64,000 nucleotides of DNA from Bradyrhizobium arachidis (lineage in GTDB: Bacteria; Pseudomonadota; Alphaproteobacteria; Rhizobiales; Xanthobacteraceae). This document shows, one piece after another, positions 1 through 64,000 of this stretch (the stretch's first letter is position 1; the number at the start of each line of letters is the position of its first letter). The translations under genes and the position numbers were made by a program. Under the pieces are notes generated by a model. The model saw nothing but the letters and a program-made list of their open reading frames with translations, made no database searches and was not told where the DNA came from. Location of the stretch: positions 1,798,001-1,862,000 of the forward strand of contig NZ_CP030050.1 of assembly GCF_015291705.1 (NCBI RefSeq), read 5' to 3'.

Positions 1-175
1 CAGCCGCCGCATCGGCGTAGGTTGGGTAAACGGGAAAAGTCGTTTTAGATCCCGATGCTGTGTTCCGATGCGAGCCGCAGCTCGATCTAAAACTAGTCGA
101 ATTTCTATAGCTATTCCATGTCACGCCCGTAGCGCCCTTCGGTTCGATGGTTCGCATTTCGGACGTCATGGATGT

Positions 176-1540
176 CTATTCTTCCCGGCTGTGCCGAGGT
201 AGCCGTCGTGGCATTAGGAAGGTTCGTTTATGGTCGGGCGTCAAATTGAGTGGCGCCGTCTCCGGCATCATGAGCATGGCAAAGAGCCCGGCCGCGGCAG
301 CGAAAAGCATGTACCATGCGGGCACGAGTGGGCTCCCGGTGAGGTGGATCAGCCAGGTGACGATCGGTTGAGCTGTGCCTCCGAAAATCGCGATCGCAAA
401 AGCGTAAATCGTCGCGAAGGCGCCGCCACGAATGTTCCTGGGCAAACCTTCGGCCATGCTCACGTAGAAGGCGCTATACGGAATCGTTCCGATCAGGGTG
501 AGGGCGCCGAGACCTCCTAGAAGGGCGAAGGCACTGCGGCTCTCTGCAATCCACAAGAATACCGGATAGGTCATCAGCAATGCGCTGACCTGCGGCCATA
601 TCATGATGCGACGACGGCCTGCGCGGTCGGCGAGCAGGCCGCCCAGCAGTGCTGCAGCAATTCCGCCCGCATTGCTGATGAGCGTGATAGCAAAGGCAAG
701 CGGCGCGGAAACGTGGAGGGTGTTCATCGCGTAGGTGGTCATATATCCCGTCACATAAGTCGTGATCGTGCAGCTGGCCAAGATGACAAATCCCAAGCTT
801 ATGATGCGGCGATCGGCACGCGATTGGCCTCCAGGCTGGGTGACCAGAACGTGCGCCTCGGGCCGATGCAACGTTTCGGGTAAGCCGCTCCGCAGCCAAA
901 GTCCAAACGGCAACGTAGCGGCGCCGAGCGATAGCGCGATCCGCCATCCGTACGCATTGAGCGCTTCGCTTGTCATGGTGAGCGAGAGTATTTCTCCAAC
1001 CAACGCTCCGGCCGTCGCAGCTATCTGTTGGCTCGCGGGCTGAAAGGAGACAGCAAGACCGCGCGCCTCAGCGGGGGCCGCTTCCATCAAGTAGGCGGTC
1101 GTCGGACCCACTTCACCTCCGAGAGCAAAGCCTTGCAGCAAGCGTGCGAAGACGACCAGTGACGGAGCGGCAAGTCCTATTGTCTCATACGATGGAGTGA
1201 TAGCTAACAATAGGACCGCGGCACTCATCATGGTAAAGCTGGCGGTCATCGCGGGCCGTCGGCCGGCCCGATCCGAATACGAGCCGAGGACGATGGCCCC
1301 GATCGGTCTGGTTACAAAACCTGCGCCGAAGGTTGCGAGTGAAAGCATGAGGCTAGCGAAAGAGTCGGTTGTCGGAAAGAATGCTTGGCCGATCTGTATC
1401 GCGAAAAAGCTGTAGGTCCCGAAGTCGTAGAATTCGAGAATATTGCCGATGGTTGCGCCCAACACGGCGCGGCTCGTCAAGCGTTCCTCTGCGGGATCGA
1501 GGACCGGCTCCAGTCTCTCTCGAGTAGATTGCCTCGACAT
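176..1540 (-). CDS. MFS transporter, metabolite:H+ symporter (MHS) type
   Basis: Inner-membrane proton-coupled importer of a small solute, in the family that contains citrate and alpha-ketoglutarate permeases. About twelve hydrophobic stretches are visible. The N-terminal half carries ILEFYDFGTYSF and the loop 2-3 motif GSYSDRAGRRPAM, and the second half repeats it as LADRAGRRRIM. The frame stays open to 1648, but the extra 36 residues are not transporter-like, so I chose the MSRQST start at 1540 (454 aa). It stands alone and reads leftward. The substrate cannot be deduced. A second carrier of the same family lies at 56006. Confidence 0.85.
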   Translation of the reverse strand: MSRQSTRERLEPVLDPAEERLTSRAVLGATIGNILEFYDFGTYSFFAIQIGQAFFPTTDSFASLMLSLATFGAGFVTRPIGAIVLGSYSDRAGRRPAMTASFTMMSAAVLLLAITPSYETIGLAAPSLVVFARLLQGFALGGEVGPTTAYLMEAAPAEARGLAVSFQPASQQIAATAGALVGEILSLTMTSEALNAYGWRIALSLGAATLPFGLWLRSGLPETLHRPEAHVLVTQPGGQSRADRRIISLGFVILASCTITTYVTGYMTTYAMNTLHVSAPLAFAITLISNAGGIAAALLGGLLADRAGRRRIMIWPQVSALLMTYPVFLWIAESRSAFALLGGLGALTLIGTIPYSAFYVSMAEGLPRNIRGGAFATIYAFAIAIFGGTAQPIVTWLIHLTGSPLVPAWYMLFAAAAGLFAMLMMPETAPLNLTPDHKRTFLMPRRLPRHSREE

Positions 1541-2578
1541 CCTCGACCTAATCTGAAGCGCGATTCCGACCCAAGATTTTGGCCAGACAGGACGCACCGT
1601 TGCATTGCGCTGCCCGCTCCCGTCCCTCACGGCCATTTCGCCAGGCAATATGTAGGCTGAAGCGTGTCACGACGAAGCTCACCGTAACGTCTGCAATAAA
1701 AATGCCGGCCTCTCCGCCACCATTTAGCCCTTGATCTGATCGCTGGCCTGGACGGCAAAGACAAATATGCGAACCTGCTGCATTCGTCAGGTGGCTGCAG
1801 ACTTTTGCGCTCTGTGGCGAGTGTGCGACAAAATCGACGGGCGTCGCACACCACTGACGACTCGAGCCATTCCGCCTCGGGCCAGGTTGCGTCCGCTCGG
1901 TGCTTGGACGCTGCGTGGATAAGCTCCGGCAGGAGCCGAAATTGGCGGCGTGGCGCCCCATGCATGCGCCGCTAATGTCGGCGAACCAGGCTTCGGAGAT
2001 CGCCCGCCTGCGCCAGGAGAACGAACAGCTGCGCATGGAGCGCTATCTCTCAAGAAAATCGACCGCGATCTTTGCCGGAACCGGAACAGTCATTTCGGAC
2101 GGCTACAGAGGCCTTGTCGAGAGCTTCGCCGATTCCTGCTCGATGCGCGTCTAAAACGCTACATGGTTTAATTTTACCGAATGCTTTCAGCGATACCCCT
2201 TCCAACGTTTGCGAGGTGAGCCACATGCTCAAGGCAATTCACGCCTAGCAGAGTTGTGAGTGGCCGAACGGACGGCGCAAGCGATCCTCGAGGATCTACG
2301 CACTGCGACGATGAGCAAGGCGGCCGCTGCGCAACATGCCGCCCTTACTAAGAGCCGACTGTCAGGTTTGAGACGGACGTCCAAAAGTCGACACTTACAT
2401 GGGGCGGAAACGCCTGGAGAATCTCCAATATTCAAGCGGCACGCTGCTTGCTCCATCGACAGCCAGCGGACGCAATTCCCGCATGCCCGCGCTTTGACGC
2501 CGAGTATGCATCTTCCGAATTCTTCCCCTCACCTAGCAAGACACTTAAGTCCGGCTGGCTAACTTCAGGACAACTCCC
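1541..2578. other. Gene-poor stretch with one IS remnant
   Basis: About 1 kb without an intact gene. The only recognisable item is the transposase remnant at 1975-2090. A reading frame at 2260-2562 on the plus strand is open, but its product matches nothing I know and has no clear ribosome binding site. Confidence 0.6.
1975..2090 (+). pseudogene. IS3-family OrfA C-terminal remnant
   Basis: Translation gives SANQASEIARLRQENEQLRM followed by a sequence ending KSTAIFAG. This is the leucine-zipper end of IS3-family OrfA transposases, whose usual form is EIARLRxENxxLRMERDILKKxTAxFA. The D-I-L-K position reads Y-L-S-R here and the helix-turn-helix half is missing. No OrfB is left beside it. It is a scar of an old insertion sequence. 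Confidence 0.6.
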
Positions 2579-4702
2579 ATGAAAAGTTCGCTTTTTCTCG
2601 CAGCGTCGCTATCCATGAGCTGTTTGATGGCCGCGGGATTGCCCCAGACGCTAGCGCCTGCGACCGGCACCGAGGATCCTTTTCTTTGGCTTGAGGAGAT
2701 CGAAGGGCCGCGCGCACTGGCTTGGGCTCACACCGAGAACGCCAAGACACTCAATGCGCTCCAATCCGATCTACGTTACCAGCGCTTCTACGGCGAAGCC
2801 CTCTACGTTCTTCAGGCCAAGGACCGGATTCCGTACGTCTCATTGGGACGGCGCGGTCTCGATAATTTCTGGCAGGACGAGAACCAGGTGCGCGGCGTCT
2901 TGCGGCGTACGACGCTTGAAAGCTATCGCACCCAGAGCCCTCGATGGGAGACCATCCTCGACGTCGATGCTCTCGCTGGCGCGGACAAGAAGAACTGGGT
3001 TCTTAAAGGGGTGAGCTGCCTTCCGCCTGAAGAGCGCCTATGCTTGCTCAACCTGTCCGAGGGCGGAAAAGACGCTGTGTTCGTCCGGGAGTTCGACGCA
3101 GTCGCCAAAACCTTCGTCACGAACGGATTTGAATTTCCCGAGGGAAAACAGGAGGTCACTTGGGTAAACCGTGACACGGTCCTAATTGCACGAGATTGGG
3201 GCGAAGGGACCATGACGCAAGCTGGTTACCCTTTCGTTGTGAAGGAGCTCAAGCGCGCTCAGTCGCTCGTGAAAGCGCACGAGGTCTTCCGTGGGGAGCC
3301 GACCGATGTCGAGGCCACACCATTCGTGCTGCGCGACAGTGAAGGCACGATCCATGCGACCGGCGCCATCCGCAGCATCAGTGCGTTCGAGCATGAGTAT
3401 GTTCTCTTTGGGTCCAAGCCGACTAAGCTCAATCTGCCAAAGAAGGCGACCATCGGGGGCATCGCGAGTGGTCGCCTGCTGGTGACGCTAAACGAAGACT
3501 GGATGCCACCGTCCGGAGACACCCCCTTCTCAGCCGGCTCGATCATCTCGTATGACCTGACCGAATGGAAGCAGGATCCGCTGCACGCCAGACCCACGCT
3601 CGTTTTCAAGCCTGGGCCTCGACAAGCGCTCAGCGGATTCACGGCCACAAGAAACTTGTTAATCCTAACGATTCTCGACAATGTTCAGAGTAGGGCGTTT
3701 GTCTACAAGTACCATCAGGGCGCCTGGCAGGTCACGCCTATCCCGCTTCCAGAGAATGCGACTGTCGGTCTGGCTGCGGCATCGCATGAAACGGACGAGG
3801 CGATGTTCACCGTCTCCAGCTTTCTTAGCCCGACGATGCTCTGGTACTTCGATGCTGCAACCGAGCGCCTTGAGACACTGAAGGCGACACCTCCTAGGTT
3901 CGACGCCTCGAGACTTGTCGTCGAACAGTTCGAGGCAATCTCGCGCGATGGCACCCGCATTCCTTACTTTCTGCTACGACCCAAGAGCGCAAGGTTTGAC
4001 GGATCAACTCCAACGCTTCTCTATGGCTATGGTGGGTTTCAGATTCCGCTCTGCCCCTCTTACGCGGGCCTCACGGGACGACTTTGGCTCGAGCAGGGAA
4101 ACGCGTATGTTGTCGCGAACCTGCGCGGTGGCGGTGAGTTCGGGCCCCAATGGCACCAGACTGCTCAAGGCGCAACGAAGCAGCGCACATGGGATGATTT
4201 TATCGCCGTCGCGGAGGACTTGATCCGTCGCAAGATCACTTCTCCCCGCCGGCTGGGCGTCGTCGGCGGTAGCCAAGGAGGCCTCCTGGTAGGGACCGCA
4301 ATCACCCAACGACCCGAGCTCTTCAATGCGGCCATCTTACAGGTTCCGCTGTTCGACATGGTTCGGTTCACCAAGCTGGGCGCCGGAGCCTCCTGGATCG
4401 GCGAGTATGGCGATCCCACCATTCCCGAACAGCGCAAGTGGCTCGAGGCCTACTCGCCCTATCACAGGTTGGTGCCAGGAAAGATCTACCCGGCCCCCTT
4501 CATTCTCACGTCCACCAAGGACGACCGCGTGCATCCAGCGCATGCCCGCAAGGCAGCGGCGAGGCTCGCTGCGTTGGACCAACCGTACCTCTATTATGAG
4601 AATACCGATGGGGGGCATAGCGCCGCCGCCAACCTCATTGAACAGGCACGCCGGATCGCTTTAGAATATACCTATGCATCCCGGCGGCTTGTCGATGAGT
4701 GA
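2579..4702 (+). CDS. Prolyl oligopeptidase family (S9) serine peptidase, exported
   Basis: Serine peptidase of family S9, which cleaves short peptides, often after proline, using a beta-propeller lid over an alpha/beta-hydrolase domain. The 707-aa length fits S9A enzymes. The first ~22 residues form a signal peptide (KSSLFLAASLSMSCLMAAG), so the enzyme is probably periplasmic. The N-terminal DPFLWLEEIEGPRALAW block is typical of S9A. The triad is visible as Ser565 in GGSQGG (usual form GGSNGG), Asp648 in TKDDRVHPAHA and His680 in DGGHSAAA. The ATG at 2579 has AGGA upstream. No operon partner is present. The physiological substrate is unknown. Confidence 0.88.
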   Translation: MKSSLFLAASLSMSCLMAAGLPQTLAPATGTEDPFLWLEEIEGPRALAWAHTENAKTLNALQSDLRYQRFYGEALYVLQAKDRIPYVSLGRRGLDNFWQDENQVRGVLRRTTLESYRTQSPRWETILDVDALAGADKKNWVLKGVSCLPPEERLCLLNLSEGGKDAVFVREFDAVAKTFVTNGFEFPEGKQEVTWVNRDTVLIARDWGEGTMTQAGYPFVVKELKRAQSLVKAHEVFRGEPTDVEATPFVLRDSEGTIHATGAIRSISAFEHEYVLFGSKPTKLNLPKKATIGGIASGRLLVTLNEDWMPPSGDTPFSAGSIISYDLTEWKQDPLHARPTLVFKPGPRQALSGFTATRNLLILTILDNVQSRAFVYKYHQGAWQVTPIPLPENATVGLAAASHETDEAMFTVSSFLSPTMLWYFDAATERLETLKATPPRFDASRLVVEQFEAISRDGTRIPYFLLRPKSARFDGSTPTLLYGYGGFQIPLCPSYAGLTGRLWLEQGNAYVVANLRGGGEFGPQWHQTAQGATKQRTWDDFIAVAEDLIRRKITSPRRLGVVGGSQGGLLVGTAITQRPELFNAAILQVPLFDMVRFTKLGAGASWIGEYGDPTIPEQRKWLEAYSPYHRLVPGKIYPAPFILTSTKDDRVHPAHARKAAARLAALDQPYLYYENTDGGHSAAANLIEQARRIALEYTYASRRLVDE

Positions 4703-5562
4703 TGTTGAGGACTAAGAACTCCTTCAATGATGACGCTCGGCGGACGACGTTATCGGCCGGGGCGTCGGCAAGCCCGTCTTTGCTCATTCTCCGCAGACTG
4801 TGGTATCTGCCTGGGGATGAATTCGAGCGATCAGCTACGCCTCAGTCTCGCCTATCTGTCTCGCTTTTCGTTATCCGCAGTCTCCCAGATTGAGGCTTGC
4901 TGGAATTCCACAAACGCACTGCGACAGTCGACCGATACACAGACTGCGACGAACATGGCAGTACAATATGCAGGCCGAGGTATGGGCGCGCGCAAAGCAC
5001 CGAATTCGCAATTTGACGCACGGGAGACCCACCCTCTAGCGGGGGCGGAGTATCTAGGATGGTATGGTCCGCAACCGACAATATCTTACGGATCAGCAGC
5101 CTGAACCGTCCGGATAATCCTGAAGTCGTGACGGCTGAGGACCGAGAGCATGTCTGAGTGGTTGCAAGAATTTCTGTGGCAGATTGAGCCAGTATTGATA
5201 GCCCAGACGTACGATTGACCGACTGCGCAAAGGCCTGTCAGCTTGCGGTAAGCTATCACAGATACAAAGCCTTTTGGGGTTAACGGAATGTGGCAGGGAC
5301 AGCGCTATTGCTCCAGATCGATCAGCGCCGAGTCAACTTTCCGCTAGTCTCAACGGCAGTGCGGATGTGGTAGGGGCTAGTTGGCCTGGTTTCAGCCCCC
5401 GGGTCGGTTAGGGCCGAGCCGCGCCCGCACTGTTTTACATCTCGCTCCAACCGATCGCGGTGGCCATCTAGACAAGCTTCGCAGGTACTCTGGCGAAAGT
5501 CGGTACACCACCTGAAAAGGTGAGGGCCACGTAATCCATTTCTGCCGCGACGCGCGCAATGA
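4703..5562. other. Gene-free stretch with a degenerate tts-box-like sequence
   Basis: No convincing coding sequence on either strand. The notable element is the tts-box-like motif at 5237-5264. The sequence after it encodes only a 19-codon frame from an ATG at 5289, so no effector gene is recognisable. Confidence 0.55.
5237..5264 (+). promoter_or_regulatory. Degenerate tts-box-like motif
   Basis: Starts GTCAGCTTGCGGTAAGCT and has TA at the expected end distance. Against the tts-box form GTCAGCTTnTCGAAAGCT-N3-C-N4-TA there are about four mismatches (in the TCGA core and at the isolated C). No gene follows, so it may be a relic of a lost effector locus or chance. Confidence 0.35.
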
Positions 5563-5870
5563 GTGGCGTTGGACACATACCGCGACGAGAGCCGCCTGAA
5601 TCGCGAGTTCGGCCGCGATGAAGCCTATGCCATGGAAGAGTTGGTCGCAGAGCTTGGCGCGGCCTTCCTGTCCGCCGATCACGGCCTGAAACCGGAGGTG
5701 AGAGGATCACGCCTCCTATATCACCTCTTGGATCAAGGTGCTGAAGAACGAAAAACGCACGATCGTCAAGACCGCGTCCAATGCCCAACGGGCGCGGACT
5801 TTCTTTATCGGTTTCAGGCCAAAAATTCCGCCGCGGCCTGAGCCACGGCGCGCCTTTTTCTCCCTGAGAC
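5563..5870 (+). pseudogene. ArdC-like antirestriction/zincin protein, C-terminal remnant
   Basis: The frame from 5563 reads FGRDEAYAMEELVAELGAAF then LSADHGLKPEV. Near 5720 the match jumps to another frame reading WIKVLKNEKRTIVKTASNAQ. Both blocks resemble the C-terminal region of ArdC/DUF1738 plasmid antirestriction proteins (EEAYAxEELVAELGAAFL ... WLxVLKxDKRAIFxAASxAQ). The N-terminal DNA-binding domain and the zinc motif are gone. One frameshift plus truncation make it non-functional. It points to past plasmid or conjugative-element DNA here. Confidence 0.65.
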
Positions 5871-6344
5871 CGGCATCGCGAGTAAGGGGCGACTTTGAAT
5901 ATCGAAGTAGTTGTGCGCCTTATCCACGGGCCAGGGTTGTGGGTTCTGCTTGGCCGGAGAGGTGAATGACCGGAGCATGGTTGCTGCCACGCATCGAACG
6001 CGCAACGTCATCATCTTCTCAGACCCGCAAAAGCGGTGAAGAAGCCGCGCAAGTTATCGAGCGGCCAAAGGGCTGTTCATGCCGATTGATCCGACGCACA
6101 TGAGCGCGGGCGGCTCACGACGCGAGAGGAGCCGCCATTCCCCGAGCACGGAGGCACCGAACAGGCTGGAACTTGCTGCAACCGGGAGCGGGGGCTGGTT
6201 AATGCGAGGTTATCTTCTTTTGTCGACAATCGATGACATTTTGAAACGTCGGCAAAAGGCGACATTCTGTTGTCAGAGACGGCGACTTAGACCAATGTGA
6301 GCGATGGCTGACATTTGCTTATCCTCACACCGGTCGCCGTCCGC
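5871..6344. other. Stretch without a recognisable gene
   Basis: About 470 bases between the ArdC remnant and the hipB remnant. Short open frames only, and no RNA gene or repeat that I can see. Confidence 0.4.
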
Positions 6345-6603
6345 GCCGTCATTCGCGACAGACGCGAACGTATCTCAAGCTTGACCAGGCGACACTGGCC
6401 AAGCGGATCGGCGTTAGTCGTCAATTAGGTATGAGGTTGAGCACGGTCATCCCCGCGCAGAACTCGGGCTAATCCTCCGCGTCCTCGATGCTCTCGGCAT
6501 TAAGCTCGATGCAGACAGCAATCCCTCCGCGGGCCGCGGCGTCCCGAAAACCGCCGTCGATCTGGACGCCATCGTGGCGAAAGCCAAAAAAGGCAAGCCT
6601 TAA
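6345..6603 (+). pseudogene. hipB: HipB-like antitoxin remnant
   Basis: Decayed XRE-family helix-turn-helix antitoxin. Fragments in different frames read AVIRDRRER, KLDQATLAKRIGVSRQ (turn helix) and EVEHGHPRAELGLILRVLDA, ending with LGIKLDA. The intervening W-I-N type segment is lost through small deletions. The terminal TAA at 6601 overlaps the ATG of the downstream hipA remnant (TAATG), as in working hipBA pairs. It belongs to a different hipBA lineage from the intact pair at 38254. Confidence 0.65.
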
Positions 6604-7303
6604 TGGCCGAGCTCATTGCACTCTTGGACGGCAACGAAGTCGGCCGTGTCCGAAGTGATGCACGCGGCCGGCTGACCTTTGTCTATGACAATGCATGGCG
6701 CAACGCTGAGGGAGCCTATCCTCTCTCGCTTTCGATGCCGCTTGCCGCTGAGGAGCATGGTCCAGCCGCCATTCAGGCCTTCCTGTGGGGGCTGCTTCCC
6801 GACAATGAGCAGGTGCTCGAGCATTGGGCCAAGAAATTTCAGGTATCAGCGCGCAACGTGTTTGCTCTCATCTCGAACGTCGGTCAGGATTGCGCAGGCG
6901 CCGTTCAGTTTGTCACGCCCGATCGACTGGAGGCCCTGAAAACGGGCCGAGATGACAAGATCGAATGGCTTGACGAGCCGGAAATAGCAAACCGGCTTCA
7001 AGCCTTACGCGAGGATCATGCTGCCTGGCGTCTGCCCGGCGATACGGGTCAATTCAGCTTTGCGGGCGCCCAGCCGAAAACGGCTCTTGTCCTCAAAGAC
7101 GGCAAATGGGGCATTCCGTCCGGCCGCATACCGACCACCCACACAGAAACCGCCGACAGGCCACTTCGATGGTCACGCCGAGAACGAGCATATCTGCCTG
7201 CAGCTCGCGCGAGCCGGGCTCCGGCCGCTGAAACCAAGGTGATGCGCTTCGAAAAGGAAATCGCAATCGCCGTTGAGCGCTACGACCGGCAAGTCAGTGG
7301 GAA
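6603..7303 (+). pseudogene. hipA: HipA-like kinase toxin, truncated by IS21
   Basis: The N-terminal half of a HipA serine/threonine kinase is clear: LIALLDGNEVGRV, PLSLSMPLAAEEH, FLWGLLPDNEQVLEHWAKKF, and the glycine-rich QFSFAGAQPKTALVLKDGKW. After residue ~178 the match continues in a second frame (KPPTGHFDGHAENEHICLQL) and returns to the first at PAAETKVMRFEKEIAIAVER, so two small indels are present. Coding is lost at about 7300, where IS21 sequence begins. The catalytic NxxDH and DxTP regions are absent. The remaining 3' half is not found beyond the IS. Confidence 0.75.
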
Positions 7304-7927
7304 CGACGTGATTAGCATGGCGCCGGTTTCGTAGCGGCGGCTGACCAGCTGGAAGAACAGATGCGCAGCGTCGGGTTCCAGGGGCAGGTAGCCGAGTTCG
7401 TCGACGATCAGTCGTTTTGGCTTTGACAGCGCGAGCAGTTTCTCGTCCAGACGCCGCTCGCCGTGCGCCTTGGCAAGGCCCGCGACCAGCGTCGTTGCCG
7501 TGGTGAACTGCACCGTGTACCCGGCCAGGATCGCCTCTTGCCCGAGTGCAATCGACAGGTGCGTCTTGCCGACGCCTGTCGGACCGAGCAGCAGCACGTT
7601 CTCTCAGTTGGCGATCCAACGTGACGCGGCAAGATCGCGAATCTGCTTTGGGTCGATCGACGGCTGCGCCTCGAAGTCGAAGCCCGCCAGCTCCTTTACG
7701 GCCGGGAAGTGTGCGAGCTTTAGCGCCATCTCGATGCGGCGATGATCCTTGCGCGCGATCTCGCGCTCGCACAGTAGGATCCGCGTCTCACGCGCCGACA
7801 GGTTCGCGCGCGCCGCCTCGTCGAGCGAGTTGTCGAGCTGATCGCGGATGCCGGAGAGCTGCAATCTCGCCAGCATGGCGTCGAGCGGATCCGTCGTTGC
7901 TTCAATTATCTTCTTTGCCCGCGCCAT
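7304..7927 (-). pseudogene. istB: IS21 IstB helper ATPase, nonsense-mutated and truncated
   Basis: IstB is the AAA+ ATP-binding helper of IS21 transposition. From the ATG at 7927 the frame reads through the N-terminal helical region to SRWIAN, then meets an in-frame TGA at 7604-7606. The same frame continues with ENVLLLGPTGVGKTHLSIAL (Walker A) and RLIVDELGYLPL (Walker B). The sequence ends after GAMLITS, where the usual ~40 C-terminal residues are missing at the junction with hipA. A single G-to-T change in a GGA codon would explain the stop. Confidence 0.8.
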
Positions 7928-9169
7928 CAGAAGCTCCCCCCGATCACGGCTTCGTATTCGGCAAGAGGACGCAACAACGAGGGCGGTGGAGACGATCCCG
8001 GCACCGCCGCCGCGATCTCCGCCCGGCGGACCGCACCATTGCGCCCAGCAACAGCATCGAGATGGGAGGAATCGATGATCCGCAGTCGGCGACCTTCCGC
8101 TTGCTTGTGGACCGCAACCTGATGCAATCCATGGCGGATCCGAACCTCGCCGGCTGCGACCGTCACCACCAAGCGCTCGCCGATCAGCCGCCAGGGCACC
8201 GAGTAACTGTTGGTGTCGATCTCGACGGCGCAATCGTGGCCGACAACGCGGGTCAGTTCGCGCAACGATCCGAACGACGGCTGGCCGCCGAGCGGTTTCA
8301 ACCGGTGTGCCTCGTCTCGTGCGAAGCGAGCCATCGACGCCTCGCCGGTCGTGCCGTGGATACGAACGTTCGCAACCTCACGCTCCCACCTGTCGAGATG
8401 CGCCTCGAAAGCCTCCCAGCTCTGGAAGGAATGACCCCAATCGCATTCTTCTTCACGTAGCCAACGCCGCTGTCTTGCCCTTCGTGCGCCCGATAGGGCG
8501 CGCAGGCGCGAGGACGGAAGCCCAATGTTTTGCAAACGCGATAAGCTTGTCGTTGAACTGAACCGATCGGCTCACCGCGTCGTGGCGAACCACGAGCGCC
8601 CGAGGATTGTCCATCAGCACTTCCTCCGGCACACCGCCGAAGGTCGTGAATGTGCTCTCGAGCCCGGCGAACCAATGTTCCTGCCTCTCGGCCCGGAACG
8701 CACGCACATGGAGCCGTCGCGAGTGTCCGAGCGTTGCCACGAACACGAATGCCTTGACTTTCGCCCCTCCGATCTCGACCAGGCGCTCCCCGAAGTTGAT
8801 CTGCAGCTGTCGGCCCGGCGGCGTCTCAAACCGCGTCGTCGCCAGCGCCTCCGCCTTCAGCGCCTGGCGATAGGGCTGCACGGCACGTTGCAGCGTACGC
8901 CGGCTGACTGTCACGCCTTTCTCGGCCAACAGGTCCTGGCGCACCGCGTCGGCATTGCCGCGATGCCGATTGAGCCTCTCGCGCAGCCAACCCTCAAGGC
9001 CGTCGAGACGCTTCGGCCGCTCGGGCGACTTGAACGGCTTCACCCCGCCCGCCGCCACGTAGTCCTTCACCGTGTGATGGCTGCAGCCCGGTTGCCGCGC
9101 AATCCGCTTCAGGCCCCATCCGCACGCCCTCAGGCGCAACATCTCCGCCACGTCATCCGGCGTCTTCAT
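7927..9169 (-). pseudogene. istA: IS21 IstA transposase, frameshifted
   Basis: DDE transposase of IS21. From MKTPDDVAEMLRLRACGWGL (9169) it shows the N-terminal helix-turn-helix, the INFGERLVEIGG catalytic-core start and MDNPRALVVRHD. Near 8480 the match leaves the frame: GVGYVKKNAIG is in a second frame and the C-terminal half (FQSWEAFEAHLDRWEREVAN, HGTTGEASMARF, DTNSYSVPWRLIGERL) is in a third. At least two frameshifts are needed, so no full protein is made. The stop overlaps the istB start. Confidence 0.8.
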
Positions 9170-9290
9170 CACTTGCCCCCGTGGATCACTCCACAGCGAG
9201 CCTTCAGTGATTCGTTCCCGCTTCATTCACTCTCTCCTCAGCTATCCGAGGAGGGGGCAATTCCTCGTGACGCTGAGGGGGCAGTTTTCC

Positions 9291-9690
9291 ATGGCGCGCG
9301 ACACTCTAGAGCGCGCACATCGTTTAAAGAGCATCGGCAAGGACGAATGTAAGGCTGGTACATTTTGCCTGCTACGCGAGCCAGCATAAACATGCCGAAG
9401 CGCGCCCATAATAATCTTTCTGCCCAGGCAAGTAGCAGGAAATCTGCGCCAAGGCCTGACCGACGTTCGAGAATCTTCTAACCCGCGGGGCCGTACGGTT
9501 GGCCGTCTTATTGCTTGCGCTTTAGTGGAGCCCATGGTGCCGCTAAACTTCGCTCGCGCCCCAGGCACCGATCACACTGAATCCACTTCCGGAGCTAGCC
9601 CGCGGAGTGACCCGGCAATCTTGACTAAGATCAAAGGACGCAATTCAGATCCTTTATCCTCTGGTGAACTTAACGGAGGCAAGAGGTCTC
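9291..9690. other. Stretch without a recognisable gene
   Basis: 400 bases after the IS21 end. I see no continuation of hipA here and no RNA gene. A G-rich ribosome-binding region for the next gene lies at 9676-9684. Confidence 0.4.
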
Positions 9691-9957
9691 ATGCGCTACC
9701 TTATCCTTGTCGCAGTGCTCGCACTTCCCATCCTCGTCGGCTCAGGATCGCGTTCGATCGCTGGTTCGCGGGCTCATTCGTACACGCCACCGGTACGCCA
9801 GGATGTTTATTGTCTGCAGGGACGCAGTTGGGGATATCCGGGCAATTGCCAGTTCTCGACCTATGGCCAGTGCATGGCTACCGCATCAGGTACATACGCC
9901 TATTGCGGCATCAATCCGACTTACGCTTTCGAGCGGCAAGGAAGACAATCGCGCTGA
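9691..9957 (+). CDS. DUF3551 small exported protein
   Basis: An 88-aa protein with a signal peptide (MRYLILVAVLALPILVGSGS) and the DUF3551 core: YCLQGRSWGYPGNCQF then STYGQCMATASGTYAYCGIN. The four cysteines of the core are present. DUF3551 proteins are small secreted or periplasmic proteins of unknown function, frequent and multi-copy in Bradyrhizobium. The start at 9691 is chosen because the signal peptide begins there, and GGAGG lies about 10 bases upstream. It has no operon partner. Confidence 0.85.
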   Translation: MRYLILVAVLALPILVGSGSRSIAGSRAHSYTPPVRQDVYCLQGRSWGYPGNCQFSTYGQCMATASGTYAYCGINPTYAFERQGRQSR

Positions 9958-10589
9958 ATGTGAACCAGATTTGCTGGTACGGCAAGCGGCGGGTTTGGCT
10001 CCTGTTGCCGTTCGTTCACCTATTCTGGGCTGGAACGCCTTTTCTCGGCTGCCGGCCAAGCCCCGCGGATCCCCAAAGCCCTGTGCTTCTCCGCCACAGA
10101 CAATGAGGAGTATAACATCCGTTCGAAGCGGTGGCTGAGCGGAGATTCATCAAGACAGCCCTCCAAGACGCCGAAAAGTCAGGCGATATGTCTTAACATC
10201 AGTGGGCCGGCTGCGGCTCTCGATTTGGGCGGGCCGCCGTAAGCAGATCGGCAACGGTCGCTGTGCGCTGAGCGCGGCCCACTGCTCTGATTGGCTGCCC
10301 GAGTATGGATGCTCTCGGCCGCTAGGCGCCAATTCCCTGCAGAAATCCGGCGCTTGAGCCTTTGCAATGGCCGCTATCCTGCTTGTTGCGCTGCTATATC
10401 GCCACATGCCACTAAGGTGATCGGCCATTGGTTGGATCACTGTATTTTGCTGTCGCGGCGGTGCCCTTTTGGGGAGCCTCTCGGTGGCCGTTCTACTCTC
10501 TTTAGAAGTTGCCGTTCCAATCCTCGCGCTGCCTGGTCTCACTTAATTTCATTCCGGATCGGCGCTCGACGCGGTATTTCCTGCTATTT
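9958..10589. other. Stretch without a recognisable gene
   Basis: About 630 bases. Open frames exist on both strands, but none has coding-like composition or a family match that I recognise. Confidence 0.4.
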
Positions 10590-11081
10590 TCAGTCTTGCG
10601 TCGGCCCGAAGTCGCTCGCCAGGAATTGGTCGTGCGTCCATTGCTTCAGCGCATCGTCGTTGAGTACCGAGTTGACCAAGGCATTCCAATTCTCACCAGC
10701 CTGCCTCCATTTCATTTTTCGGTCGGGAATGTTCCGGAGCAATCGAAATGCCGTCGTTGCGATCTTGCTTGCCTCTTTCCCTTCAGCAGCCTCGCGGATC
10801 ACTTCTTTGAACAATTGCTCGGGAAAGGTCCACCCCGCGCCCGTGAAGCGGTCGGCAAACATGTATTCGAACGAGGCGCGAAACACGACCGCCGCTAACG
10901 CGTCCTCATGTTCCGAGCCCGCGCTGCGAAGGTCGAACCATTGCAGCAGTCTTCGAACGGCTGCAGCAGGCGAAAATTGGCAATCCCCCAGCGTGAGAGA
11001 TACGAACATATACGCGATGTCTGTTTGAAGTTCGTCGTCCAGGGACACGTACCAACGTTTGACTGCTTCAATAGGGGTCAT
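10590..11081 (-). CDS. Hypothetical protein, 163 aa
   Basis: I do not recognise the family. The product begins MTPIEAVKRWYVSLDDELQT and looks like a soluble, mostly helical protein with balanced charge: FDLRSAGSEHEDALAAVVFR, then FKEVIREAAEGKEASKIATT. There is no signal peptide or membrane segment. The composition and the absence of a competing frame make real coding plausible. It is monocistronic, with gene-free sequence on both sides. Confidence 0.55.
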   Translation of the reverse strand: MTPIEAVKRWYVSLDDELQTDIAYMFVSLTLGDCQFSPAAAVRRLLQWFDLRSAGSEHEDALAAVVFRASFEYMFADRFTGAGWTFPEQLFKEVIREAAEGKEASKIATTAFRLLRNIPDRKMKWRQAGENWNALVNSVLNDDALKQWTHDQFLASDFGPTQD

Positions 11082-11829
11082 GTGAAATTGCTATAAAAAT
11101 GCAAGAACAGGATGCGCTCGATCCGGCGCGCTTGTTAACGTAGTGCCATGGCTCTCAAATACGCCCGACTATCCGTAGAGGCCTAGTTATCTAAAAATCC
11201 CTGCTTCTCTGCTGTAAGAGATCGAGGATGATACTGCCGCAATTCGATCCCACGTCGCGGTCGGCTGCAAAACAAAGCGTTCTTATCGGAAGAGACGCAT
11301 CGAGCAACCATGTACGGTGCTGCCACCTCCAAAATGAAGGCATCTCGATCAGTTGTCCTCACATTCGACGGCGAAGTCATATTCCGATTAGTCCAAGTTG
11401 CGGCCGAGAACGAGGCGACGAGCTGTCGAGAATAGCGGATAGCGCTCTGGGGCGCCCTCGTAGAACACCGCGCCTCCAAGCAAAGCATTGGCCAAATGCA
11501 GCAGAGTTATCGCTTATCGTCGGCGCACCGAGCAAGATGCAGAGACGATTGCTAGAGTCGAGGCAAATCGCTACGTCGCAGAGCGTTAGGTCCGAAGGCT
11601 CCGACGGCGCAGTGTGCATCGCTCGGGTGCGACCTGATCCGAAGTAGCAACAGCCGGAGCTTCTGAGGGCGTATTGCTCCTTCAGCATGCTGTCGCCGTA
11701 GCTTGGAGGAATTTGATCATTCGGCGCCGGCTCGAGCTGTTGCAGAGCAGCAGCGTAAATCCAAGCTCCCGATCCAGAATTTGGGTGCGCTCGCAGGGAG
11801 TAGGCTCACAGTCTCAAGTTGTTGACCCG
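11082..11829. other. Stretch without a recognisable gene
   Basis: About 750 bases. Two overlapping minus-strand frames (11183-11488 and 11377-11688) are open. They look partly coding (for example RDAFILEVAAPYMVARCVSS) but I cannot assign them. They could be pieces of one broken gene. Confidence 0.35.
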
Positions 11830-12381
11830 TTAAGCGTCCCGCAGCTGCTGCTCTCTTGAAGGTTCTTGCATCTTTAACGCGGCGTGCAGGCGCGCCTTTT
11901 CCAGTCGTTGCCTGACTCCGCTAAGGCAACTAGCCAGCTTGGCAAATTCCGCAATATCGAGATAACCAGAAACAAACTCATCGAGTTCCTCCTGCTGAGC
12001 CGCGATGCTCGCAAGTCCTCTGCGAGCACTGTCTGTTAGCGACAGGTGGACGATTCGTGCATCGTTCGCGCAGCGCTCGCGTCGCACGAATCGCTTATCC
12101 TCAAGCTGTTTCGAATGCTTCGTAATGAAGGCCGACTCAACCTTCATTAACTTTGCAACCACGTTGACCGGAACACCGTCGCCGTGTTCCAAGTCGATCA
12201 ATGCCATCAAGATCATCATTTGTGGTGCAGCAATGCCCAGCGCATGCGCCTGGAAAGACCGAAGGTCATCCAAACACACATTAATGGCTCTGATCTCCCA
12301 CGTGAATCGCCTGAGCACATCCTGACTCGCGGCAAGGCTCTTCCCCAGCCGTCTTTTCAATCCTGTCAGCTTGGACGGCAT
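11830..12381 (-). CDS. MarR-family transcriptional regulator
   Basis: Winged helix-turn-helix regulator of 183 aa. The fold signs are LGIAAPQMMILMALIDLEHG (dimer and first DNA-binding helices), VNVVAKLMKVESAFITKHSK (recognition helix), and KRFVRRERCANDARIVHLSL, which is the wing with the conserved D-x-R of MarR proteins. A basic N-terminal extension of ~30 residues precedes the domain. MarR proteins usually repress a neighbouring efflux or catabolic gene and respond to aromatic ligands. No such partner is adjacent here, so the target is unknown. Confidence 0.85.
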   Translation of the reverse strand: MPSKLTGLKRRLGKSLAASQDVLRRFTWEIRAINVCLDDLRSFQAHALGIAAPQMMILMALIDLEHGDGVPVNVVAKLMKVESAFITKHSKQLEDKRFVRRERCANDARIVHLSLTDSARRGLASIAAQQEELDEFVSGYLDIAEFAKLASCLSGVRQRLEKARLHAALKMQEPSREQQLRDA

Positions 12382-12785
12382 CAGATTTCAGAGAGCCTCG
12401 ATCCTAAAACTATTCGGGGCGAGCAGAGCGCAGTTGGGGGGACTACTATGCGCCTACTTCGAAGCGTCGAATCTCGGGTCAATAAGCAATCACATCAACT
12501 CGCTTCCGTGCCAACCTTTTTTGCAGACACGTCCGGTGCCGTAGCTGACTAGGTGCAAAGCAGCTTCACACACTCGGCCCGGTGAAATCACTTAAAAAAC
12601 AAGTTTCACATGCAGAGTTGCGGCGTCATTAACTGCTTTTTCACGCGATTACAGCGTGTAACGCCCTGAACGTCGCGAGTCCGGCCCAAAAGCGACGCTG
12701 CTCGGCCGCGCGATTGGACGGCGAGCATTTTTAAGTTGTCGAGAGCTGCTCACCGAATCACTAGAACAACGCGTACGCCGCATGA
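12382..12785. other. Stretch without a recognisable gene
   Basis: About 400 bases upstream of the MarR gene and downstream of the SET gene. It probably contains the MarR promoter. I see no clear inverted repeat operator. Confidence 0.4.
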
Positions 12786-13229
12786 TCAACCTGTCGGAGC
12801 CGGCTCCAAGCTTTGAAAGCAGGAGCTGGAGATCGGCAATAACTCCTTGTTCCACGATAAGTCACAGCCTGGGTCGAAGGACAAGTAATCGCAAGTCAGT
12901 TCTTCACCGGGTTGTACGTCGCGGGCTGTGAGAATTCTGCAATGATCGTCTTGATATGTGTTTGGATGACTGCTGTGATTCATGAAGCGAGCGTTGTCAG
13001 CATTATACTCTATGACACCGTCATTAACCTTGTGGTCTCTCGGATAGGCATGCTTATCAAGTAGAGCTTGAAATGTTGGAGCTAGAGCTTCGTATTGTTC
13101 GCGCGTCACCGCAATGTCAACGATCGGGTTGTGAATCCAAAGTAATGAGCCTTTAGGCAAACGAGTCGCGGAGAAAAGTCCAATCCCGCCAAACTGGTCC
13201 GGCTTCAAAATAGTTTCAACAATCAACAT
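12786..13229 (-). CDS. SET-domain protein (putative protein-lysine methyltransferase)
   Basis: A 147-aa single SET domain. It shows GGIGLFSATRLPKGSLLW (SET-N), the S-adenosylmethionine and pseudoknot motif RFMNHSSHPNT at residues 81-91, and ARDVQPGEELTCDYLSFD at 102-119 with the catalytic-type tyrosine of the DY motif. A longer frame to 13346 exists, but its N-terminal part runs toward the IS end and is not SET-like. The ATG at 13229 has GGAG about ten bases upstream. The C-terminal tail lacks a cysteine-rich post-SET motif. Whether it acts on bacterial or host proteins cannot be read from sequence. Confidence 0.78.
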   Translation of the reverse strand: MLIVETILKPDQFGGIGLFSATRLPKGSLLWIHNPIVDIAVTREQYEALAPTFQALLDKHAYPRDHKVNDGVIEYNADNARFMNHSSHPNTYQDDHCRILTARDVQPGEELTCDYLSFDPGCDLSWNKELLPISSSCFQSLEPAPTG

Positions 13230-13320
13230 CGAGGAAATCTCCAAAGTCACTAACAGCCAGCAAGCTAACTGACGTGAGCCGCGAAATCTCCTCCACGAAT
13301 CGGTAGGGTCGTCTCTCCGC

Positions 13321-13420
13321 TGCAGCGAGGCCGAACTTTGGACCATTCAGAACTAGAGTTTTTCGCCGTGTGCAGCGAGGCCGAACTTTGGACCATTCAG
13401 AACTAGAGTTTTTCGCCGTG
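13321..13420. repeat. Perfect 50-bp tandem duplication of the IS left end
   Basis: Bases 13321-13370 and 13371-13420 are identical. Each contains the inverted-repeat end of the adjacent IS3-family element (GAGGCCGAACTTTGGACCAT). The outer copy has no transposase behind it. Confidence 0.95.
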
Positions 13421-13421
13421 A

Positions 13422-14261
13422 TCACGTTGGCGAGCTGGATGCGCCGACGTGGTTTTGCAGCAAAATCGGCGGTCGATTGCCGATCGCGCCATGGGGCCGC
13501 TCTTCATTGTAGTATCTGCGCCAAGTCTCCACCTTTTGCTGGGCGTCCGCAAGGGACAGGAACCAGTGGGCGTTGAGGCATTCGGCCCTGAAGCGGCCGT
13601 TGAAGGCCTCAATGAACGCGTTGTCGGTTGGCTTACCGGGCCGCGAGAAGTCCAGGGTGACACCGCGCTGGTAGGCCCAGAGGTCAAGATCGCGGGACAC
13701 GAACTCGCTGCCTTGATCGACGCGGATCGTTGCCGGGAATCCCACTTCCTTGCAGGCCCTTTCCAGCACCTCCACAACATCGGTGCCGCGGAAGGTGAAC
13801 CGTGGCGCCAGCGCCGGCGAGAAGCGGGAGAAGGTATCGACAATCGTGAGCACGCGCAGCTTGTGTCCGGTCGCCAACTGGTCATGGACGAAGTCCATCG
13901 CCCAGGTCTCGTTCGATCGCGTCGCCGGCCTGCGATCATCGCGCAGCTTGGCCTTGACCCGGCGCTTGGGCGTTTTGCTGCGTAATTGCAGGCCCAATTC
14001 GCGATAGATGCGCCGCGTCTTGTTCTGGCCATGGCGCCAGCCTTCACGACGCAGCAGGACGTGAACACGACGATAACCGTAGCGAATACGAACATGGCAG
14101 ATCTCCTTGATCTTCTGTTCGAGGGCAGCCTGGCCAGGGCGACGGGACTTGTAGTGGTAGGTCGAGCGGTCAAATTCGAGAGCGTCACAGGCCCGGCGGA
14201 TCGAGACCTGCCATTCGCTGCGGACCGCGTCGACCAGCATGCGCTTCCGACCAGGCTTCAT
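13422..14261 (-). CDS. IS3-family transposase OrfB (DDE integrase domain)
   Basis: A 279-aa integrase-like transposase. The catalytic triad is visible: first Asp in ETWAMDFVHD, second Asp in TIRVDQGSEFVS, Glu in DNAFIEAFNGRFRAECLNAH. The N-terminal region has the HTH_21 block ICHVRIRYGYRRVHVLLRRE. The start codon overlaps the OrfA stop (ATGA). The usual product is an OrfAB fusion made by -1 frameshifting or by translational coupling. No lesions are seen, so it may be active. Confidence 0.9.
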   Translation of the reverse strand: MKPGRKRMLVDAVRSEWQVSIRRACDALEFDRSTYHYKSRRPGQAALEQKIKEICHVRIRYGYRRVHVLLRREGWRHGQNKTRRIYRELGLQLRSKTPKRRVKAKLRDDRRPATRSNETWAMDFVHDQLATGHKLRVLTIVDTFSRFSPALAPRFTFRGTDVVEVLERACKEVGFPATIRVDQGSEFVSRDLDLWAYQRGVTLDFSRPGKPTDNAFIEAFNGRFRAECLNAHWFLSLADAQQKVETWRRYYNEERPHGAIGNRPPILLQNHVGASSSPT

Positions 14262-14524
14262 AGCTTTCGGCGGATCACGCCCTGCAGCATCTCCTTGTCG
14301 AGCGACAGGTCCGCGACCAGCTTCTTCAGCTTGCCGTTCTCCTCCTCGAGCTGCTTCAGCCGACGCATCTCGGTCGGCAACAGCCCGTCATACTTCTTCT
14401 TCCAATTGAAGTAGGTCGCCTGGCTGATCCCGGCCTTACGGCAGATCTCCGCCACCGCGACCCCGTCGTTGCCCTGTTTCAGGATGAACGCCTTCTGGGC
14501 GTCTGAAAACTTCGAGGCCTTCAT
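14258..14524 (-). CDS. IS3-family transposase OrfA (HTH, leucine zipper)
   Basis: An 88-aa DNA-binding subunit. A helix-turn-helix is formed by GVAVAEICRKAGISQATYFN, followed by a leucine-zipper stretch with LKQLEEENGKLKKLVADLSL. I start it at MKASKFSDAQKAF (14524). The frame extends 17 codons further upstream, but that part covers the IS end. Confidence 0.88.
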   Translation of the reverse strand: MKASKFSDAQKAFILKQGNDGVAVAEICRKAGISQATYFNWKKKYDGLLPTEMRRLKQLEEENGKLKKLVADLSLDKEMLQGVIRRKL

Positions 14525-14599
14525 GGTCCATCGCTCCTCCCAGCCGAAGGGTTCGGCAGCGAGAACTCTAGCCAAAAATGGTCCAGTTTGCCGGCCTCA

Positions 14600-15221
14600 G
14601 ATCACCAAGCCTTCATCACAATTCAAAGTTCCTCGGGATTCTTTTCGGCTGCATGCTCCGGACCGCCTTCTGCGGCACCGACATCTTGGTGATGCTGGAA
14701 GGAGCTGTAGGTCGGTGGGATTCCGGCAAAGATCCGCTCCGATCAAGGAGGCGAGTGATCGTGACCTGTGGACTCTCAGCGCGGCGGCACGCCGGACCTT
14801 CTCGGGGCCCTGCAAGCCGCGACAACGCCTTTCATCAAGGCTTTAAAAGCGGGGGCCGAATGCGCAATCCCCGTTTGTTCCTGTGCCTTGCCGCAAAGAA
14901 AGTCGAGACACGGGCAGACATTATCGCGACGAGCGGCCCCCGAGGGAGCGAGTCGCCTCCGAGTTTTCTGCACCATCACCTCGCCGTAACCAGCCCGCCA
15001 AACGTGATCACACTCTTCATAAACAAAAGGGGCCATGGCTGTTCGGCTCAACAAGGAGCCGCTGAGCCACGGTGCCCGCAGGTTCATCGGGGCCGGCAGT
15101 CCTTATCCGCATCGCCCAGAAGCTCACTAAGCTCGCAAGAGTCGCTGAAGCAAGCTATCGTCCATCAACAAGTCTGCTACCTGTCTGGACTGGCCCCTCA
15201 TGTAGCGACTGTCCCTGGTGT
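14600..15221. other. Stretch without a recognisable gene
   Basis: About 620 bases between the IS and the effector gene. Several overlapping open frames exist on both strands with no recognisable product. Confidence 0.4.
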
Positions 15222-16340
15222 CTACAGCTGTGGATGGTGGATGAGCCGAACGTCGTTGGGGCCTTCCGGCCCCAACAGCGCCGTGTAACGCTCGCCGCGA
15301 ATGTCGTATTGCTTCATCGGCTGCGCTGCGTCCGGCAAGAGGCCCCAGCGGCCGAGCTTCGAGATCATCGTGATTGGGGCGGGTTGTGTGCCGTGCGAAA
15401 AGCCCTGAGGAACGGCGAATGATGCGGCGTAAATCTCGCGGGCCGCCACCGGCGTCGTCTCAGTTCTGGCGGACGCCGGAGCGGCTTGCTCCATCGTCTG
15501 TGCAAGCAGTGCTGGCGACGGCCGATTCGCCGCTTGTGCGCTCGGCTGCGGAATGATTTCCCGTCGAGATCCGAAATGAATGGGTGCGCCTGACAGATTC
15601 AGTGGAGAGCCGCCCCTCATCGCCGCCGCGGGCACGAACAGCGCCGTGAAGCGGTCGTTATGAACTATGAAAGGAGCGGGTGGCGTGTCCTGGCTCGGCG
15701 GGACGCTGCTACCCTCATGCGCGCCTGACGTGCGTTGGTCATCCTGCCGCGAGTTGAAGGAACGAACGGCCACTCCTGAATCCACGGCGTCGTCATGACG
15801 CTCATTTGGCTCCAGAGACGACGATGAGCCGGCGTTTTCCAGCATCGCCCACAGCTGATCCTGAGCGTAGTCTTCCGCAGGAAGGATCAACGGACCGCTG
15901 GCCCGAAACGGTGTGCCGGCCTCTTCAATCAACCCGCGAGCGGCTGAATTGCTAGGCTCGCTGGCCTGATGCTCAATGGCATAGGCTTGCGTCTCGCTAA
16001 ATGTCCTCTGTCTCTTAGCAGGCCTCAACTGGCCGGTGTAATCCTCACCCATCAGGACAACGGCATCCTCGCATCCGGTCACTGCGTGTTCGGGATGAGA
16101 ACCGTCGGCCCTCTGGTGCTCAAGTCCTGAGGTCTCAGCGAGTCTAAAGCCTTCTTCCGACAGATGAGGAGGGTAGGGATCAGCAGAAACAGGATCCTCT
16201 GCGATCGCAGAGGTACCAACTTGCGGCACTTCAGCCAAGTACGGCTCAAAATCCGGTTGCTGCTGTTGCGCTTGTTGCACCGCGGCGTTGTAAGCAGCGA
16301 ACTCTGGGTCGAATCGGTTGATGGTGTTAAATGGATCCAT
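15222..16340 (-). CDS. Candidate type III secreted effector under a tts box
   Basis: A 372-aa protein I cannot assign to a named effector. The N-terminus (MDPFNTINRF) is followed by a glutamine-rich run, and most of the chain is low in hydrophobics and rich in S, P, E, A and Q, so it looks largely disordered, as expected for secreted effectors. Residues 106-112 (RPAKRQR) resemble a nuclear localisation signal. The C-terminal half has two related blocks, DRFTALFVPAAAMRGG and ERYTALLGPEGPNDV. There is no Sec signal. A near-consensus tts box ends 34 bases upstream of the ATG, which implies TtsI control and export by the symbiotic type III system. That system itself is not in this window. Confidence 0.72.
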   Translation of the reverse strand: MDPFNTINRFDPEFAAYNAAVQQAQQQQPDFEPYLAEVPQVGTSAIAEDPVSADPYPPHLSEEGFRLAETSGLEHQRADGSHPEHAVTGCEDAVVLMGEDYTGQLRPAKRQRTFSETQAYAIEHQASEPSNSAARGLIEEAGTPFRASGPLILPAEDYAQDQLWAMLENAGSSSSLEPNERHDDAVDSGVAVRSFNSRQDDQRTSGAHEGSSVPPSQDTPPAPFIVHNDRFTALFVPAAAMRGGSPLNLSGAPIHFGSRREIIPQPSAQAANRPSPALLAQTMEQAAPASARTETTPVAAREIYAASFAVPQGFSHGTQPAPITMISKLGRWGLLPDAAQPMKQYDIRGERYTALLGPEGPNDVRLIHHPQL

Positions 16341-16374
16341 GGCCGCCCTCGGTTCGAGTGTTTCGCTCTCGCTC

Positions 16375-16402
16375 TATTAGGACCAGCTGTCGACAAGCTG
16401 AC
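16375..16402 (-). promoter_or_regulatory. tts box (TtsI-binding promoter element)
   Basis: Read on the minus strand from 16402: GTCAGCTTGTCGACAGCT, then C three bases later and TA four bases after that. This matches the rhizobial tts-box form GTCAGCTTnTCGAAAGCT-N3-C-N4-TA with one mismatch. It points at the effector gene starting at 16340. Confidence 0.85.
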
Positions 16403-16865
16403 GCACTCAGAGAGTTCGGTGAGCCAAATAGGCCTGCCCGATCGCCACACTTCGGTCGAAAAACACGCAAGATGCCGGATTGCGCTTTAAGTGGCACGCC
16501 ATGCGGCATTTCGCGGCGTCCTGCTGGATCGAGGCCGACCTGAACTAAAAACAGTTCAATCCCTTCTGCCAGCACCATCCACACTATTGGATGCATTGAT
16601 TTTCTTGAAATTTCGGTCCTGAGTGCCACGCAGACCAGTGGTTTCCCTGAAGCGTCGCATGGATAAGGGTGCCCGATCTTCCGTCCCCCAATTTCGTTGT
16701 CGCGTCCCCCACAAAGCTAGTCGATCAGTTACGCGGGAAGAGACTGTTGCTGCACTTGTCGCGGCCACCTGAGCCCGCGTGCATCAAGATCGTAATCATC
16801 GGTGCAGACGTCGCCGACTTCGGCCCGCGCTTTCCCAACTGCAAGCGCGTCGAGATCAGATATAT
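16403..16865. other. Stretch without a recognisable gene
   Basis: About 460 bases upstream of the tts box. Nothing coding-like is recognised. Confidence 0.4.
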
Positions 16866-17095
16866 TCACTCGACCTCGTGGTACTCGGCCCGGTCGAAAT
16901 CCGAGCCGAACAGCGCTGCTGCTGCGTCGTAGAGGGCGACGGTATTGACGGTTGACTGCATGGCGTACCAGGTGCGCAATGCCTCGATCGCCGATCCATG
17001 GGCTAGCAACTGTCGCAAGGGGGGCAATCGAGCACCTCCAGCTTGGGCGCCTCCCGCTTCGTGCCGCTCTCGAGGATATTCCGGTCGATTGTCAT
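16866..17095 (-). pseudogene. Unrecognised small gene, frameshifted
   Basis: The ATG at 17095 overlaps the stop of the upstream small gene (ATGA), a sign of translational coupling. The frame reads MTIDRNILESGTKREAPKLE, then leaves coding near 17040 beside a CCCCCC run and soon stops. A second frame continues with clearly protein-like sequence, RLPPLRQLLAHGSAIEALRT and then DAAAALFGSDFDRAEYHEVE, to a TGA at 16866. Joining both would give ~75 aa. I do not know the family. One small indel appears to have broken it. Confidence 0.5.
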
Positions 17096-17355
17096 TTCTC
17101 TGCCTTCGCCGTCCTAGTTGGTCCGGGAGATTCTATGCGCTCGCTGCCAGCCTGCCAGTCTGCGCCATGTTGGCGGATCATTTCGCGATGGGACCGTTTG
17201 ATGAAGGCGCGCTCGGCGCAAAAGCCGGCGGTGATTGACGCGGCTAGCGCTAGGCCGCAGGCGACGTAGTCATCTAGCAAACTCCAAATTATGTTACTGC
17301 CGGCGACGACGACAAAAGTGAGTACCATGACGGTATTGCGAAATGCTTTAACCAT
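17092..17355 (-). CDS. Small membrane protein, 87 aa, hypothetical
   Basis: Two hydrophobic segments (VMVLTFVVVAGSNIIWSLL and CGLALAASITAGFCAERAF) are separated by a short acidic loop and followed by a charged, soluble tail. The ATGA overlap with the next frame argues that this is a real translated gene. A GGGAC sequence precedes the ATG. Its function is unknown, and nothing nearby suggests one. Confidence 0.55.
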   Translation of the reverse strand: MVKAFRNTVMVLTFVVVAGSNIIWSLLDDYVACGLALAASITAGFCAERAFIKRSHREMIRQHGADWQAGSERIESPGPTRTAKAEK

Positions 17356-18009
17356 GCTTATTTGTCCCTACCCATCGGCGAGCGATGTTAACATCGCAAC
17401 CAGGACGTTCTGCGGCGTTTGAGCGGCATGATCCGTTGTATTTCTGCTAGATCAGCTTGTGGTTGCGCGCGATGTGGCGCGCGGCTAGACGGCACTCAGC
17501 GGTGCGCCAGTTCGCGCGCGGGGATCCTTCGCTGGCTTTAACGGCACGATGGTCCCACGTAGCCGCAGGCCAGACGAACGACTCGAAAGAAGTGGTGGGC
17601 GACACGGGATGTGATTGCCCGGCACGAGGTCTGTCGGGCCGAAGCAGCAACAGCAGCTCAGAGCAATCCACTGCAATTGCTGTTGGGGCAGTGGCCTTCA
17701 GCGGCGACGTTGGCCGTGTCTTGGTAAGTCCGTGGGAGAACCGGTTGCCCACCGACATGTTAGGAGGGCCGCATGGTATGAGAGAAGCTTCGTCAATGAC
17801 AATGCCTCAGGACGGGAGCGGAATTGAACAAAACTTCCAGCTAATTTGCTGAAATCCTGCAATGTGAGGCTGCTCACCAAACGATCATAGCGCGCGAGTC
17901 GCGCTAATATCGTGAGAGCGATGATGTTGTCGTCCAGCGCTTAGCAGTGATATCGAGGCGCGAACGCGGCGCGCGCGTCCAAAGTTCCCTTGAGTCATCA
18001 AGGCCGGTG
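17356..18009. other. Stretch without a recognisable gene
   Basis: About 650 bases. Open frames on both strands look like non-coding GC-rich sequence. Confidence 0.4.
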
Positions 18010-18276
18010 ATGATGCGCGAGCAACGAATCCCATTCCGAATTTTATATGACGGCGAGTGCTTCATCTGCTCTCGAACTGTGACTGGAGTCAGAAAGTTGC
18101 GTCAGACGGTTGCTGTCCCTGGGTTTGGCGTCGAGGTGGACTTGTCCGTTTATAGTGAAAACAACGCTCATCCAATCTCGAGCATGGAGAGCGCGGCGAT
18201 CGTTATCGCCATCCAGATGGTCGCGCGCGGCAGCCGTGCTCGTGTTGCGCGGCGCCGCGCCGCCCCAGGCGCATAG
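18010..18276 (+). pseudogene. Possible fragment of a DCC-type thiol-disulfide protein
   Basis: From the ATG at 18010 the product begins MMREQRIPFRILYDGECFIC followed by SRTVTGVRK. The YDGECxxC motif near the N-terminus resembles the DCC (DUF393) family, whose members start with a similar I-Y-D-G-x-C-x-x-C block. The rest of the frame does not resemble the family and the length (88 aa) is short. I treat it as a possible truncated fragment. Chance similarity is quite possible. Confidence 0.25.
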
Positions 18277-18475
18277 TTGTCTTTTGCCATGCTCGGAAAG
18301 TTCGATGAGTTGCCCCGCTGCGCTCCCAGCCGATGACCGCGCATTTGACAACATGACGACGTAAGGGTGCTTGGAGGGGGCTCGGACGACCAATGCGGTC
18401 GCTTGGAATTCATTCTATACGAAACGTACAAAGGACGTGCTGCTGCGAGGTTGATAACACGCTACCCCGGTCGAA

Positions 18476-19379
18476 ATGAGCGCCGAATCTCTTGCGCGAG
18501 CGGCGATCATGTACACCGAAGTGGTGCCGGCTCTGAAAAAGCGCGCCGGCAGCGAAGATCTTTCCATCTCCCTCACTCAATTCTGGACACTGCCGGACAT
18601 CTCGGCCCGAGCCGTCCTCTCGGAGAGCTATCGCAACGCCTTCGGGATCAGCGTCTATTGGCGGCCGCCTCGCTCTATGGTGGGGGCGCCAAGTTTCTGA
18701 TTCTCGATGATGTCACATCGAGCTTTGATTCCGGGCACCAGTTCCATCTGATGAACGTGATCAAAGGACAATTTGCGCGCCTGGGGTCCCAGGTGGTCCT
18801 CAGGTCATCCTGCGTAGCCATGACACAGTCCTGGAGAAGCTTTTCAACACGAATGCGAACGAGGGCGGTTGGTGGCATCAGTGCATTCAGGGCACCACGC
18901 GAACATCGGTGCTTCCGCAGTCCGGCGTAATCCACAAGATTCGCGACACGACTCACGCCTTTCTCGATACCGGAAACACCGACGATGCCGCGCCTCGGAT
19001 CAGGCAGTACTTCGAGTTCAAACTCGAGGAGGTCATCTCGAGGGTCGGCATTCCCGTGCCCATCGGCATTGCCTTCAATGACGACAAGCAAATGGCAAAA
19101 AACCTTATAGACGCCATCAAGGCAGCCGTCGACCTCCATGACGCGGCCGGGCGCCTGGTCCTGGAGCCTGCCCAGCTCGCCGGCCTCCCCACTTCGGTGG
19201 CGACGATCGTGAGCAACTACCTCTCGCATTGGTCTACGGGGCAGGCCCACGCCTTCACGGCGCCATCACTTAAAGGGGTAATGCAGGCGATCGAGAATTT
19301 CGCGGGTTGCTTTCAATTCGAGCATCCAGCAGGCTCGGGTCAACACCGCTACTATAAATCTCTTAGCCAAAAGCTTTGA
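18476..19379 (+). pseudogene. SMC/RecF-like ATPase, C-terminal part, frameshifted
   Basis: Pieces of one protein appear in successive frames: SLTQFWTLPDISARAVLSES, then GGGAKFLILDDVTSSFDSGH (ABC-type Walker B and D-loop), and then from 18909 an uninterrupted 156-aa C-terminus (DDAAPRIRQYFEFKLEEVIS and onward to SLSQKL). At least two frameshifts separate them (near 18660 and 18800). The layout matches the C-terminal third of long SMC-like ATPases such as the intact one at 31828: a LDD-V-x-S-x-D-x-GH motif, then a R-x-Y-x-EF region. The N-terminal ATP-binding half is not found upstream. Confidence 0.65.
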
Positions 19380-19647
19380 GCGCGGTGTAACGCTTCGAGC
19401 TCTGCCGATCATCAAGATTGAAGCGCTTGTGTCCTCATTCGGAAGAGGAGCCCTCCGCTAGGGATATAGGAGCAAACAGCCGCAGGTACTGGCGGCATCG
19501 GGTACTGCAAAACTGAAGCTCGTGACAGACCGGCTCGCGATTGAGCAAGTCGCAGGGCTAATGACGATATGCGCGGCGCTGATGGCGGCGATGACCGCGG
19601 CGTTGGAAAGCTGAGCGGGCTCGTCAAGGCATCACCCCCGGCATCCA

Positions 19648-19998
19648 ATGGCTGACGATCGGGACGTTTTCCAGAAGAGTTTTAAGGGCTTGCTAGAGCA
19701 AGCCCTTAGGGCGGACGACTGGGCTGAAGACCAAGCTCAGACCCTTCCGGCGCAGATCCTCCAAAACTCCATCCCGGAGGTCGCCGACTTCATGCTGAAG
19801 CAGCCGAAGAAAGAACGCGCCACGCATGCTGCGCGAACCCAAGGAGTCCGATGCCGCGTCCGAGCGGGAGCCCTCGAAACGGTGAAAAAGAGAGCTTTTC
19901 CAAAGCGCAGGCAAAGCCGAAGACGAGGAAGGAAGCGAGAACCGCGGCGCCAAAGAGGAAGAGCAAATAGCCGCTGCTATGCTCGCGCACTAGCCTGA
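19648..19998 (+). CDS. Hypothetical protein, possibly frameshifted
   Basis: The first ~50 residues look coding (FQKSFKGLLEQALRADDWAE, then LQNSIPEVADFMLKQPKK). Beyond that the frame becomes an arginine-rich, unlikely protein tail. An alternative frame in the same stretch gives the acidic, helical GKAEDEEGSENRGAKEEEQI. A frameshift near 19800-19880 would explain both. I do not recognise the family. It lies between two pseudogenes and may be decaying too. Confidence 0.3.
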   Translation: MADDRDVFQKSFKGLLEQALRADDWAEDQAQTLPAQILQNSIPEVADFMLKQPKKERATHAARTQGVRCRVRAGALETVKKRAFPKRRQSRRRGRKREPRRQRGRANSRCYARALA

Positions 19999-20017
19999 AG
20001 TTCAGTCTCGGTCTGCT

Positions 20018-21153
20018 TTAGAAACTCGATAGCACCCGCAGTGTCAGAGGCACGCCGGCACTGAAACAGTTGATTGCCACGAGAGTGGAGTGCAGTCCGT
20101 CTTCAGTGAAGAAAGCCAGGCAATAAGCCAGCGCAGCCGACGCGTGCTCAATATCATGCAAGTCTTCGCTGGTAAAACGCCGCGCTTTCCATCGGAGCGC
20201 CGCATGCAACCTAGTATGAATGTGCAGCGCGCGAAGCTGTTGCAGGATTTGCGGACGCTTCTCGAACACGATGAAAAGCAGATTTACCCAATCGTTCCAG
20301 AATGTTTGAACGCGTCGGGGGCTCTCGCTCTGGCTGACGACATCGCCCATCACGTTCATGCCGATATCGGCGCCAAGCTCAACGGTGCCCTTAAGCTTGG
20401 TCTCCAGGCTTGGGCGAAGCTTTTCAATTAATCCGCGTTTTGCTTTCCGCCCTCGTTCAATCCAGAAACGGTAAAATCAAGGGCGATCAGGCGGCGACTT
20501 TCCTCGGATCATACGCATGGTCTCTTCCAGCGGCATATCCACACGGGTCGAAGGACGCCTTCTGCAGAGCAAGCTCGGTTGCAGCATCGGCGCCCGTGTT
20601 GGTCGGATGAAAAAATCCAATAGTGAATGCGATCCTTGACCAAACCAGATGATGCAACGGATGCAAATCGTCGCAGCCGTCTGCGCCGTGCACAAAGTGG
20701 AAGACCTCGTCCCCCGAGGCGCATGCGGAGATCGAGAAGCGAAACGCGACCACTTAGCGCATCGACCACGCGTGCAATATCGAGACGAGCAGCCGCATCA
20801 CCATTCTTTAGAAATTCGAGGGAAGGTGCTGTCGCTGATTGGGCAACCCCATCGTCCTGCATGAGCAGTTGCTTCGAGGAAAGTAAGTCAGACACTTCCC
20901 ACGCTGCGGGAGGGACGCCTATCGCACCGCCGTTCGGTCAGTCGCGAGACAGATCGTCGGTGCGATGGGAGATTGCGAAAGGTTGCGTCAATGTGTCGTT
21001 ATTTGCAGCGAGTTGTCGTCTGTCGAGAACAAGTTCGCCGCGTCTGTCGAGCGGTGGAATCAGTAGAGCATTTGGACCAGCTACTGATGAAAAAGCGCGA
21101 GCAGTGGCGGGGATCGGCCCTTCTTTGCGGGGTGGCTCGCGGGGTCTGAACAT
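20018..21153 (-). pseudogene. Unrecognised gene, multiply frameshifted
   Basis: On the minus strand coding-like blocks follow one another in different frames: LDRRGELVLDRRQLAANNDT, a TGA at about 20937, LEFLKNGDAAARLDIARVVD, GDEVFHFVHGADGCDDLHPL, SRIAFTIGFFHPTNTGADAA, and finally EDLHDIEHASAALAYCLAFF near 20170. The last block resembles a motif (D-L-x-D-x-x-HA-x-x-A-L-x-YC-D-x-F-x-T-E) that I recall from uncharacterised bacterial proteins of ~300-350 aa. At least three lesions exist. No function can be named. Confidence 0.5.
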
Positions 21154-21189
21154 GCGCCTGCATTGATCATGTGATGCTGCTTTCTTGAG

Positions 21190-21209
21190 TTACCCAATGT
21201 TACCCAACT
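21190..21209 (+). promoter_or_regulatory. 10-bp-period direct repeat, site A (putative operator)
   Basis: TTACCCAATGTTACCCAACT: two TTACCCAA units in phase with the DNA helix. It sits 114 bases upstream of the start of the ABC/kinase operon. It is one of five such sites (30676, 42504, 46919, 53078). Confidence 0.6.
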
Positions 21210-21236
21210 TCGATCTGAATGGGTGCACATGGGCGG

Positions 21237-21320
21237 AAAATGACGGTTAGCGTTTCCAACACTCGCGGCCCTGGAAGAGCAGGGCACGTGAATTTGCAGG
21301 CCAAAGAGCCAGAGGAGGGA
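21237..21320 (+). promoter_or_regulatory. Conserved operon leader with small hairpin
   Basis: Contains AAAATGACGG (21237-21246), a hairpin CCCTG-N6-CAGGG (21269-21284) followed by GCACGTG, and the ribosome binding site AGGAGGGA (21313-21320). The same elements in the same order and spacing precede the binding-protein pseudogene at 53214. Confidence 0.6.
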
Positions 21321-21323
21321 CTA

Positions 21324-22709
21324 ATGACAAGGACGCTAGCCGCTTTGGGCGGCCATTCGGCTCATTTTGTCAAAACCGCTCTGATTTGCTCAACTCTCTT
21401 GGCCGGTGCGGCCACATCTTTCGACCAGGCCGAAGCGCAGGAAATCAACTGGCGCCAGTTCGAGGGCTCTTCGATCGTGTGGGCTTACGACATCCATCCG
21501 TATGCTGACGCCGTTGCAGCACAGCTGCCTGAGTTCGAGAATTTGACAGGCATCAAGGTGACACCCGAGCTTTATCCGGACGACGCCTACTGGAATAAGC
21601 TGACAATCCAGCTGAGCACGAAGTCGGCCTCGTGGGACGTCGTCGGCACGGGGATTCAGCCGGCTTGGGATCTCGCGCCCGGTCAACTACTCGAGCCCCT
21701 CGACCGCTATCTGAACAACCCAAAGCTCACCTCGGCAAGCTATGACTACAAGGACTTCTTCCCCGCATTGCGTGACGCGCTGACGTGGCAAGTCAATGGC
21801 GGGCAAATCGAAGCGGGCGGGGGTCAGGTGTGGGCTATCCCGCACGGGTTCGAAAACATCCAATTATTCTATCGTAAGGACATTCTGGACAAGCACGGTA
21901 TCAAGGTTCCGACAACCCCGCCTGAAATGTCCGCGGCTTGCGAGAAGCTGAAATCTGCGGATCCGGCGATCACACCTCTGGGCGTGCGGGGGGTCCGCTT
22001 TTGGAGCAGCATCCACACGGCCGCCATCTCGATTGCCAAGTCTTACGGTGTGCACGACTTCGTCGTCAAGGACGGCAAATTAGAAACTGGTCTCGATTCG
22101 CCCGAGTCCGTCGCCTTCCACCAGGACTATGTGGAGATGATCAAGAAGTGCGCTGCTCAATCCTTTGCCAATGACAACTGGTATCAGGTGGTCGATGGCA
22201 TCAATTCGGGTCGGACAGCGATGGCGATCGATTCCAACATGTTCGGGTTCTGGAACGATGTCGCCGGCAAGCCCGCTTCGGGCAAGATCGCATTCGCTCC
22301 CCCTCTGCGAGCTCCGAACGGCAAGAATTTTGAATCGAACATCTGGATCTGGTCCCTGGCCATGAATGCGGCCTCTCAAAAAAAGGGAGCAGCCTGGCTG
22401 TTCATCCAGTGGGCGACGTCAAAGCAGGTCGAGCTCAAGGGTGCCGTCGCAGGGAAGCTCGTCAACTCTCCGCGCGCCTCGACCTGGAGCGACAAGGTTT
22501 GGCTCGACTACGCGACTAAACCGGAATTCACGAACTTCGTGGATACCTTCAAAATCGTGCAGGACAGGGCTGCATTGGCCTTTACGCCGCGCGCAGGATT
22601 TGCCGAGGCAATGAACGCCTGGGCAGTCGCCATGCAGAAAATGGTCAACGGCGCGGACGTGAAGGCGACTTTGACCGACCTCGCCTCCGAGATCCGCTCC
22701 TCCATGTAA
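21324..22709 (+). CDS. ABC transporter substrate-binding protein, family 1 (sugar type)
   Basis: Periplasmic binding protein of the MalE/UgpB-like solute-binding family 1, 461 aa, delivering a sugar or sugar derivative to the permeases encoded just downstream. A signal peptide with a hydrophobic core (ALICSTLLAGAATSF) ends near AEAQE. The mature part opens IVWAYDIHPYADAVAAQLPE and shows typical family-1 blocks such as WAIPHGFENIQLFYRKDILD. The start at 21324 follows AGGAGGGA directly; the frame is open further upstream but without a signal-peptide logic. It heads an eight-gene operon. Confidence 0.88.
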   Translation: MTRTLAALGGHSAHFVKTALICSTLLAGAATSFDQAEAQEINWRQFEGSSIVWAYDIHPYADAVAAQLPEFENLTGIKVTPELYPDDAYWNKLTIQLSTKSASWDVVGTGIQPAWDLAPGQLLEPLDRYLNNPKLTSASYDYKDFFPALRDALTWQVNGGQIEAGGGQVWAIPHGFENIQLFYRKDILDKHGIKVPTTPPEMSAACEKLKSADPAITPLGVRGVRFWSSIHTAAISIAKSYGVHDFVVKDGKLETGLDSPESVAFHQDYVEMIKKCAAQSFANDNWYQVVDGINSGRTAMAIDSNMFGFWNDVAGKPASGKIAFAPPLRAPNGKNFESNIWIWSLAMNAASQKKGAAWLFIQWATSKQVELKGAVAGKLVNSPRASTWSDKVWLDYATKPEFTNFVDTFKIVQDRAALAFTPRAGFAEAMNAWAVAMQKMVNGADVKATLTDLASEIRSSM

Positions 22710-22718
22710 GGCGGTTGA

Positions 22719-22747
22719 GGGGGCGGCATAAGGGGTTTGCCGCCCCC
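22719..22747 (+). promoter_or_regulatory. Intercistronic GC-rich hairpin
   Basis: Perfect 9-bp stem GGGGGCGGC / GCCGCCCCC with an 11-base loop and no T-run, located between the binding-protein gene and the first permease gene. Such hairpins commonly protect the binding-protein message and reduce downstream expression. Confidence 0.7.
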
Positions 22748-22779
22748 ACCAGGCCCGAGTATCCTTTGAGAAGTGAGCG

Positions 22780-23742
22780 ATGGACCTTCAAGGCATCGAC
22801 GCAATCGTGACGCTACAATCATCGGTCGACCAGCTGTCCTCGTCCAAAAACGAGCAGGTGCAAAAGGCCGAGCAGAATGCTCTTGACTGGTGGAGCCTTG
22901 CTGCGATTGCCCCCGCAATCATCATCCTGCTTGGATTTCTTTTTCTGTTTTCCTATGGGGTCTTTCAATCACTCACCGATCTCAAGCTTGGCCGTCCCGT
23001 GGTTCGCTTCATTGGATTCACCAACTATGAAGTGGCAATCAAGACCCAAGATTTCTGGAACAGCGTGCGGGCGACTATGGCGTATGCCTGCTCCGCCGTG
23101 CTCGCCGAAGCGTTCTTTGGGCTTGCGCTCGCCAAATTGTTCGCAAGTGGGGTGTTCCTTGCCCGGCTGATGCGGCCGGTCATTCTCCTTCCCCTGGTTC
23201 TGCCGCCAATGAGCGTCGCCTTGATGTGGACCACAATGATGGATCCGCAGATTGGGATCCTGAACTATTTGCTTTCGCTCGTTGGGATCGGACGGTTCGC
23301 ATGGATTTCGGATGCCAGCACGGCGATGTTCTCACTGTTACTCATCGACATATGGACTTACACGCCATTCTTTGCGCTCATCATCTTCGCCGGGTTGCAG
23401 GGCATCAACGATGAGGTCAGAGAAGCCGCGCGGGTCAATGGCGCGCGGGGTTGGGCAACGTTCCTCCATATCGAGCTTCCGCTCATCGCGCCGTACATCC
23501 TGATCGCCGCGGTATTTCGGCTGATCGAATCGCTCAACCAGTTTGACATCATCTTCGGAACAACCCAGGGCGGGCCGGGTGACAGTACTTCCGTGCTCTC
23601 GGTTCGCGCCTACATCACGGCCTTTCAAAATCTCGCCTTCGGGCGTGGTGCCGCGCTCATGGTTGTCAATTGGATGATCGTGCTTCTCGGAACCTTTGCC
23701 ATGGTGAGATTGTGGCGGTTGGTCCGTCAGCGCGTAAGCTAG
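22780..23742 (+). CDS. ABC sugar-type permease 1 (MalF-like)
   Basis: Inner-membrane channel subunit, 320 aa, six or more membrane spans after a ~35-residue cytoplasmic N-terminus. The EAA loop that docks on the ATPase is EAARVNGARGWATFLHIELP. The C-terminal region has the common QGGPGDSTSVLSVRAYITAF block of family-1 permeases. It starts 70 bases after the binding-protein gene and ends 11 bases before permease 2. It pairs with permease 2 and the ATPase at 27139. Confidence 0.88.
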   Translation: MDLQGIDAIVTLQSSVDQLSSSKNEQVQKAEQNALDWWSLAAIAPAIIILLGFLFLFSYGVFQSLTDLKLGRPVVRFIGFTNYEVAIKTQDFWNSVRATMAYACSAVLAEAFFGLALAKLFASGVFLARLMRPVILLPLVLPPMSVALMWTTMMDPQIGILNYLLSLVGIGRFAWISDASTAMFSLLLIDIWTYTPFFALIIFAGLQGINDEVREAARVNGARGWATFLHIELPLIAPYILIAAVFRLIESLNQFDIIFGTTQGGPGDSTSVLSVRAYITAFQNLAFGRGAALMVVNWMIVLLGTFAMVRLWRLVRQRVS

Positions 23743-23753
23743 AGGGGGCTGAC

Positions 23754-24614
23754 ATGCGTTTTAATCGCTCAACGCCTGCAAGCTTGTTCCTTAATCTGCT
23801 GATTGTTGCTTGTACGCTGATCCTGACATTTCCGCTGGTCTGGATCGTGATGATGTCGGTGAAGCAGCAGGCCGAGGTCATGACCTGGCCGCCGCGCTTT
23901 ATCTTCACTCCAACATTTGAAAACTTCCGCGTTTTGTTCGATGCCGCCCACGCCGGGGCGACAAGCTATGGCACTATCAAGGTTGATTTCTTGACCCCGA
24001 TCACGAATAGCGTCGTCATCTCGCTTTGTGCGGTGCTCGTATCGCTCGTTGCCGGGGTACCGGCAGGCTACGTCCTGGCGAGGCGTGATATCCCTATGAA
24101 GGAGGACATCGCATTCTTCATTCTGGGCTTCCGCTTCGCGCCGGCTCTCCTTGTCGTCATACCGCTGTTCAGCGTGTTTCAGACAATCGGCCTTTATGAC
24201 ACCTATTGCGGTATGATCTGGGTCTATCAAGTCGTCACGCTGCCAATGATCATTTGGCTGAGCCGTTCATATATCGAGGACATCCCAAAGGACGTTGAGG
24301 AGGCGGCCGCCATGGATGGCGCAAAGCCATTCCGGGTTGTCTGGCACATCGTTCTTCCGCTTCTAAAGCCCGGCTTGATAGGCGCCTCTTTGCTTATCTT
24401 CTTGCTCGCGTGGCACAACTTCGCGCTCGGCCTGATCCTCAGTTCGACGAAAGCACCAGTCACGGTCGCCCTGCTCAAGCTGCTCAATCCCGGCGTTCAG
24501 TTCTATCCGGTGATGGCTGCGGGTCTGGTGGTGACCATGATTGTGCCGGTCGTCCTGATCATCCTTGGCCAGCGTCATCTCGAACGTGGTCTTACCTTCG
24601 GAGCCGTGAAATGA
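23754..24614 (+). CDS. ABC sugar-type permease 2 (MalG-like)
   Basis: Second channel subunit, 286 aa, six predicted membrane spans beginning LFLNLLIVACTLILTFPLVW. The EAA loop is EEAAAMDGAKPFRVVWHIVL. The start at 23754 (MRFNRST) is preferred over the longer frame because it follows AGAGGGGGCTGAC and removes overlap with permease 1. Its 3' end overlaps the kinase start by four bases (ATGA). Confidence 0.88.
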   Translation: MRFNRSTPASLFLNLLIVACTLILTFPLVWIVMMSVKQQAEVMTWPPRFIFTPTFENFRVLFDAAHAGATSYGTIKVDFLTPITNSVVISLCAVLVSLVAGVPAGYVLARRDIPMKEDIAFFILGFRFAPALLVVIPLFSVFQTIGLYDTYCGMIWVYQVVTLPMIIWLSRSYIEDIPKDVEEAAAMDGAKPFRVVWHIVLPLLKPGLIGASLLIFLLAWHNFALGLILSSTKAPVTVALLKLLNPGVQFYPVMAAGLVVTMIVPVVLIILGQRHLERGLTFGAVK

Positions 24615-25552
24615 GCCCCAGACCATTGATGTTCTTCGGAACGACCAATCTCGACCTCTGCTTCAACGTCGAGCGGCTTCCAACGCCGGGTGAAAGCCTG
24701 ATGGGAAGCTTAAAGCGGAATGCGGGAGGCAAGGGCGCCAATCAGGCGGTCGCCGCAGCTCGATTGGGCCTTCGGCCGAGCTTCTACACCCGGCTTGGCG
24801 ATGACGACGCCGGTCGATCCTTGCTGCAAGCGCTGCGTGAGGCAGGTGTCCGTCTCGATGCCATAGCGGTGTGCCCAGGGGAGATATCGGGTTCTGCTCT
24901 CGTCCTTGTCGGTGACGACGCCTCCAACATCATTGTCATAGACCCGGGAGCCAATGCAAATGTCACACCAAGCATGGTCGAAAAGGCGGCCGAATTCATT
25001 GAGCGGGACGCAATCGTCGTTGCCGAGATGGGCATGCCCGTCCCCGCGCTCAATCACCTGTTTGCAATGAAGAGCAGCAAAGGATTCGATCTCATTTTCA
25101 ATCCGGCGCCCGTGAGGGCGGGCCTGTCGGCGGCGGCATGGAGGAGTGTCGATTTCGTCACTCCAAACCAGACGGAATCTTTCGAGCTCACCGGTGTCGA
25201 GGTGCACGACCTCGACAGCGCAGCTCATGCGGCCGGAAAGCTTCTCGATCTCGGGCCAAGAGCTGCCCTGATCACGCTTGGTGGGCAGGGGGCCTACTAC
25301 GCCGATGCCAGCGCGTCTTTTGCGCTGAGGGCATTTCCTGTGAAGGTCGTTGATACAACCGCGGCGGGCGATGCCTTTAATGGAGCCTTCGCAGCCTCTC
25401 TTGCCCACCGGTTGCCGATACGAGAAGCGATCAAAAAGGCGCTCGCGGTTGCCGCCTTATGCGTGACGCGACGCGGGGCCCAGAGCTCGATGCCCAGCAG
25501 TGGGGCCGTCGACGAGTTTCTGAATTCTCAAACGATGTTGGAGTTGGAATGA
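24611..25552 (+). CDS. PfkB/ribokinase-family carbohydrate kinase
   Basis: Cytoplasmic kinase of 313 aa that phosphorylates a sugar or nucleoside. It shows the first PfkB signature RNAGGKGANQAVAAARLG and the second DTTAAGDAFNGAFAASLA, with the catalytic Asp in GD and the anion-hole TAAGD glycines. PNQTE in the middle is typical of ribokinase-like members. It overlaps the upstream permease and the downstream dehydrogenase by ATGA, so it is tightly coupled. The imported substrate is probably phosphorylated here. The exact sugar is unknown. Confidence 0.88.
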   Translation: MSPRPLMFFGTTNLDLCFNVERLPTPGESLMGSLKRNAGGKGANQAVAAARLGLRPSFYTRLGDDDAGRSLLQALREAGVRLDAIAVCPGEISGSALVLVGDDASNIIVIDPGANANVTPSMVEKAAEFIERDAIVVAEMGMPVPALNHLFAMKSSKGFDLIFNPAPVRAGLSAAAWRSVDFVTPNQTESFELTGVEVHDLDSAAHAAGKLLDLGPRAALITLGGQGAYYADASASFALRAFPVKVVDTTAAGDAFNGAFAASLAHRLPIREAIKKALAVAALCVTRRGAQSSMPSSGAVDEFLNSQTMLELE

Positions 25553-26319
25553 CTGAACAGTTCTCAGTTGCAGACAGGACCGTGCTCGTGACCGGTGCGG
25601 GCGGGGGCATTGGCTCAGCCATTGCCAATGCTTTCCGTCAGGGCGGTGCGAACGTCCTGGCAACCGACGTAAATGTGGAAATTCTCCGGAACATTCTGAC
25701 GCGCTTGCCGCACGGCAATGGCATTCTGCCCATGAGCATGGACGTGTCTCGAGAAGATGATGTCGGCAGGGTGCTTGATGAGATCGCCAAGCGCTTCGGC
25801 AGGCTCGATGTCCTGATCAACAACGCTGGAATAAAATCGGCCCAGCCGCTTCTGACCGGCAATGCCGATAGAATCGAAAAGACCATACAGATCAATTCCG
25901 TCGCGGTGCTTCGCTGTGCCAAGCAAGCGATCGAGCGCTTCATGAAGAGCAAGGGCGGCCGCATCGTCAATGTCGGGTCCTCATTGTCATCTCAAGGCGC
26001 GGTTTTCAACTACCAGGCAGGCGGCGCTGATTATTGCTTGTCAAAGGCGATCGTACACGACGTGACAAAGTTGCTCGCCTATGAATGTGCTCCGCTCAAG
26101 ATCAACGTCAACGCGATTGCACCCGGGATCATCGATACACCCATGCACGGGCGTCCGCGGGAGGAGACCGAAGTGCGCCACAGTGGCCGAATTCCGCTGG
26201 GCCGGGTCGGATTGCCGGAAGATATCGCAGGCCTCGCGGTGTTCCTGGCCAGCCCCGCTGCCTCCTACATGACCGGGCAGGTCGTCCATGTGAATGGCGG
26301 GATGCTGATGCATGGATAG
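25549..26319 (+). CDS. Short-chain dehydrogenase/reductase (SDR)
   Basis: Classical SDR oxidoreductase, 256 aa. The Rossmann motif is TGAGGGIG in VLVTGAGGGIGSAIANAF, followed by an acidic residue (Asp40, in VLATDVN) at the end of beta-2, which suggests NAD rather than NADP. LINNAGI is present, and the catalytic Ser (NVGSSLSSQ), Tyr and Lys (YCLSK) are in place. The C-terminus GQVVHVNGGMLMHG is typical. The start overlaps the kinase stop. It probably oxidises a hydroxyl group of the imported sugar or an intermediate. Confidence 0.88.
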   Translation: MTEQFSVADRTVLVTGAGGGIGSAIANAFRQGGANVLATDVNVEILRNILTRLPHGNGILPMSMDVSREDDVGRVLDEIAKRFGRLDVLINNAGIKSAQPLLTGNADRIEKTIQINSVAVLRCAKQAIERFMKSKGGRIVNVGSSLSSQGAVFNYQAGGADYCLSKAIVHDVTKLLAYECAPLKINVNAIAPGIIDTPMHGRPREETEVRHSGRIPLGRVGLPEDIAGLAVFLASPAASYMTGQVVHVNGGMLMHG

Positions 26320-27139
26320 CACCGGCTCAAACGTGAACTGGCCGCCAATAGAAGGGATCATCTCGGACCTGGATGGCGTTGTCTATCGTGGCAGCACCGC
26401 AATCGTGGATGCGATAGAAGCATTTACGCGATGGCAGGAAGCCGGCGTGCCGTTCTGTTTTGTGACGAACAATTCCACGCATACCCCTGAGGACGTCGTC
26501 CGCAAGCTGAGAGGATTTGGTCTTCCGATCGCGGCGTCAGAGGTCGTGACAAGTGCTATCACCGCCGCAGAACTCATTCGAACGAACTATCCGCAGTTGA
26601 CGCGAATCTATGTCATCGGCGCTCCCTCGCTTGTCACAGCCATGCGCGATGTTGGACTGGAGGTCACTGACCGAACGCCTGAAGCCGTTGTGATGGGACT
26701 TGACCGGGATATCACGCACGAGAAGATGCGAATTGCCGTTGAAGCGATCCTGAATGGCGCCGTCTTCATCGGAACCAATCCCGATCTTCTGCTGCCGACG
26801 GCCAGCGGGTTCGAGCCTGGGGCTGGTGCGACCATTGCAGCTGTGGCAGCGGCTACGCAAGTGCAGCCCTCGATCGTTGGGAAGCCGCAAGTGCCGATGA
26901 TCGAGACAGCGCTCTCACGCCTTGGTACGAACCGCGGTTCGACCATTATGATCGGAGACCAAGTATCTACGGATATTCAAGCCGGGAAGAGGGCGGGTCT
27001 TGCCACGGTGCTTGTCAGAACCGGCGTGCCGATGCCTCAGGATCCCTCCTTGATGGCCCCGGACTTCATCGTATCGAGCTTGCGCGAAATTGAGGTAAGT
27101 GCTGCTCACGCGGCCGAGGCGCGACAGAGGATGGCATAA
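26312..27139 (+). CDS. HAD-IIA (NagD-like) phosphatase
   Basis: Haloacid-dehalogenase-superfamily hydrolase of the NagD/4-nitrophenylphosphatase type, 275 aa. Motif I is SDLDGVVYRG (Asp19 nucleophile, Asp21 general acid), motif II is FVTNNST, and the C-terminal motif IMIGDQVSTDIQAGKRAGLA carries the metal-binding Asp. The cap region contains GLDRDITHEKM. It overlaps the SDR gene by eight bases and the ATPase gene by one. It probably dephosphorylates a sugar phosphate or glycolate-type by-product in the pathway. Confidence 0.86.
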   Translation: MDSTGSNVNWPPIEGIISDLDGVVYRGSTAIVDAIEAFTRWQEAGVPFCFVTNNSTHTPEDVVRKLRGFGLPIAASEVVTSAITAAELIRTNYPQLTRIYVIGAPSLVTAMRDVGLEVTDRTPEAVVMGLDRDITHEKMRIAVEAILNGAVFIGTNPDLLLPTASGFEPGAGATIAAVAAATQVQPSIVGKPQVPMIETALSRLGTNRGSTIMIGDQVSTDIQAGKRAGLATVLVRTGVPMPQDPSLMAPDFIVSSLREIEVSAAHAAEARQRMA

Positions 27140-28251
27140 TGGCCAACGTTCGCCTGGAGAGCATCAAGAAGGCCTATGGGACCATCGAGATCCTGCGTAA
27201 TATCGATCTGACCATCGATCACGGCGAATTTGTCGTCTTCGTTGGTCCGTCCGGGTCAGGCAAATCCACGCTTCTGCGCATGATTGGCGGACTCGAGCCC
27301 ATCAGCGGCGGGCGGCTCTTCATCGACCATGAGCTCGTCAACGACATCGATGCGGCCGATCGCAACCTCGGCATGGTCTTTCAGAGTTACGCTCTCTATC
27401 CGCATATGACGGTGAGAGAGAACCTGGCCTTTCCCCTGCGCATGGCCAAAGCCTCGAAAGCCGAGATCGCGGCCAAGTTAGCCAAAATAGCGTCGCTATT
27501 GCAGATCGACCATCTATTGGATCGCAAGCCTCGACAGCTTTCAGGCGGGCAACGCCAGCGCGTCGCAATCGGGCGCGCCATCATGCGAGAACCAAAAGTG
27601 TTCCTGTTCGATGAGCCCCTGTCCAACCTCGACACCGAGTTGCGCGTGCAAATGCGGGTTCAGATTGCCAAGCTCCACAAGCAGCTCGGAAATACCATGA
27701 TCTATGTGACACATGACCAGGTCGAGGCGATGACCATGGCCGACAAGATCGTCGTCCTCAAGGACGGCAACATCGAACAGGTTGGCAGCCCCCACGATCT
27801 ATATCACAATCCGGCCTCTCGCTTTGTGGCAGGATTCATCGGCTCGCCGAAGATGAACTTCCTGGGCGGCAAGGTCGTGGCAGCTCACGAGCAAGGCCTG
27901 CACGTCCGACTGGAGGCTGGTTCTACAATCTCCGTTCCGGTCCAGCCGGACCAAATGCTAGTTGGCAAGCCGGTCACTGTCGGAATCCGCCCGGATGACT
28001 TCTGCTCGCCGGCACCCGAGCAGCAGGAGATCTCCATTGGACTTGAGGTCGATTTCGTTGAGCATCTCGGAAGTGTCACGTACATCTACGGTAACGTTGG
28101 AGACGAAACGGTCGTCGCCAGGGCACCAAAATCCGGCTCGCGCAAAGGCGCCGGAAAGCTTACCCTCACCGCCGCTCCAGCCGATTGCCACTTGTTCATG
28201 AGCAATGGAAAGGCGGTTCGGCGGTTGCAAGTGCCTGCGACTTGGAGCTAG
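27139..28251 (+). CDS. ABC importer ATPase (MalK/UgpC type)
   Basis: Nucleotide-binding subunit, 370 aa. Walker A GPSGSGKST, Q-loop FQSYALYPHM, signature LSGGQRQRVAIGRA, Walker B VFLFDEPLSNLD and the H-loop YVTHD are all intact. The C-terminal ~130 residues form the TOBE/OB regulatory domain found in MalK-type proteins that serve family-1 sugar importers. It energises the permeases at 22780 and 23754. It is separated from them by the three enzyme genes but in the same operon. Confidence 0.9.
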   Translation: MANVRLESIKKAYGTIEILRNIDLTIDHGEFVVFVGPSGSGKSTLLRMIGGLEPISGGRLFIDHELVNDIDAADRNLGMVFQSYALYPHMTVRENLAFPLRMAKASKAEIAAKLAKIASLLQIDHLLDRKPRQLSGGQRQRVAIGRAIMREPKVFLFDEPLSNLDTELRVQMRVQIAKLHKQLGNTMIYVTHDQVEAMTMADKIVVLKDGNIEQVGSPHDLYHNPASRFVAGFIGSPKMNFLGGKVVAAHEQGLHVRLEAGSTISVPVQPDQMLVGKPVTVGIRPDDFCSPAPEQQEISIGLEVDFVEHLGSVTYIYGNVGDETVVARAPKSGSRKGAGKLTLTAAPADCHLFMSNGKAVRRLQVPATWS

Positions 28252-28273
28252 TCTTGACGTTGAGCCGTGCGAT

Positions 28274-28326
28274 GATGCCGGCTCCGGATCGACACGCGGA
28301 CCACTGAGGTGAAGGGAGCCGGCATC
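28274..28326 (+). promoter_or_regulatory. 12-bp inverted repeat around the start of the regulator gene
   Basis: Perfect arms GATGCCGGCTCC (28274-28285) and GGAGCCGGCATC (28315-28326) enclose the GTG start at 28309 and its upstream sequence. In RNA the hairpin would bury the initiation region; in DNA it could be an operator. Confidence 0.55.
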
Positions 28327-30063
28327 AGGCAGTTCTTCCGGAATTCCCGTTCGTTCGTCCTTGGTGCGGGGATCGGATCGGGCATGACGGCCAGGGCCGC
28401 GGAGCGGGCGGGCGCCGATTTCGTGCTCGCACTCAATGCTGGCCGTTTTCGTGCCATGGGCGGGGCCTCGCCCGCCTCGATTCTTCCAATCCGCAATAGT
28501 AACGAGTTCGTAGCGGGGTTCGGACGGACCGAGATCCTGCCAAATACGAAACTGCCGGTCTTCTTCGGCACCTGTACATTCGACCCCGAGCTTGATCTGG
28601 ATCGATGGCTCGACCGGATCATCAAATGGGGATTTGCTGGCGTGACCAACTTCCCTTCGGTTATACACATCGATGATGACCGCAGGTCGTTGCTCGAGAA
28701 GTCCGGCCTTGGCTATTCCCGGGAGATCGAGCTCCTTGTGAAGGCTGCAAAACGCGGCCTGATGACGATTGCCTATACTCGCACTCAATCTGAAGCGCGT
28801 CGAATGGTCGAAGCCGGCGCCGAGGCCATTTGCATCAACTTCAATCTAAACCGCGCGGTTGAAAGCGGGTCGGATCCGTCGATCAGCCTGTCTGAACTTG
28901 CAGCGCGTACGAATGCCGTTGCGCGCGTTGCTCAATCCGTCAACAAGAGCACCATCTGCTTGCTTGGGGGCGGCCCGATCACAAAGCCGGACGAGCTCCT
29001 GGACATCTGCCGCGAAACCGGAATCCAAGGGTTCATCGGAGGCTCTTCGCTGGACCGCGTGCCTTTGGAGATGTCGGTCCTCGAGGTGACGTCGGGCTTC
29101 AAGACCATCCACCTGTTGCGCGAGAAGGTGGATCTGCTCGAAAGGAAGCTGCAGTTGAGTGGCTTCAGGCACGGCGTTATCGCGCAGTCCTCGGCAATGA
29201 AGCGCGTCCTCGAGATGACCAAACGGGTTGCGGCAACCCCCAGCCCCGTTCTCATCTGGGGAGAGGCCGGCTCGGGCAAGCGTAGAATAGCAAGCCTGGT
29301 TCACGCGTTTAGCGACCGCAGGCACGCCAAGGCGATGCTGTTTCATTGCCGACCCGGTCCGGCGATGGATACACTCGGCCCGTTTTTCGGCGCCGAGCGC
29401 CTTGAGAGTGGCAGACGCCAATTGTCGCTGCTGGAGGCGTCGAGCGACGGCGCCGTCTTGCTGCTGCATGTTGACCAGCTTTCGCGCGAAGGCCAGGAGC
29501 GCCTCGCCGATTACCTGGAGACAGGCGGGTTTACCCCTCTGAACGGGGTAACTGTCATGCGTTCCCACGCTCGGATCATTGCGACCGCGACAGTGGCCCG
29601 AGGCGCTGGACTTGAAACGGTTCTGTGCGCGCGGCTTCTCGACCTTTTTACCGGGCTGGATCTCCAGTTACCTTCGCTACCCGACAGGCTTGAAGATTTG
29701 CCGCAACTCGTTCAACACTTCACCGTCGAAGCCAAAGGAGATTCCAGCGCCCAGACGCTCACAATCGAAAACTCTGCTTTCCTTGCGCTAGCCGGGCACG
29801 ACTGGCCAGGCAATTTGCGCGAGCTGCGGCAGGTCGTGAACCAGCTCGTGACCCTGGCATCAACTCACATCACCGGTGAGATGCTAAAGCCGCTGTTGGA
29901 GCCGACTTCAGGCGCACGGCCCGCCGCCTCGCTGTCCGAGAGAGACTGGATTATCGAGGGCCTGAAGAGAAACCGGCTTCACCGCGGCAAGACTGCTCGC
30001 TCTCTCGGGCTTTCGCGCAAAACCCTCTACAACAAAATCAAGAAACTACGGATCCTCGAATAA
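28309..30063 (+). CDS. TIM-barrel (PEP-hydrolase-like) + degenerate AAA+ + Fis HTH regulator
   Basis: A 584-aa three-part protein. Residues ~8-265 form the PEP-hydrolase/Tm-1-associated TIM-barrel domain (LGAGIGSGMTARAAERAGAD, FAGVTNFPSVIHID). Residues ~290-510 align with the AAA+ domain of sigma-54 activators: Walker A GEAGSGKR at 318-325, GHDWPGNLRELRQV at 496-509. The GAFTGA loop is missing, and the Walker B position reads AVLLLHVDQL without the usual D-E pair. Residues ~545-584 (KTARSLGLSRKTLYNKIKKL) are a Fis-type DNA-binding helix-turn-helix. I infer a ligand-sensing regulator working without sigma-54. The GTG start is chosen because the barrel needs residues upstream of the next ATG. 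It is the last gene of the operon. Confidence 0.8.
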   Translation: MKGAGIRQFFRNSRSFVLGAGIGSGMTARAAERAGADFVLALNAGRFRAMGGASPASILPIRNSNEFVAGFGRTEILPNTKLPVFFGTCTFDPELDLDRWLDRIIKWGFAGVTNFPSVIHIDDDRRSLLEKSGLGYSREIELLVKAAKRGLMTIAYTRTQSEARRMVEAGAEAICINFNLNRAVESGSDPSISLSELAARTNAVARVAQSVNKSTICLLGGGPITKPDELLDICRETGIQGFIGGSSLDRVPLEMSVLEVTSGFKTIHLLREKVDLLERKLQLSGFRHGVIAQSSAMKRVLEMTKRVAATPSPVLIWGEAGSGKRRIASLVHAFSDRRHAKAMLFHCRPGPAMDTLGPFFGAERLESGRRQLSLLEASSDGAVLLLHVDQLSREGQERLADYLETGGFTPLNGVTVMRSHARIIATATVARGAGLETVLCARLLDLFTGLDLQLPSLPDRLEDLPQLVQHFTVEAKGDSSAQTLTIENSAFLALAGHDWPGNLRELRQVVNQLVTLASTHITGEMLKPLLEPTSGARPAASLSERDWIIEGLKRNRLHRGKTARSLGLSRKTLYNKIKKLRILE

Positions 30064-30067
30064 GGCC

Positions 30068-30619
30068 TCATGCCCGTCGAAGCGGCTGCTTGGCCGTGGA
30101 GGCCTGCTCCAGAGAGAACTTCGGTACCGACGACGATCCATGAGAGCCAAGGCTTATGAGCCTGATGTCCGATCCAATCGGCAGCGCAAGCGCCTCGGGT
30201 CGCAGATAGACGGACCCATCCAGTTGCGAACCTAGCCGTTGCTCCGCGGCTGTTATCTTTGCCTCGTCCGCCGCGACAAACAGGACTTTGAACCCTCGGC
30301 TTGCAAACCACTCCATACGGCGAAGCTCGAGCTCCTGACCGCGATCGAGCGGCACTCCTGCCGGTGTCCGTTCAATCATGAAGGCAGGCGGAAAGTTCGT
30401 CACTCCGGTCATCCTTGCACCTTCCAACAAATCACCAAGATCTTCCCAGCATGCAAACGGGTCGATCATGACGATCGCCGCATAGCAGGAAGGGGGCACC
30501 TTGGGCCCCGCTTGCAAGTTCCGCAGGAGACAGTCGTTCCAGTCGATGACGGGAAGCGTGGCCATGACCAGCATGGCGTTCTGTGGAAGGGTCCGCAGTG
30601 ATGGCGCATAGATCGTCAT
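30068..30619 (-). CDS. Diverged half-barrel paralog of the PEP-hydrolase-like domain
   Basis: A 183-aa protein from the ATG at 30619 (a GTG start at 30670 would add 17 residues). The middle block MTGVTNFPPAFMIE matches FAGVTNFPSVIHID of the preceding regulator and FSGVINYPTISTMG of the barrel protein at 43839. The surrounding order (L-P-x-x-D-W-N-D, D-P-F-A-C-W, GQELELRRMEWFASRGFKVL) also follows that domain, but the N-terminal phosphate/metal loop GAGIGSG and the C-terminal part are missing. It is probably a sensory or accessory derivative rather than an enzyme. It converges with the regulator gene four bases apart, and repeat site B lies just upstream. Confidence 0.65.
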   Translation of the reverse strand: MTIYAPSLRTLPQNAMLVMATLPVIDWNDCLLRNLQAGPKVPPSCYAAIVMIDPFACWEDLGDLLEGARMTGVTNFPPAFMIERTPAGVPLDRGQELELRRMEWFASRGFKVLFVAADEAKITAAEQRLGSQLDGSVYLRPEALALPIGSDIRLISLGSHGSSSVPKFSLEQASTAKQPLRRA

Positions 30620-30675
30620 CTGATCACCGCGAGACGAGGAGAGACTTGCGGCAAGGCGACCTACTCTCACGGTTT

Positions 30676-30695
30676 CTACCCAACCCTACCCAATT
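30676..30695. promoter_or_regulatory. 10-bp-period direct repeat, site B
   Basis: CTACCCAACCCTACCCAATT, two perfect CTACCCAA units. It lies 57 bases upstream of the ATG of the leftward half-barrel gene, so its orientation relative to that gene is opposite to the other sites. Confidence 0.55.
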
Positions 30696-31637
30696 GATGC
30701 TTCCGCCGATCTTACACGCCGCTTCATCCAGGTCTAGACCACGACGTCGATCGTTACCGGAGCAACGTCCTGTCCTTCTTTGGCGTAGGAGCCAGGTTCG
30801 GCTGGGAAGGGGTGGTCGTCGGCGCCGTTTCCTCCTGGCTGCATGACGGGGCTCTCCGCGCCCGTCCTGAGTGCCGGATGCGATTTGCTGCAGGGTACTG
30901 AGCGAGCTCCGCTCGCGGTGAAAGAGGGCCCGTAAAGCGCGTCTCGGGTAAAGAAATTTCGGGCGAACTATCTGCGCCCTACGGATCCGCTAGCAGACCG
31001 GCTCGTCTGCTTCCTCCCTGACTGGCGCCGCTGCTGGAAACTCCGGCAGCGGCATCTTTTTGACTCGGAGCGCGCCTCGCCGCGCGCTCGGGAACTGGTG
31101 TCGCGGAATTGGACGTCCTTGCGATCATGCGGGCGGCTTAATCCATCAAAGATCCGCCAGTTACGCTTGCCTCGGTCGGTTCATGGGAGGCGGCTTCCAA
31201 TCCACACGGTGGCGCTCAATCACCTCGTTTCGGAACTGCTGTACCTCATCGGGCGCCTTCATCGAAACGCAGAGGGGCCCGTCAGGTCGCTCCATCGCGA
31301 GGGATCCTTTCGATGATGCGGCAGGCCCCGGCACGCTCTTGGCTGGCTAAGGACCTCGGACGCTAATATCCCCCAATGAGCCTTCCATGTGTGTTAGTTC
31401 AATGGGTTAACCGACCTTCGCCGTGCAATCGAATCCTTGCGCACCCGACAAAAAACCATCGCCATAGGATTCGTCGCATCGCATCTAGCTTGCGCAAGCG
31501 CAATCATTTATACGGCACATATACTAATCTGCTACAAGCTCCGCGCTCGATTTTCCGTGGCGCACCCTTAGATAGCACGAATCAGCGAGCGACGCGCGGC
31601 AGCGGCCGCGACGGTACGGCGGACGGGAAGGACATAG
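30696..31637. other. Gene-poor stretch with an orphan terminator
   Basis: About 940 bases. A plus-strand frame near 30736-30910 reads like a protein fragment (VLSFFGVGARFGWEGVVVGA) but has no start and no family that I recognise. A clear terminator hairpin lies at 31027-31061. Nothing else is identified. Confidence 0.45.
31027..31061 (+). terminator. Rho-independent terminator, orphan
   Basis: Stem GCCGCTGC / GCAGCGGC (8 bp) with an 11-base loop, followed by ATCTTTTTG. No intact gene lies directly upstream on the plus strand, so it may be the end of a deleted gene. Confidence 0.6.
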
Positions 31638-31841
31638 ATGGCTGCTCAGAGTGACCCGCCCTTTTCGTCGACGGTCTCGTCCGTGATCGACGCTTTCACG
31701 AAAAGGCTTGAGGACCATAAGACTTTGCCGTCGGCATCGCTCACCGCGTTGCGACAGGCGCTCACGGAACACAAGCTTGACGCAGACAGCCTGCGGGAGG
31801 CGATCTTCACCCCTGCGGAGCAGAACGATGATCCAGATTGA
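31638..31841 (+). CDS. Small protein coupled to the SMC-like ATPase
   Basis: A 67-aa soluble, helical, acidic-tailed protein (SSVIDAFTKRLEDHKTLPSA; ending PAEQNDDPD). AAGGA precedes the ATG. It overlaps the ATPase gene by 14 bases, so both are co-translated. The family is unknown to me. By position it is the likely partner or regulator of the ATPase. Confidence 0.65.
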   Translation: MAAQSDPPFSSTVSSVIDAFTKRLEDHKTLPSASLTALRQALTEHKLDADSLREAIFTPAEQNDDPD

Positions 31842-34296
31842 GGAAATCGAGATCGTCGAATTCCGCGGCATCCGTCATCTGAAGCGTTCGCTCGGGCGCA
31901 GGAGCCTCGGCGTCGCGGGACCGAACGGTACCGGCAAGAGCGGCATCGTGGATGCCATCGAGTTCGCCCTCACCGGAAACATCACCCGGCTCGGTGGCAC
32001 GGGTACGGCTGAACTGAGCGTCAAGGCGCACGCCCCGCACGTAGATTCGAGCAAGAAGCCCCAGAACGCGCTGGTTCGCCTCAAGGTTTATGCGCCTGCC
32101 CTGAAGAAAAGCTTCACGATCGAACGGAGCGTCAAGAACGCAACGACCGCGACGCTGGAGCCGAACGACACCGAGGCCAAGTCCATTCTCGCACAGCTCG
32201 AAACCCATCCTGAGTTTGCACTGTCTCGTCGCGAGATCATCAAATACATCCTCGTCCCGGCGGGGAAGCGGTCGCAATACGTCCAGGAGCTTCTGCGCCT
32301 CGATCAACTCGAAAAGCTGCGGACCTCGTTCCAGCGCGTTGCCAATGAGGCAAAGCGCGACCACACCCGGGCTCAGGCGGAAGATCAGCGTACCAAATCC
32401 GATTTCTTCCGGCACCTCGGCATCGCGGCTCCCAAAAAGAATGAGCTGCTTACTGCGGTAAATGCCCGGCGTGCCGTTCTGAAGCTCGACCCGGTCACGG
32501 ACCTCGCGCCGGCAAATGCCCTGAAGGAAGGCGTCAATACAGAGGTCAAAGAGAAGACGCTGCAACCCTTTTCCAAGCTTGGTGCCAAGAGCGACCTTGC
32601 AGCCTATCTGGATCGTCTCGCTGCCTCGCAGCAGGCGGGAATAACCGGTGATAGGGCTGCGGCTGTTGCCGCGCTCACCAAGCTCACCGATGACCCGGCA
32701 TTGTTGAAGGTGGTCAAGCAACGCGCGCTGCTCGAGCGGGGGCTCGACCTTCTTGAGGAAGATGCTTGCCCGCTCTGTGACAACGCCTGGGAAATGGCAG
32801 CGCTGGCTGCCCATCTTCAGGAGAAGATTGCAAAAGCCGATGCCGCGTCTGCTGTTCTGGAGCAGCTTGCAGCGGCAATTGCTCCTCTTACGGCGCACCT
32901 GCAGGCGGTGGTCCGGGACGCCGGCAAGGTGGCCCAATGGTGCGAGAAGGCCAACCCTCCGATAGATGCTTCGGCACTCGGCGCTCAGGCCAAGGCGCTC
33001 GACGGCGACCGCGTCATCCTCGATAAGGTCGTTGGCGACCCGGCGGTCATTGCTGAAGCCCTGCAAGCACTCGGCCGATTGGGCTCGCCCATCGCGGCCG
33101 AGCTGCTTCAAGCCACAGACGGTCTTGCGGCTCATATCGACACGTTGCCAGATCCTTCAACGGAGGAAGTGGCGAAGGAATTCTTGATCGTGGCGCAGGA
33201 AAAATACGATCAATGCCGCGTGACCCGGCGCGCGCTGAGCGTGTCGGCGCAGCAGGCCGAGACAGCGTCGGCCGTGCTGAGCCACTACGGCGCGGTCAGC
33301 ACCGCCATCCTGGAGGGCATCTACGACAAGGTGCAAAAGGATTTCACCGAATATTACAGCTTCATCAACCGTGACGATGAAGACAAGTTCGAGGGTAAGC
33401 TCTCGCCGTCGTTCGGCAGGCTCGCTTTCGATGTTGACTTCTACGGCCGGGGCAAGTTTCCGCCTGGCGCCTACCATAGCGAGGGCCATCAAGATGGTAT
33501 GGGTCTGTGCCTCTATCTTGCACTGGTGAAGCATACGCTCGGCGACGGGTTCACGCTCGCCGTCTTGGACGATGTGCTGATGTCTGTCGATGCCGGCCAT
33601 CGGCGTGAGGTCTGTGCGCTCCTGAAGCAGAAGTTTCCCAACACGCAGTTTATCCTGACCACCCACGACGGGGTGTGGCTCAAGTTCATGCAGAGCGAAA
33701 AGCTGGTCCAGAGCACGCTCAGCTTTGGCGGCTGGACGGTTGACGGCGGCCCACAGGTCTGGACCGAAGGCGACGTCTGGACGCAGATCGACGAATACCT
33801 GGCTAAGGGCAATGTCCCGCAGGCGGCGGGAACGTTGCGCCGCTACCTCGAATTCACCTCGACGATCCTGGCTGACAACCTGCGTGCTCGCATCGAATAT
33901 CACGGTAACGGACAATACGATCTCGGTGATCTCTGGCCCAACGTGTTGGCCGCCTGGAAAGCCCGCCTCCAGGAGGCGCGCGATTCGGCGGCCTCATGGG
34001 GCAAGAATATCCAGGAGGCCGAAACGCTCCAGGTCGAATCCAAGAAACGTGTCGCCGCAACGAAGTCGGAAGAATGGATGATCAACAAGGCCGTCCATTA
34101 CAACGCCTGGGCGGATCTGCAACCGAAGGAATTCGTTGCGGTCGCGAGTTCGTTTCAGGAATTGCTTCGACTGATGCAATGCCCCAACACCGATTGCGGT
34201 GAGTTCCTCTGCGTTTCACCTATCAAGGGCGACAAGGAGGTGCTCCGCTGCAGCTGCGGCACGGTCAGTCTCAACCTGGTGCCGAAAAAGAAATGA
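31828..34296 (+). CDS. SMC/RecF-like ATPase with zinc hook and C-terminal zinc ribbon
   Basis: An 822-aa P-loop ATPase of the ABC/SMC/Rad50 class. Walker A is GPNGTGKS at 31-38, preceded by the typical IVEFRGIRHLKRSL. A central CPLC pair (Cys314/Cys317) lies within helical sequence, as in Rad50-type hooks. The signature region is SEGHQDGMGLCLYLALVK, and Walker B is LAVLDDVLMSVDAGHR with Asp581/Asp582. The C-terminus adds Cys785, Cys790, Cys795, Cys808 and Cys810, which look like a zinc ribbon. Such ATPases act in DNA repair or in anti-phage and anti-plasmid systems. It sits between a coupled small gene and a third, broken gene, beside a SIR2-like gene, which favours defence. The exact activity is unknown. 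Confidence 0.82.
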   Translation: MIQIEEIEIVEFRGIRHLKRSLGRRSLGVAGPNGTGKSGIVDAIEFALTGNITRLGGTGTAELSVKAHAPHVDSSKKPQNALVRLKVYAPALKKSFTIERSVKNATTATLEPNDTEAKSILAQLETHPEFALSRREIIKYILVPAGKRSQYVQELLRLDQLEKLRTSFQRVANEAKRDHTRAQAEDQRTKSDFFRHLGIAAPKKNELLTAVNARRAVLKLDPVTDLAPANALKEGVNTEVKEKTLQPFSKLGAKSDLAAYLDRLAASQQAGITGDRAAAVAALTKLTDDPALLKVVKQRALLERGLDLLEEDACPLCDNAWEMAALAAHLQEKIAKADAASAVLEQLAAAIAPLTAHLQAVVRDAGKVAQWCEKANPPIDASALGAQAKALDGDRVILDKVVGDPAVIAEALQALGRLGSPIAAELLQATDGLAAHIDTLPDPSTEEVAKEFLIVAQEKYDQCRVTRRALSVSAQQAETASAVLSHYGAVSTAILEGIYDKVQKDFTEYYSFINRDDEDKFEGKLSPSFGRLAFDVDFYGRGKFPPGAYHSEGHQDGMGLCLYLALVKHTLGDGFTLAVLDDVLMSVDAGHRREVCALLKQKFPNTQFILTTHDGVWLKFMQSEKLVQSTLSFGGWTVDGGPQVWTEGDVWTQIDEYLAKGNVPQAAGTLRRYLEFTSTILADNLRARIEYHGNGQYDLGDLWPNVLAAWKARLQEARDSAASWGKNIQEAETLQVESKKRVAATKSEEWMINKAVHYNAWADLQPKEFVAVASSFQELLRLMQCPNTDCGEFLCVSPIKGDKEVLRCSCGTVSLNLVPKKK

Positions 34297-34496
34297 CGCG
34301 CGTAGGTGATCCTGTGACCAACCACGGCAACGATGAGACCATTGTCATGGTCTCGAAGGTCTATGACAAGGATGGTGAGCATGGTGAAGCAGAGATGGCC
34401 GTGAAGTACCAGACGCGCTGGATCGGCGGCGGCATGTCGGCGTGTGACGATTCATTTGACCCGCGGCGCGCGCGCCCTAGGGAATTCCCCAATTGA
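34293..34496 (+). pseudogene. Third gene of the ATPase cluster, truncated
   Basis: The ATG overlaps the ATPase stop (ATGA), so a real coupled gene starts here. The first ~45 residues look coding (NDETIVMVSKVYDKDGEHGE, then AVKYQTRWIGGG). After about 34450 the frame becomes arginine/proline-rich and ends, as if cut by a rearrangement. I do not recognise the family. Confidence 0.45.
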
Positions 34497-34722
34497 ATGT
34501 CTATTCAGATTGTGATGTTGATCTAATGATTAGCTCAAATTCTCGGACCTCCCATGCCGACCGGCGAGCCAAGCCGGGACCGACGGCGAGAGCGCCTTGG
34601 CGATTGGACCATCGCGATCGGGAAATTCGGTATCTGACTTGCATCAATGTGTCAGTCTGGCCCGATACGAAACACAGTTAAAGATTGATAGGTGGAGGCG
34701 CCGGCGTGACGACGTTCGATCC

Positions 34723-35433
34723 ATGCGCGAGGGCGAGGAGCTCCGAGAACAGCTGACGTCTGACCGCCGGAGGCTAATTGTTTTCTTTGGTGCGGGCACA
34801 TCGCAAGCAGTTGGTTTGAATGGTGTAGTCCAGCTGACCTCAAACGTTCGGAGTCAACTCGACGCCAAGATGCAACCTGAGTATGATCGCGTCTTGTCCG
34901 AAGTCGGGGCAGGGGCGCACATTGAGCACGTACTAAACCGCGTAAGGCTCTGTCGCGAGATGATCGGCGACAGCAAAACTGCGGCGGCCGGCGGCTTCAC
35001 TGGCGTTGCTGCGACAGAGTTGGACCGAGCGATCTGCAAGGCAATCTATCAGAGAGTAAGTGTTGATCCGACCAAGGGGTTTCAGCTTCATGCTGAGTTC
35101 GCGGCTTGGTTGAGCTCCGTCCAGCGGGCAAAACCAGTCGAAATCTTCTCAACCAACTATGATCTCCTGATCGAGCGGGGGCTCGAAATAGCGTTGGTGC
35201 CCTATTTCGATGGGTACCTCGGCGCGGTGAATCCGGATTTTTCCGACGCGGCAGCGGATGATTCCGACAATCTCAGTCAATTGCCTCGCACGTGGGCGCG
35301 GCTGTGGAAGCTGCACGGGTCCATTGGATGGCGCGTGGCGGAAGAGGCCATCACGGGAGCGAAGAAGGTCGTTCGCCTGCCCCTGGTCCCGCCCAAAGCT
35401 ACCGTCACCGGCTCCCTCTCAGGCCGGGCCTGA
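34723..35433 (+). pseudogene. SIR2-like domain protein, C-terminally truncated
   Basis: 236 aa. The SIR2-like NAD-binding fold is visible as IVFFGAGTSQAVGL (18-32), EIFSTNYDLLIERGLE (140-155) and WKLHGSIGW (195-203), which carries the conserved histidine. SIR2-like proteins of this class are NAD-consuming effectors of anti-phage systems. The match stops after KKVVRLP (about 35385). The last residues come from another sequence, overlapping a small gene on the opposite strand. Full-length relatives are longer, so this copy is probably dead or altered. Confidence 0.72.
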
Positions 35434-35592
35434 TTGGTAGAACCCAAACACCAGCTGATCTTTCGATCTTCGCAAGCTTAGACGGTAAGCCGCAGCACGG
35501 TGCGCATCGCGCACCTGCTCGCGCTTGCCCGCCTTCCATCGCGAGTATCGCTTCACAAACACGTCTTTGGGTCCTTTGCCACGAGTTGCCAT
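35419..35592 (-). CDS. Small basic protein fragment, 57 aa
   Basis: Begins MATRGKGPKDVFVKRYSRWK and continues to SLRRSKDQLVFGF, then a few junction residues. The KDVFVKxYxRW ... RxSxDQLxFGF layout resembles short hypothetical proteins that I recall from Bradyrhizobium. The C-terminal YQSGPA probably comes from the breakpoint with the SIR2 gene. Function unknown. Confidence 0.4.
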   Translation of the reverse strand: MATRGKGPKDVFVKRYSRWKAGKREQVRDAHRAAAYRLSLRRSKDQLVFGFYQSGPA

Positions 35593-36018
35593 GGCGAAGG
35601 CCTCCGCTGTCAGGCGGGATAGAGCCCGCCGCTCGGCTTGCTAACTCGCAAGCCCGCACCTTGGAGCCAGCCTGTCGACTGTGACAAAGGAGTCGCCGGT
35701 GACGGCTCGGTCAATCTCTCCGATTCTCGCCCGGTGATGTGAGATCGCCTTAGGTGCCCGGTAGGGCTTTTGCGATCCCATGGTGGGCTGCCCGCACCAA
35801 GGGAAATCCTTACTGTGTACGGGCGCTGATGCGGCCGCGCCGATTTCCTATAGCGGCACGGAACCAGGTCGGTGGTCGAATAAGGGGCTACAGAGCCTTG
35901 TTGTATAGTGCTTTTCCCTCATTGTGACTGACTGTAGCCACGCCGTTGCCGCGAGTTGTGCGTCGTGCAAGAGTCGCCCGAAGGAAGGCTACAGAGCGCG
36001 GGCTAGAGACTACCATCC
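35593..36018. other. Stretch without a recognisable gene
   Basis: About 425 bases. No gene, RNA or strong repeat that I can name. Confidence 0.4.
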
Positions 36019-36486
36019 ATGGGGCGACGACGGGGTAAATCATCTGACGCCGGGACCATCTTTCTGGTCCTGATTGGCGGATTGGTGGTGGCTATTATGG
36101 CCATCTATCGATTCGTTGTGGAACACGCAGCCGCGATAGGATCGTGTGTTCTGGCAGCCGGGGTTGTTTGGCTCCTCTATCTCACTTTGAGGGGCAGGTC
36201 GCAGAACGTATCTCCTTCAGAGCGGCATTCCGAGCTTCCGAATTCCGGTCAAAGCCCGCCACCAGCGATAAGCAAGCTTCGTTCGAGTGTGCCGCCAGCA
36301 GTATGGTTGGCGGCAGGCGAAGGCGCGGCCTTCGGCAAGGCAGAAATTTCTGGGGGCATGTTCTACTACGGCGCCTGGATGGCTGGGCCGAACGGTGAAA
36401 CCAGGCAGTATGCGATAAATCCTGCTCTTCCGGCGCACTCGCGTCAGCCCGATGTCGATGGTCAGTCGATGCCTTATCCTACTTTC
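36019..36486 (+). pseudogene. TerB_N-domain membrane protein, truncated
   Basis: Two N-terminal membrane segments (GTIFLVLIGGLVVAIMAIYR and AAIGSCVLAAGVVWLLYLTL) are followed by a TerB N-terminal domain start: VWLAAGEGAAFGKAEISGGM, FYYGAWMAGPNGETRQYAIN and PDVDGQSMPYPTF. TerB_N proteins belong to tellurite-resistance/stress gene sets and normally continue for several hundred residues. The homology ends near 36486, where the 3' end of the opposite DUF2130 gene begins. The frame runs on to 36744 through antisense sequence only. Confidence 0.65.
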
Positions 36487-37829
36487 CAGTCACGTTCGCC
36501 TGCGGCTTCCAACATTGGGACCTCTAGACTGGGAATCTCCGGCATCGCCTTGCCGGCAATCGCTTGCAGGTCACCAACCATGCCGACGGTCGATTCGATC
36601 ACGGCCAATATTTGCGTTTCGCGCTTGGCCCACTGCCTTCCCAAGAATTTGCGCTCCTTATCCAAATCCTCGCGCATTTCGTTAAACTTCTCGACCACGG
36701 CATCCACCCGTTGGCGGAATTTTGTGCCGGTCAGGTATTGGTAGACCTGCTCCATCTTGGTCTGCTGTCCCTGTTGAACCATGCGCGAACTGTTGACGTC
36801 GATAAGTCCCTGGCGGAGAGCCACTGCAACCGGGAGCGCACATCGCGGATGAGCAACCCAGATGCCGTCGATGAGATCGAAATGCTCTACATGCTTTGGT
36901 AGAGCCAGTGAGACGATAAGCGCCACGTCCGCGCCACAGCGGCGTTGATCATCGCGAAGTTTTGCAAGCCAGCCGTCGCTCCATGCCTTAGTCCGCTTCG
37001 ACTCCCATAGGATGATGCCGGCGGGTTGACTGATCGAGCCGTTCACCTGCTGCATCACGTCGGCACCGAGCTCACCCTTGCCGACAGGCTCAATCAGATC
37101 TGTGGGAAACCTTCCCCGGAGCAACTCCTCCAGCTCAAGTTCGAGAACCTCACCTTGCGACTGTTGCGAACCTTGCTCGGCCTTGCGCTTCAACTCTTCG
37201 ATCGTGCGGGCCATGGATTCGATTGTTTGGTCCTTTTCCGCAACCCGCAAGCGCGCGGCTTCGTCGGCATCCTGCCTTGCCTTAGTCTGGATTTCCCCGA
37301 TGGATGCGTGCACGCGTTTTTCTATGGTTAAGTCGAGCTCCCGCTTTTCCTGTTCGAGCGCTCGTTGTTGTCGCATCAACTCGGCTTGTTGCTTCTGGGC
37401 CTCGGCCAGCTTGAGGTTGTTGTTGGCCAAGCTGGCCCTTAGCTCTGCAGCCTCCGCTTCCTTCGCTTGTAGCTCAGCGGCAGCCGCCTCGCGTGCCTTC
37501 CTTCCCTCGCTAGAGGCAAGTTGCGCCCTCTCTATCGCCAATCGTTGTGCGACCCGGTCTTCAAGTTGCTCGCGTTCCCTCGTAAGTTGCTCGCGTTCCA
37601 GCCGCAGCGCCTCGACTTTTCGAGCCAACTCGGCGTCCTTGCTCGCCAGCTGTTCCTGAAAGCGCTGACGCGTTTCCGCGAGCAGCGGAGCAGCCAATGA
37701 TTCCGTCAGGTGGATCTCGTGATTGCAGTTGGGGCATTGCAAGGTCGGTTCAGTTGAAGCGCCGGCTGCGATTGCTTTAAAGTTCATGAACTTCCCCATT
37801 CCGACCGGTCCCGATTGAAAATCATCCAA
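36474..37829 (-). CDS. DUF2130 coiled-coil protein with nuclease-like core
   Basis: A 451-aa protein. The N-terminal CPNCNHEIHL has a CxxC pair typical of a zinc motif. A long coiled coil runs from about residue 50 to 215. The DUF2130 core (GRFPTDLIEPVGKGELGADV, then IILWESKRTKAWSDGWLAKL) has an E-x-K arrangement resembling PD-(D/E)XK nucleases, although activity is unproven. The start at 37829 is chosen because its ATG overlaps the stop of the upstream small gene (ATGA). Its 3' end collides with the truncated TerB_N gene. The length is normal for the family. Confidence 0.8.
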   Translation of the reverse strand: MDDFQSGPVGMGKFMNFKAIAAGASTEPTLQCPNCNHEIHLTESLAAPLLAETRQRFQEQLASKDAELARKVEALRLEREQLTREREQLEDRVAQRLAIERAQLASSEGRKAREAAAAELQAKEAEAAELRASLANNNLKLAEAQKQQAELMRQQRALEQEKRELDLTIEKRVHASIGEIQTKARQDADEAARLRVAEKDQTIESMARTIEELKRKAEQGSQQSQGEVLELELEELLRGRFPTDLIEPVGKGELGADVMQQVNGSISQPAGIILWESKRTKAWSDGWLAKLRDDQRRCGADVALIVSLALPKHVEHFDLIDGIWVAHPRCALPVAVALRQGLIDVNSSRMVQQGQQTKMEQVYQYLTGTKFRQRVDAVVEKFNEMREDLDKERKFLGRQWAKRETQILAVIESTVGMVGDLQAIAGKAMPEIPSLEVPMLEAAGERDWKVG

Positions 37830-38088
37830 GTGCGATTGGGCCGTCTGCGGCGGCGATGTCTACATGCTGTTTGCCGGTCGCCGCCCTTTTCCACGCAATC
37901 CGCACTTTTGAGCCGGGCAGAAATCGCCCGCTCTTTGGCAAAGAACTGGCTTTGCCGCATTGAGCGAGGTTGAAAGGGCAGTCTTCGATGTTCCTGTTAT
38001 GTACTCGCGAGGCCGCCGTCAATTGGTTTCCCATCTGATGCATGTCGGGATCGGATGAGCGGGCCCAATGTTGAGGCCCAAGGTGCAC
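37822..38088 (-). CDS. Small protein coupled to the DUF2130 gene
   Basis: Up to 88 aa. The C-terminal half looks coding (NIEDCPFNLAQCGKASSLPK, then FLPGSKVRIAWKRAA). The stop overlaps the DUF2130 ATG, supporting translation. A shorter start at 38043 is possible. Unknown family. Confidence 0.45.
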   Translation of the reverse strand: MHLGPQHWARSSDPDMHQMGNQLTAASRVHNRNIEDCPFNLAQCGKASSLPKSGRFLPGSKVRIAWKRAATGKQHVDIAAADGPIALG

Positions 38089-38118
38089 ACGGCCAATTCT
38101 CAGCCTTTTAGGGAAGTT

Positions 38119-38255
38119 TTGGCGTATTAAGGCGCCAATATACGACTTTGCGGTAGCTTAAAGCGCCAAGCAGTTGACATAGCCGAAGAGGAGTGTTATA
38201 TTCCTTGGTGCCATAAGGCGCCAAAAAGCATTTTAATGGAGCCTTAAGACGCCAT
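38119..38255 (+). promoter_or_regulatory. HipB-type operator array (four sites)
   Basis: Sites with TTGGCG-N8-CGCCAA geometry: O1 38119-38138 (perfect), O2 38150-38169 (right half only), O3 38205-38224 (TTGGTG-N8-CGCCAA) and O4 38236-38255 (TGGAG-N8-CGCCA, overlapping the hipB ATG). O1-O2 and O3-O4 centres are 31 bp apart, and the pairs flank the promoter. The two-arm N8 layout is that of E. coli HipB operators (TATCC-N8-GGATA). Confidence 0.75.
38174..38202 (+). promoter_or_regulatory. Strong sigma-70 promoter of hipBA
   Basis: TTGACA (38174-38179), a 17-base spacer, and TATATT (38197-38202). It lies between operators O2 and O3, so HipB binding should block it. Confidence 0.8.
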
Positions 38256-38595
38256 GCCTCCTCGCAGTCAGTTTATCAGCGCACCACCCTCTGCCGTTCA
38301 GGAAGCGATCAAGCGCTTGGGCAACAATCTCCGGACCGCGCGCCTGCGCCGCAACCTGAGCCATACAGAGCTGGCAACTAAGCTGGGCGTAGATCGGCAC
38401 GTCATCGCCGATGCTGAGAACGGGAAATTGAGCACCAGTGCCGGCGTGTATCTCGGCATGCTGTGGGCAATGAATCTTCTCCCGTCTCTTGCCGACGTTG
38501 CCAACCCGAAGAACGATGAGGAGGGGCTCGCTCTAAGCGGCCTCGATGAGCGCGAGCGTGCGCGACGGGGGGGGGGACCAAGCAATGCCTTCTGA
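38254..38595 (+). CDS. hipB: HipB-like antitoxin and repressor
   Basis: A 113-aa XRE-type helix-turn-helix protein (NNLRTARLRRNLSHTELATK, LGVDRHVIADAENGKLST). Antitoxins of this type neutralise HipA and repress their own operon. The upstream operator array fits that role. The coding sequence contains a run of ten G at 38567-38576, eight bases before the hipA start. The product ends ARRGGGPSNAF after overlapping hipA by 11 bases. The ATG at 38254 sits within operator O4. Confidence 0.85.
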   Translation: MPPRSQFISAPPSAVQEAIKRLGNNLRTARLRRNLSHTELATKLGVDRHVIADAENGKLSTSAGVYLGMLWAMNLLPSLADVANPKNDEEGLALSGLDERERARRGGGPSNAF

Positions 38596-39925
38596 GGAAT
38601 GTTTCGTCTATATCACGCTGCCAGGCCAGACAGAACCGGTTACGGCCGGGCGGTATCAGCTCGACACGACACGCCAAGGTGCCGCCGTTGGACAATTCGT
38701 CTATGGCCGCAGCTACCTCGAGCGAAAGGATCGCGTCGAGTTCGATCCGGTCGAGCTCAAGATTCAAGTTCCGCCATTCCGGACAACGAAGCTGCGGGGC
38801 AATTTTGGCGCGTTGCGCGACAGCTCTCCGGACGCCTGGGGACGCAAGCTGATCGAAACTCGTCTGGGCAATCCGTCGCCGAGCGAAATTCAATATCTGC
38901 TCAATTCACCCGACGATCGCGCCGGCGCTTTGAGTTTTGGTCTCAACGTGCAACCGCCGGCACCTGTTCGTACGTTCAACAAGACGCTGGACTTGGCGCG
39001 TTTAATCGAAGTAGCCGACCAGATCGTTGCCGCCGAGAAGGATCCAGCAGCAGCACCAGCAGGTGCTGACGCTGAACAGGCAGAGGCGTTGATGCGCGCG
39101 GGCACTTCGATGGGGGGTGCGCGGCCGAAGGCTACTGTCGAGGACGAGGGTGCGCTTTGGCTCGCGAAATTCCCCCACCGCGACGATCGATGGAATAACC
39201 CTCGGGTCGAGCACGCCATGCTGACCCTTGCTCGCGGGTGCGGGATCTCGTGCGCAGAGAGTCAGATGACCACGATCGGCGATAAAGATGTCGTCCTGAT
39301 TAAACGGTTCGATCGGAATAAGGCGGAGAAGGGTTACCACCGCAGCAGGATGGTGAGCGCCTTGACGCTGCTCGATGCCGATGACACGCCTGATACTGTC
39401 GATAAGCGTCGAAGATGGTCATATCTCCTGCTGGCTGACGAAATTCGGCGAGCCGCATCCGGAACTCAGTCGAAAGATCTGCCAGAGCTGTTTCGGCGGG
39501 TGTGCTTTAACGCTCTCATCTCCAATACCGACGATCATCCACGTAACCACGCCATCTTGGCAAAGGACCAAGCGTGGTCTCTATCACCGGCATACGACCT
39601 CACCCCGAACCCGATGATTGCCTTGGAGCGCCGGGACCTGGCGATGGCGTTTGGCAACTGGGGGCGTTACGCCAACCGGCTCAATTTGCTCTCGCAGAGC
39701 GAACGTTTCCTCTTATCAAAAGAAGAGGCAACGGCAATCGTAGACGGCATGAAAGCGACCATTGGGGAGTCCTGGTATAGGGTCTGCCGACAGGTCGGCG
39801 TCAGCGAGCGTGACTGCGAATTGATCCGTAGCGCGTTCGTTTACGAAGGCTTCGGTTACGATTTGGCGGATCCGACGATCGCAACCGACGACGCCGAAGA
39901 GCTGCCAACGACCCGTCCGCGTTAA
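38585..39925 (+). CDS. hipA: HipA-like serine/threonine kinase toxin
   Basis: A 446-aa HipA-family kinase, the toxin that phosphorylates a translation component (glutamyl-tRNA synthetase in E. coli) and causes dormancy. It has an N-terminal HipA_N domain (FVYGRSYLERKDRVEFDPVE), the glycine-rich loop MGGARPKATVEDEG, VVLIKRFDR, the catalytic Asp316/Asp317 in NTDDHPRNHAIL, and the metal-binding Asp338 in SPAYDLTPN. All are intact. The ATG at 38585 follows the overlapping hipB 3' end. A longer frame from 38546 lies inside hipB. It is likely a functional module. Confidence 0.88.
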   Translation: MPSEECFVYITLPGQTEPVTAGRYQLDTTRQGAAVGQFVYGRSYLERKDRVEFDPVELKIQVPPFRTTKLRGNFGALRDSSPDAWGRKLIETRLGNPSPSEIQYLLNSPDDRAGALSFGLNVQPPAPVRTFNKTLDLARLIEVADQIVAAEKDPAAAPAGADAEQAEALMRAGTSMGGARPKATVEDEGALWLAKFPHRDDRWNNPRVEHAMLTLARGCGISCAESQMTTIGDKDVVLIKRFDRNKAEKGYHRSRMVSALTLLDADDTPDTVDKRRRWSYLLLADEIRRAASGTQSKDLPELFRRVCFNALISNTDDHPRNHAILAKDQAWSLSPAYDLTPNPMIALERRDLAMAFGNWGRYANRLNLLSQSERFLLSKEEATAIVDGMKATIGESWYRVCRQVGVSERDCELIRSAFVYEGFGYDLADPTIATDDAEELPTTRPR

Positions 39926-40158
39926 AACGAACGGGAAATCTGCCGAAGCGCGATGATCGCGCGCTCACAGGCGGCCGCCACAAGGCGCCAACCGACGGTG
40001 GCCAAGACATCTAGGTCGCTAGTCCTGAGCGTGGCCGGAGGAACGCCGCAGATGCCCGATAATATCTGAATAGCGGCCAGCTTTTTCGACGCGTCGGACT
40101 AACTGCGCCAGGATCGGTAGCTTGCTTCTGGCTGTTCGAAACGCCTCATAGTCGTCCG
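39926..40158. other. Short region with a minus-strand coding scar
   Basis: A minus-strand reading of ~45 codons before 40020 looks protein-like (ARSKLPILAQLVRRVEKAGR) but has no start. It is probably the cut end of a gene removed by the IS insertion. Confidence 0.3.
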
Positions 40159-40651
40159 TTAAGAATCTGGTTTGAGCGCAGGTGTAAGAGGGAGCAGCTG
40201 CATCAAAGCGTTCAAGATTAGGTGCAGCAGAAGCTTCAGCCAGGCGAGGACGAGGCGAAGATTGTGGCCGACGGCGGTCAGGACGACATTGGCCGCATCG
40301 CCGTCGCGGCCCTTGAGATGGCAGCGGCCGAGGTGTCCGTCGGTCTTCATATGACCGATCACGGGCTCGATGGCGGAGCGGCGCCTGAGTTCGCGTTTGA
40401 TCACCCCGAAGACGCCACGCTTCTGGCAGGAGATGAAGACGCGGCGCGGGTTTTCCGTTTCGTGACCGCGATAGCCCTTGTCTACATAGGCGCGCTCGAT
40501 TCCGCAGCCAGTGAGCGTCTCGGTGCTGTTGATGACCTCGCGGAGCGTGTGCCTGTGATAGGGGTTACCCGGCAGCGCCTTGGCGTGCAGCACGAACTGG
40601 CCGCCCGGGCGCGGGCATTGGTGGTGACGATCGAAGCCTTGACGCCGATCT
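40159..40651 (-). pseudogene. IS5-family transposase, C-terminal piece
   Basis: Starts at the IS110 border with GVKASIVTTNARA, then changes frame near 40610 to GGQFVLHAKALPGNPY. It continues with the second catalytic Asp in AYVDKGYRGH and the Glu in SAIEPVIGHMKTDGHLGR, and ends in a leucine-rich tail. It is the 3' half of the gene whose 5' half is at 42042-42503. It is inactivated by the insertion plus one frameshift. Confidence 0.78.
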
Positions 40652-42033
40652 ATGGACCACGCCCGCGTTGCAAGAGGAATCGACAAACGGATGTAGCGGT
40701 CTGCGCCAATCTATCCGGCTTCGATTTGAGGCTCTCGCCTCGAGCCATTATGGATATCCGCCCACTTCTGTCCTCAATAACTCGCCGGCCTCAAGAAGGG
40801 CCATGGCGTCGAACCAGGCTTCAGAAGTGTCGGTGCAACCGTTGCTCCATCGTCCTTTCCGTCTCGCAAACCTCGGCGGGATGTTGTGCCTTTCCGGTTG
40901 GACCGTGGATCTTCTCCTTCCCGGCCGTGTCTTACGCGGCGTGGCCCACGAAGTTGGCGTCGTAATCACGGCCCTTTGCGAGCATGCTCCAGGCTAGGCG
41001 CGCGAGTTTTGCGGCCAGGGCGACAACCAGTACATTCGAGTGGAGCCGCTTGGATGCTGCTTCCAACCAGGCTCCGAAGCCATGCCTGGGCCAACTCTGA
41101 CGCCTTAGAAGTACGGCTCTGGCCCCTTGAATGAACAGCGTTCGGAGGTACCGATTGCCACGCCTCGATATGCGGCCGAGAATGGTTCGATCGCCGGTCG
41201 AAATTTGTTTCGGTACGAGGCCAAGCCATGCTGCAAAGTCGCGGCCCTTATGGAAGGCATCACCAGTTCCGATCGCGGCGATCATCGCACTTGAGATGAT
41301 TGGTCCGACACCCGGCGCACTCGTCAGGCGGCGACAGTGTGCGTCTTGATCAGCGAGTTCGTCGATTTCCTTCGTGATCGATGCGACCCGCCGCTTGAGA
41401 AAGCGCCAGTCTTCGGCCAGGTCCTGAATGAGCCGAACCACTCGAGGCGACAAGTTATCCGAGAGCATCGAGAGAATCTGTGGAAGTGCCAATCGGAGTG
41501 CTGCCGCTCCCTGCCGAACTGGCAGCCCTCGCTCAAGCAAAAAACTCGGATTTGATTGATGACCGCGGTTCTCTGTGTCACCAATCGACTGCGAACTCTG
41601 TGCAGCGCCTGCAAGTCGAGTTGCTCGGCCGATTTCAACGGGACAAAGCGCATGGTCGGGCGTTGCGCCGCCTCTGCGATGGCTTCGGCATCACGGAAGT
41701 CATTTTTGTGGCCCTTGAGGTATGGCTTCACATACTGCGCTGGCAAGAGCCGTACTTGATGGCCTAATTTCTCGAGCTTGAGACCCAGGTGGTGTGCTCC
41801 TGCACAGGCTTCCATTCCGATCAGGCAGGGCGGAACATTGGCCAGCGACTGCTCAAGCTGATTTCTCGATCGCTTCTTGCGTAGGATGATTGCACCCGTT
41901 GCATCGAACCCCACCACATGGAATGTGTTCTTGCCTAGATCAATGCCGATCGTGACAATGTTCGTATGGACATGGTTTGCGCTCCTTCTCTTGCCGGGGC
42001 TCTACCTTGCCGTTGAGAGCGGGCGTGATCCAT
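40652..42033 (-). mobile_element. IS110-family element inserted in the IS5-type transposase gene
   Basis: About 1.38 kb, bounded by inverted repeats ATGGACCACGCCCGC (40652-40666) and, on the minus strand from 42033, ATGGATCACGCCCGC. The flanking IS5 sequence resumes almost directly on each side (APYE on one side, GVKAS on the other), which fixes the borders well. Its transposase is frameshifted. Confidence 0.8.
40932..41973 (-). pseudogene. IS110-family transposase (DEDD), frameshifted
   Basis: The N-terminal DEDD domain reads NIVTIGIDLGKNTFHVVGFD, but no start codon is in frame: the ATG at 41973 is one base out. The frame continues through CLIGMEACAGAHHLGLKLEK and QYVKPYLKGHKNDFRDAEAI. At a T6 run (~41547) the match shifts to the second frame, LLERGLPVRQGAAALR, and the C-terminal Transposase_20 domain (TSAPGVGPIISSAMIAAIGT) is intact to 40932. 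Two single-base losses explain both breaks, so the copy is dead unless frameshifted. Confidence 0.8.
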
Positions 42034-42041
42034 GCCATTAA

Positions 42042-42503
42042 CTCATACGGCGCTGAGGCCTTGCCCTTACCGATGCATTCGACCTCGGGTGCGTGGAAGG
42101 AGTAAAGCTTGTATCCGCGCTGCCGCTGCTCCTGGGAGCGGATCTGGCCTGCGCGCGAAAGCGGTTGCTCGAACGCAGCTTCGAGTTCTGGCTGGCCGGC
42201 GATCTTGCGGCGGATGTCTCGGATCAGGCGGCCGAGCCGCGACCGCAGCAGGCGCAATTGCCGACGATGGCGCTTGAACTGTTTGGCATGGGCATAACGA
42301 CCCGCCATCATCGCCGCCTGCTTGGCGATGCGCCGATAGGATTGCCGCAGCTCAAGGCCATGCGCGCGGGCCAGCCGGTTGAGCACCCTGATCGCCGCAT
42401 GGACCAGCTTGGCATCGGTCGGGAAGGTGATGGCCTTGGGCTGCACGGTAGTGTCCACCGTCACCCGCTTGAGATCGCGCGTCCGCAACGCGCCGGTTGG
42501 CAC
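42042..42503 (-). pseudogene. IS5-family transposase, middle piece
   Basis: Reads RDLKRVTVDTTVQPKAITFP (first catalytic Asp in VDTT) through SRAGQIRSQEQRQRGYKLYS to KGKASAPYE, where IS110 interrupts it. The usual ~100 N-terminal residues are missing. Confidence 0.78.
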
Positions 42504-42523
42504 CTACCCAATTTTACCCAGTC
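42504..42523 (+). promoter_or_regulatory. 10-bp-period direct repeat, site C
   Basis: CTACCCAATTTTACCCAGTC. It lies 78 bases upstream of the GTG start of the Tm-1-like operon, exactly where the IS5 remnant is cut. Confidence 0.58.
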
Positions 42524-42601
42524 GCGCTCGTATCCGGCCTTATGAGCCATTTTACTTCGATCTAGACCTCCAAATGTCCAGAAACGTCTAGGAGGAAGAT
42601 C

Positions 42602-43852
42602 GTGTCTCACCATTGCGTGGGCGACCAGAGGTCGGTCCGGGATGGTCACGCCTCCGATCTTGCGGGCAAGGTCGCGATTATCGCAACCTTGGACACAAAG
42701 GGCCGCGAAAGCACTTATCTCGCGCGCGTCATCGAACAGTGGGGCCGCAAGACTCTTACGATCGATGTAGGCACATCAAACAGAAGGTGCAGAAGCGAGG
42801 CGGATAGCAGCGATGCACGGGTGGCTGCACCCGCCGAGCTCTTACGGGAAATAGCTGCAAGCGCGCGTGAAGAAGTCAAGGAGCTCCTGCGATCAGGTGC
42901 GATCGACGCAGTCGTCGGAGTGGCGGGCGGCAAAGGCAGCGCAGTCTTCGGTGAAGTTGTATCGGATTTGCCATATGGATTCCCAAAGCTGCTGGTGAGC
43001 AGCGCGAGGCCAGCCCTCCTGGCCGAACTCGCCCTCCACAATGACATCATCCTCTATCCGACCCTGGTCGATCTCTTCGGAATCAACGCGTTCACCGAGC
43101 GCGTTCTCGACAACGCAGGGCGGGCCATTGCGGCGATGCACTATGTGCCTGCTCGAGAGCGGCGGAAGACAAAGACTGTAGCGATCACGGCCTTTGGCGT
43201 GACGACCCCGGCGGCAAATCGCTGTGTAGCGCGGCTGGCAGAGGCAGGCGTCGACGCGATTGTCTTTCCGGCCAATGGCGCCGGGGGCCGCAAGATGGAG
43301 CAGCTCGTGTCCGCCGGTGAGTTCGATGCGGTGATCGATTTGACCACAACCGAGCTCGCTGACGAGCTCGTCGGCGGCACCGCCAGTGCAGGTCCCGATC
43401 GGCTCAAAGCAGCTTCTCACCGGTTGATACCTCAGCTTATCGCGCCGGGAGCTGTCGACATGGTGAATTTTGGCCCTCCCTCGAGCGTGCCTGCCGAGTT
43501 CAAGGGACGCCAATTCTATTCGCATACTCCCTTCACGACGCTCATGCGCACGACCGTCTCGGAGAACGAGCGCATAGGCAGGCTCACAGCAGAGCGCCTT
43601 TCGCAAGCAAAGGCGCCTGCCCTCGTGTTGTGGCCGGCCAAGGGGGTGTCTGACTATGACCGAGACGGTGGAATCTTTCGAAACCCTGAAGCCGATAGAG
43701 CCTGGTTCGACGCTGTCAGGCAAAACCTACCGCCCTCGATTATCGCCCGCGAGCTGGATTGTCACATCAACGATCCGGAATTTGCAGACGCGGCCGCATC
43801 GTGGATCGTCGAACGATTGACACCAGGAGGGTCCTCGCGTGCGGATGTTTGA
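42602..43852 (+). CDS. Tm-1-like ATP-binding protein (UPF0261)
   Basis: A 416-aa cytoplasmic protein of the UPF0261 family, related to the N-terminal domain of tomato Tm-1. Typical blocks are KVAIIATLDTKGRESTYLAR, VVGVAGGKGSAVFGEVVSDL, VAITAFGVTTPAANRCVARL and the C-terminal LVLWPAKGVSDYDRDGGIF. The family binds ATP, but its reaction in bacteria is not established. It is normally paired with the TIM-barrel protein encoded next, as here. The GTG start is set by AGGAGG at 42590-42595. It overlaps the next gene by 14 bases. Confidence 0.88.
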   Translation: MSHHCVGDQRSVRDGHASDLAGKVAIIATLDTKGRESTYLARVIEQWGRKTLTIDVGTSNRRCRSEADSSDARVAAPAELLREIAASAREEVKELLRSGAIDAVVGVAGGKGSAVFGEVVSDLPYGFPKLLVSSARPALLAELALHNDIILYPTLVDLFGINAFTERVLDNAGRAIAAMHYVPARERRKTKTVAITAFGVTTPAANRCVARLAEAGVDAIVFPANGAGGRKMEQLVSAGEFDAVIDLTTTELADELVGGTASAGPDRLKAASHRLIPQLIAPGAVDMVNFGPPSSVPAEFKGRQFYSHTPFTTLMRTTVSENERIGRLTAERLSQAKAPALVLWPAKGVSDYDRDGGIFRNPEADRAWFDAVRQNLPPSIIARELDCHINDPEFADAAASWIVERLTPGGSSRADV

Positions 43853-44708
43853 TCGGGCCGAAATACTCGCAAAGATCACGGTTCAAGTTGCGGCGGGAAA
43901 GGCAGTGCTTGCCGCGGCGAGCAGTTGCGGGCTCGTCGCAAAATGCGCAGCTCTCGGCGGGGCTGATATGCTCGTGGTCTACAGTACTGGGTTATCGCGG
44001 TTGATGGGGCTGCCGACGAGCCGGATCGGCGATTCCAATGCGCGGACGCTTGAGCTAGCGGCGGAGATCCGCAATGTCGTCTCCTCCGTTCCTGTTATAG
44101 GCGGTGTCGAGGCCTGGGATCCCCTCCGGCTCGACCTCGATGACCTTCTGGACAAGTTCTGGGCTGCCGGCTTCTCCGGCGTGATCAACTACCCGACCAT
44201 TTCAACAATGGGTGAGAAATGGCGTGAGCGTCGAAACCGCGTCGGGCTCGGCTTTGAGCGTGAAGTTGAGATGATCGCGGCGGCCCGCAAGAAGAACATC
44301 TTCTCGCTCGCCTATGTCGCAAGCCCGCACGACGCCAAAGCGATGGTAACGGCGGGAGCCGACTGCATCGTCCCACATGTCGGCGCAACCCGCGGCGGGC
44401 TTGTGGGGCATGAGGAGGGACAGTCGATTGAAGAGGCCATCAGGCGCATCAACGACATCAATGCTGCAGCTCAGGCCGTCCGCCCGGACGTCACCCTTCT
44501 CTGCCACGGCGGCGCAGTCGCTGAGCCCCAGGATACCTCGGAAGTCTACCGATCGACCGGATGTGTCGGCTTCGTTGGCGCCTCCTCCATCGAACGGATC
44601 CCGATCGAGCGGGCGGTGAAGGCTGCAGCCGAAGAATTCAAAGCCGTTCCGCTCCCGCGAGAGCGTCAGCATTCACTGCAGACTCCACACCGAGGCACGA
44701 ATGAATAG
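43839..44708 (+). CDS. PEP-hydrolase-like TIM-barrel protein
   Basis: A 289-aa single-domain barrel of the family annotated as phosphoenolpyruvate hydrolase-like, matching the C-terminal half of Tm-1-type proteins. Visible blocks are VLAAASSCGLVAKCAALGGA, FSGVINYPTISTMGEKWRER, CIVPHVGATRGGLVGHEEGQ and the phosphate-loop-like VGFVGASSIERIPIE. It starts with GTG at 43839, eight bases after AGGAGG (43825-43830), within the end of the Tm-1-like gene, and overlaps the FAD enzyme by eight bases. The same domain forms the N-terminus of the regulator at 28309. Confidence 0.86.
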   Translation: MRMFDRAEILAKITVQVAAGKAVLAAASSCGLVAKCAALGGADMLVVYSTGLSRLMGLPTSRIGDSNARTLELAAEIRNVVSSVPVIGGVEAWDPLRLDLDDLLDKFWAAGFSGVINYPTISTMGEKWRERRNRVGLGFEREVEMIAAARKKNIFSLAYVASPHDAKAMVTAGADCIVPHVGATRGGLVGHEEGQSIEEAIRRINDINAAAQAVRPDVTLLCHGGAVAEPQDTSEVYRSTGCVGFVGASSIERIPIERAVKAAAEEFKAVPLPRERQHSLQTPHRGTNE

Positions 44709-46473
44709 CCCGATCACCGAATTGAACAATGCAGCTTCCTTCTCCAAAGCGAGCAAGCCAACGCACGATTCGCAGACGGACGTGCTCGTGATCGGCAGCG
44801 GCGCCGCCGGACTGTCCGCAGCGCTCTATGCGGCAAAGGCCGGACTTCGCGTCACGGTCTGCGAGAAGTCTAACCGGCTTGGCGGCACGACCGCGCTCTC
44901 GAACGGCATGATCTGGGTTCCATGCTCAATGCAGGCCCGAGCCGCGAAAATCGATGATTCGATTACGAAAGCGAAGACCTATCTGCAACACGAACTTGGC
45001 AACTACTATCGCCCGGAGTTCGTGAACGCCTATCTTGAAGACGGCCCAACGGCGCTCGCCAGCTTGGAGAATGGGAGTGAAGTCAAGTTCACACTGGCCT
45101 CCGCTCCGGATTATCATTCGAGCCAAATCGGCGGGGTCGACAAGGGCCGGGCGCTAAGCCCAGTACCTTACGACGGGCGGCTTCTTGGCAAGGATTTCGA
45201 CCTGATAGGTGATCCGATTCGCGTCGTGCTCGGCGGTATGATGATTTCGTCCGGCGAGGTCAGAAGCTTCCTCAACCCCTTCCAGTCGGTTGCCTCGTTC
45301 AAACACGTCCTCGGCCGGGTGAGCCGCTACGCAGGCGACCGGCTGCGCTACAGGAGGGGCACTGAACTCAGTGGCGGCAATGCGCTGATCGCGCGGTTAT
45401 TGGTAAGCGTTCGTAGATATGGCGTTGAAATCTGGCCACGCTGCCCGGCGATCGAACTCACGAGGGAAGGCGGGAGAGTTACTGGCGCAATCGTCAAGCG
45501 AGGTGGCGCCGATCTCCGGGTCCGCGCCTCGCACGGAGTGATCCTGGCAACCGGCGGCTTTGCGCGGAACGGAAAATTGCGAGCCCAGCTCAGCGGAGCC
45601 CACCAGCACAATGATACGCTCGCCCACAGCGATGTCACTGGTGATGGTATTGAGCTCGCAGGCAAGCTCGGAGCGGCAATTGATAATGACGTGGCATCGA
45701 GCGGCTTCTGGACGCCCGTCTCGATCCTCAGGAGCGGCCGCTCCTTGCAAGTGGTCCCGTACGGCTGGCTTGATCGTGGCCGTCCAGGCGTCATCGCGGT
45801 GGGGCCAAATGCCAAGCGCTTCGTCAATGAATCCAATTCGTATCATGATATCTGCCTTGCCATGTTCAACAACGGTTATCCGGCGGACAAGCGGTTCTAT
45901 TTCATCTGCGACAAGGAATTCGTCCGCCTCAGGGGCATGGGATACCTGCTCCCCTGGCCATGGACATTGAGCATCAAGAAGTATGCTCGGTTGGGCTACA
46001 TCGAGATTGGCCGGACTATTGCGGAGCTTGCGACGGAATTGGGCCTCGACCCGACAGAGCTCGAAAAAACCGTTGAAGAACACAATGCCCACGCAGCTGA
46101 AGGACGCGATCCGCTCTTCAACCGCGGTGAATCGGCTTTCAATCGTACGCTGGGAGATCCGGCGGTCGGAAAGAAAAACCCGAACCTTGGGGCTATCAAA
46201 ACCGGCCCATTCATCGCACTCCCAATTGTCCCGGCAACCCTTGGAACGGCCACCGGCCTCTCAACCGATGCAGAGGGACAGGTCCTGAATGGAAATGGCG
46301 CGCCGATCGCAGGTCTTTATGCCTGCGGCAATGACATGACCTCGCCGATGCGTGGAATCTACCCAGGGGCAGGCATTACGATCGGCCCGGCGATTGTGTT
46401 CGCCTACCGCGCAGTCGACAGCATCGTGCGGTCGGCGCGACAGGAGCAGCTCGCGGCGGCATCGGGAGCGTAA
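44701..46473 (+). CDS. FAD-dependent oxidoreductase (fumarate reductase / ketosteroid dehydrogenase-like)
   Basis: A 590-aa flavoprotein of the FAD-binding-2 family. The dinucleotide fold is VLVIGSGAAGLSAALYAAKA (GxGxxG at 32-37), followed by the EKSNRLGGTTALSNGMIWVP block. The C-terminal FAD contact is AGLYACGNDMTSPMRGIYPG then AGITIGPAIVFAYRA. The order of motifs resembles 3-ketosteroid-delta1-dehydrogenases and related 2-enoate/fumarate enzymes. It probably introduces or removes a double bond next to a carbonyl. The substrate is unknown. It is the last gene of the Tm-1-like operon. Confidence 0.85.
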   Translation: MNSPITELNNAASFSKASKPTHDSQTDVLVIGSGAAGLSAALYAAKAGLRVTVCEKSNRLGGTTALSNGMIWVPCSMQARAAKIDDSITKAKTYLQHELGNYYRPEFVNAYLEDGPTALASLENGSEVKFTLASAPDYHSSQIGGVDKGRALSPVPYDGRLLGKDFDLIGDPIRVVLGGMMISSGEVRSFLNPFQSVASFKHVLGRVSRYAGDRLRYRRGTELSGGNALIARLLVSVRRYGVEIWPRCPAIELTREGGRVTGAIVKRGGADLRVRASHGVILATGGFARNGKLRAQLSGAHQHNDTLAHSDVTGDGIELAGKLGAAIDNDVASSGFWTPVSILRSGRSLQVVPYGWLDRGRPGVIAVGPNAKRFVNESNSYHDICLAMFNNGYPADKRFYFICDKEFVRLRGMGYLLPWPWTLSIKKYARLGYIEIGRTIAELATELGLDPTELEKTVEEHNAHAAEGRDPLFNRGESAFNRTLGDPAVGKKNPNLGAIKTGPFIALPIVPATLGTATGLSTDAEGQVLNGNGAPIAGLYACGNDMTSPMRGIYPGAGITIGPAIVFAYRAVDSIVRSARQEQLAAASGA

Positions 46474-46620
46474 GCCGAATGTTCTCTCCTGTTCCCCTGC
46501 GACGACGGACCGGGGGTAAAGTCAAGGGTGTGGATGGTCCAACCAGCACCGCTTTGAACATCTTATGAACAGCCCTGCCGGGTTTCATGCAACTATGATC
46601 TCATGATTTGGAGGGGCACG

Positions 46621-46827
46621 ATGCGCCGCTCACGCAACGCCAAGATCGTCGCAACCGTCGGCCCGCATCAAAGCTCACCGGGAGGCAGTTGCGAGCCCCC
46701 GGTGATGCTGAACTGGTCGGTGAAGGAGTTCGCCGACCGAAGCGGGTTGTCATGCGCCGTCATCAGGCGGCTAGAAGAGTATAATGACACGCCTCCGGCG
46801 TCCGACGAGTTGCTTCAAACCTTGTAA
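46621..46827 (+). pseudogene. Chimeric scar: pyruvate kinase N-terminus joined to an HTH fragment
   Basis: The first 15 residues from the ATG at 46621 (MRRSRNAKIVATVGP) match the start of pyruvate kinases. After a short linker the product becomes WSVKEFADRSGLSCAVIRRL and ends soon after; this looks like a cut XRE-type helix-turn-helix. Neither part is complete. It is most likely a rearrangement scar. Confidence 0.45.
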
Positions 46828-46918
46828 AACACGTGTGCAAGGGAATTGAATCTACATTTCCGCTGATTGGCAAGGCAGGTGTTCGGCCGCGGGTGCAATG
46901 TCGGTTGCCCAGCGAACA

Positions 46919-46938
46919 TTACTCAACATTACTCAGAT
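46919..46938 (+). promoter_or_regulatory. 10-bp-period direct repeat, site D
   Basis: TTACTCAACATTACTCAGAT: the same layout with T in place of the second C in both units. It lies 227 bases upstream of the branched-chain-type permease gene. Confidence 0.5.
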
Positions 46939-47165
46939 CTCCCCTACGTTTCTCTAGGAAATCTCGCGCTGGGTGTCGTGAATGAAGTGTCGACAGGCGA
47001 GCCGCCCAAGTAGCTCACGTTCGCCTGCAACTCCCATTGCCGGGATGACCTTCTAGGAGCGCTCTCGTGGCAGAAGCCCTTCGCATTCCAACGAGTAGCC
47101 CACGCCATCAAGCGATCGGCGTGAAGAGGATGTGCTCGCAATCGCCGGGAATGTGACGCAGCAGC

Positions 47166-48029
47166 ATGGACACGCTACCTATCGCCATCTTCGAAATCTT
47201 GAGCTTCGGCGCGATCGTTGTGCTGGTCGTGCTCGGCCTCGGAATCATTGCCAGCATGATGGGTATCTTCAACTTCGCCCAGGGCGAGTTCGTCCTGCTT
47301 GGCGCCTACGTTACTTATCTCGTGCACAGCGTCGGTTTGCCGGTCCCGCTCGGGATGCTTGCCGCGCCAGTCGTCGTCGGCGCGCTTGGTTTCATCCTGG
47401 AAAAGCTCGTGGTGCGACGGTTCTATGCCGCTCCAATCGTCGCGATGCTTGGCACCTATGCGCTCGGGCTGATCATTCGCGAAGTCGTGCGCGGCCTGAT
47501 CGGCGGACTCTATCTCTCGGTGCCGGAGCCAATCGGTGGCTCCATCACGATCGGAAGTCTACACTTCGCCACCTGGCGCGGCGTCATCGTCATCATCACT
47601 TTGCTGGTGATGGCCGCGAGCCATGTACTGCTTGCCTACACCTCGTTCGGGCTGCGAGTCCGCGCCTCGCTGGAGAACCCGTCGCTGGCGCGTGCCTCGG
47701 GCATCTCCACGGGCATGATCTACAGCCTCACCTTTGCGTCTGGTGCGGCGCTCGCGGGCCTCGCGGGCGCGCTGATCGTGCCAGTCTTTTCACTGTTCGC
47801 CGATCTCGGCATCCGCTTTCTTATCCAGGGTTTTGTTGCCGTGATGGTCGGCGGCGTCGGGTCCTTTGCGGGCCCGGTCGCTGGCGCCAGCGTCATCGGC
47901 ACGTTCAGTGCCTCGCTGCCTTGGCTGATGTCACCGGTCATCGCCGACGTTCTGGTGTTCGTGCTCGCCATCATCTTTATCAAGTTCCGGCCGCAAGGCC
48001 TAATTTCGGGGAGAGGGGTCAACCGATGA
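47166..48029 (+). CDS. Branched-chain/urea-type ABC permease (LivH/UrtB-like)
   Basis: Inner-membrane permease of 287 aa with about eight membrane spans. Signature blocks are MMGIFNFAQGEFVLLGAYVT, SLENPSLARASGISTGMIYS and FIKFRPQGLISGRG at the end. It starts a tightly packed operon of permease, binding protein, second permease and two ATPases. Its stop overlaps the binding-protein start (ATGA). It transports an amino acid, urea or amide-type solute. Confidence 0.9.
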   Translation: MDTLPIAIFEILSFGAIVVLVVLGLGIIASMMGIFNFAQGEFVLLGAYVTYLVHSVGLPVPLGMLAAPVVVGALGFILEKLVVRRFYAAPIVAMLGTYALGLIIREVVRGLIGGLYLSVPEPIGGSITIGSLHFATWRGVIVIITLLVMAASHVLLAYTSFGLRVRASLENPSLARASGISTGMIYSLTFASGAALAGLAGALIVPVFSLFADLGIRFLIQGFVAVMVGGVGSFAGPVAGASVIGTFSASLPWLMSPVIADVLVFVLAIIFIKFRPQGLISGRGVNR

Positions 48030-49246
48030 TCAACGCCAGCCGTGAACTGAGCCGCCGCCGCTTTCTCGGCAATTTTGCTTTCGCTTCGGCTGCCATCGCG
48101 GCGGGCCCAGGCAGCTGGGTGATCCGCCCGGACTGGGCAAATGCTGCGGAAGGCCCGATCAGGCTCGGCATTGCTACCGATCTTACGGGGTCACTCGGCT
48201 TTGCCGGCAACACCGACGCCAATGTCGCTCGCATGCTAGTCAAGGAGATCAACGACTCCGGCGGCCTATTGGGACGCCCGATCGAGCTCCTGATTGAGGA
48301 TACTGCCTCCGACGAATCCGTCGCCGTAGGAAATGTGCGCAAGCTGATTCAGCGAGATAAGGTCGACTTGGTGATCGGGGGTATCTCGAGTTCGATGCGC
48401 AATGCGATCAAGGACGTCATTATCTCTCGCGGCAAGACGCTCTATATCTATCCGGAAGGTTACGAAGGCAAAGAGTGCACGCCCTCTCTGTTCTGCACCG
48501 GCCCGGTACCGGCGCAGAATTGCGACCAGTTCATTCCCTGGTTGATCAAAAATGGTGGCAAACGCTTTGCCCTGCCTGGCTCCAATTATGTTTGGCCGCA
48601 AACAATTAATGCCTATGCGCGCAAGGTGATCGAGAGCAGCGGTGGCGAAGTCGTCTTTGAAGAATACTACCCGCTCGACCAGATCGACTTTTCCTCTACG
48701 GTTAGCCGCATCATATCCAACAAAGTAGACGTGGTTTTCAACGCAATTGTCCCGCCAGGCGTTAGCCCGTTCTTCAAACAGCTCTACCAAGCCGGCTTCT
48801 CCAAAAACGGCGGGCGGCTGGGTTGCGTCTATTACGACGAAAACTTCCTGGAAATGAACCAGGCCCAGGAGATTGAAGGGCTTGCGAGCAGCCTCGACTA
48901 CTACAAGGTGCTCGCGGAGGCGGATCCAGTGAGCGCCAGGATTCAATCGGCTTACGACAAACAATTCCCTGCCAAGTTCCGGTTCTCGGCAGGCAGCGCC
49001 GCTACCGGCACCTATCGCGGACTGAAGCTATGGGAGGCCGCGGTGAAGGAGGCTGGTACAATTGACCGCGACTCGGTAGCCGCCGCCCTCGACCACGCCA
49101 AGATTGCAGAAGGGCCGGGCGGGCCTGCCGAAATGGCACCCGGCAAGCGCCACTGCAGGATGAATATGTACATCGGAGTGGCGAAGGGCGGCCAGTACGA
49201 GATTGTCGCGCGTAGCGCCGGCCTTGTCGATCCGAAGGAGTGCTGA
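48026..49246 (+). CDS. ABC substrate-binding protein, AmiC/UrtA-like, Tat-exported
   Basis: A 406-aa periplasmic binding protein of the leucine/amide/urea type. The N-terminus has a twin-arginine signal (SRRRFLGNFAFASAAIAAGP). The mature part begins IRLGIATDLTGSLGFAGNTD and includes GGLLGRPIELLIEDTASDES and the cysteine-containing GYEGKECTPSLFCTGPVPAQ, like amide/urea sensors. It starts at 48026, overlapping the permease stop. The intact copy has a dead paralog at 53214. The ligand may be an amide or amino-acid derivative. Confidence 0.9.
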   Translation: MINASRELSRRRFLGNFAFASAAIAAGPGSWVIRPDWANAAEGPIRLGIATDLTGSLGFAGNTDANVARMLVKEINDSGGLLGRPIELLIEDTASDESVAVGNVRKLIQRDKVDLVIGGISSSMRNAIKDVIISRGKTLYIYPEGYEGKECTPSLFCTGPVPAQNCDQFIPWLIKNGGKRFALPGSNYVWPQTINAYARKVIESSGGEVVFEEYYPLDQIDFSSTVSRIISNKVDVVFNAIVPPGVSPFFKQLYQAGFSKNGGRLGCVYYDENFLEMNQAQEIEGLASSLDYYKVLAEADPVSARIQSAYDKQFPAKFRFSAGSAATGTYRGLKLWEAAVKEAGTIDRDSVAAALDHAKIAEGPGGPAEMAPGKRHCRMNMYIGVAKGGQYEIVARSAGLVDPKEC

Positions 49247-50322
49247 TGTCATCGACCGGCACTCGCATACAGCCGCCGCCACGCGTCATTCAAGCTGCTC
49301 GTTCGCCCGTCATGGCATCTGCCTTCGCAGGGCGAAAGAAGGTGCTTCCGATCCTCGAATTGGCATTGCTGATTGCTGCTTCGATCGCACCGCTCGTCCT
49401 GCGGGATTACATCACTGTTTATGCGACGCGAGTGCTAATCCTGTGCCTCTTCGCGTTGTCGTTCGACCTGGTGTGGGGCTATGCCGGGATATTGAGCTTG
49501 GGCCAGTCGTTGTTCTTCGGCATGGCCGGCTACGGTGTGGCGCTGCTTTCACGCGACTTCGGGGTCGGATCGATTTTTGCCGTTCTTCCGGCCGGAGCCC
49601 TGATAGGCTTTGTGGCGGCATTGCTGTTGGCAGGCTTCCTGCTGCTCGGCCGTCATCCCTCCAGTGTGGTCTTCGTTTCCCTTGGTACGATGACCGGAGC
49701 TTACGCAGCTGACCGCCTGGCGAGAGGGTCACATTATCTTGGCGGCCAGAACGGCATCCCTTCGATCCAACCGATGACCATCGGCTCGCACGAATTGAGC
49801 GAGGGACCAGGTTTCTACTACCTGGTGCTCGCCATTCTAGTTCTGATCTATCTTCTGTCGCGCTTCTTGTCGCGATCCCAGTTCGGCCTGGCGCTCGCGG
49901 GATTGCGAGAGAACGAACAGCGGATCGCCTTCTTCGGGTACAAAGTGCAACATTTGAAGGCGATCATATTCGCAATCAGCGGCGCGATTGCAGGTACTTC
50001 CGGTAGCCTTTATGCGTTTCACGAGGGGTTCGTCTGGCCAAACATGCTGGGCGTGGTCATGTCGACCCAGGTCGTTCTCTACGTCTTGTTCGGCGGCTCC
50101 GGGACATTGATCGGTGCGGTCGTCGGCACCGCGATTGTCGAGGGGATCAGCTTCTGGCTCTCCGACAACTATCGCGATATCTGGCCGATCATTCTCGGCG
50201 TTCTGCTGTTGCTCGTCATTCTGTTCCGGCCCCTCGGCTTGATCAGCCTCGTGCTAGGCGAGCGAGAACGTGTCGGTTATTTCGGCCCGAGCCTGAAGGA
50301 GAAGCGCAATGCCGCTCCTTGA
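49246..50322 (+). CDS. Branched-chain/urea-type ABC permease (LivM/UrtC-like)
   Basis: A 358-aa second permease. Typical blocks are LCLFALSFDLVWGYAGILSL, the cytoplasmic LALAGLRENEQRIAFFGYKV, and VLFGGSGTLIGAVVGTAIVE. Its ATG overlaps the binding-protein stop by one base (TGATG). It overlaps the following ATPase gene by 14 bases. Confidence 0.9.
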   Translation: MSSTGTRIQPPPRVIQAARSPVMASAFAGRKKVLPILELALLIAASIAPLVLRDYITVYATRVLILCLFALSFDLVWGYAGILSLGQSLFFGMAGYGVALLSRDFGVGSIFAVLPAGALIGFVAALLLAGFLLLGRHPSSVVFVSLGTMTGAYAADRLARGSHYLGGQNGIPSIQPMTIGSHELSEGPGFYYLVLAILVLIYLLSRFLSRSQFGLALAGLRENEQRIAFFGYKVQHLKAIIFAISGAIAGTSGSLYAFHEGFVWPNMLGVVMSTQVVLYVLFGGSGTLIGAVVGTAIVEGISFWLSDNYRDIWPIILGVLLLLVILFRPLGLISLVLGERERVGYFGPSLKEKRNAAP

Positions 50323-51043
50323 AGCCGCCGGCGTCTCCAAGGTCTTTGGCAAGCTCACCGCGCTAGACGGAGCGGCGCTCACGGTCGGCGAGCGAGAGTT
50401 TCATGGCCTGATCGGTCCGAACGGCTCGGGCAAGAGCACTCTGATGAAGTGTCTTGCAGGTGCGCTAGTGCCGACGCAAGGCAAGGTGACGTTCATCAAT
50501 ACTGACGTCACCTCGTTGACGCCGCCAGAGCGCGCGCGAGCAGGCATGAGCCTGAAATTCCAGATCACCGCCGTGTTACCTGCCCTCACGCTTTACGACA
50601 ACATCCTGCTCGCGCTGCAGGCCCGGTCCTCACTGCTGGATCTTGCGTTCTCGCGCAGTCGGGGACGGCTGCACGAGGAGGTCATGAAGATGCTCGTCCA
50701 GTTCCGGCTCGCCGATCGCGCTTTTGACGCTGCGGCGACCCTGTCTCACGGGCAGCAGCAATGGCTGGAGATCGCGATGGCGCTCGCATGCCGGCCGCGC
50801 CTGCTGCTGTTGGACGAGCCGACCGGCGGCATGAGCCTAGAGGAGCGCCGCGTCACGGGCGAGTTGCTGCAGCCCATCAAGCAGCATTGCTCGCTCGTCA
50901 TCGTGGAGCACGACCTGGATTTCATCCGCGACATCTGCGACCGCTTGACGGTGCTTGATCAGGGCAAGGTGCTGGCGTCAGGAACGGTTGCCGAGATCCA
51001 GGCCAACAGAAGCGTCCAGGAGATTTATCTGCGCCGTGCCTGA
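50309..51043 (+). CDS. ABC ATPase (LivG/UrtD-like)
   Basis: A 244-aa ATPase. Walker A GPNGSGKST, signature LSHGQQQWLEIAMALA and Walker B LLLLDEPTGGMS are intact. LSHGQxQWLEI is the form seen in UrtD-type proteins of urea/amide importers rather than in LivG, which helps to place the system. It overlaps the next ATPase gene by eight bases. Confidence 0.9.
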   Translation: MPLLEAAGVSKVFGKLTALDGAALTVGEREFHGLIGPNGSGKSTLMKCLAGALVPTQGKVTFINTDVTSLTPPERARAGMSLKFQITAVLPALTLYDNILLALQARSSLLDLAFSRSRGRLHEEVMKMLVQFRLADRAFDAAATLSHGQQQWLEIAMALACRPRLLLLDEPTGGMSLEERRVTGELLQPIKQHCSLVIVEHDLDFIRDICDRLTVLDQGKVLASGTVAEIQANRSVQEIYLRRA

Positions 51044-51731
51044 AATCCTCAATATCAAGCATCTCGACGCCGGCTATGGACGCAGTCAGGTCTTGTACGG
51101 CGTCAATATGGCCATCCCGCCGCGTGGCGGGGTCGCCGTCCTCGGCCGCAACGGCGCCGGAAAGAGCACGCTCATGAAAGCTATCGTGGGCGAACTACCG
51201 GCATGGAAGGGCTGCCTGCATTTCAACGGCCAAGGCATCGATCGCCGGCGGACGGAAGTGCGGGTGCGGGCCGGCATTGGATATGTGCCGCAAGAGCATT
51301 CAGTGTTCGCGCGCCTCTCCGTGCGTGACAATCTCGCCGTCGGATCGCTTTTGGACCCCGATGGATCGGCAGCGGAGCGGGTGATGAAGATGTTTCCAAA
51401 GCTCGGCCAGCGTCTCGATCAGCCGGCCGGAACGCTCTCCGGTGGCGAGCGCAAGATGCTCGCAATCGGGCGCGCGATCCTCGGAAATCCGAAACTCCTC
51501 CTGCTGGACGAGCCGACCGAGGGTGTCTGGATCGGCGTCATCGAGGAGATCAGTGAGCGCCTGGTCGAGCTAGCTAGAGAGATCGCCATCATCATCGTCG
51601 AGCAACATCTCGACCTCGCAATGCGCGTAGCGGAGCAGGCCTATGTGCTCGATCGCGGCCGTGTCGCGCTTTCGGGCCCGTCGCAGCAGCTGCGCAACGA
51701 CCCGCGGCTGTTGACGTATCTAGCGCCGTAG
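51036..51731 (+). CDS. ABC ATPase (LivF/UrtE-like)
   Basis: A 231-aa ATPase from the GTG at 51036, which overlaps the preceding stop. Motifs are Walker A GRNGAGKST, YVPQEHSVFARLSVRDNL, signature LSGGERKMLAIGRA, Walker B LLLLDEPTEGVWIGVIEEI (the UrtE form) and the C-terminal LLTYLAP. It completes the importer. The amidohydrolase that follows may process the imported compound. Confidence 0.9.
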   Translation: MPEILNIKHLDAGYGRSQVLYGVNMAIPPRGGVAVLGRNGAGKSTLMKAIVGELPAWKGCLHFNGQGIDRRRTEVRVRAGIGYVPQEHSVFARLSVRDNLAVGSLLDPDGSAAERVMKMFPKLGQRLDQPAGTLSGGERKMLAIGRAILGNPKLLLLDEPTEGVWIGVIEEISERLVELAREIAIIIVEQHLDLAMRVAEQAYVLDRGRVALSGPSQQLRNDPRLLTYLAP

Positions 51732-51808
51732 AGGCGTTCGCCGGTGGCTATCTCCAGGTCGAAGGTGGCGCATTTGATTTTTTTGCGATGGCTGAACGGA
51801 GAGGGGCG

Positions 51809-53064
51809 ATGTCCGAAACCATGAGCGATTTTGTCAATGCGTGCCAAGTCGTCGATGTCCATGAACATCACATGGCCGAGGTCGCACATAGCGCGGACGT
51901 AAATCTGTTGAAACTGTTCCAACAGAGCTATGCGGCTTGGACGAGCCACGTGCTGCCATCCGAGCCTAAGGCAACGATCGAAATGGTATCTATCCCTCCC
52001 GAGCCGACCACCTGGGAGGCGCTTGCGCCGTTCCTCGAGAGGAGCGGATCGAACGCATTCGTCCGTAACCTCGTCCGCGGAGTCGCCGAGCTTTACGGTG
52101 TCGCCGACACTGGAATCACTCGCGACAACTGGGAGGCGGTAGATGCTTCGGTGCGCTTGCGCCACAAGGAGGCGACATGGCCAAGTGAGGTGATCGGGCG
52201 GGCCGCCATCCGAAGGATCGTAACGGACCCTTTTCTCGATCCGTTGATGGATCCGCGGCCGGTCCTAGGGCAAAGTTACGATGCGGTCCTGCGGATTAAC
52301 GCATTCGCCCTCGGCTGGCACCCGGAATCTCGCGATCATAATGGAAATTGCGGGCATACGTTGCTGCGGCGCCTTGGCCTGGAGGTGAAAACCTTCGATG
52401 ATTATTGCGACGCAATCCGCGAGCTCGTTGCCGGCTGCTCACGGCGCAATCACATCGCGCTCAAGAACGCACTTGCCTATGACCGGGATATTAGCTTTGA
52501 CGAACCGAACGAGGAACTGGCTCGGCAGGCGTGGGGACAGAGATTTCCATCCCCTGCGGCGCGCAAGGCGTTCTGCGACTTTGTCGTCGACTTGTTTTGT
52601 CAACTCGCAGGCGAGGCCGACCTGCCAGTCCAAACTCATCTTGGAACGGCAATCATAAGCGGCTCCCACCCCCTACGCATGACCGGATTGATTGAGCGTC
52701 ATCCTCGAACCCGCTTTCTGCTGATGCATTTGGCCTATCCCTGGAGCCGGGATCTGTTGGGAATGGCCTTTGTATACCGAAATGTCTGGCTTGATTTGTG
52801 CTGGTCGTTTCTGTTGAGCCCGTCACATTTCAAGCTCGCCCTCCACGAAGCCATTGAAGTCCTGCCAGATGAATCGCGAATGATGATTGGAGGAGATTGT
52901 CTTCACGTTGAGGAGACATTTGCCGCGATACGGGGCGCACGCCGGTTGATCGGTGAGGTTCTGAACGAAAAGTCGCGAACGGTTACTTTCGGTCGCGAGA
53001 CGCAGAGCGCTTGGCGATCGGAATCCTTGGCGAGAACGCGAAGGAGTTTTTCAGACTGTCCTGA
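51809..53064 (+). pseudogene. Amidohydrolase (TIM-barrel metal hydrolase), C-terminal frameshift
   Basis: Amidohydrolase-2-type enzyme of about 420 aa. The N-terminal metal motif is VDVHEHHM, with further histidines in LPVQTHLGTA and FLLMHLAYPWSRDL and the catalytic-type Asp in MMIGGDCLHVEETF. The natural ending is visible out of frame as RLAIGILGENAKEFFRLS with a TGA at 53062-53064. The main frame instead leaves homology near 52972, at GAAAAGTCG, and runs on to 53119 through regulatory DNA. One lost base explains it. The change affects only ~35 residues after the active site, so residual activity is possible. Start chosen after GGAGAGGGG. Confidence 0.75.
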
Positions 53065-53077
53065 ATGCTGCCCTTTG

Positions 53078-53097
53078 TTACGCGATTTTACCCAAAC
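53078..53097 (+). promoter_or_regulatory. 10-bp-period direct repeat, site E
   Basis: TTACGCGATTTTACCCAAAC: second unit intact, first unit degenerate. It is 116 bases upstream of the binding-protein pseudogene, the same distance as site A from its gene. Confidence 0.5.
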
Positions 53098-53124
53098 GCG
53101 AGCGGAAGAGGCTGCTTGAAACCT

Positions 53125-53206
53125 AAAATGACGGATAGCCTTTAGGCTGCCGGGTCCCTGGAAAGAGCAGGGCACGTGGATTTAAGGCTATGAGCCAAGG
53201 GGAGGT
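53125..53206 (+). promoter_or_regulatory. Copy of the conserved leader with hairpin
   Basis: AAAATGACGG (53125-53134), hairpin CCCTG-N7-CAGGG (53156-53172) followed by GCACGTGGATTT, then GAGCCAAGGGGAGG. It parallels 21237-21320 element by element. Confidence 0.6.
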
Positions 53207-53213
53207 CAGTTCG

Positions 53214-54431
53214 ATGTTGAATGATCGCCGACAACTCAGCCGCCGCCGCTTTCTCTGCGATTTCGCCTTCGCGTCGGCGGCAATGGGCGGCCGGCCCGGG
53301 CAGCTGGGTGATCCGTCCTGACTGGGCCAACGCCGCCGAAGGCCCGATCAGGATAGGTATTGCCACCGACCTTACGGGGGCACTCGGCTTTGCCGGGAAT
53401 ACCGACGCCAATGTCGCTCGCATGGTGGTCAACGACATCAACGAGACTGGTGGTCTACTGGGGCGGCCCATCGAGCTCCTGATCGAGGACACTGCGTCTA
53501 ACGAGTCTGTCGCTGTTGGCAATGTCCGCAAGCTGATTCAGCGAGACAAGGTCGACCTGGTGCTCGGTGGCATTGCGAGCTCGATGCGCAACGCCATCAA
53601 GGACATCATCATCTCTCGTGGCAAGACGCTCTACATCTATCCGCAAGCCTACGAAGGCAAGGAGTGCACGCCCTATCTGTTCTGTACCGGCCCGGTTCCG
53701 GCGCAGAATTGCGACCGGTTCATCCCCTGGCTGATCAAGAGCGGGGGCAGACGCTTCGCGCTCCCTGGCTCCAATTACGTCTGGCCACAAACAATCAACG
53801 CCTATGCGCGCAAGGTGATTGAGAGCAGCGGCGGGGAGGTGGTGTTCGAGGAGTACTACCCCTCGACCAAATTGATTTTTCCTCGACCGTAAGCCGCATC
53901 ACGTCCAACAAAGTAGACGTGGTCTTCAACAGTGTGATCCCCCCGGGCGTCGGCTCTTTTTTCAAACAGCTTTAAGCAGGTTTTTCCAGGAATGGGGGAC
54001 AGCTGGGCTGCGTCTACTATGACGAGAACACGCTCGAAATGAATCAGGCTCACGAGATCGAGGGCCTCGCCAGCAGCCTCGACTATTACAAGGCACTGGC
54101 GGTCGAAGATCCGGTGAGCGCTAAAATTCAGTCGGCCTACGAAAAGCAGTTTCCTGGCAAGTTCCGGTTCTCAGCAGGCAGCGCCGCGACCGGCACTTAT
54201 CGTGGATTGAAGCTGTGGGAAGCGGCAGTCAAGGAAGCCGGTACAATTGACCGCGAGGCGGTCGCCGCCGCGCTCGACCACGCAAAGCTTGTGGAAGGGC
54301 CTGGCGGGCCGGCGGAGATGGTGCCGGGCAAGCGCCACTGTAGGATGAACATGTACGTTGGTGTGGCAAGGGCCGGCCAATACGAAATCGTCGCCCGTAG
54401 CGCCGGCCTGGTCGACCCGAAGGAGTGTTGA
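53214..54431 (+). pseudogene. Second AmiC/UrtA-like binding protein, triply broken
   Basis: Paralog of the binding protein at 48026, closely similar along its length. Lesion 1: one extra base near 53290-53300 shifts the frame inside the Tat signal, giving an early stop. Lesion 2: one base lost at TACCCCTCG (53860) shifts it again. Lesion 3: a three-base loss at ~53974 turns Tyr-Gln into TAA. The ending VARSAGLVDPKEC is preserved, so decay is recent. The leader in front of it resembles that of the sugar-type binding protein at 21324, not that of its own paralog. Confidence 0.88.
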
Positions 54432-54489
54432 AAGCCCCTTATTACGCGGTCCAGCTTCGCTGGCGCCGCATGCGAGCAGATCGCGGTGG

Positions 54490-55272
54490 CTAGTTTCCGA
54501 GATAGTTCGGCGGCCTCTTCTCAAAGAAGGCGTTCATGCCTTCCTGCTGGTCAGCTGTGCTGAACGCAAAGCGGATGGCTTGGCGTTCAAACTCGAGCCC
54601 GGCGTCCAGCGTGGTCTGAAACGCGGCGAGAACTGCAGCTTTGGCAAGTTCAGCCGAACGGGGAGGCTTTTGCGCAATCAGATCGGCTAGTTGGACCGCA
54701 CGAATCTGCGCCCTGCCGCTTTCGACAACTTCCGCCACAAGGCCGGCCTGCATCGCGATCCGCGCCGTGATGGATTGGCCGCTCAGGATCATCAGCATGG
54801 CCAGCGATTTGCCAGCCACGCGTGTCAGCCTTTGCGTCGCGCCGTCGCCCGGCAATATCCCGATGTTAATCTCAGGCTGTCCAAATACAGCCCCTTCGCC
54901 TGCTATCACGATGTCCGCGAGCAGTGCCAATTCGTGGCCGCCGCCGAAGCAAATGCCCTCGACTGCGGCAATGAGAGGCTTGGGGAAATTGGCGACATCC
55001 CGCCAGGCAGAACGGCGCGCGCAATTGTCGATTGCCTCAAAGCCGCGCTCTCGCATCTCCTTAATGTCAGCGCCGGCAGAGAAGAACGCATCGCTGCCAC
55101 ATATCACGACACAGCGGACATCTTCGTCAATTGCGGCATCGCGCAAGGTCGCGCCTAGATCCACAATCAGTTCGTTGCTCAAGGCGTTTCGTTTCGATGT
55201 CCTATTCAGCGTCAAAAGGCGCACGTGGGGCGCGACAGATGTGGACAGGATGAGATCGGACGTCTTGGTCAT
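54490..55272 (-). CDS. Enoyl-CoA hydratase/isomerase family protein
   Basis: A 260-aa crotonase-fold enzyme that hydrates or isomerises an acyl-CoA double bond. The oxyanion-hole and active-site blocks are SAGADIKEM and EGICFGGGHELALLADIVIA, then FGQPEINIGILPGDGATQRL, with both catalytic-type glutamates (GGGHE and QPEINIG). The C-terminal AFFEKRPPNYLGN is typical. AGGAGA precedes the ATG. A LacI-type palindrome lies 42 bases upstream of the start, so it probably belongs to the LacI regulon. Confidence 0.9.
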   Translation of the reverse strand: MTKTSDLILSTSVAPHVRLLTLNRTSKRNALSNELIVDLGATLRDAAIDEDVRCVVICGSDAFFSAGADIKEMRERGFEAIDNCARRSAWRDVANFPKPLIAAVEGICFGGGHELALLADIVIAGEGAVFGQPEINIGILPGDGATQRLTRVAGKSLAMLMILSGQSITARIAMQAGLVAEVVESGRAQIRAVQLADLIAQKPPRSAELAKAAVLAAFQTTLDAGLEFERQAIRFAFSTADQQEGMNAFFEKRPPNYLGN

Positions 55273-55314
55273 GGAGCGGTTCTCCTGAAGGAATATGAGA
55301 ACCAGCGCATAAAC

Positions 55315-55328
55315 TGAAATCGATTTCT
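55315..55328 (-). promoter_or_regulatory. LacI-type operator, site 1
   Basis: TGAAATCGATTTCT, one mismatch from the perfect palindrome. It lies just upstream of the leftward enoyl-CoA hydratase gene. Confidence 0.65.
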
Positions 55329-55479
55329 TAGCAACGACGCTTCTTTGGGAGCCGTTTTGGCTGAATCAGCCTCCGCGTCGCTGGCGCCACTCGCTTGAGG
55401 CGGGCTGACGGTGTCCCGTGAGGCGGGCCTCAGCCTTAAAAAGGAGCTTGACTCCCCAGATCCGAATTCTTATTGGTTC

Positions 55480-55493
55480 TGAAATCGATTTCA
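55480..55493. promoter_or_regulatory. LacI-type operator, site 2
   Basis: TGAAATCGATTTCA, a perfect 14-bp palindrome with the central CG typical of LacI-family operators. It lies between the hydratase gene and the rightward genes. Confidence 0.7.
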
Positions 55494-55500
55494 TACGCAG

Positions 55501-55953
55501 ATGTTTGAATGCCGAATAAATGCGGGAAACCGGAAGCGTGCGGCCGGCGAGAGTGGGGCGCATCTGAAGGATCTCATCGACGCTGCGGCGGTCTTTGGCG
55601 CCGCGCTGTCCAACGAGAACATCAGCTTCTTCAGAAGCGCGCGTAGAGCAACAGGAGGAGGGTAAGCCATGGGAATGGCACGGAATGTCGCGCGCGCTTT
55701 ACGCGAGCCGCCGCGCAAGTCGGAGGCAATGATGGAGGCGTCCTGCGGCATTAGGGTCGTGCAATGGCCGATCCTGAGGCGGGACTCGCAAATACGTGAA
55801 GCGAGGCGGGCTTTCCGCCGGCATCCCCGGCACCTTTTGCGCCTGCGCTCCCTCGGTCCGGCCTGCTCCAGGCCACCGCTCTCGTAGACCCCGCCGCTGC
55901 GGGCGCAGTTGAGCCGACGAGCGGCTGCTCGTTCTCGCGCGACCCGCAACATT
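55501..55953. other. Stretch with possible small coding scars
   Basis: A 54-codon frame at 55501-55665 (HLKDLIDAAAVFGAALSNEN) starts eight bases after operator site 2. A second frame at 55669-55887 follows. Both are unrecognised; they could be pieces of a broken gene formerly controlled by the operator. Confidence 0.3.
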
Positions 55954-55999
55954 ATTAACGCATCAATAGAGTCCGAATTAACGCATCAATAGAGTCCGA
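55954..55999 (+). repeat. 23-bp perfect tandem duplication in a leader
   Basis: Unit starting ATTAACGCATCAATAGAG occurs at 55954-55976 and again at 55977-55999, ending seven bases before the MFS start codon. It replaces a normal ribosome binding region. Confidence 0.95.
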
Positions 56000-56005
56000 G
56001 GACCC

Positions 56006-57331
56006 ATGAACATCATTGCTCAGCCCAGCGCTGTATCCATCCAGTTTGACAAGCAAACTGCCAACAAGCGGATGACCGCTGGCCTTGGAGGAGGGGTGGC
56101 GCTGGAGTGGTACGACTGGAATGTCTACGGCGCAATGGCAGCGTTTCTCTCGCCGCACTTCTTCCCTTCCGATGATCCCACCACCTCGCTGCTAGCGGGG
56201 CTGGCCGTGTACGGGGCGGGTTTTTGCGCTCGACCGCTGGGCGCGGCTTTGCTGGGGCCGGTCGCAGATCGCATCAGCCACAAGCGCGTGATGTTGATCT
56301 CGGTTACGGCCATGGCGGTTTGCTCGCTTTTGATATCCTTGCTGCCCACCTACAAGGACCTCGGCGTCACGGCGGCGATAGCGCTGCTGATCATGCGGCT
56401 CATTCAGGGGCTTGCCACTGGCGCTGAGGCTGGTGTCGCCAACGCCATTGCAATTGAATTGGCGCCACCTGGAAAGGAGGGACACTACCTCGGTCTGATT
56501 GGTGGCACATTCATCCAGTTAGGAAATCTTGGATCGAGCCTCGTTGCCTTCCTGGTGAGCGCCTCGGTCGCACCTGAAGCCATGCGCGAGTGGGCCTGGC
56601 GCATACCCTTTGCGGTCGGTGGCCTGCTGGGCCTTTTGATCATCTATCTCCGCACGACGGTGCCGGAAACCTTGATCAACCGAGCCATGCATCGGCAAGA
56701 CGAGTCTTCGCGCATTCAGGAAACGACTGGCGGTGTGTGGAAAACGCTATGGAGCGTCCGCCTTTCGCTGCTCGCCGTCATCCTGGTGATCGGCTCGGTG
56801 CAGATCGCCAACTATGCGTGGAACACCGGTCTGCCCAACATGGCCAACACGGTCTTCAAGGAGAACAGCACGTATGTGTACGGGATTATGACGCTGATGG
56901 TCCTGATCTGGATGTCAACGGCGCCTCTTGTCGGCGCTTTCGCAGACAAGGTACGACCCTCGCGCGCGTTCACGCTGCTGCGCCTGTTGCTCATCCCATG
57001 CTTCTTCCTGACACTGCTCTATTCGGAAAAGGGCATCGTCACGTTCTTCTTTGTCACGGTGTTCGGTGGCGCGATCGTGGGCTTCAACATGGCCCTCTAT
57101 AACTTCATCGCGACAACGCTGATGCCGCGCGCCGTGCGGACCACCGGAGTGGCTCTCGGCTATGCGCTCGGCGTCTCTCTGTTTGGCGGGACGTCACCCT
57201 ATCTGCTGGTCTGGTTGCAACGCGAGCACATCGCCTGGATGTTTCCCGTCTACGGATCGTTGATCGCGCTCCTGAGCGTGCTGGTCTACCAGATCGCCAA
57301 GAAGCGCGGCCGCCTCTACATCGGTGAATGA
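56006..57331 (+). CDS. MFS transporter, MHS type
   Basis: A 441-aa proton symporter of the same broad family as the carrier at 176-1540 but distinct in sequence. Blocks are VALEWYDWNVYGAMAAFLSP, LGPVADRISHKRVMLISVTA and IELAPPGKEGHYLGLIGGTF. Twelve membrane spans are expected. The ATG at 56006 follows the 23-bp tandem repeat, and no good ribosome binding site is visible. It probably imports the substrate of the LacI-regulated pathway. Confidence 0.87.
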   Translation: MNIIAQPSAVSIQFDKQTANKRMTAGLGGGVALEWYDWNVYGAMAAFLSPHFFPSDDPTTSLLAGLAVYGAGFCARPLGAALLGPVADRISHKRVMLISVTAMAVCSLLISLLPTYKDLGVTAAIALLIMRLIQGLATGAEAGVANAIAIELAPPGKEGHYLGLIGGTFIQLGNLGSSLVAFLVSASVAPEAMREWAWRIPFAVGGLLGLLIIYLRTTVPETLINRAMHRQDESSRIQETTGGVWKTLWSVRLSLLAVILVIGSVQIANYAWNTGLPNMANTVFKENSTYVYGIMTLMVLIWMSTAPLVGAFADKVRPSRAFTLLRLLLIPCFFLTLLYSEKGIVTFFFVTVFGGAIVGFNMALYNFIATTLMPRAVRTTGVALGYALGVSLFGGTSPYLLVWLQREHIAWMFPVYGSLIALLSVLVYQIAKKRGRLYIGE

Positions 57332-57523
57332 GCACTCTGCCCCTGCGATTCGCCGCGACAGACGCAAAGTGTTCGCATCAGGTGCAAAACATAAGGATTC
57401 GCGCGTATCCCTTCATGCTGGGCATGAGCATGGGATTGGCGCAAGCGTCCTTGCGCGAGCAGTCATTCACAAGACAAAGACTGCTTGCGCGGCACCAGAG
57501 TTCCTGAAGCTCGAGTTCGAAGC

Positions 57524-60160
57524 ATGAAAACACCTTCATCGCCGCACTTCACGCCTGTGGACCTGAAGCGATATTTCAACGCCAGGCGCGCAAATACGGG
57601 TGAAGGGTTCGCGGCCCGCCCGGGTGATACGGGCTGGATCGATTCGCTTCGTGGGCTCCAGACTCATCGCGGCATGCCCTTTCTGTTCGGCACCGAAACA
57701 GGGCCGGATGTGCTGGAACTGCGCCCCGGGGCCTCTCCTGCCGTAATTGCGTTGCCGCGGGCAACGGCGAGCTATGTGCTGTTCGTGCAAGTGGTCGCAG
57801 ACCGCCCCACTACAAGTCCCGAGGGTTTCGGAGAGATCGGCCCTGCTACGCTGCCTGTTGAAGGTAATCCACTCGGCGACCGGGTGGCGACATACGGGCT
57901 CCGCTATGCCGACGGCAGCGAGACCGACGTGCCGGTGCTGCGCCGCTTCGCGATCCAGCAGAACCACATCTCCTGGAGTGCGAGTGCGTTCGCCGCCCTG
58001 CCGCTACGCGGCCCCATCGTGCATGCAAGCACGGGCGAGGACTTTATACTCGGCAGAGCGCCGGGGGCGTGCTTCTTCCAGGGCGAGGCCCGCACCCAAT
58101 CGGGACGCATGGATCGACAAGGTGAGAACCTGTGGCTTTACGCGCTCCCGAACCCCTATCCGAACAAGGAGCTTTCGGCGCTAAGCTTGCACGCGGAACA
58201 GGAAATCTCGCTTGTCTTTGCGGTGACCACGACCACGCTCACCCAGCACCCGTTGCGCCTCCAGGGCCGTCGCAAGCTGAAGGTAAGGCTGCCGCCCGGG
58301 GCTCATCTCAATAAGCTTGGCGAGCTCGATGTCGACGATCGAGGCGAGCAGATCGGCATGGACCTCGGCACAGTCATCTCGGCCCGCGCAGTGCTCGAGT
58401 ACTCCAGAGCGGATTGGCTGGGCGCCAAAGTTGATGTGCAACCCGTGCGCTCCGCCAACGAAGTCATCGTTGAGTACTCCGCGCATCCCGACGCAAGGCT
58501 CTATCTGCGCTCCGACGATGGCCGCTTGCATATGTTCGAGCTTCGGTCGTTGGAAGGCGGCGGTAACGAAGGCGGCGCCTCGCTTAATGTGGCCGCAGTC
58601 GAACCGGCCACAAGGCCGGTCAAGATCCGCATCGTGGAGAAGGGCAGCGGGGTGCGTGTTGCCGCGCGGCTGCATGTCCATGGTGCGCACGGAGAGTATC
58701 TGCCACCCAAGGGACATCACCGCAAGGTCAATACCGGCAGGTTCGAGGACTTTTCGGGCGAATTTGCCAATGGGCTGAACCAGTACGCCTACGTGGACGG
58801 CAGCTGCGAGGCGGACCTGCCGCTCGGGCCCGTGTTCGTAGAGATCAGCAGGGGTTTTGAGGTGCGCCCGCTGCGCACCATCGTCGAAATCACCGCAACG
58901 ACGGACAATCTCACCTTTGAGCTCGACCGTGTGCTGCGCTGGCGCGAAGAGGGATGGGTCAGCTCTGATACGCACGTTCATTTCCTGAGCCCGCAGACGG
59001 CGCTGCTTGAGGGCAAGGCGGAGGATGTCAACGTCGTCAACCTGCTCGCCGCACAGTGGGGCGAGCTATTCACCAACGTCGCCGATTTCGACGGGCGCAC
59101 GACGATCGGGGCAAAGGATTTCGGCGGGGACGGGGAATTCCTGGTTCGGGTCGGCACGGAGAACCGGATGCAGGTTCTGGGGCACATATCGCTGCTCGGC
59201 TACGAAGGTGAGATGATCAATCCGCTCTCCTGCGGCGGGTCCAACGAAGCTGCGATCGGCCATGTTCTGGAAGCGACCATGGCCGACTGGGCGGAGCGCT
59301 GCCGTCAGCAAGGGGGCCTGGTCGTGATGCCGCATGCGCCGAACCCGCAGGCGGAACGTGCGGCCGATATTGTGCTCGGCCTTGTTGACGCCATCGAAAT
59401 GATGTCGTTCAACCCGCGGGCCGCGCAGATCAGCGCATTTGGTCTTGCCGACTGGTATCGCTACCTCAATATCGGGTGCCATCTGCCGCTGGTGGCCGGC
59501 TCCGACAAGATGGACGCGGCCGCACTCCTCGGGGGCTCGCGGACCTATGTGCGGCTGGGCCAACGCGACTTCACGTATCGCAACTGGATGGATGCCGTGC
59601 GCAGCGGGGACACGTTCATCACGGTCGGGCCTCTGGTTGAGATGATCGTTGAAGGACGCCGCCCTGGAGGCACGGTGGTCCTTCCCCGTTCAGGCGGCAC
59701 CCTCACGATCAACTGGCGGATTGAATCAGTCAGCGTTCCGCCGGCACGAGTGGAGCTCATATGTAACGGCACGGTCCTCGAGGAGATTCGATGCGGGGGC
59801 TTATCGTGCAAGGGGCAGCTCTCCGTGCCCATTAGCGATTCATGTTGGATCGCACTGCGCGCTCGGGGCAGTGTCGCCGGACGCGAGGCCGACATTGCGG
59901 CGCACACCAGTGCGGTATATGTCAAAGTAGGCGAGATGCCCATCTTTGCCACCGCGGATGCAGTCTCGGTCCTTGCACAAATCGAGGGATCGATCGCCTA
60001 TATGGACACGCTTGCTCCCAAGTCCGATGAAGCGCGACACGCGCGACTGCGAGCTGCCCTGGAGCTTGCGCATCATCGCTTGCATCATAGACTGCACGAA
60101 CTCGGCGCCAGCCACCATCACGCGCCCGTTCATTCCGTTCACGTTGAACGCGAGCATTGA
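57524..60160 (+). CDS. CehA/McbA-family (PHP-like) metallohydrolase
   Basis: An 878-aa protein. The C-terminal third carries metal-ligand motifs of the CehA/McbA group: His484/His486 in SDTHVHFLSP, His604 in VVMPHAPNPQ, Asp661 in LVAGSDKMDAAALL. The named members hydrolyse carbaryl and other aryl esters or carbamates. The N-terminal ~450 residues look like beta-rich carbohydrate- or ligand-binding domains. The C-terminus is histidine-rich (HHRLHHRLHELGASHHH). The start at 57524 (MKTPSSPHF) is preferred over the longer frame because the first 13 residues are not typical. No signal peptide is visible. Confidence 0.75.
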   Translation: MKTPSSPHFTPVDLKRYFNARRANTGEGFAARPGDTGWIDSLRGLQTHRGMPFLFGTETGPDVLELRPGASPAVIALPRATASYVLFVQVVADRPTTSPEGFGEIGPATLPVEGNPLGDRVATYGLRYADGSETDVPVLRRFAIQQNHISWSASAFAALPLRGPIVHASTGEDFILGRAPGACFFQGEARTQSGRMDRQGENLWLYALPNPYPNKELSALSLHAEQEISLVFAVTTTTLTQHPLRLQGRRKLKVRLPPGAHLNKLGELDVDDRGEQIGMDLGTVISARAVLEYSRADWLGAKVDVQPVRSANEVIVEYSAHPDARLYLRSDDGRLHMFELRSLEGGGNEGGASLNVAAVEPATRPVKIRIVEKGSGVRVAARLHVHGAHGEYLPPKGHHRKVNTGRFEDFSGEFANGLNQYAYVDGSCEADLPLGPVFVEISRGFEVRPLRTIVEITATTDNLTFELDRVLRWREEGWVSSDTHVHFLSPQTALLEGKAEDVNVVNLLAAQWGELFTNVADFDGRTTIGAKDFGGDGEFLVRVGTENRMQVLGHISLLGYEGEMINPLSCGGSNEAAIGHVLEATMADWAERCRQQGGLVVMPHAPNPQAERAADIVLGLVDAIEMMSFNPRAAQISAFGLADWYRYLNIGCHLPLVAGSDKMDAAALLGGSRTYVRLGQRDFTYRNWMDAVRSGDTFITVGPLVEMIVEGRRPGGTVVLPRSGGTLTINWRIESVSVPPARVELICNGTVLEEIRCGGLSCKGQLSVPISDSCWIALRARGSVAGREADIAAHTSAVYVKVGEMPIFATADAVSVLAQIEGSIAYMDTLAPKSDEARHARLRAALELAHHRLHHRLHELGASHHHAPVHSVHVEREH

Positions 60161-60285
60161 GAAGCCTCTAGTTCGGTTGATGGGCGTGCAGGCGCGCGTC
60201 GCATGCTCAGCAAAGTTGCTGACGGGCGATTGGTGAAATGGAATGCCTCACCGGGTCCCTCGGCGCGAAGGATAGGCCACGGTTC

Positions 60286-60299
60286 TGAAACGGATTTCA
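60286..60299. promoter_or_regulatory. LacI-type operator-like palindrome, site 3
   Basis: TGAAACGGATTTCA, flanked by GGTTC and GAACC, which extends it into a near-perfect hairpin. It lies downstream of both convergent genes, so it may act as a terminator hairpin instead of an operator. Confidence 0.4.
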
Positions 60300-60314
60300 A
60301 GAACCGGAGCCCGA

Positions 60315-61406
60315 TCAATGATCTCGACTACGCCCACGCCGGGCGGGACGGACGCTGGACCGCGGCGGCGCGCTCGATGAGCGCATGACCAGCCGATAAG
60401 GCAACACGACACTTCTCGGGACAGGACTTCCAGCGATGGCATTGATGAGATAATCGGCGGCTCCCCGGCCGATTTCTGCTGCCGGAACACTGACCGTTGT
60501 GAGCGGCGGGTCCATTTGCGCCGCCAGCTCCACATCGTCAAATCCTGTGATGGAAAGCGTGGCCGGTACGGCCAGACCCATCTTGCGAGCCTCTGCCATT
60601 GCACCGATGGCAAGCGTGTCGGTGGTGCAGATGACTGCTGTCGTGTCCGGATGATCGGTGAGGAGTTGACGAAGGGCACTACGGCCTTGGGCAAGCGAAT
60701 AATCGGCCTTGACGATCTGGGTTGGCTTGAGCGGGAGGCCGGCGTCCGAGAGCGCGCGCTGAATTCCCTCGAGCCTGGCGCGGGATCTGTCGTTTGACGC
60801 AGCAACAACGTTGGCAATTGCGCCGAAACGGACGTGTCCAAGCCTTAGCAGATACTCTGTCATCTCGCGGGTGGCGCTTTCGTTGTCGATTCCGATCGCG
60901 GGGATGCCGCCGCCGGCCTTGGCAACATAGGTGGTGATGACGGGAACGCCTGCCTGTTCGATCAGGCTCCTCAGCTCCCGTCCGTGGGAAGCTCCGACCA
61001 GCACGATTCCATCGATGCCACGTTCAATGAGACTTTGAAGTTCCTGAAGTTCACGCCGCTGGTCATATTGCGAATTCGCAATGAAAAGCGTGTAGCCGCT
61101 TTCGCTGAGGCGGTTCTGGAGCGCTTCGACCCCTTCTGCAAAGATACCGAGCGCCAGCGTCGGAACGATGACGCCGACGGTCCGCATGCGTCCCGATTTT
61201 AATGCTCTGGCTGCGCTATCGCGCGTGTAGGCGAGGTCATTGATATGCCGCATGACCCTGTCGCGAAGCTCCGGCCGTACGATATCGGGGTGATTGAGCA
61301 CCCGCGATACCGTCGCCGGCGACACATTTGCCTTCCGAGCAACGTCCTCGATCTTCACGCGCGGCTGCTGGCGGCCTTTTGGCGCGATTACAGGTTTCTT
61401 GTCCAT
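60315..61406 (-). CDS. LacI-family transcriptional repressor
   Basis: A 363-aa regulator. The N-terminal helix-turn-helix and hinge are KIEDVARKANVSPATVSRVL (18-37) and SAARALKSGRMRTVGVIVPT. The ligand-binding domain resembles periplasmic sugar-binding proteins (CTTDTLAIGAMAEARKMGLA; SITGFDDVELAAQMDPPLTT). It is transcribed opposite to the CoA-transferase gene, with the operator at 61602 in the shared intergenic region. The sites at 55315, 55480 and 60286 share the palindrome. The inducer is probably the sugar acid or glycoside handled by the neighbouring enzymes. Confidence 0.9.
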   Translation of the reverse strand: MDKKPVIAPKGRQQPRVKIEDVARKANVSPATVSRVLNHPDIVRPELRDRVMRHINDLAYTRDSAARALKSGRMRTVGVIVPTLALGIFAEGVEALQNRLSESGYTLFIANSQYDQRRELQELQSLIERGIDGIVLVGASHGRELRSLIEQAGVPVITTYVAKAGGGIPAIGIDNESATREMTEYLLRLGHVRFGAIANVVAASNDRSRARLEGIQRALSDAGLPLKPTQIVKADYSLAQGRSALRQLLTDHPDTTAVICTTDTLAIGAMAEARKMGLAVPATLSITGFDDVELAAQMDPPLTTVSVPAAEIGRGAADYLINAIAGSPVPRSVVLPYRLVMRSSSAPPRSSVRPARRGRSRDH

Positions 61407-61572
61407 TTGCGTTAGTCAACCAAGAGAAGGAGAGGGTCACCCCCTCAAAAGGGTTAAACCATCACGAGCGCCACCTTCTCAAGCCCTGTATACGGGCCGT
61501 CGGCGCTATTTCTGGCCATCTCATGCGCATCGAGCGGGGGAAGCGAATCTCATTCAAAAGTTGGTTATTCGC

Positions 61573-61601
61573 TTGACTCCGGTTCTTGCGCGGCCTAACT
61601 C
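61573..61601 (+). promoter_or_regulatory. Sigma-70-like promoter of the CoA-transferase gene
   Basis: TTGACT (61573-61578), 17-base spacer, TAACTC (61596-61601), directly followed by the LacI operator. The -10 box is weak. Confidence 0.5.
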
Positions 61602-61615
61602 TGAAATCGATTTCA
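61602..61615. promoter_or_regulatory. LacI-type operator, site 4
   Basis: TGAAATCGATTTCA, perfect palindrome placed at the expected transcription start. A second inverted repeat, GAAATCGAG (61616-61624) / CTCGATTTC (61635-61643), follows at once and reuses the same half-sites. Confidence 0.75.
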
Positions 61616-61667
61616 GAAATCGAGCGCCAAGCAGCTCGATTTCAGGCAAAACCGAAAGCAAGGACGT

Positions 61668-62870
61668 ATGGTCGATCTTTTGAAGGGCATTCGTGTCCTC
61701 AGCCTCAATCACTTTCTGATGGGTCCGGTCGGCGTGCAGTTTCTCGCCGACCTCGGTGCGGACGTGATCGCCGTGGAGCCGCCCGGAGGGGCCTTTCAGA
61801 GGAAATGGGGCGGGGCGGACAAGCGGGTCGATGGCCAGTCAATGTTGCTTCTTACGGGCAACCGCAACAAGCGCAGCCTTACGCTCGATCTGAAAAAACC
61901 CGAAGCCGTCGTCATCGCCAGGCAACTGATCGCGAAATCGGATGTGATCGCAGAGAACTTCCGCCCGGGTGTGCTCGACAAGCTTGGTCTCGGCTACGAG
62001 GATGCAAAGAAGATCAATCCGCAGATCATCTATGCGGCTGCCTCCGGCTACGGTCCTGACGGGCCCTACGTCAACCGCCCAGGCCAGGATCTCTTGATCC
62101 AGGCCCTATCAGGACTTGCGATGATCACCGGAAGTCGCGAGCAGGGGCCGCGGGCTGTGGGCGTTTCTGCCATTGATCATCACGGCGCCGCCTTGTTTGC
62201 GGCGGGCATCCTGGCTGCCCTGGTGAGGAAAGCGCGCACGGGGCAGGGCTGCCGCGTCGATGTAAGCCTACTATCGGCTGCGCTCGACCTGCAGATGGAA
62301 TCTTTTACCTGCTACTTGAACGGCCAAAGGCCTGACGACGTCCGTCAGCCGGGTCCGGTGGCGGGCTGGTACTACGGCGCGCCCTACGGCATCTACGCAA
62401 CACGCGATGGACACATTGCAATCTCTTTGGGATCGCTGGAGGCGCTCTCAGACGCGCTTGGCCTTCCGGTCGACCAGCGAATTCCTGACGAGGAGGCTTA
62501 TCGCCGGCGGGACGAGGCCTCAGCCATGATTGCGCCCAGTGTCGCCAAACGCACAACCACCGAATGCATCGCCTTGTTCGAGGCGCGCGGAATTTGGCAC
62601 GCTGCGGTGAACGATTATGCCGACGTCGTTGCGGATCCGCAGATTGCGCACAACAGAAATTTCCAGGTCGTGACCGGCGCGACTGGAACTCCCATCACCC
62701 TCGTCAGCCATCCCGTGCGCTACGACGGCGAGCAGCCGGACGTGCGTTTACCCCCGCAAAAGCTCGGTGCGCAAACGGAAGAGATTCTGAAAGAGCTGGG
62801 CTATGACGCCAGGAAATTGAAGCATCTTTACGATATGGGCGCCATCGGGGCGGCGGACTCGCATCACTGA
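61668..62870 (+). CDS. CaiB/BaiF-family CoA-transferase
   Basis: Class III CoA-transferase, 400 aa. It moves CoA between carboxylic acids through an enzyme-aspartyl anhydride. Blocks are VLSLNHFLMGPVGVQFLADL, GADVIAVEPPGG, NRNKRSLTLDLKKPEA and VIAENFRPGVLDKLGLGYED. The nucleophile is Asp170 in VSAIDHHGAALFAAGILAAL. Length and motifs are standard. AAGGA precedes the ATG. It sits directly behind a LacI operator and is likely derepressed by the pathway inducer. With the enoyl-CoA hydratase it suggests CoA-dependent breakdown of an aglycone acid. Confidence 0.9.
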   Translation: MVDLLKGIRVLSLNHFLMGPVGVQFLADLGADVIAVEPPGGAFQRKWGGADKRVDGQSMLLLTGNRNKRSLTLDLKKPEAVVIARQLIAKSDVIAENFRPGVLDKLGLGYEDAKKINPQIIYAAASGYGPDGPYVNRPGQDLLIQALSGLAMITGSREQGPRAVGVSAIDHHGAALFAAGILAALVRKARTGQGCRVDVSLLSAALDLQMESFTCYLNGQRPDDVRQPGPVAGWYYGAPYGIYATRDGHIAISLGSLEALSDALGLPVDQRIPDEEAYRRRDEASAMIAPSVAKRTTTECIALFEARGIWHAAVNDYADVVADPQIAHNRNFQVVTGATGTPITLVSHPVRYDGEQPDVRLPPQKLGAQTEEILKELGYDARKLKHLYDMGAIGAADSHH

Positions 62871-63119
62871 ACGACCAAAGTGACTTCTCGAAAGTAGCGC
62901 GCTTACGTCAGGAGGCATGGTGATCGGCATCAACTTGCGCGCGGCTTTCCCTGCGGTGTTGCTGACGAGGCGTGCTCCTCGGCAGCGATGCAACCTAGCG
63001 CACGCTTGGAAGTCTGGTGAACATTAACCGTTCACGCCGGGCCAGGACCTGTTGGTAAAGACTTTTCAGTTGCCGCCAGGCCAAAGCCGCGCGGCGAGTT
63101 TTATGTTGGACCAGAAGCC

Positions 63120-64000
63120 ATGACGGAACGCCAATATCTGCTCGCGCGCGAGCGTATGCTGAAGCGCATTGCCAAGACCAGGGACACTGCACGCTCGGGC
63201 TTGCCACACTGGGCCAGTGCTGCCGATGGAACATGGACGTATACGCCCGATGGTGATTGGACCGGCGGGGCCTTTGTCGGCGAGCTTTGGCTCGCGCATC
63301 TCGCTGATCCCAGGCAGTTCCCAATCGAAGACGCGCGTGCTGCGCTAAGCCGAATGTTGCCGCGTGCCGAGCGGCTTACGGCCTTCAAGGGTTTCGGCTT
63401 CTATCATGCTGGCGCCCTCGGCAGCATCCTGTTCGAGGACGAAAACGCGCGCGAGGTGGCTCTGACAGCTGCAAGGTCGCTTCGTGATATGTTCGATCCA
63501 CACCTCGGACTGATACCGTTGGGCAGGGATGCCGAGGAGGCGAGCGCAGTCGGAGCCTCCGAGAGCAGCATCGACTCCCTTCAGGCGACAGGCCTGCTCT
63601 ATTGGGCCGCGGAAGAGCTTTCCGATGCTCGGATGGAGGAGGTCGCCAATGCACATATGCGGCGTGTCCTCGAGATCCACGTACGGCAGGACAATTCAGT
63701 TATCCAGTCTTCCACCCTTGATCCACACACCGGCAAGGTGCTCAGAACGCACACGCATAAGGGATATAGCGATATCAGCACCTGGGGCCGGGCGCAGGGA
63801 TGGGCGATGCTCTACACGGCTCACGCCGCCATGGTCCGCCCGGACGAACCGCTATGGCGCGACTACGCCGTGCGCCTTCTTGACTGGTGGATCGATCATG
63901 TGCCTGCGGATCTCATTGCCTTCTGGGATTTCGACGATCCGGCGATCCCCAAAACCAGCAGGGATACTGCGGCCACTGCTATCGCTGCTGCCGCGGCGCT
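63120..64000 (+). CDS. GH88-family glycoside hydrolase (unsaturated glucuronyl hydrolase), partial
   Basis: Open to the right edge; 293 codons are visible. GH88 enzymes hydrate and release unsaturated glucuronyl residues from oligosaccharides. The family pattern is seen as GKVLRTHTHKGYSDISTWGR followed by AQGWAMLYTAHAAM, and FWDFDDPAIPKTSRDTAATA near the visible end; GASESSIDSLQATGLLYWAA also fits. The start at 63120 (MTERQYLLARERM) is the first ATG of the frame with matching sequence. No signal peptide, so it is cytoplasmic. It follows the CoA-transferase by 249 bases and may share its control. Confidence 0.82.
   Translation, partial: MTERQYLLARERMLKRIAKTRDTARSGLPHWASAADGTWTYTPDGDWTGGAFVGELWLAHLADPRQFPIEDARAALSRMLPRAERLTAFKGFGFYHAGALGSILFEDENAREVALTAARSLRDMFDPHLGLIPLGRDAEEASAVGASESSIDSLQATGLLYWAAEELSDARMEEVANAHMRRVLEIHVRQDNSVIQSSTLDPHTGKVLRTHTHKGYSDISTWGRAQGWAMLYTAHAAMVRPDEPLWRDYAVRLLDWWIDHVPADLIAFWDFDDPAIPKTSRDTAATAIAAAAA

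Follow-up and report, generated by a model that had tools for sequence, protein, structure and literature searches.

We consider it highly likely that a barrel-AAA-Fis protein encoded at 28309 in Bradyrhizobium arachidis has as its operator the direct repeat TACCCR-N4-TACCCR, whose two half-sites are spaced by one helical turn, and that the mechanism proposed below for this protein holds in outline. The window, i.e., the whole stretch of 64,000 nt that was analyzed (contig NZ_CP030050.1, positions 1,798,001 to 1,862,000, forward strand), contains the five repeat copies as first described. YTACCCAAYNYTACCCA matches five times at up to 3 mismatches, always on the plus strand, while 100 shuffles of the window gave a mean of 0.57 matches at this threshold, with 4 as the largest number.

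21190..21207, plus strand: operator 1, TTACCCAATGTTACCCAA, 0 mismatches; precedes the sugar-type ABC/kinase operon
30676..30693, plus strand: operator 2, CTACCCAACCCTACCCAA, 0 mismatches; between the divergent half-barrel gene and an RNA element
42504..42520, plus strand: operator 3, CTACCCAATTTTACCCA, 0 mismatches; precedes the Tm-1-like operon
46919..46935, plus strand: operator 4, 2 mismatches, C-to-T in both units; precedes the urea/amide-type importer
53078..53094, plus strand: operator 5, TTACGCGATTTTACCCA, 2 mismatches; precedes the broken binding-protein gene

The 10-bp period of the repeat fits a protein that would contact two successive grooves on one face of the DNA. Instead of the palindromic upstream site typical of bEBPs, the window operators are direct repeats, and an inverted extra half-site is present only in some distant loci (e.g., L183, L189, and L195). 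The following genes lie downstream of the operators.

21325..22709, plus strand: sugar-type binding protein (SBP_bac_1; Pfam, start set by eye from a Shine-Dalgarno-like sequence)
22780..24614, plus strand: two ABC permeases (BPD_transp_1; Pfam)
24611..28251, plus strand: PfkB kinase, short-chain dehydrogenase, HAD phosphatase, and UgpC/MalK-type ATPase (Pfam)
42602..43852, plus strand: Tm-1-like protein with UPF0261 N and C domains (Pfam; PDB 3wrw, 3wry, 9mpy)
43839..44708, plus strand: PEP-hydrolase-like TIM barrel (Pfam; PDB 2p10, Mll9387)
44701..46473, plus strand: FAD-dependent oxidoreductase (Pfam)
47166..51731, plus strand: branched-chain/urea-type ABC importer with two permeases, a binding protein, and two ATPases (Pfam, conservation)
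51788..53119, plus strand: amidohydrolase (Amidohydro_2; Pfam)
53215..54431, plus strand: second importer-type binding protein, frameshift-broken in this genome (Pfam, comparison with a relative)

Both UPF0261 domains were found in the Tm-1-like protein (262.4 and 107.7 bits). The binding-protein gene at 53221 is a pseudogene, as proposed, since its alignment with an intact relative is split over two reading frames. The original range of 57 to 227 bases upstream does not hold for all sites; the distance from site start to start codon, with start codons judged likely, is 135 bp (21325), 98 bp (42602), 247 bp (47166), and 137 bp (53215).

The two weaker sites find support in the sequences of relatives. 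Orthologues of the 46919 site read TTACCCAACATTACCCA, an exact match, in genomes G004 and G020. The form at 53078, which overlaps the 3′ end of the amidohydrolase reading frame, was found again in locus L069, and in G058 (regulator identity, 63%) the similar TTACGCAATTTTACCCA precedes the same binding-protein gene. Counting against the 53078 site, the orthologous place reads TTACGCGATTTTACTCA in L070 (G026) and is degraded past recognition in L053 (G020).

A motif common at random would have refuted the idea, but the motif is rare. Apart from the three window copies, the 9.87-Mb genome contains no exact one. If up to 3 mismatches are allowed, this genome has 81 matches compared to 142 for the reversed control, and the genome list past 1 to 2 mismatches is therefore background; of the near-matches elsewhere in the genome, L005 and L008 fall within long reading frames and L004 and L009 between reading frames. 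Across the genus, 45 of 242 Bradyrhizobium genomes contain the exact motif (reversed control, 1 match). The barrel-AAA-Fis gene is present at no less than 82% identity in 44 of these 45 genomes and at 80% identity or above in none of the 197 motif-free ones, a co-occurrence with a Fisher p of 1e-47 that is inflated by shared island ancestry. In the exception, G118, the site precedes transporter genes, yet there is no close regulator. All 45 site-bearing genomes have a strong NodA match. Among the reading frames common to at least three Bradyrhizobium clusters, the barrel-AAA-Fis protein is the only regulator found, and the one additional frame common to three clusters that is not labeled by the window genes encodes a pyruvate kinase.

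The prediction that the motif would be kept upstream of orthologous operons was borne out in distant Alphaproteobacteria, where 26 loci around homologs of 33 to 64% identity (522,391 bases) were searched. Exact TACCCA-N4-TACCCA matched 16 times in 15 of the 26 loci, with zero matches for 25 other spacings, and 24 of the 26 contain it at up to 1 mismatch. Loci L181 and L182 fail at 1 mismatch; to pass, they require that G be accepted at the sixth position, and this criterion was loosened only after inspection of both loci. In 19 genomes (~102 Mb), 13 of the 16 exact matches adjoin the regulator or sit in its cluster; the reversed control gave 3 exact matches. At up to 1 mismatch, the motif is absent from all 20 Tm-1-like operons that lack the regulator. 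The motif thus goes with the regulator and not with the enzymes. The genes common to the 26 loci are the regulator (25), the PEP barrel (20), and UPF0261 (18), and no second regulator common to at least 6 of these loci was found. Each of the 24 site-bearing loci has one or more sites no farther than 400 bp from an importer, Tm-1-like, cupin, or half-barrel gene. With up to 1 mismatch allowed, all five plasmid loci added later contain the motif, three of them being close kin of loci already used. Outside the order, two of three loci have the exact motif.

The protein which we consider the reader of these sites is encoded at the end of the first operon.

28309..30063, plus strand: candidate regulator with a PEP_hydrolase barrel, a linker helix, an AAA+ domain without GAFTGA, and a Fis-type HTH (Pfam, alignments, AlphaFold)

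Pfam identified the AAA+ sigma-54-interaction domain (PF00158, 6.6e-17), AAA_lid_14 (7e-14), and the Fis-type C-terminal HTH (PF02954, 2.5e-08). The PEP_hydrolase profile (PF09370) covers the barrel with 290.8 bits in the regulator and 295.7 bits in the enzyme, and the AlphaFold model has a mean pLDDT of 80.5 and a pTM of 0.50. Walker A reads GEAGSGK, and GxxGxGK is found in 18 of 33 aligned proteins. The recognition helix SRK[TS]L[YF]N is present in all 33 aligned regulators; one homolog, at the third locus outside the order, has a different helix (STRTLYNK), and the operator is absent there. The 28309 protein is very probably the regulator, because motif and gene co-occur, operator and helix are conserved in distant relatives, and the altered-helix homolog lacks the operator, which lends support to its original nomination. 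A direct repeat counts against this assignment, as the usual binding sites of Fis-type HTH dimers are inverted repeats. In the mechanism we propose, the SRKTLYNK helix would read each TACCCA half-site, and the N-terminal barrel, kin to the PEP-hydrolase-like enzyme of the controlled operon, would sense a pathway metabolite. The regulator probably feeds back on its own gene because this gene sits at the end of a controlled operon.

The targets would comprise ABC importers and the Tm-1-like/PEP-barrel/oxidoreductase operon; some strains would add amidase genes, and an MmgR-like RNA is a probable further target. Of the regulon of three operons first envisaged, the shared regulator is supported but the membership was incomplete, as sites in relatives also precede amidase genes and further binding-protein genes. 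The orthologous sugar-type ABC/kinase operon is likewise preceded by sites in Bradyrhizobium clusters, Shinella, Phyllobacterium, and G058. Around the 30676 site, the arrangement differs from the one predicted.

30068..30619, minus strand: half-barrel protein, 183 aa (sequence; model best matches part of 2p10)
30983..31062, plus strand: MmgR-like RNA element with a hairpin, UUCCUCCCUGACU, and a terminator (sequence)
31027..31053, plus strand: terminator stem-loop followed by a T-rich tail (sequence)

The half-barrel gene had been placed downstream of this site. It is instead encoded on the minus strand, its first ATG (30619) being 57 bp to the rear of the site, and was rejected as the target on orientation. 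Its model (mean pLDDT, 66.3) has 2p10 as best match over 131 columns (E 1.7e-3), a predicted likeness that is only suggestive. The site faces the MmgR-like RNA element and probably serves it. This RNA resembles the MmgR sRNA (RF00519) in having a UUCCUCCCUnGACU core followed by a terminator but scores 14.4 bits, below the gathering threshold of 41, whereas a true MmgR copy elsewhere in the genome scores 75.5 bits; Rfam gave no matches at the gathering threshold across the window. MmgR-like copies were rejected as general regulon members, as none of the 12 non-canonical copies in the loci searched (one of which, L264, is the L066 copy again) has an operator, even with 3 mismatches allowed, in the surrounding 600 bp.

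The GAFTGA loop, absent in the window protein, is present in 5 of 27 aligned proteins. A perfect sigma-54 promoter lies ~60 to 75 bp from the operator in all five GAFTGA-bearing relatives and near the operator in none of the 21 without the loop, a correlation that amounts to one evolutionary contrast because the GAFTGA-positive loci form one clade. The sole sigma-54 promoter match at 0 to 1 mismatches in the window is at position 2437; no good one lies within 300 bp of the operators, the best having 3 mismatches, beside 46919. Two operators are followed by a -10-like element.

30711..30716, plus strand: CTTACA, at +34 from the first TACCCA (sequence)
42539..42544, plus strand: CTTATG, at +34 (sequence)

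Of the 28 non-redundant Bradyrhizobium sites, 12, i.e., under half, have CTTA at exactly +34; no common -10-like element stood out in the distant loci, and no common sigma-70 promoter consensus was found near 30676. We infer sigma-70-type control for the window protein. A weak promoter, with its -10-like element near +34, would have a -35 region that the Bradyrhizobium operator overlaps. As GAFTGA and a good sigma-54 promoter are both missing and the operator would overlap -35, the protein would most likely activate a sigma-70-type promoter, and in the GAFTGA-bearing clade it would work as a classical enhancer protein on a sigma-54 promoter. From these comparisons, the family seems to have switched its sigma factor partner with the signal unchanged.

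It is unlikely, though deserving of consideration, that the Bradyrhizobium protein is instead a repressor which covers the -35 region and is released upon ligand binding to the barrel. The overlap with -35 of a promoter with the +34 element would suit this, and enhancer-type activation is unlikely at operators with neither a GAFTGA protein nor a good sigma-54 promoter. Conversely, TACCCA matches TTGACA poorly, so that the unaided promoter would be weak, and the GAFTGA-positive relatives, as bEBPs, should be activators. R. capsulatus NtrC, which lacks GAFTGA, is also reported as an activator through sigma-70 (PMC10274813).

Improbable, in our view, is that the operator is real but read by a different, unlinked regulator, for example one of the OmpR/PhoB type or the LacI-type protein of the window, with the barrel-AAA-Fis gene as co-inherited cargo.

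60315-61406: LacI-type protein (a LacI-type gene is also present in G004)

OmpR/PhoB-type response regulators often bind direct repeats of 10 to 11 bp, which a direct repeat suits better than a Fis-type dimer, and neighborhood tests would miss an unlinked regulator. Opposed to this, the motif is missing from the Tm-1-like operons without the barrel-AAA-Fis gene, the promoter type next to the operator can be predicted from whether the regulator has GAFTGA, no motif accompanies the single homolog whose recognition helix is altered, and no other linked regulator is shared. We regard as extremely improbable that the repeats, instead of being an operator, belong to a leader that was spread within the island by mobility or duplication. 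The 21190 and 53078 sites do have ~100 bp of leader in common (tested as structured RNA, it gave 3 consensus pairs and no compensatory change), and IS110-type fragments lie close upstream of 42504. Nevertheless, the exact spacing is kept where regulators are only 33 to 39% identical to that of the window, and no flank common to the distant sites stood out.

The pairing of operator and barrel-AAA-Fis gene has a counterpart in pNGR234a, where locus L267 holds a regulator homolog and an exact operator; this NGR234 gene presumably bears the name y4pA. In B. japonicum, bjs_08283, named y4pA, spans 1755 bp and lies in the symbiosis island (PMC9069715). The 28309 gene is also 1755 bp long, and from length and position we infer that the two are the same gene. 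There, y4pA is regarded as a copy of the sigma-54 factor, and the available part of the paper gives no operator or target for it. Caulobacter and R. capsulatus NtrC and Vibrio VpsR are bEBPs without GAFTGA reported to work with sigma-70 promoters (PMC10274813). The 28309 protein resembles them in belonging to the AAA+ bEBP family and missing the sigma-54 loop but has a TIM-barrel sensor domain and a direct-repeat operator, and its family members with and without GAFTGA keep one operator. PDB 2p10 (Mesorhizobium Mll9387), described as a putative phosphonopyruvate hydrolase, is a sequence relative of both the PEP-barrel enzyme and the sensor domain but has no HTH. The controlled operon encodes both bacterial parts fused in plant Tm-1 (PMC5028733), here as separate UPF0261 and TIM-barrel genes; the available text of that paper mentions neither sigma, HTH, nor promoter. 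No account of this operator or regulon was found in the literature among the matches listed.

We tentatively propose as a possible wider reading that this transcription factor family kept its helix and direct-repeat operator while changing its polymerase partner. The GAFTGA clade would use sigma-54 and the others, often without Walker A, sigma-70, with the Bradyrhizobium operator on -35; the sensor would be a relative of a pathway enzyme. In nodulating Bradyrhizobium, the regulator may also drive the MmgR-like RNA, whose anti-Shine-Dalgarno core could pair with regulon mRNAs. The findings provide a candidate operator, regulator, and target list, open to testing, for UPF0261/Tm-1-like and PEP_hydrolase, widespread families of unsettled function which Tm-1, a virus-resistance protein of plants, combines in one fusion, and tie both to uptake systems of nodulating bacteria. 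Loci where GAFTGA is kept or lost under a constant operator form a natural series, useful for studying how sigma-54 activators become sigma-70 regulators.

A motif search of the window confirmed the five TACCCA-N4-TACCCA direct repeats at 21190, 30676 and 42504 (exact) and at 46919 and 53078 (weaker), and no further exact copy occurs anywhere else in the genome. Pfam matches and comparison with an intact relative bore out the predicted gene content of three operons and a broken binding-protein gene, which is as follows:

Operon encoding a sugar-type ABC importer together with a PfkB kinase, a dehydrogenase and a phosphatase; its last gene, 28309..30063 (+), encodes the barrel-AAA-Fis protein (PEP_hydrolase barrel, AAA+ domain, Fis-type HTH)
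30068..30619 (-), half-barrel gene
30983..31062 (+), predicted MmgR-like RNA element
Operon of a Tm-1-like (UPF0261) gene, 42602..43852 (+), a PEP-hydrolase barrel gene and an FAD-oxidoreductase gene
Operon of a branched-chain/urea-type importer with an amidohydrolase
Second binding-protein gene, broken in the window

Between the half-barrel and Tm-1-like genes, positions 31700-42500 hold SMC-like, SIR2-like, DUF2130 and HipA-like genes with IS110-type fragments. The corresponding gap in genome G004 is only ~0.5 kb, so insertions divide the cluster in the window; it is divided in G026 as well. Downstream of the oxidoreductase, other clusters carry a pyruvate kinase gene by Pfam (L061:10569-11984, L062:7477-8892, L067:9148-9528), and ~46622-46720 of the window resembles, by eye, a remnant of one. 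A LacI-type regulator gene lies near the cluster (60315-61406; 99% identical in G004). The two binding-protein genes, which belong to different families, have a common 5' leader (21225-21330 and 53110-53218), consisting of AATGACGGnTAGC and then a GGCCAAAGAGCC-like stretch adjoining the ribosome-binding site. This leader is also present in G058 (locus L179), and no covariation was found in it.

The motif is not frequent at random. The exact pattern is present in 7 of 60 genomes, where the reversed control gave 0 matches, and in 45 of 242 from the genus, where the control gave 1; both sets include the own genome. Of the 45 genomes with a site, 43 encode a full-length barrel-AAA-Fis protein of at least 82% identity; in G201 it is present in two pieces, and G118 has a site and no close regulator copy. 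None of the 197 site-less genomes encodes the protein at 80% identity or more. The break in G201 (C1:9136294-9139414) falls between the barrel and the AAA+ domain, and three exact operators are kept there. Among regulator relatives in 30 named loci, 28 are full-length Bradyrhizobium proteins (82-98% identity), one is a Teredinibacter protein matching in the AAA+/HTH part at 27% identity, and one is a fragment from Mesorhizobium, located where a contig ends. Every one of the 45 site genomes matches NodA with an E-value below 1e-90; of the 242 genomes, 147 pass the NodA cut-off and 130 were counted as strong. The system thus occurs in nodulating strains; in some, nodule isolates, it lies on large plasmids.

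Conservation extends to 26 distant homolog loci with regulators of 33-64% identity, including Shinella, Phyllobacterium, Mesorhizobium, Sinorhizobium, Rhizobium, Bosea and Azospirillum. Exact operators numbered 16, in 15 of these loci, and TACCCA pairs at 25 other spacings gave 0 matches each. With one mismatch allowed, 24 loci had a site, in line with the original idea, which a lack of conservation before orthologous operons would have refuted; the half-barrel gene adjoins it in 19 of the 24. Permuted half-sites ACCCAT and TCACCA gave one exact match each, the former being a shifted form of the motif with 12 matches at one mismatch. The two failing loci read TACCCG, and allowing A or G at the sixth position, a relaxation chosen post hoc after inspecting them, brings all 26 within one mismatch (20 exact), with 0 matches at 16 control spacings. 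A search of 19 complete genome sequences gave 16 exact matches, of which 13 lay beside the regulator or within its cluster; 7 of these genomes had no exact operator. In L183, L189 and L192 the operators, next to perfect sigma-54 promoters, carry additional half-sites: a third unit in direct orientation and, upstream, an inverted one. In other strains, amidase genes (PF01425) have the operator 121 bp (L089:15680-17194) or 70 bp (L065:5774-7336) upstream.

Twenty Bradyrhizobium Tm-1-like operons without a called regulator, 4 of them from genomes with the regulon elsewhere, had no operator at up to one mismatch in 10 kb each, and a PEP barrel was called in 17 of them; the motif thus tracks the regulator, not the enzymes. 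The barrel-AAA-Fis protein is also the sole regulator found among reading frames common to at least three of the Bradyrhizobium clusters fetched, and likewise among those that 6 or more of the 26 distant loci share. Frame counts in the latter were 25 for the regulator (the L203 copy, in a longer frame, was left out by the length rule), 20 for the PEP barrel and 18 for UPF0261. Co-occurrence, distant conservation and the site-less regulator-less operons therefore support the 28309 protein, originally proposed as first candidate, as the shared regulator. The operator is real and conserved, and barrel-AAA-Fis is well supported as its regulator; the mechanism is in part inferred.

All 33 aligned regulators share the recognition helix SRK[TS]L[YF]N. 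Five later-fetched plasmid loci, three of them near relatives of loci used earlier, all have the operator at up to one mismatch, and two of three loci outside the order have it exactly. The third, L302, has no TACCCA-type operator nearby at up to one mismatch, and its regulator homolog (8956-10842) reads STRTLYNK instead of SRKTLYNK. It may be a natural specificity variant, a single case in the expected direction.

Of 27 aligned regulators, 5 have GAFTGA, the sigma-54-contacting loop; the window protein lacks it. The perfect sigma-54 element has the consensus TGGCACGN4TTGC. It occurs five times in 26 loci, once per GAFTGA-positive locus and ~60-75 bp from the operator (in L182 counted as the TACCCG form), and is absent from the 21 GAFTGA-less loci and, at 0 mismatches, from the five plasmid loci. 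The association (5/5 vs 0/21, Fisher p 1.5e-5) amounts to a single contrast, since the GAFTGA-positive proteins are one clade. In the four other than L182, the element faces the Tm-1-like gene and the direct repeat the half-barrel gene. Among 28 non-redundant exact Bradyrhizobium sites, CTTA follows the first TACCCA by exactly 34 bp in 12 and TTAT stands at +35 in 11, a spacing at which the second half-site would fall on the -35 region. Excerpts of PMC10274813 report that bEBPs without GAFTGA act on sigma-70 promoters. We infer that the regulator would activate in Bradyrhizobium; repression is possible.

Downstream of site 30676, flanked by the half-barrel gene on one side and the Tm-1-like operon on the other, the RNA element comprises a conserved hairpin, UUCCUCCCUGACU and a terminator (30983-31062); it has an anti-Shine-Dalgarno core and is conserved in Bradyrhizobium clusters. 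Two-sided change was seen in 1 of 19 consensus pairs. It scores 14.4 bits against MmgR (threshold 41), a true copy of which lies elsewhere in the genome. Its own model gave 21 strong matches (at least 79 bits) in 64 sources, hand-picked among the loci, several matches being the same or near-identical copies. Fourteen are preceded, at a distance of no more than 360 bp, by an operator with up to one mismatch (96-114 bp away in L055, L062, L086, L090, L201 and L202, 306 in the window), two have one at two mismatches, two at 549 bp, and three have none, one of these (L053) being clipped by the locus end. Related copies, many weak, occur in 144 of 146 genomes of the genus, and the 12 non-canonical copies examined had no operator. 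The element is thus likely a regulon-linked MmgR-like RNA.

Among the open-access literature matches listed, none described the operator or regulon. In the portions of PMC9069715 consulted, a 1755-bp y4pA of the B. japonicum SEMIA 5079 symbiosis island is termed a sigma-54 factor copy. They also mention an MFS gene with high expression, close to enoyl-CoA hydratase, lacI and ABC transporter genes, and report that neither an RpoN nor an RpoD promoter was found for it; in gene content this region resembles the window cluster. The origin of plant Tm-1 is, from its excerpts, the subject of PMC5028733.

In the predicted regulator structure (pTM 0.50), eight strands form a barrel; a long helix spans 254-283, and the chain also includes the AAA+ domain and, at its C-terminus, an HTH. 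Because its barrel and the enzyme of the controlled operon both match 2p10 and are thus related, the architecture suggests an enzyme fold turned sensor. From the amidase genes, the regulon may be centred on amide breakdown; from the pyruvate kinase genes, the pathway may have a link to PEP/pyruvate.
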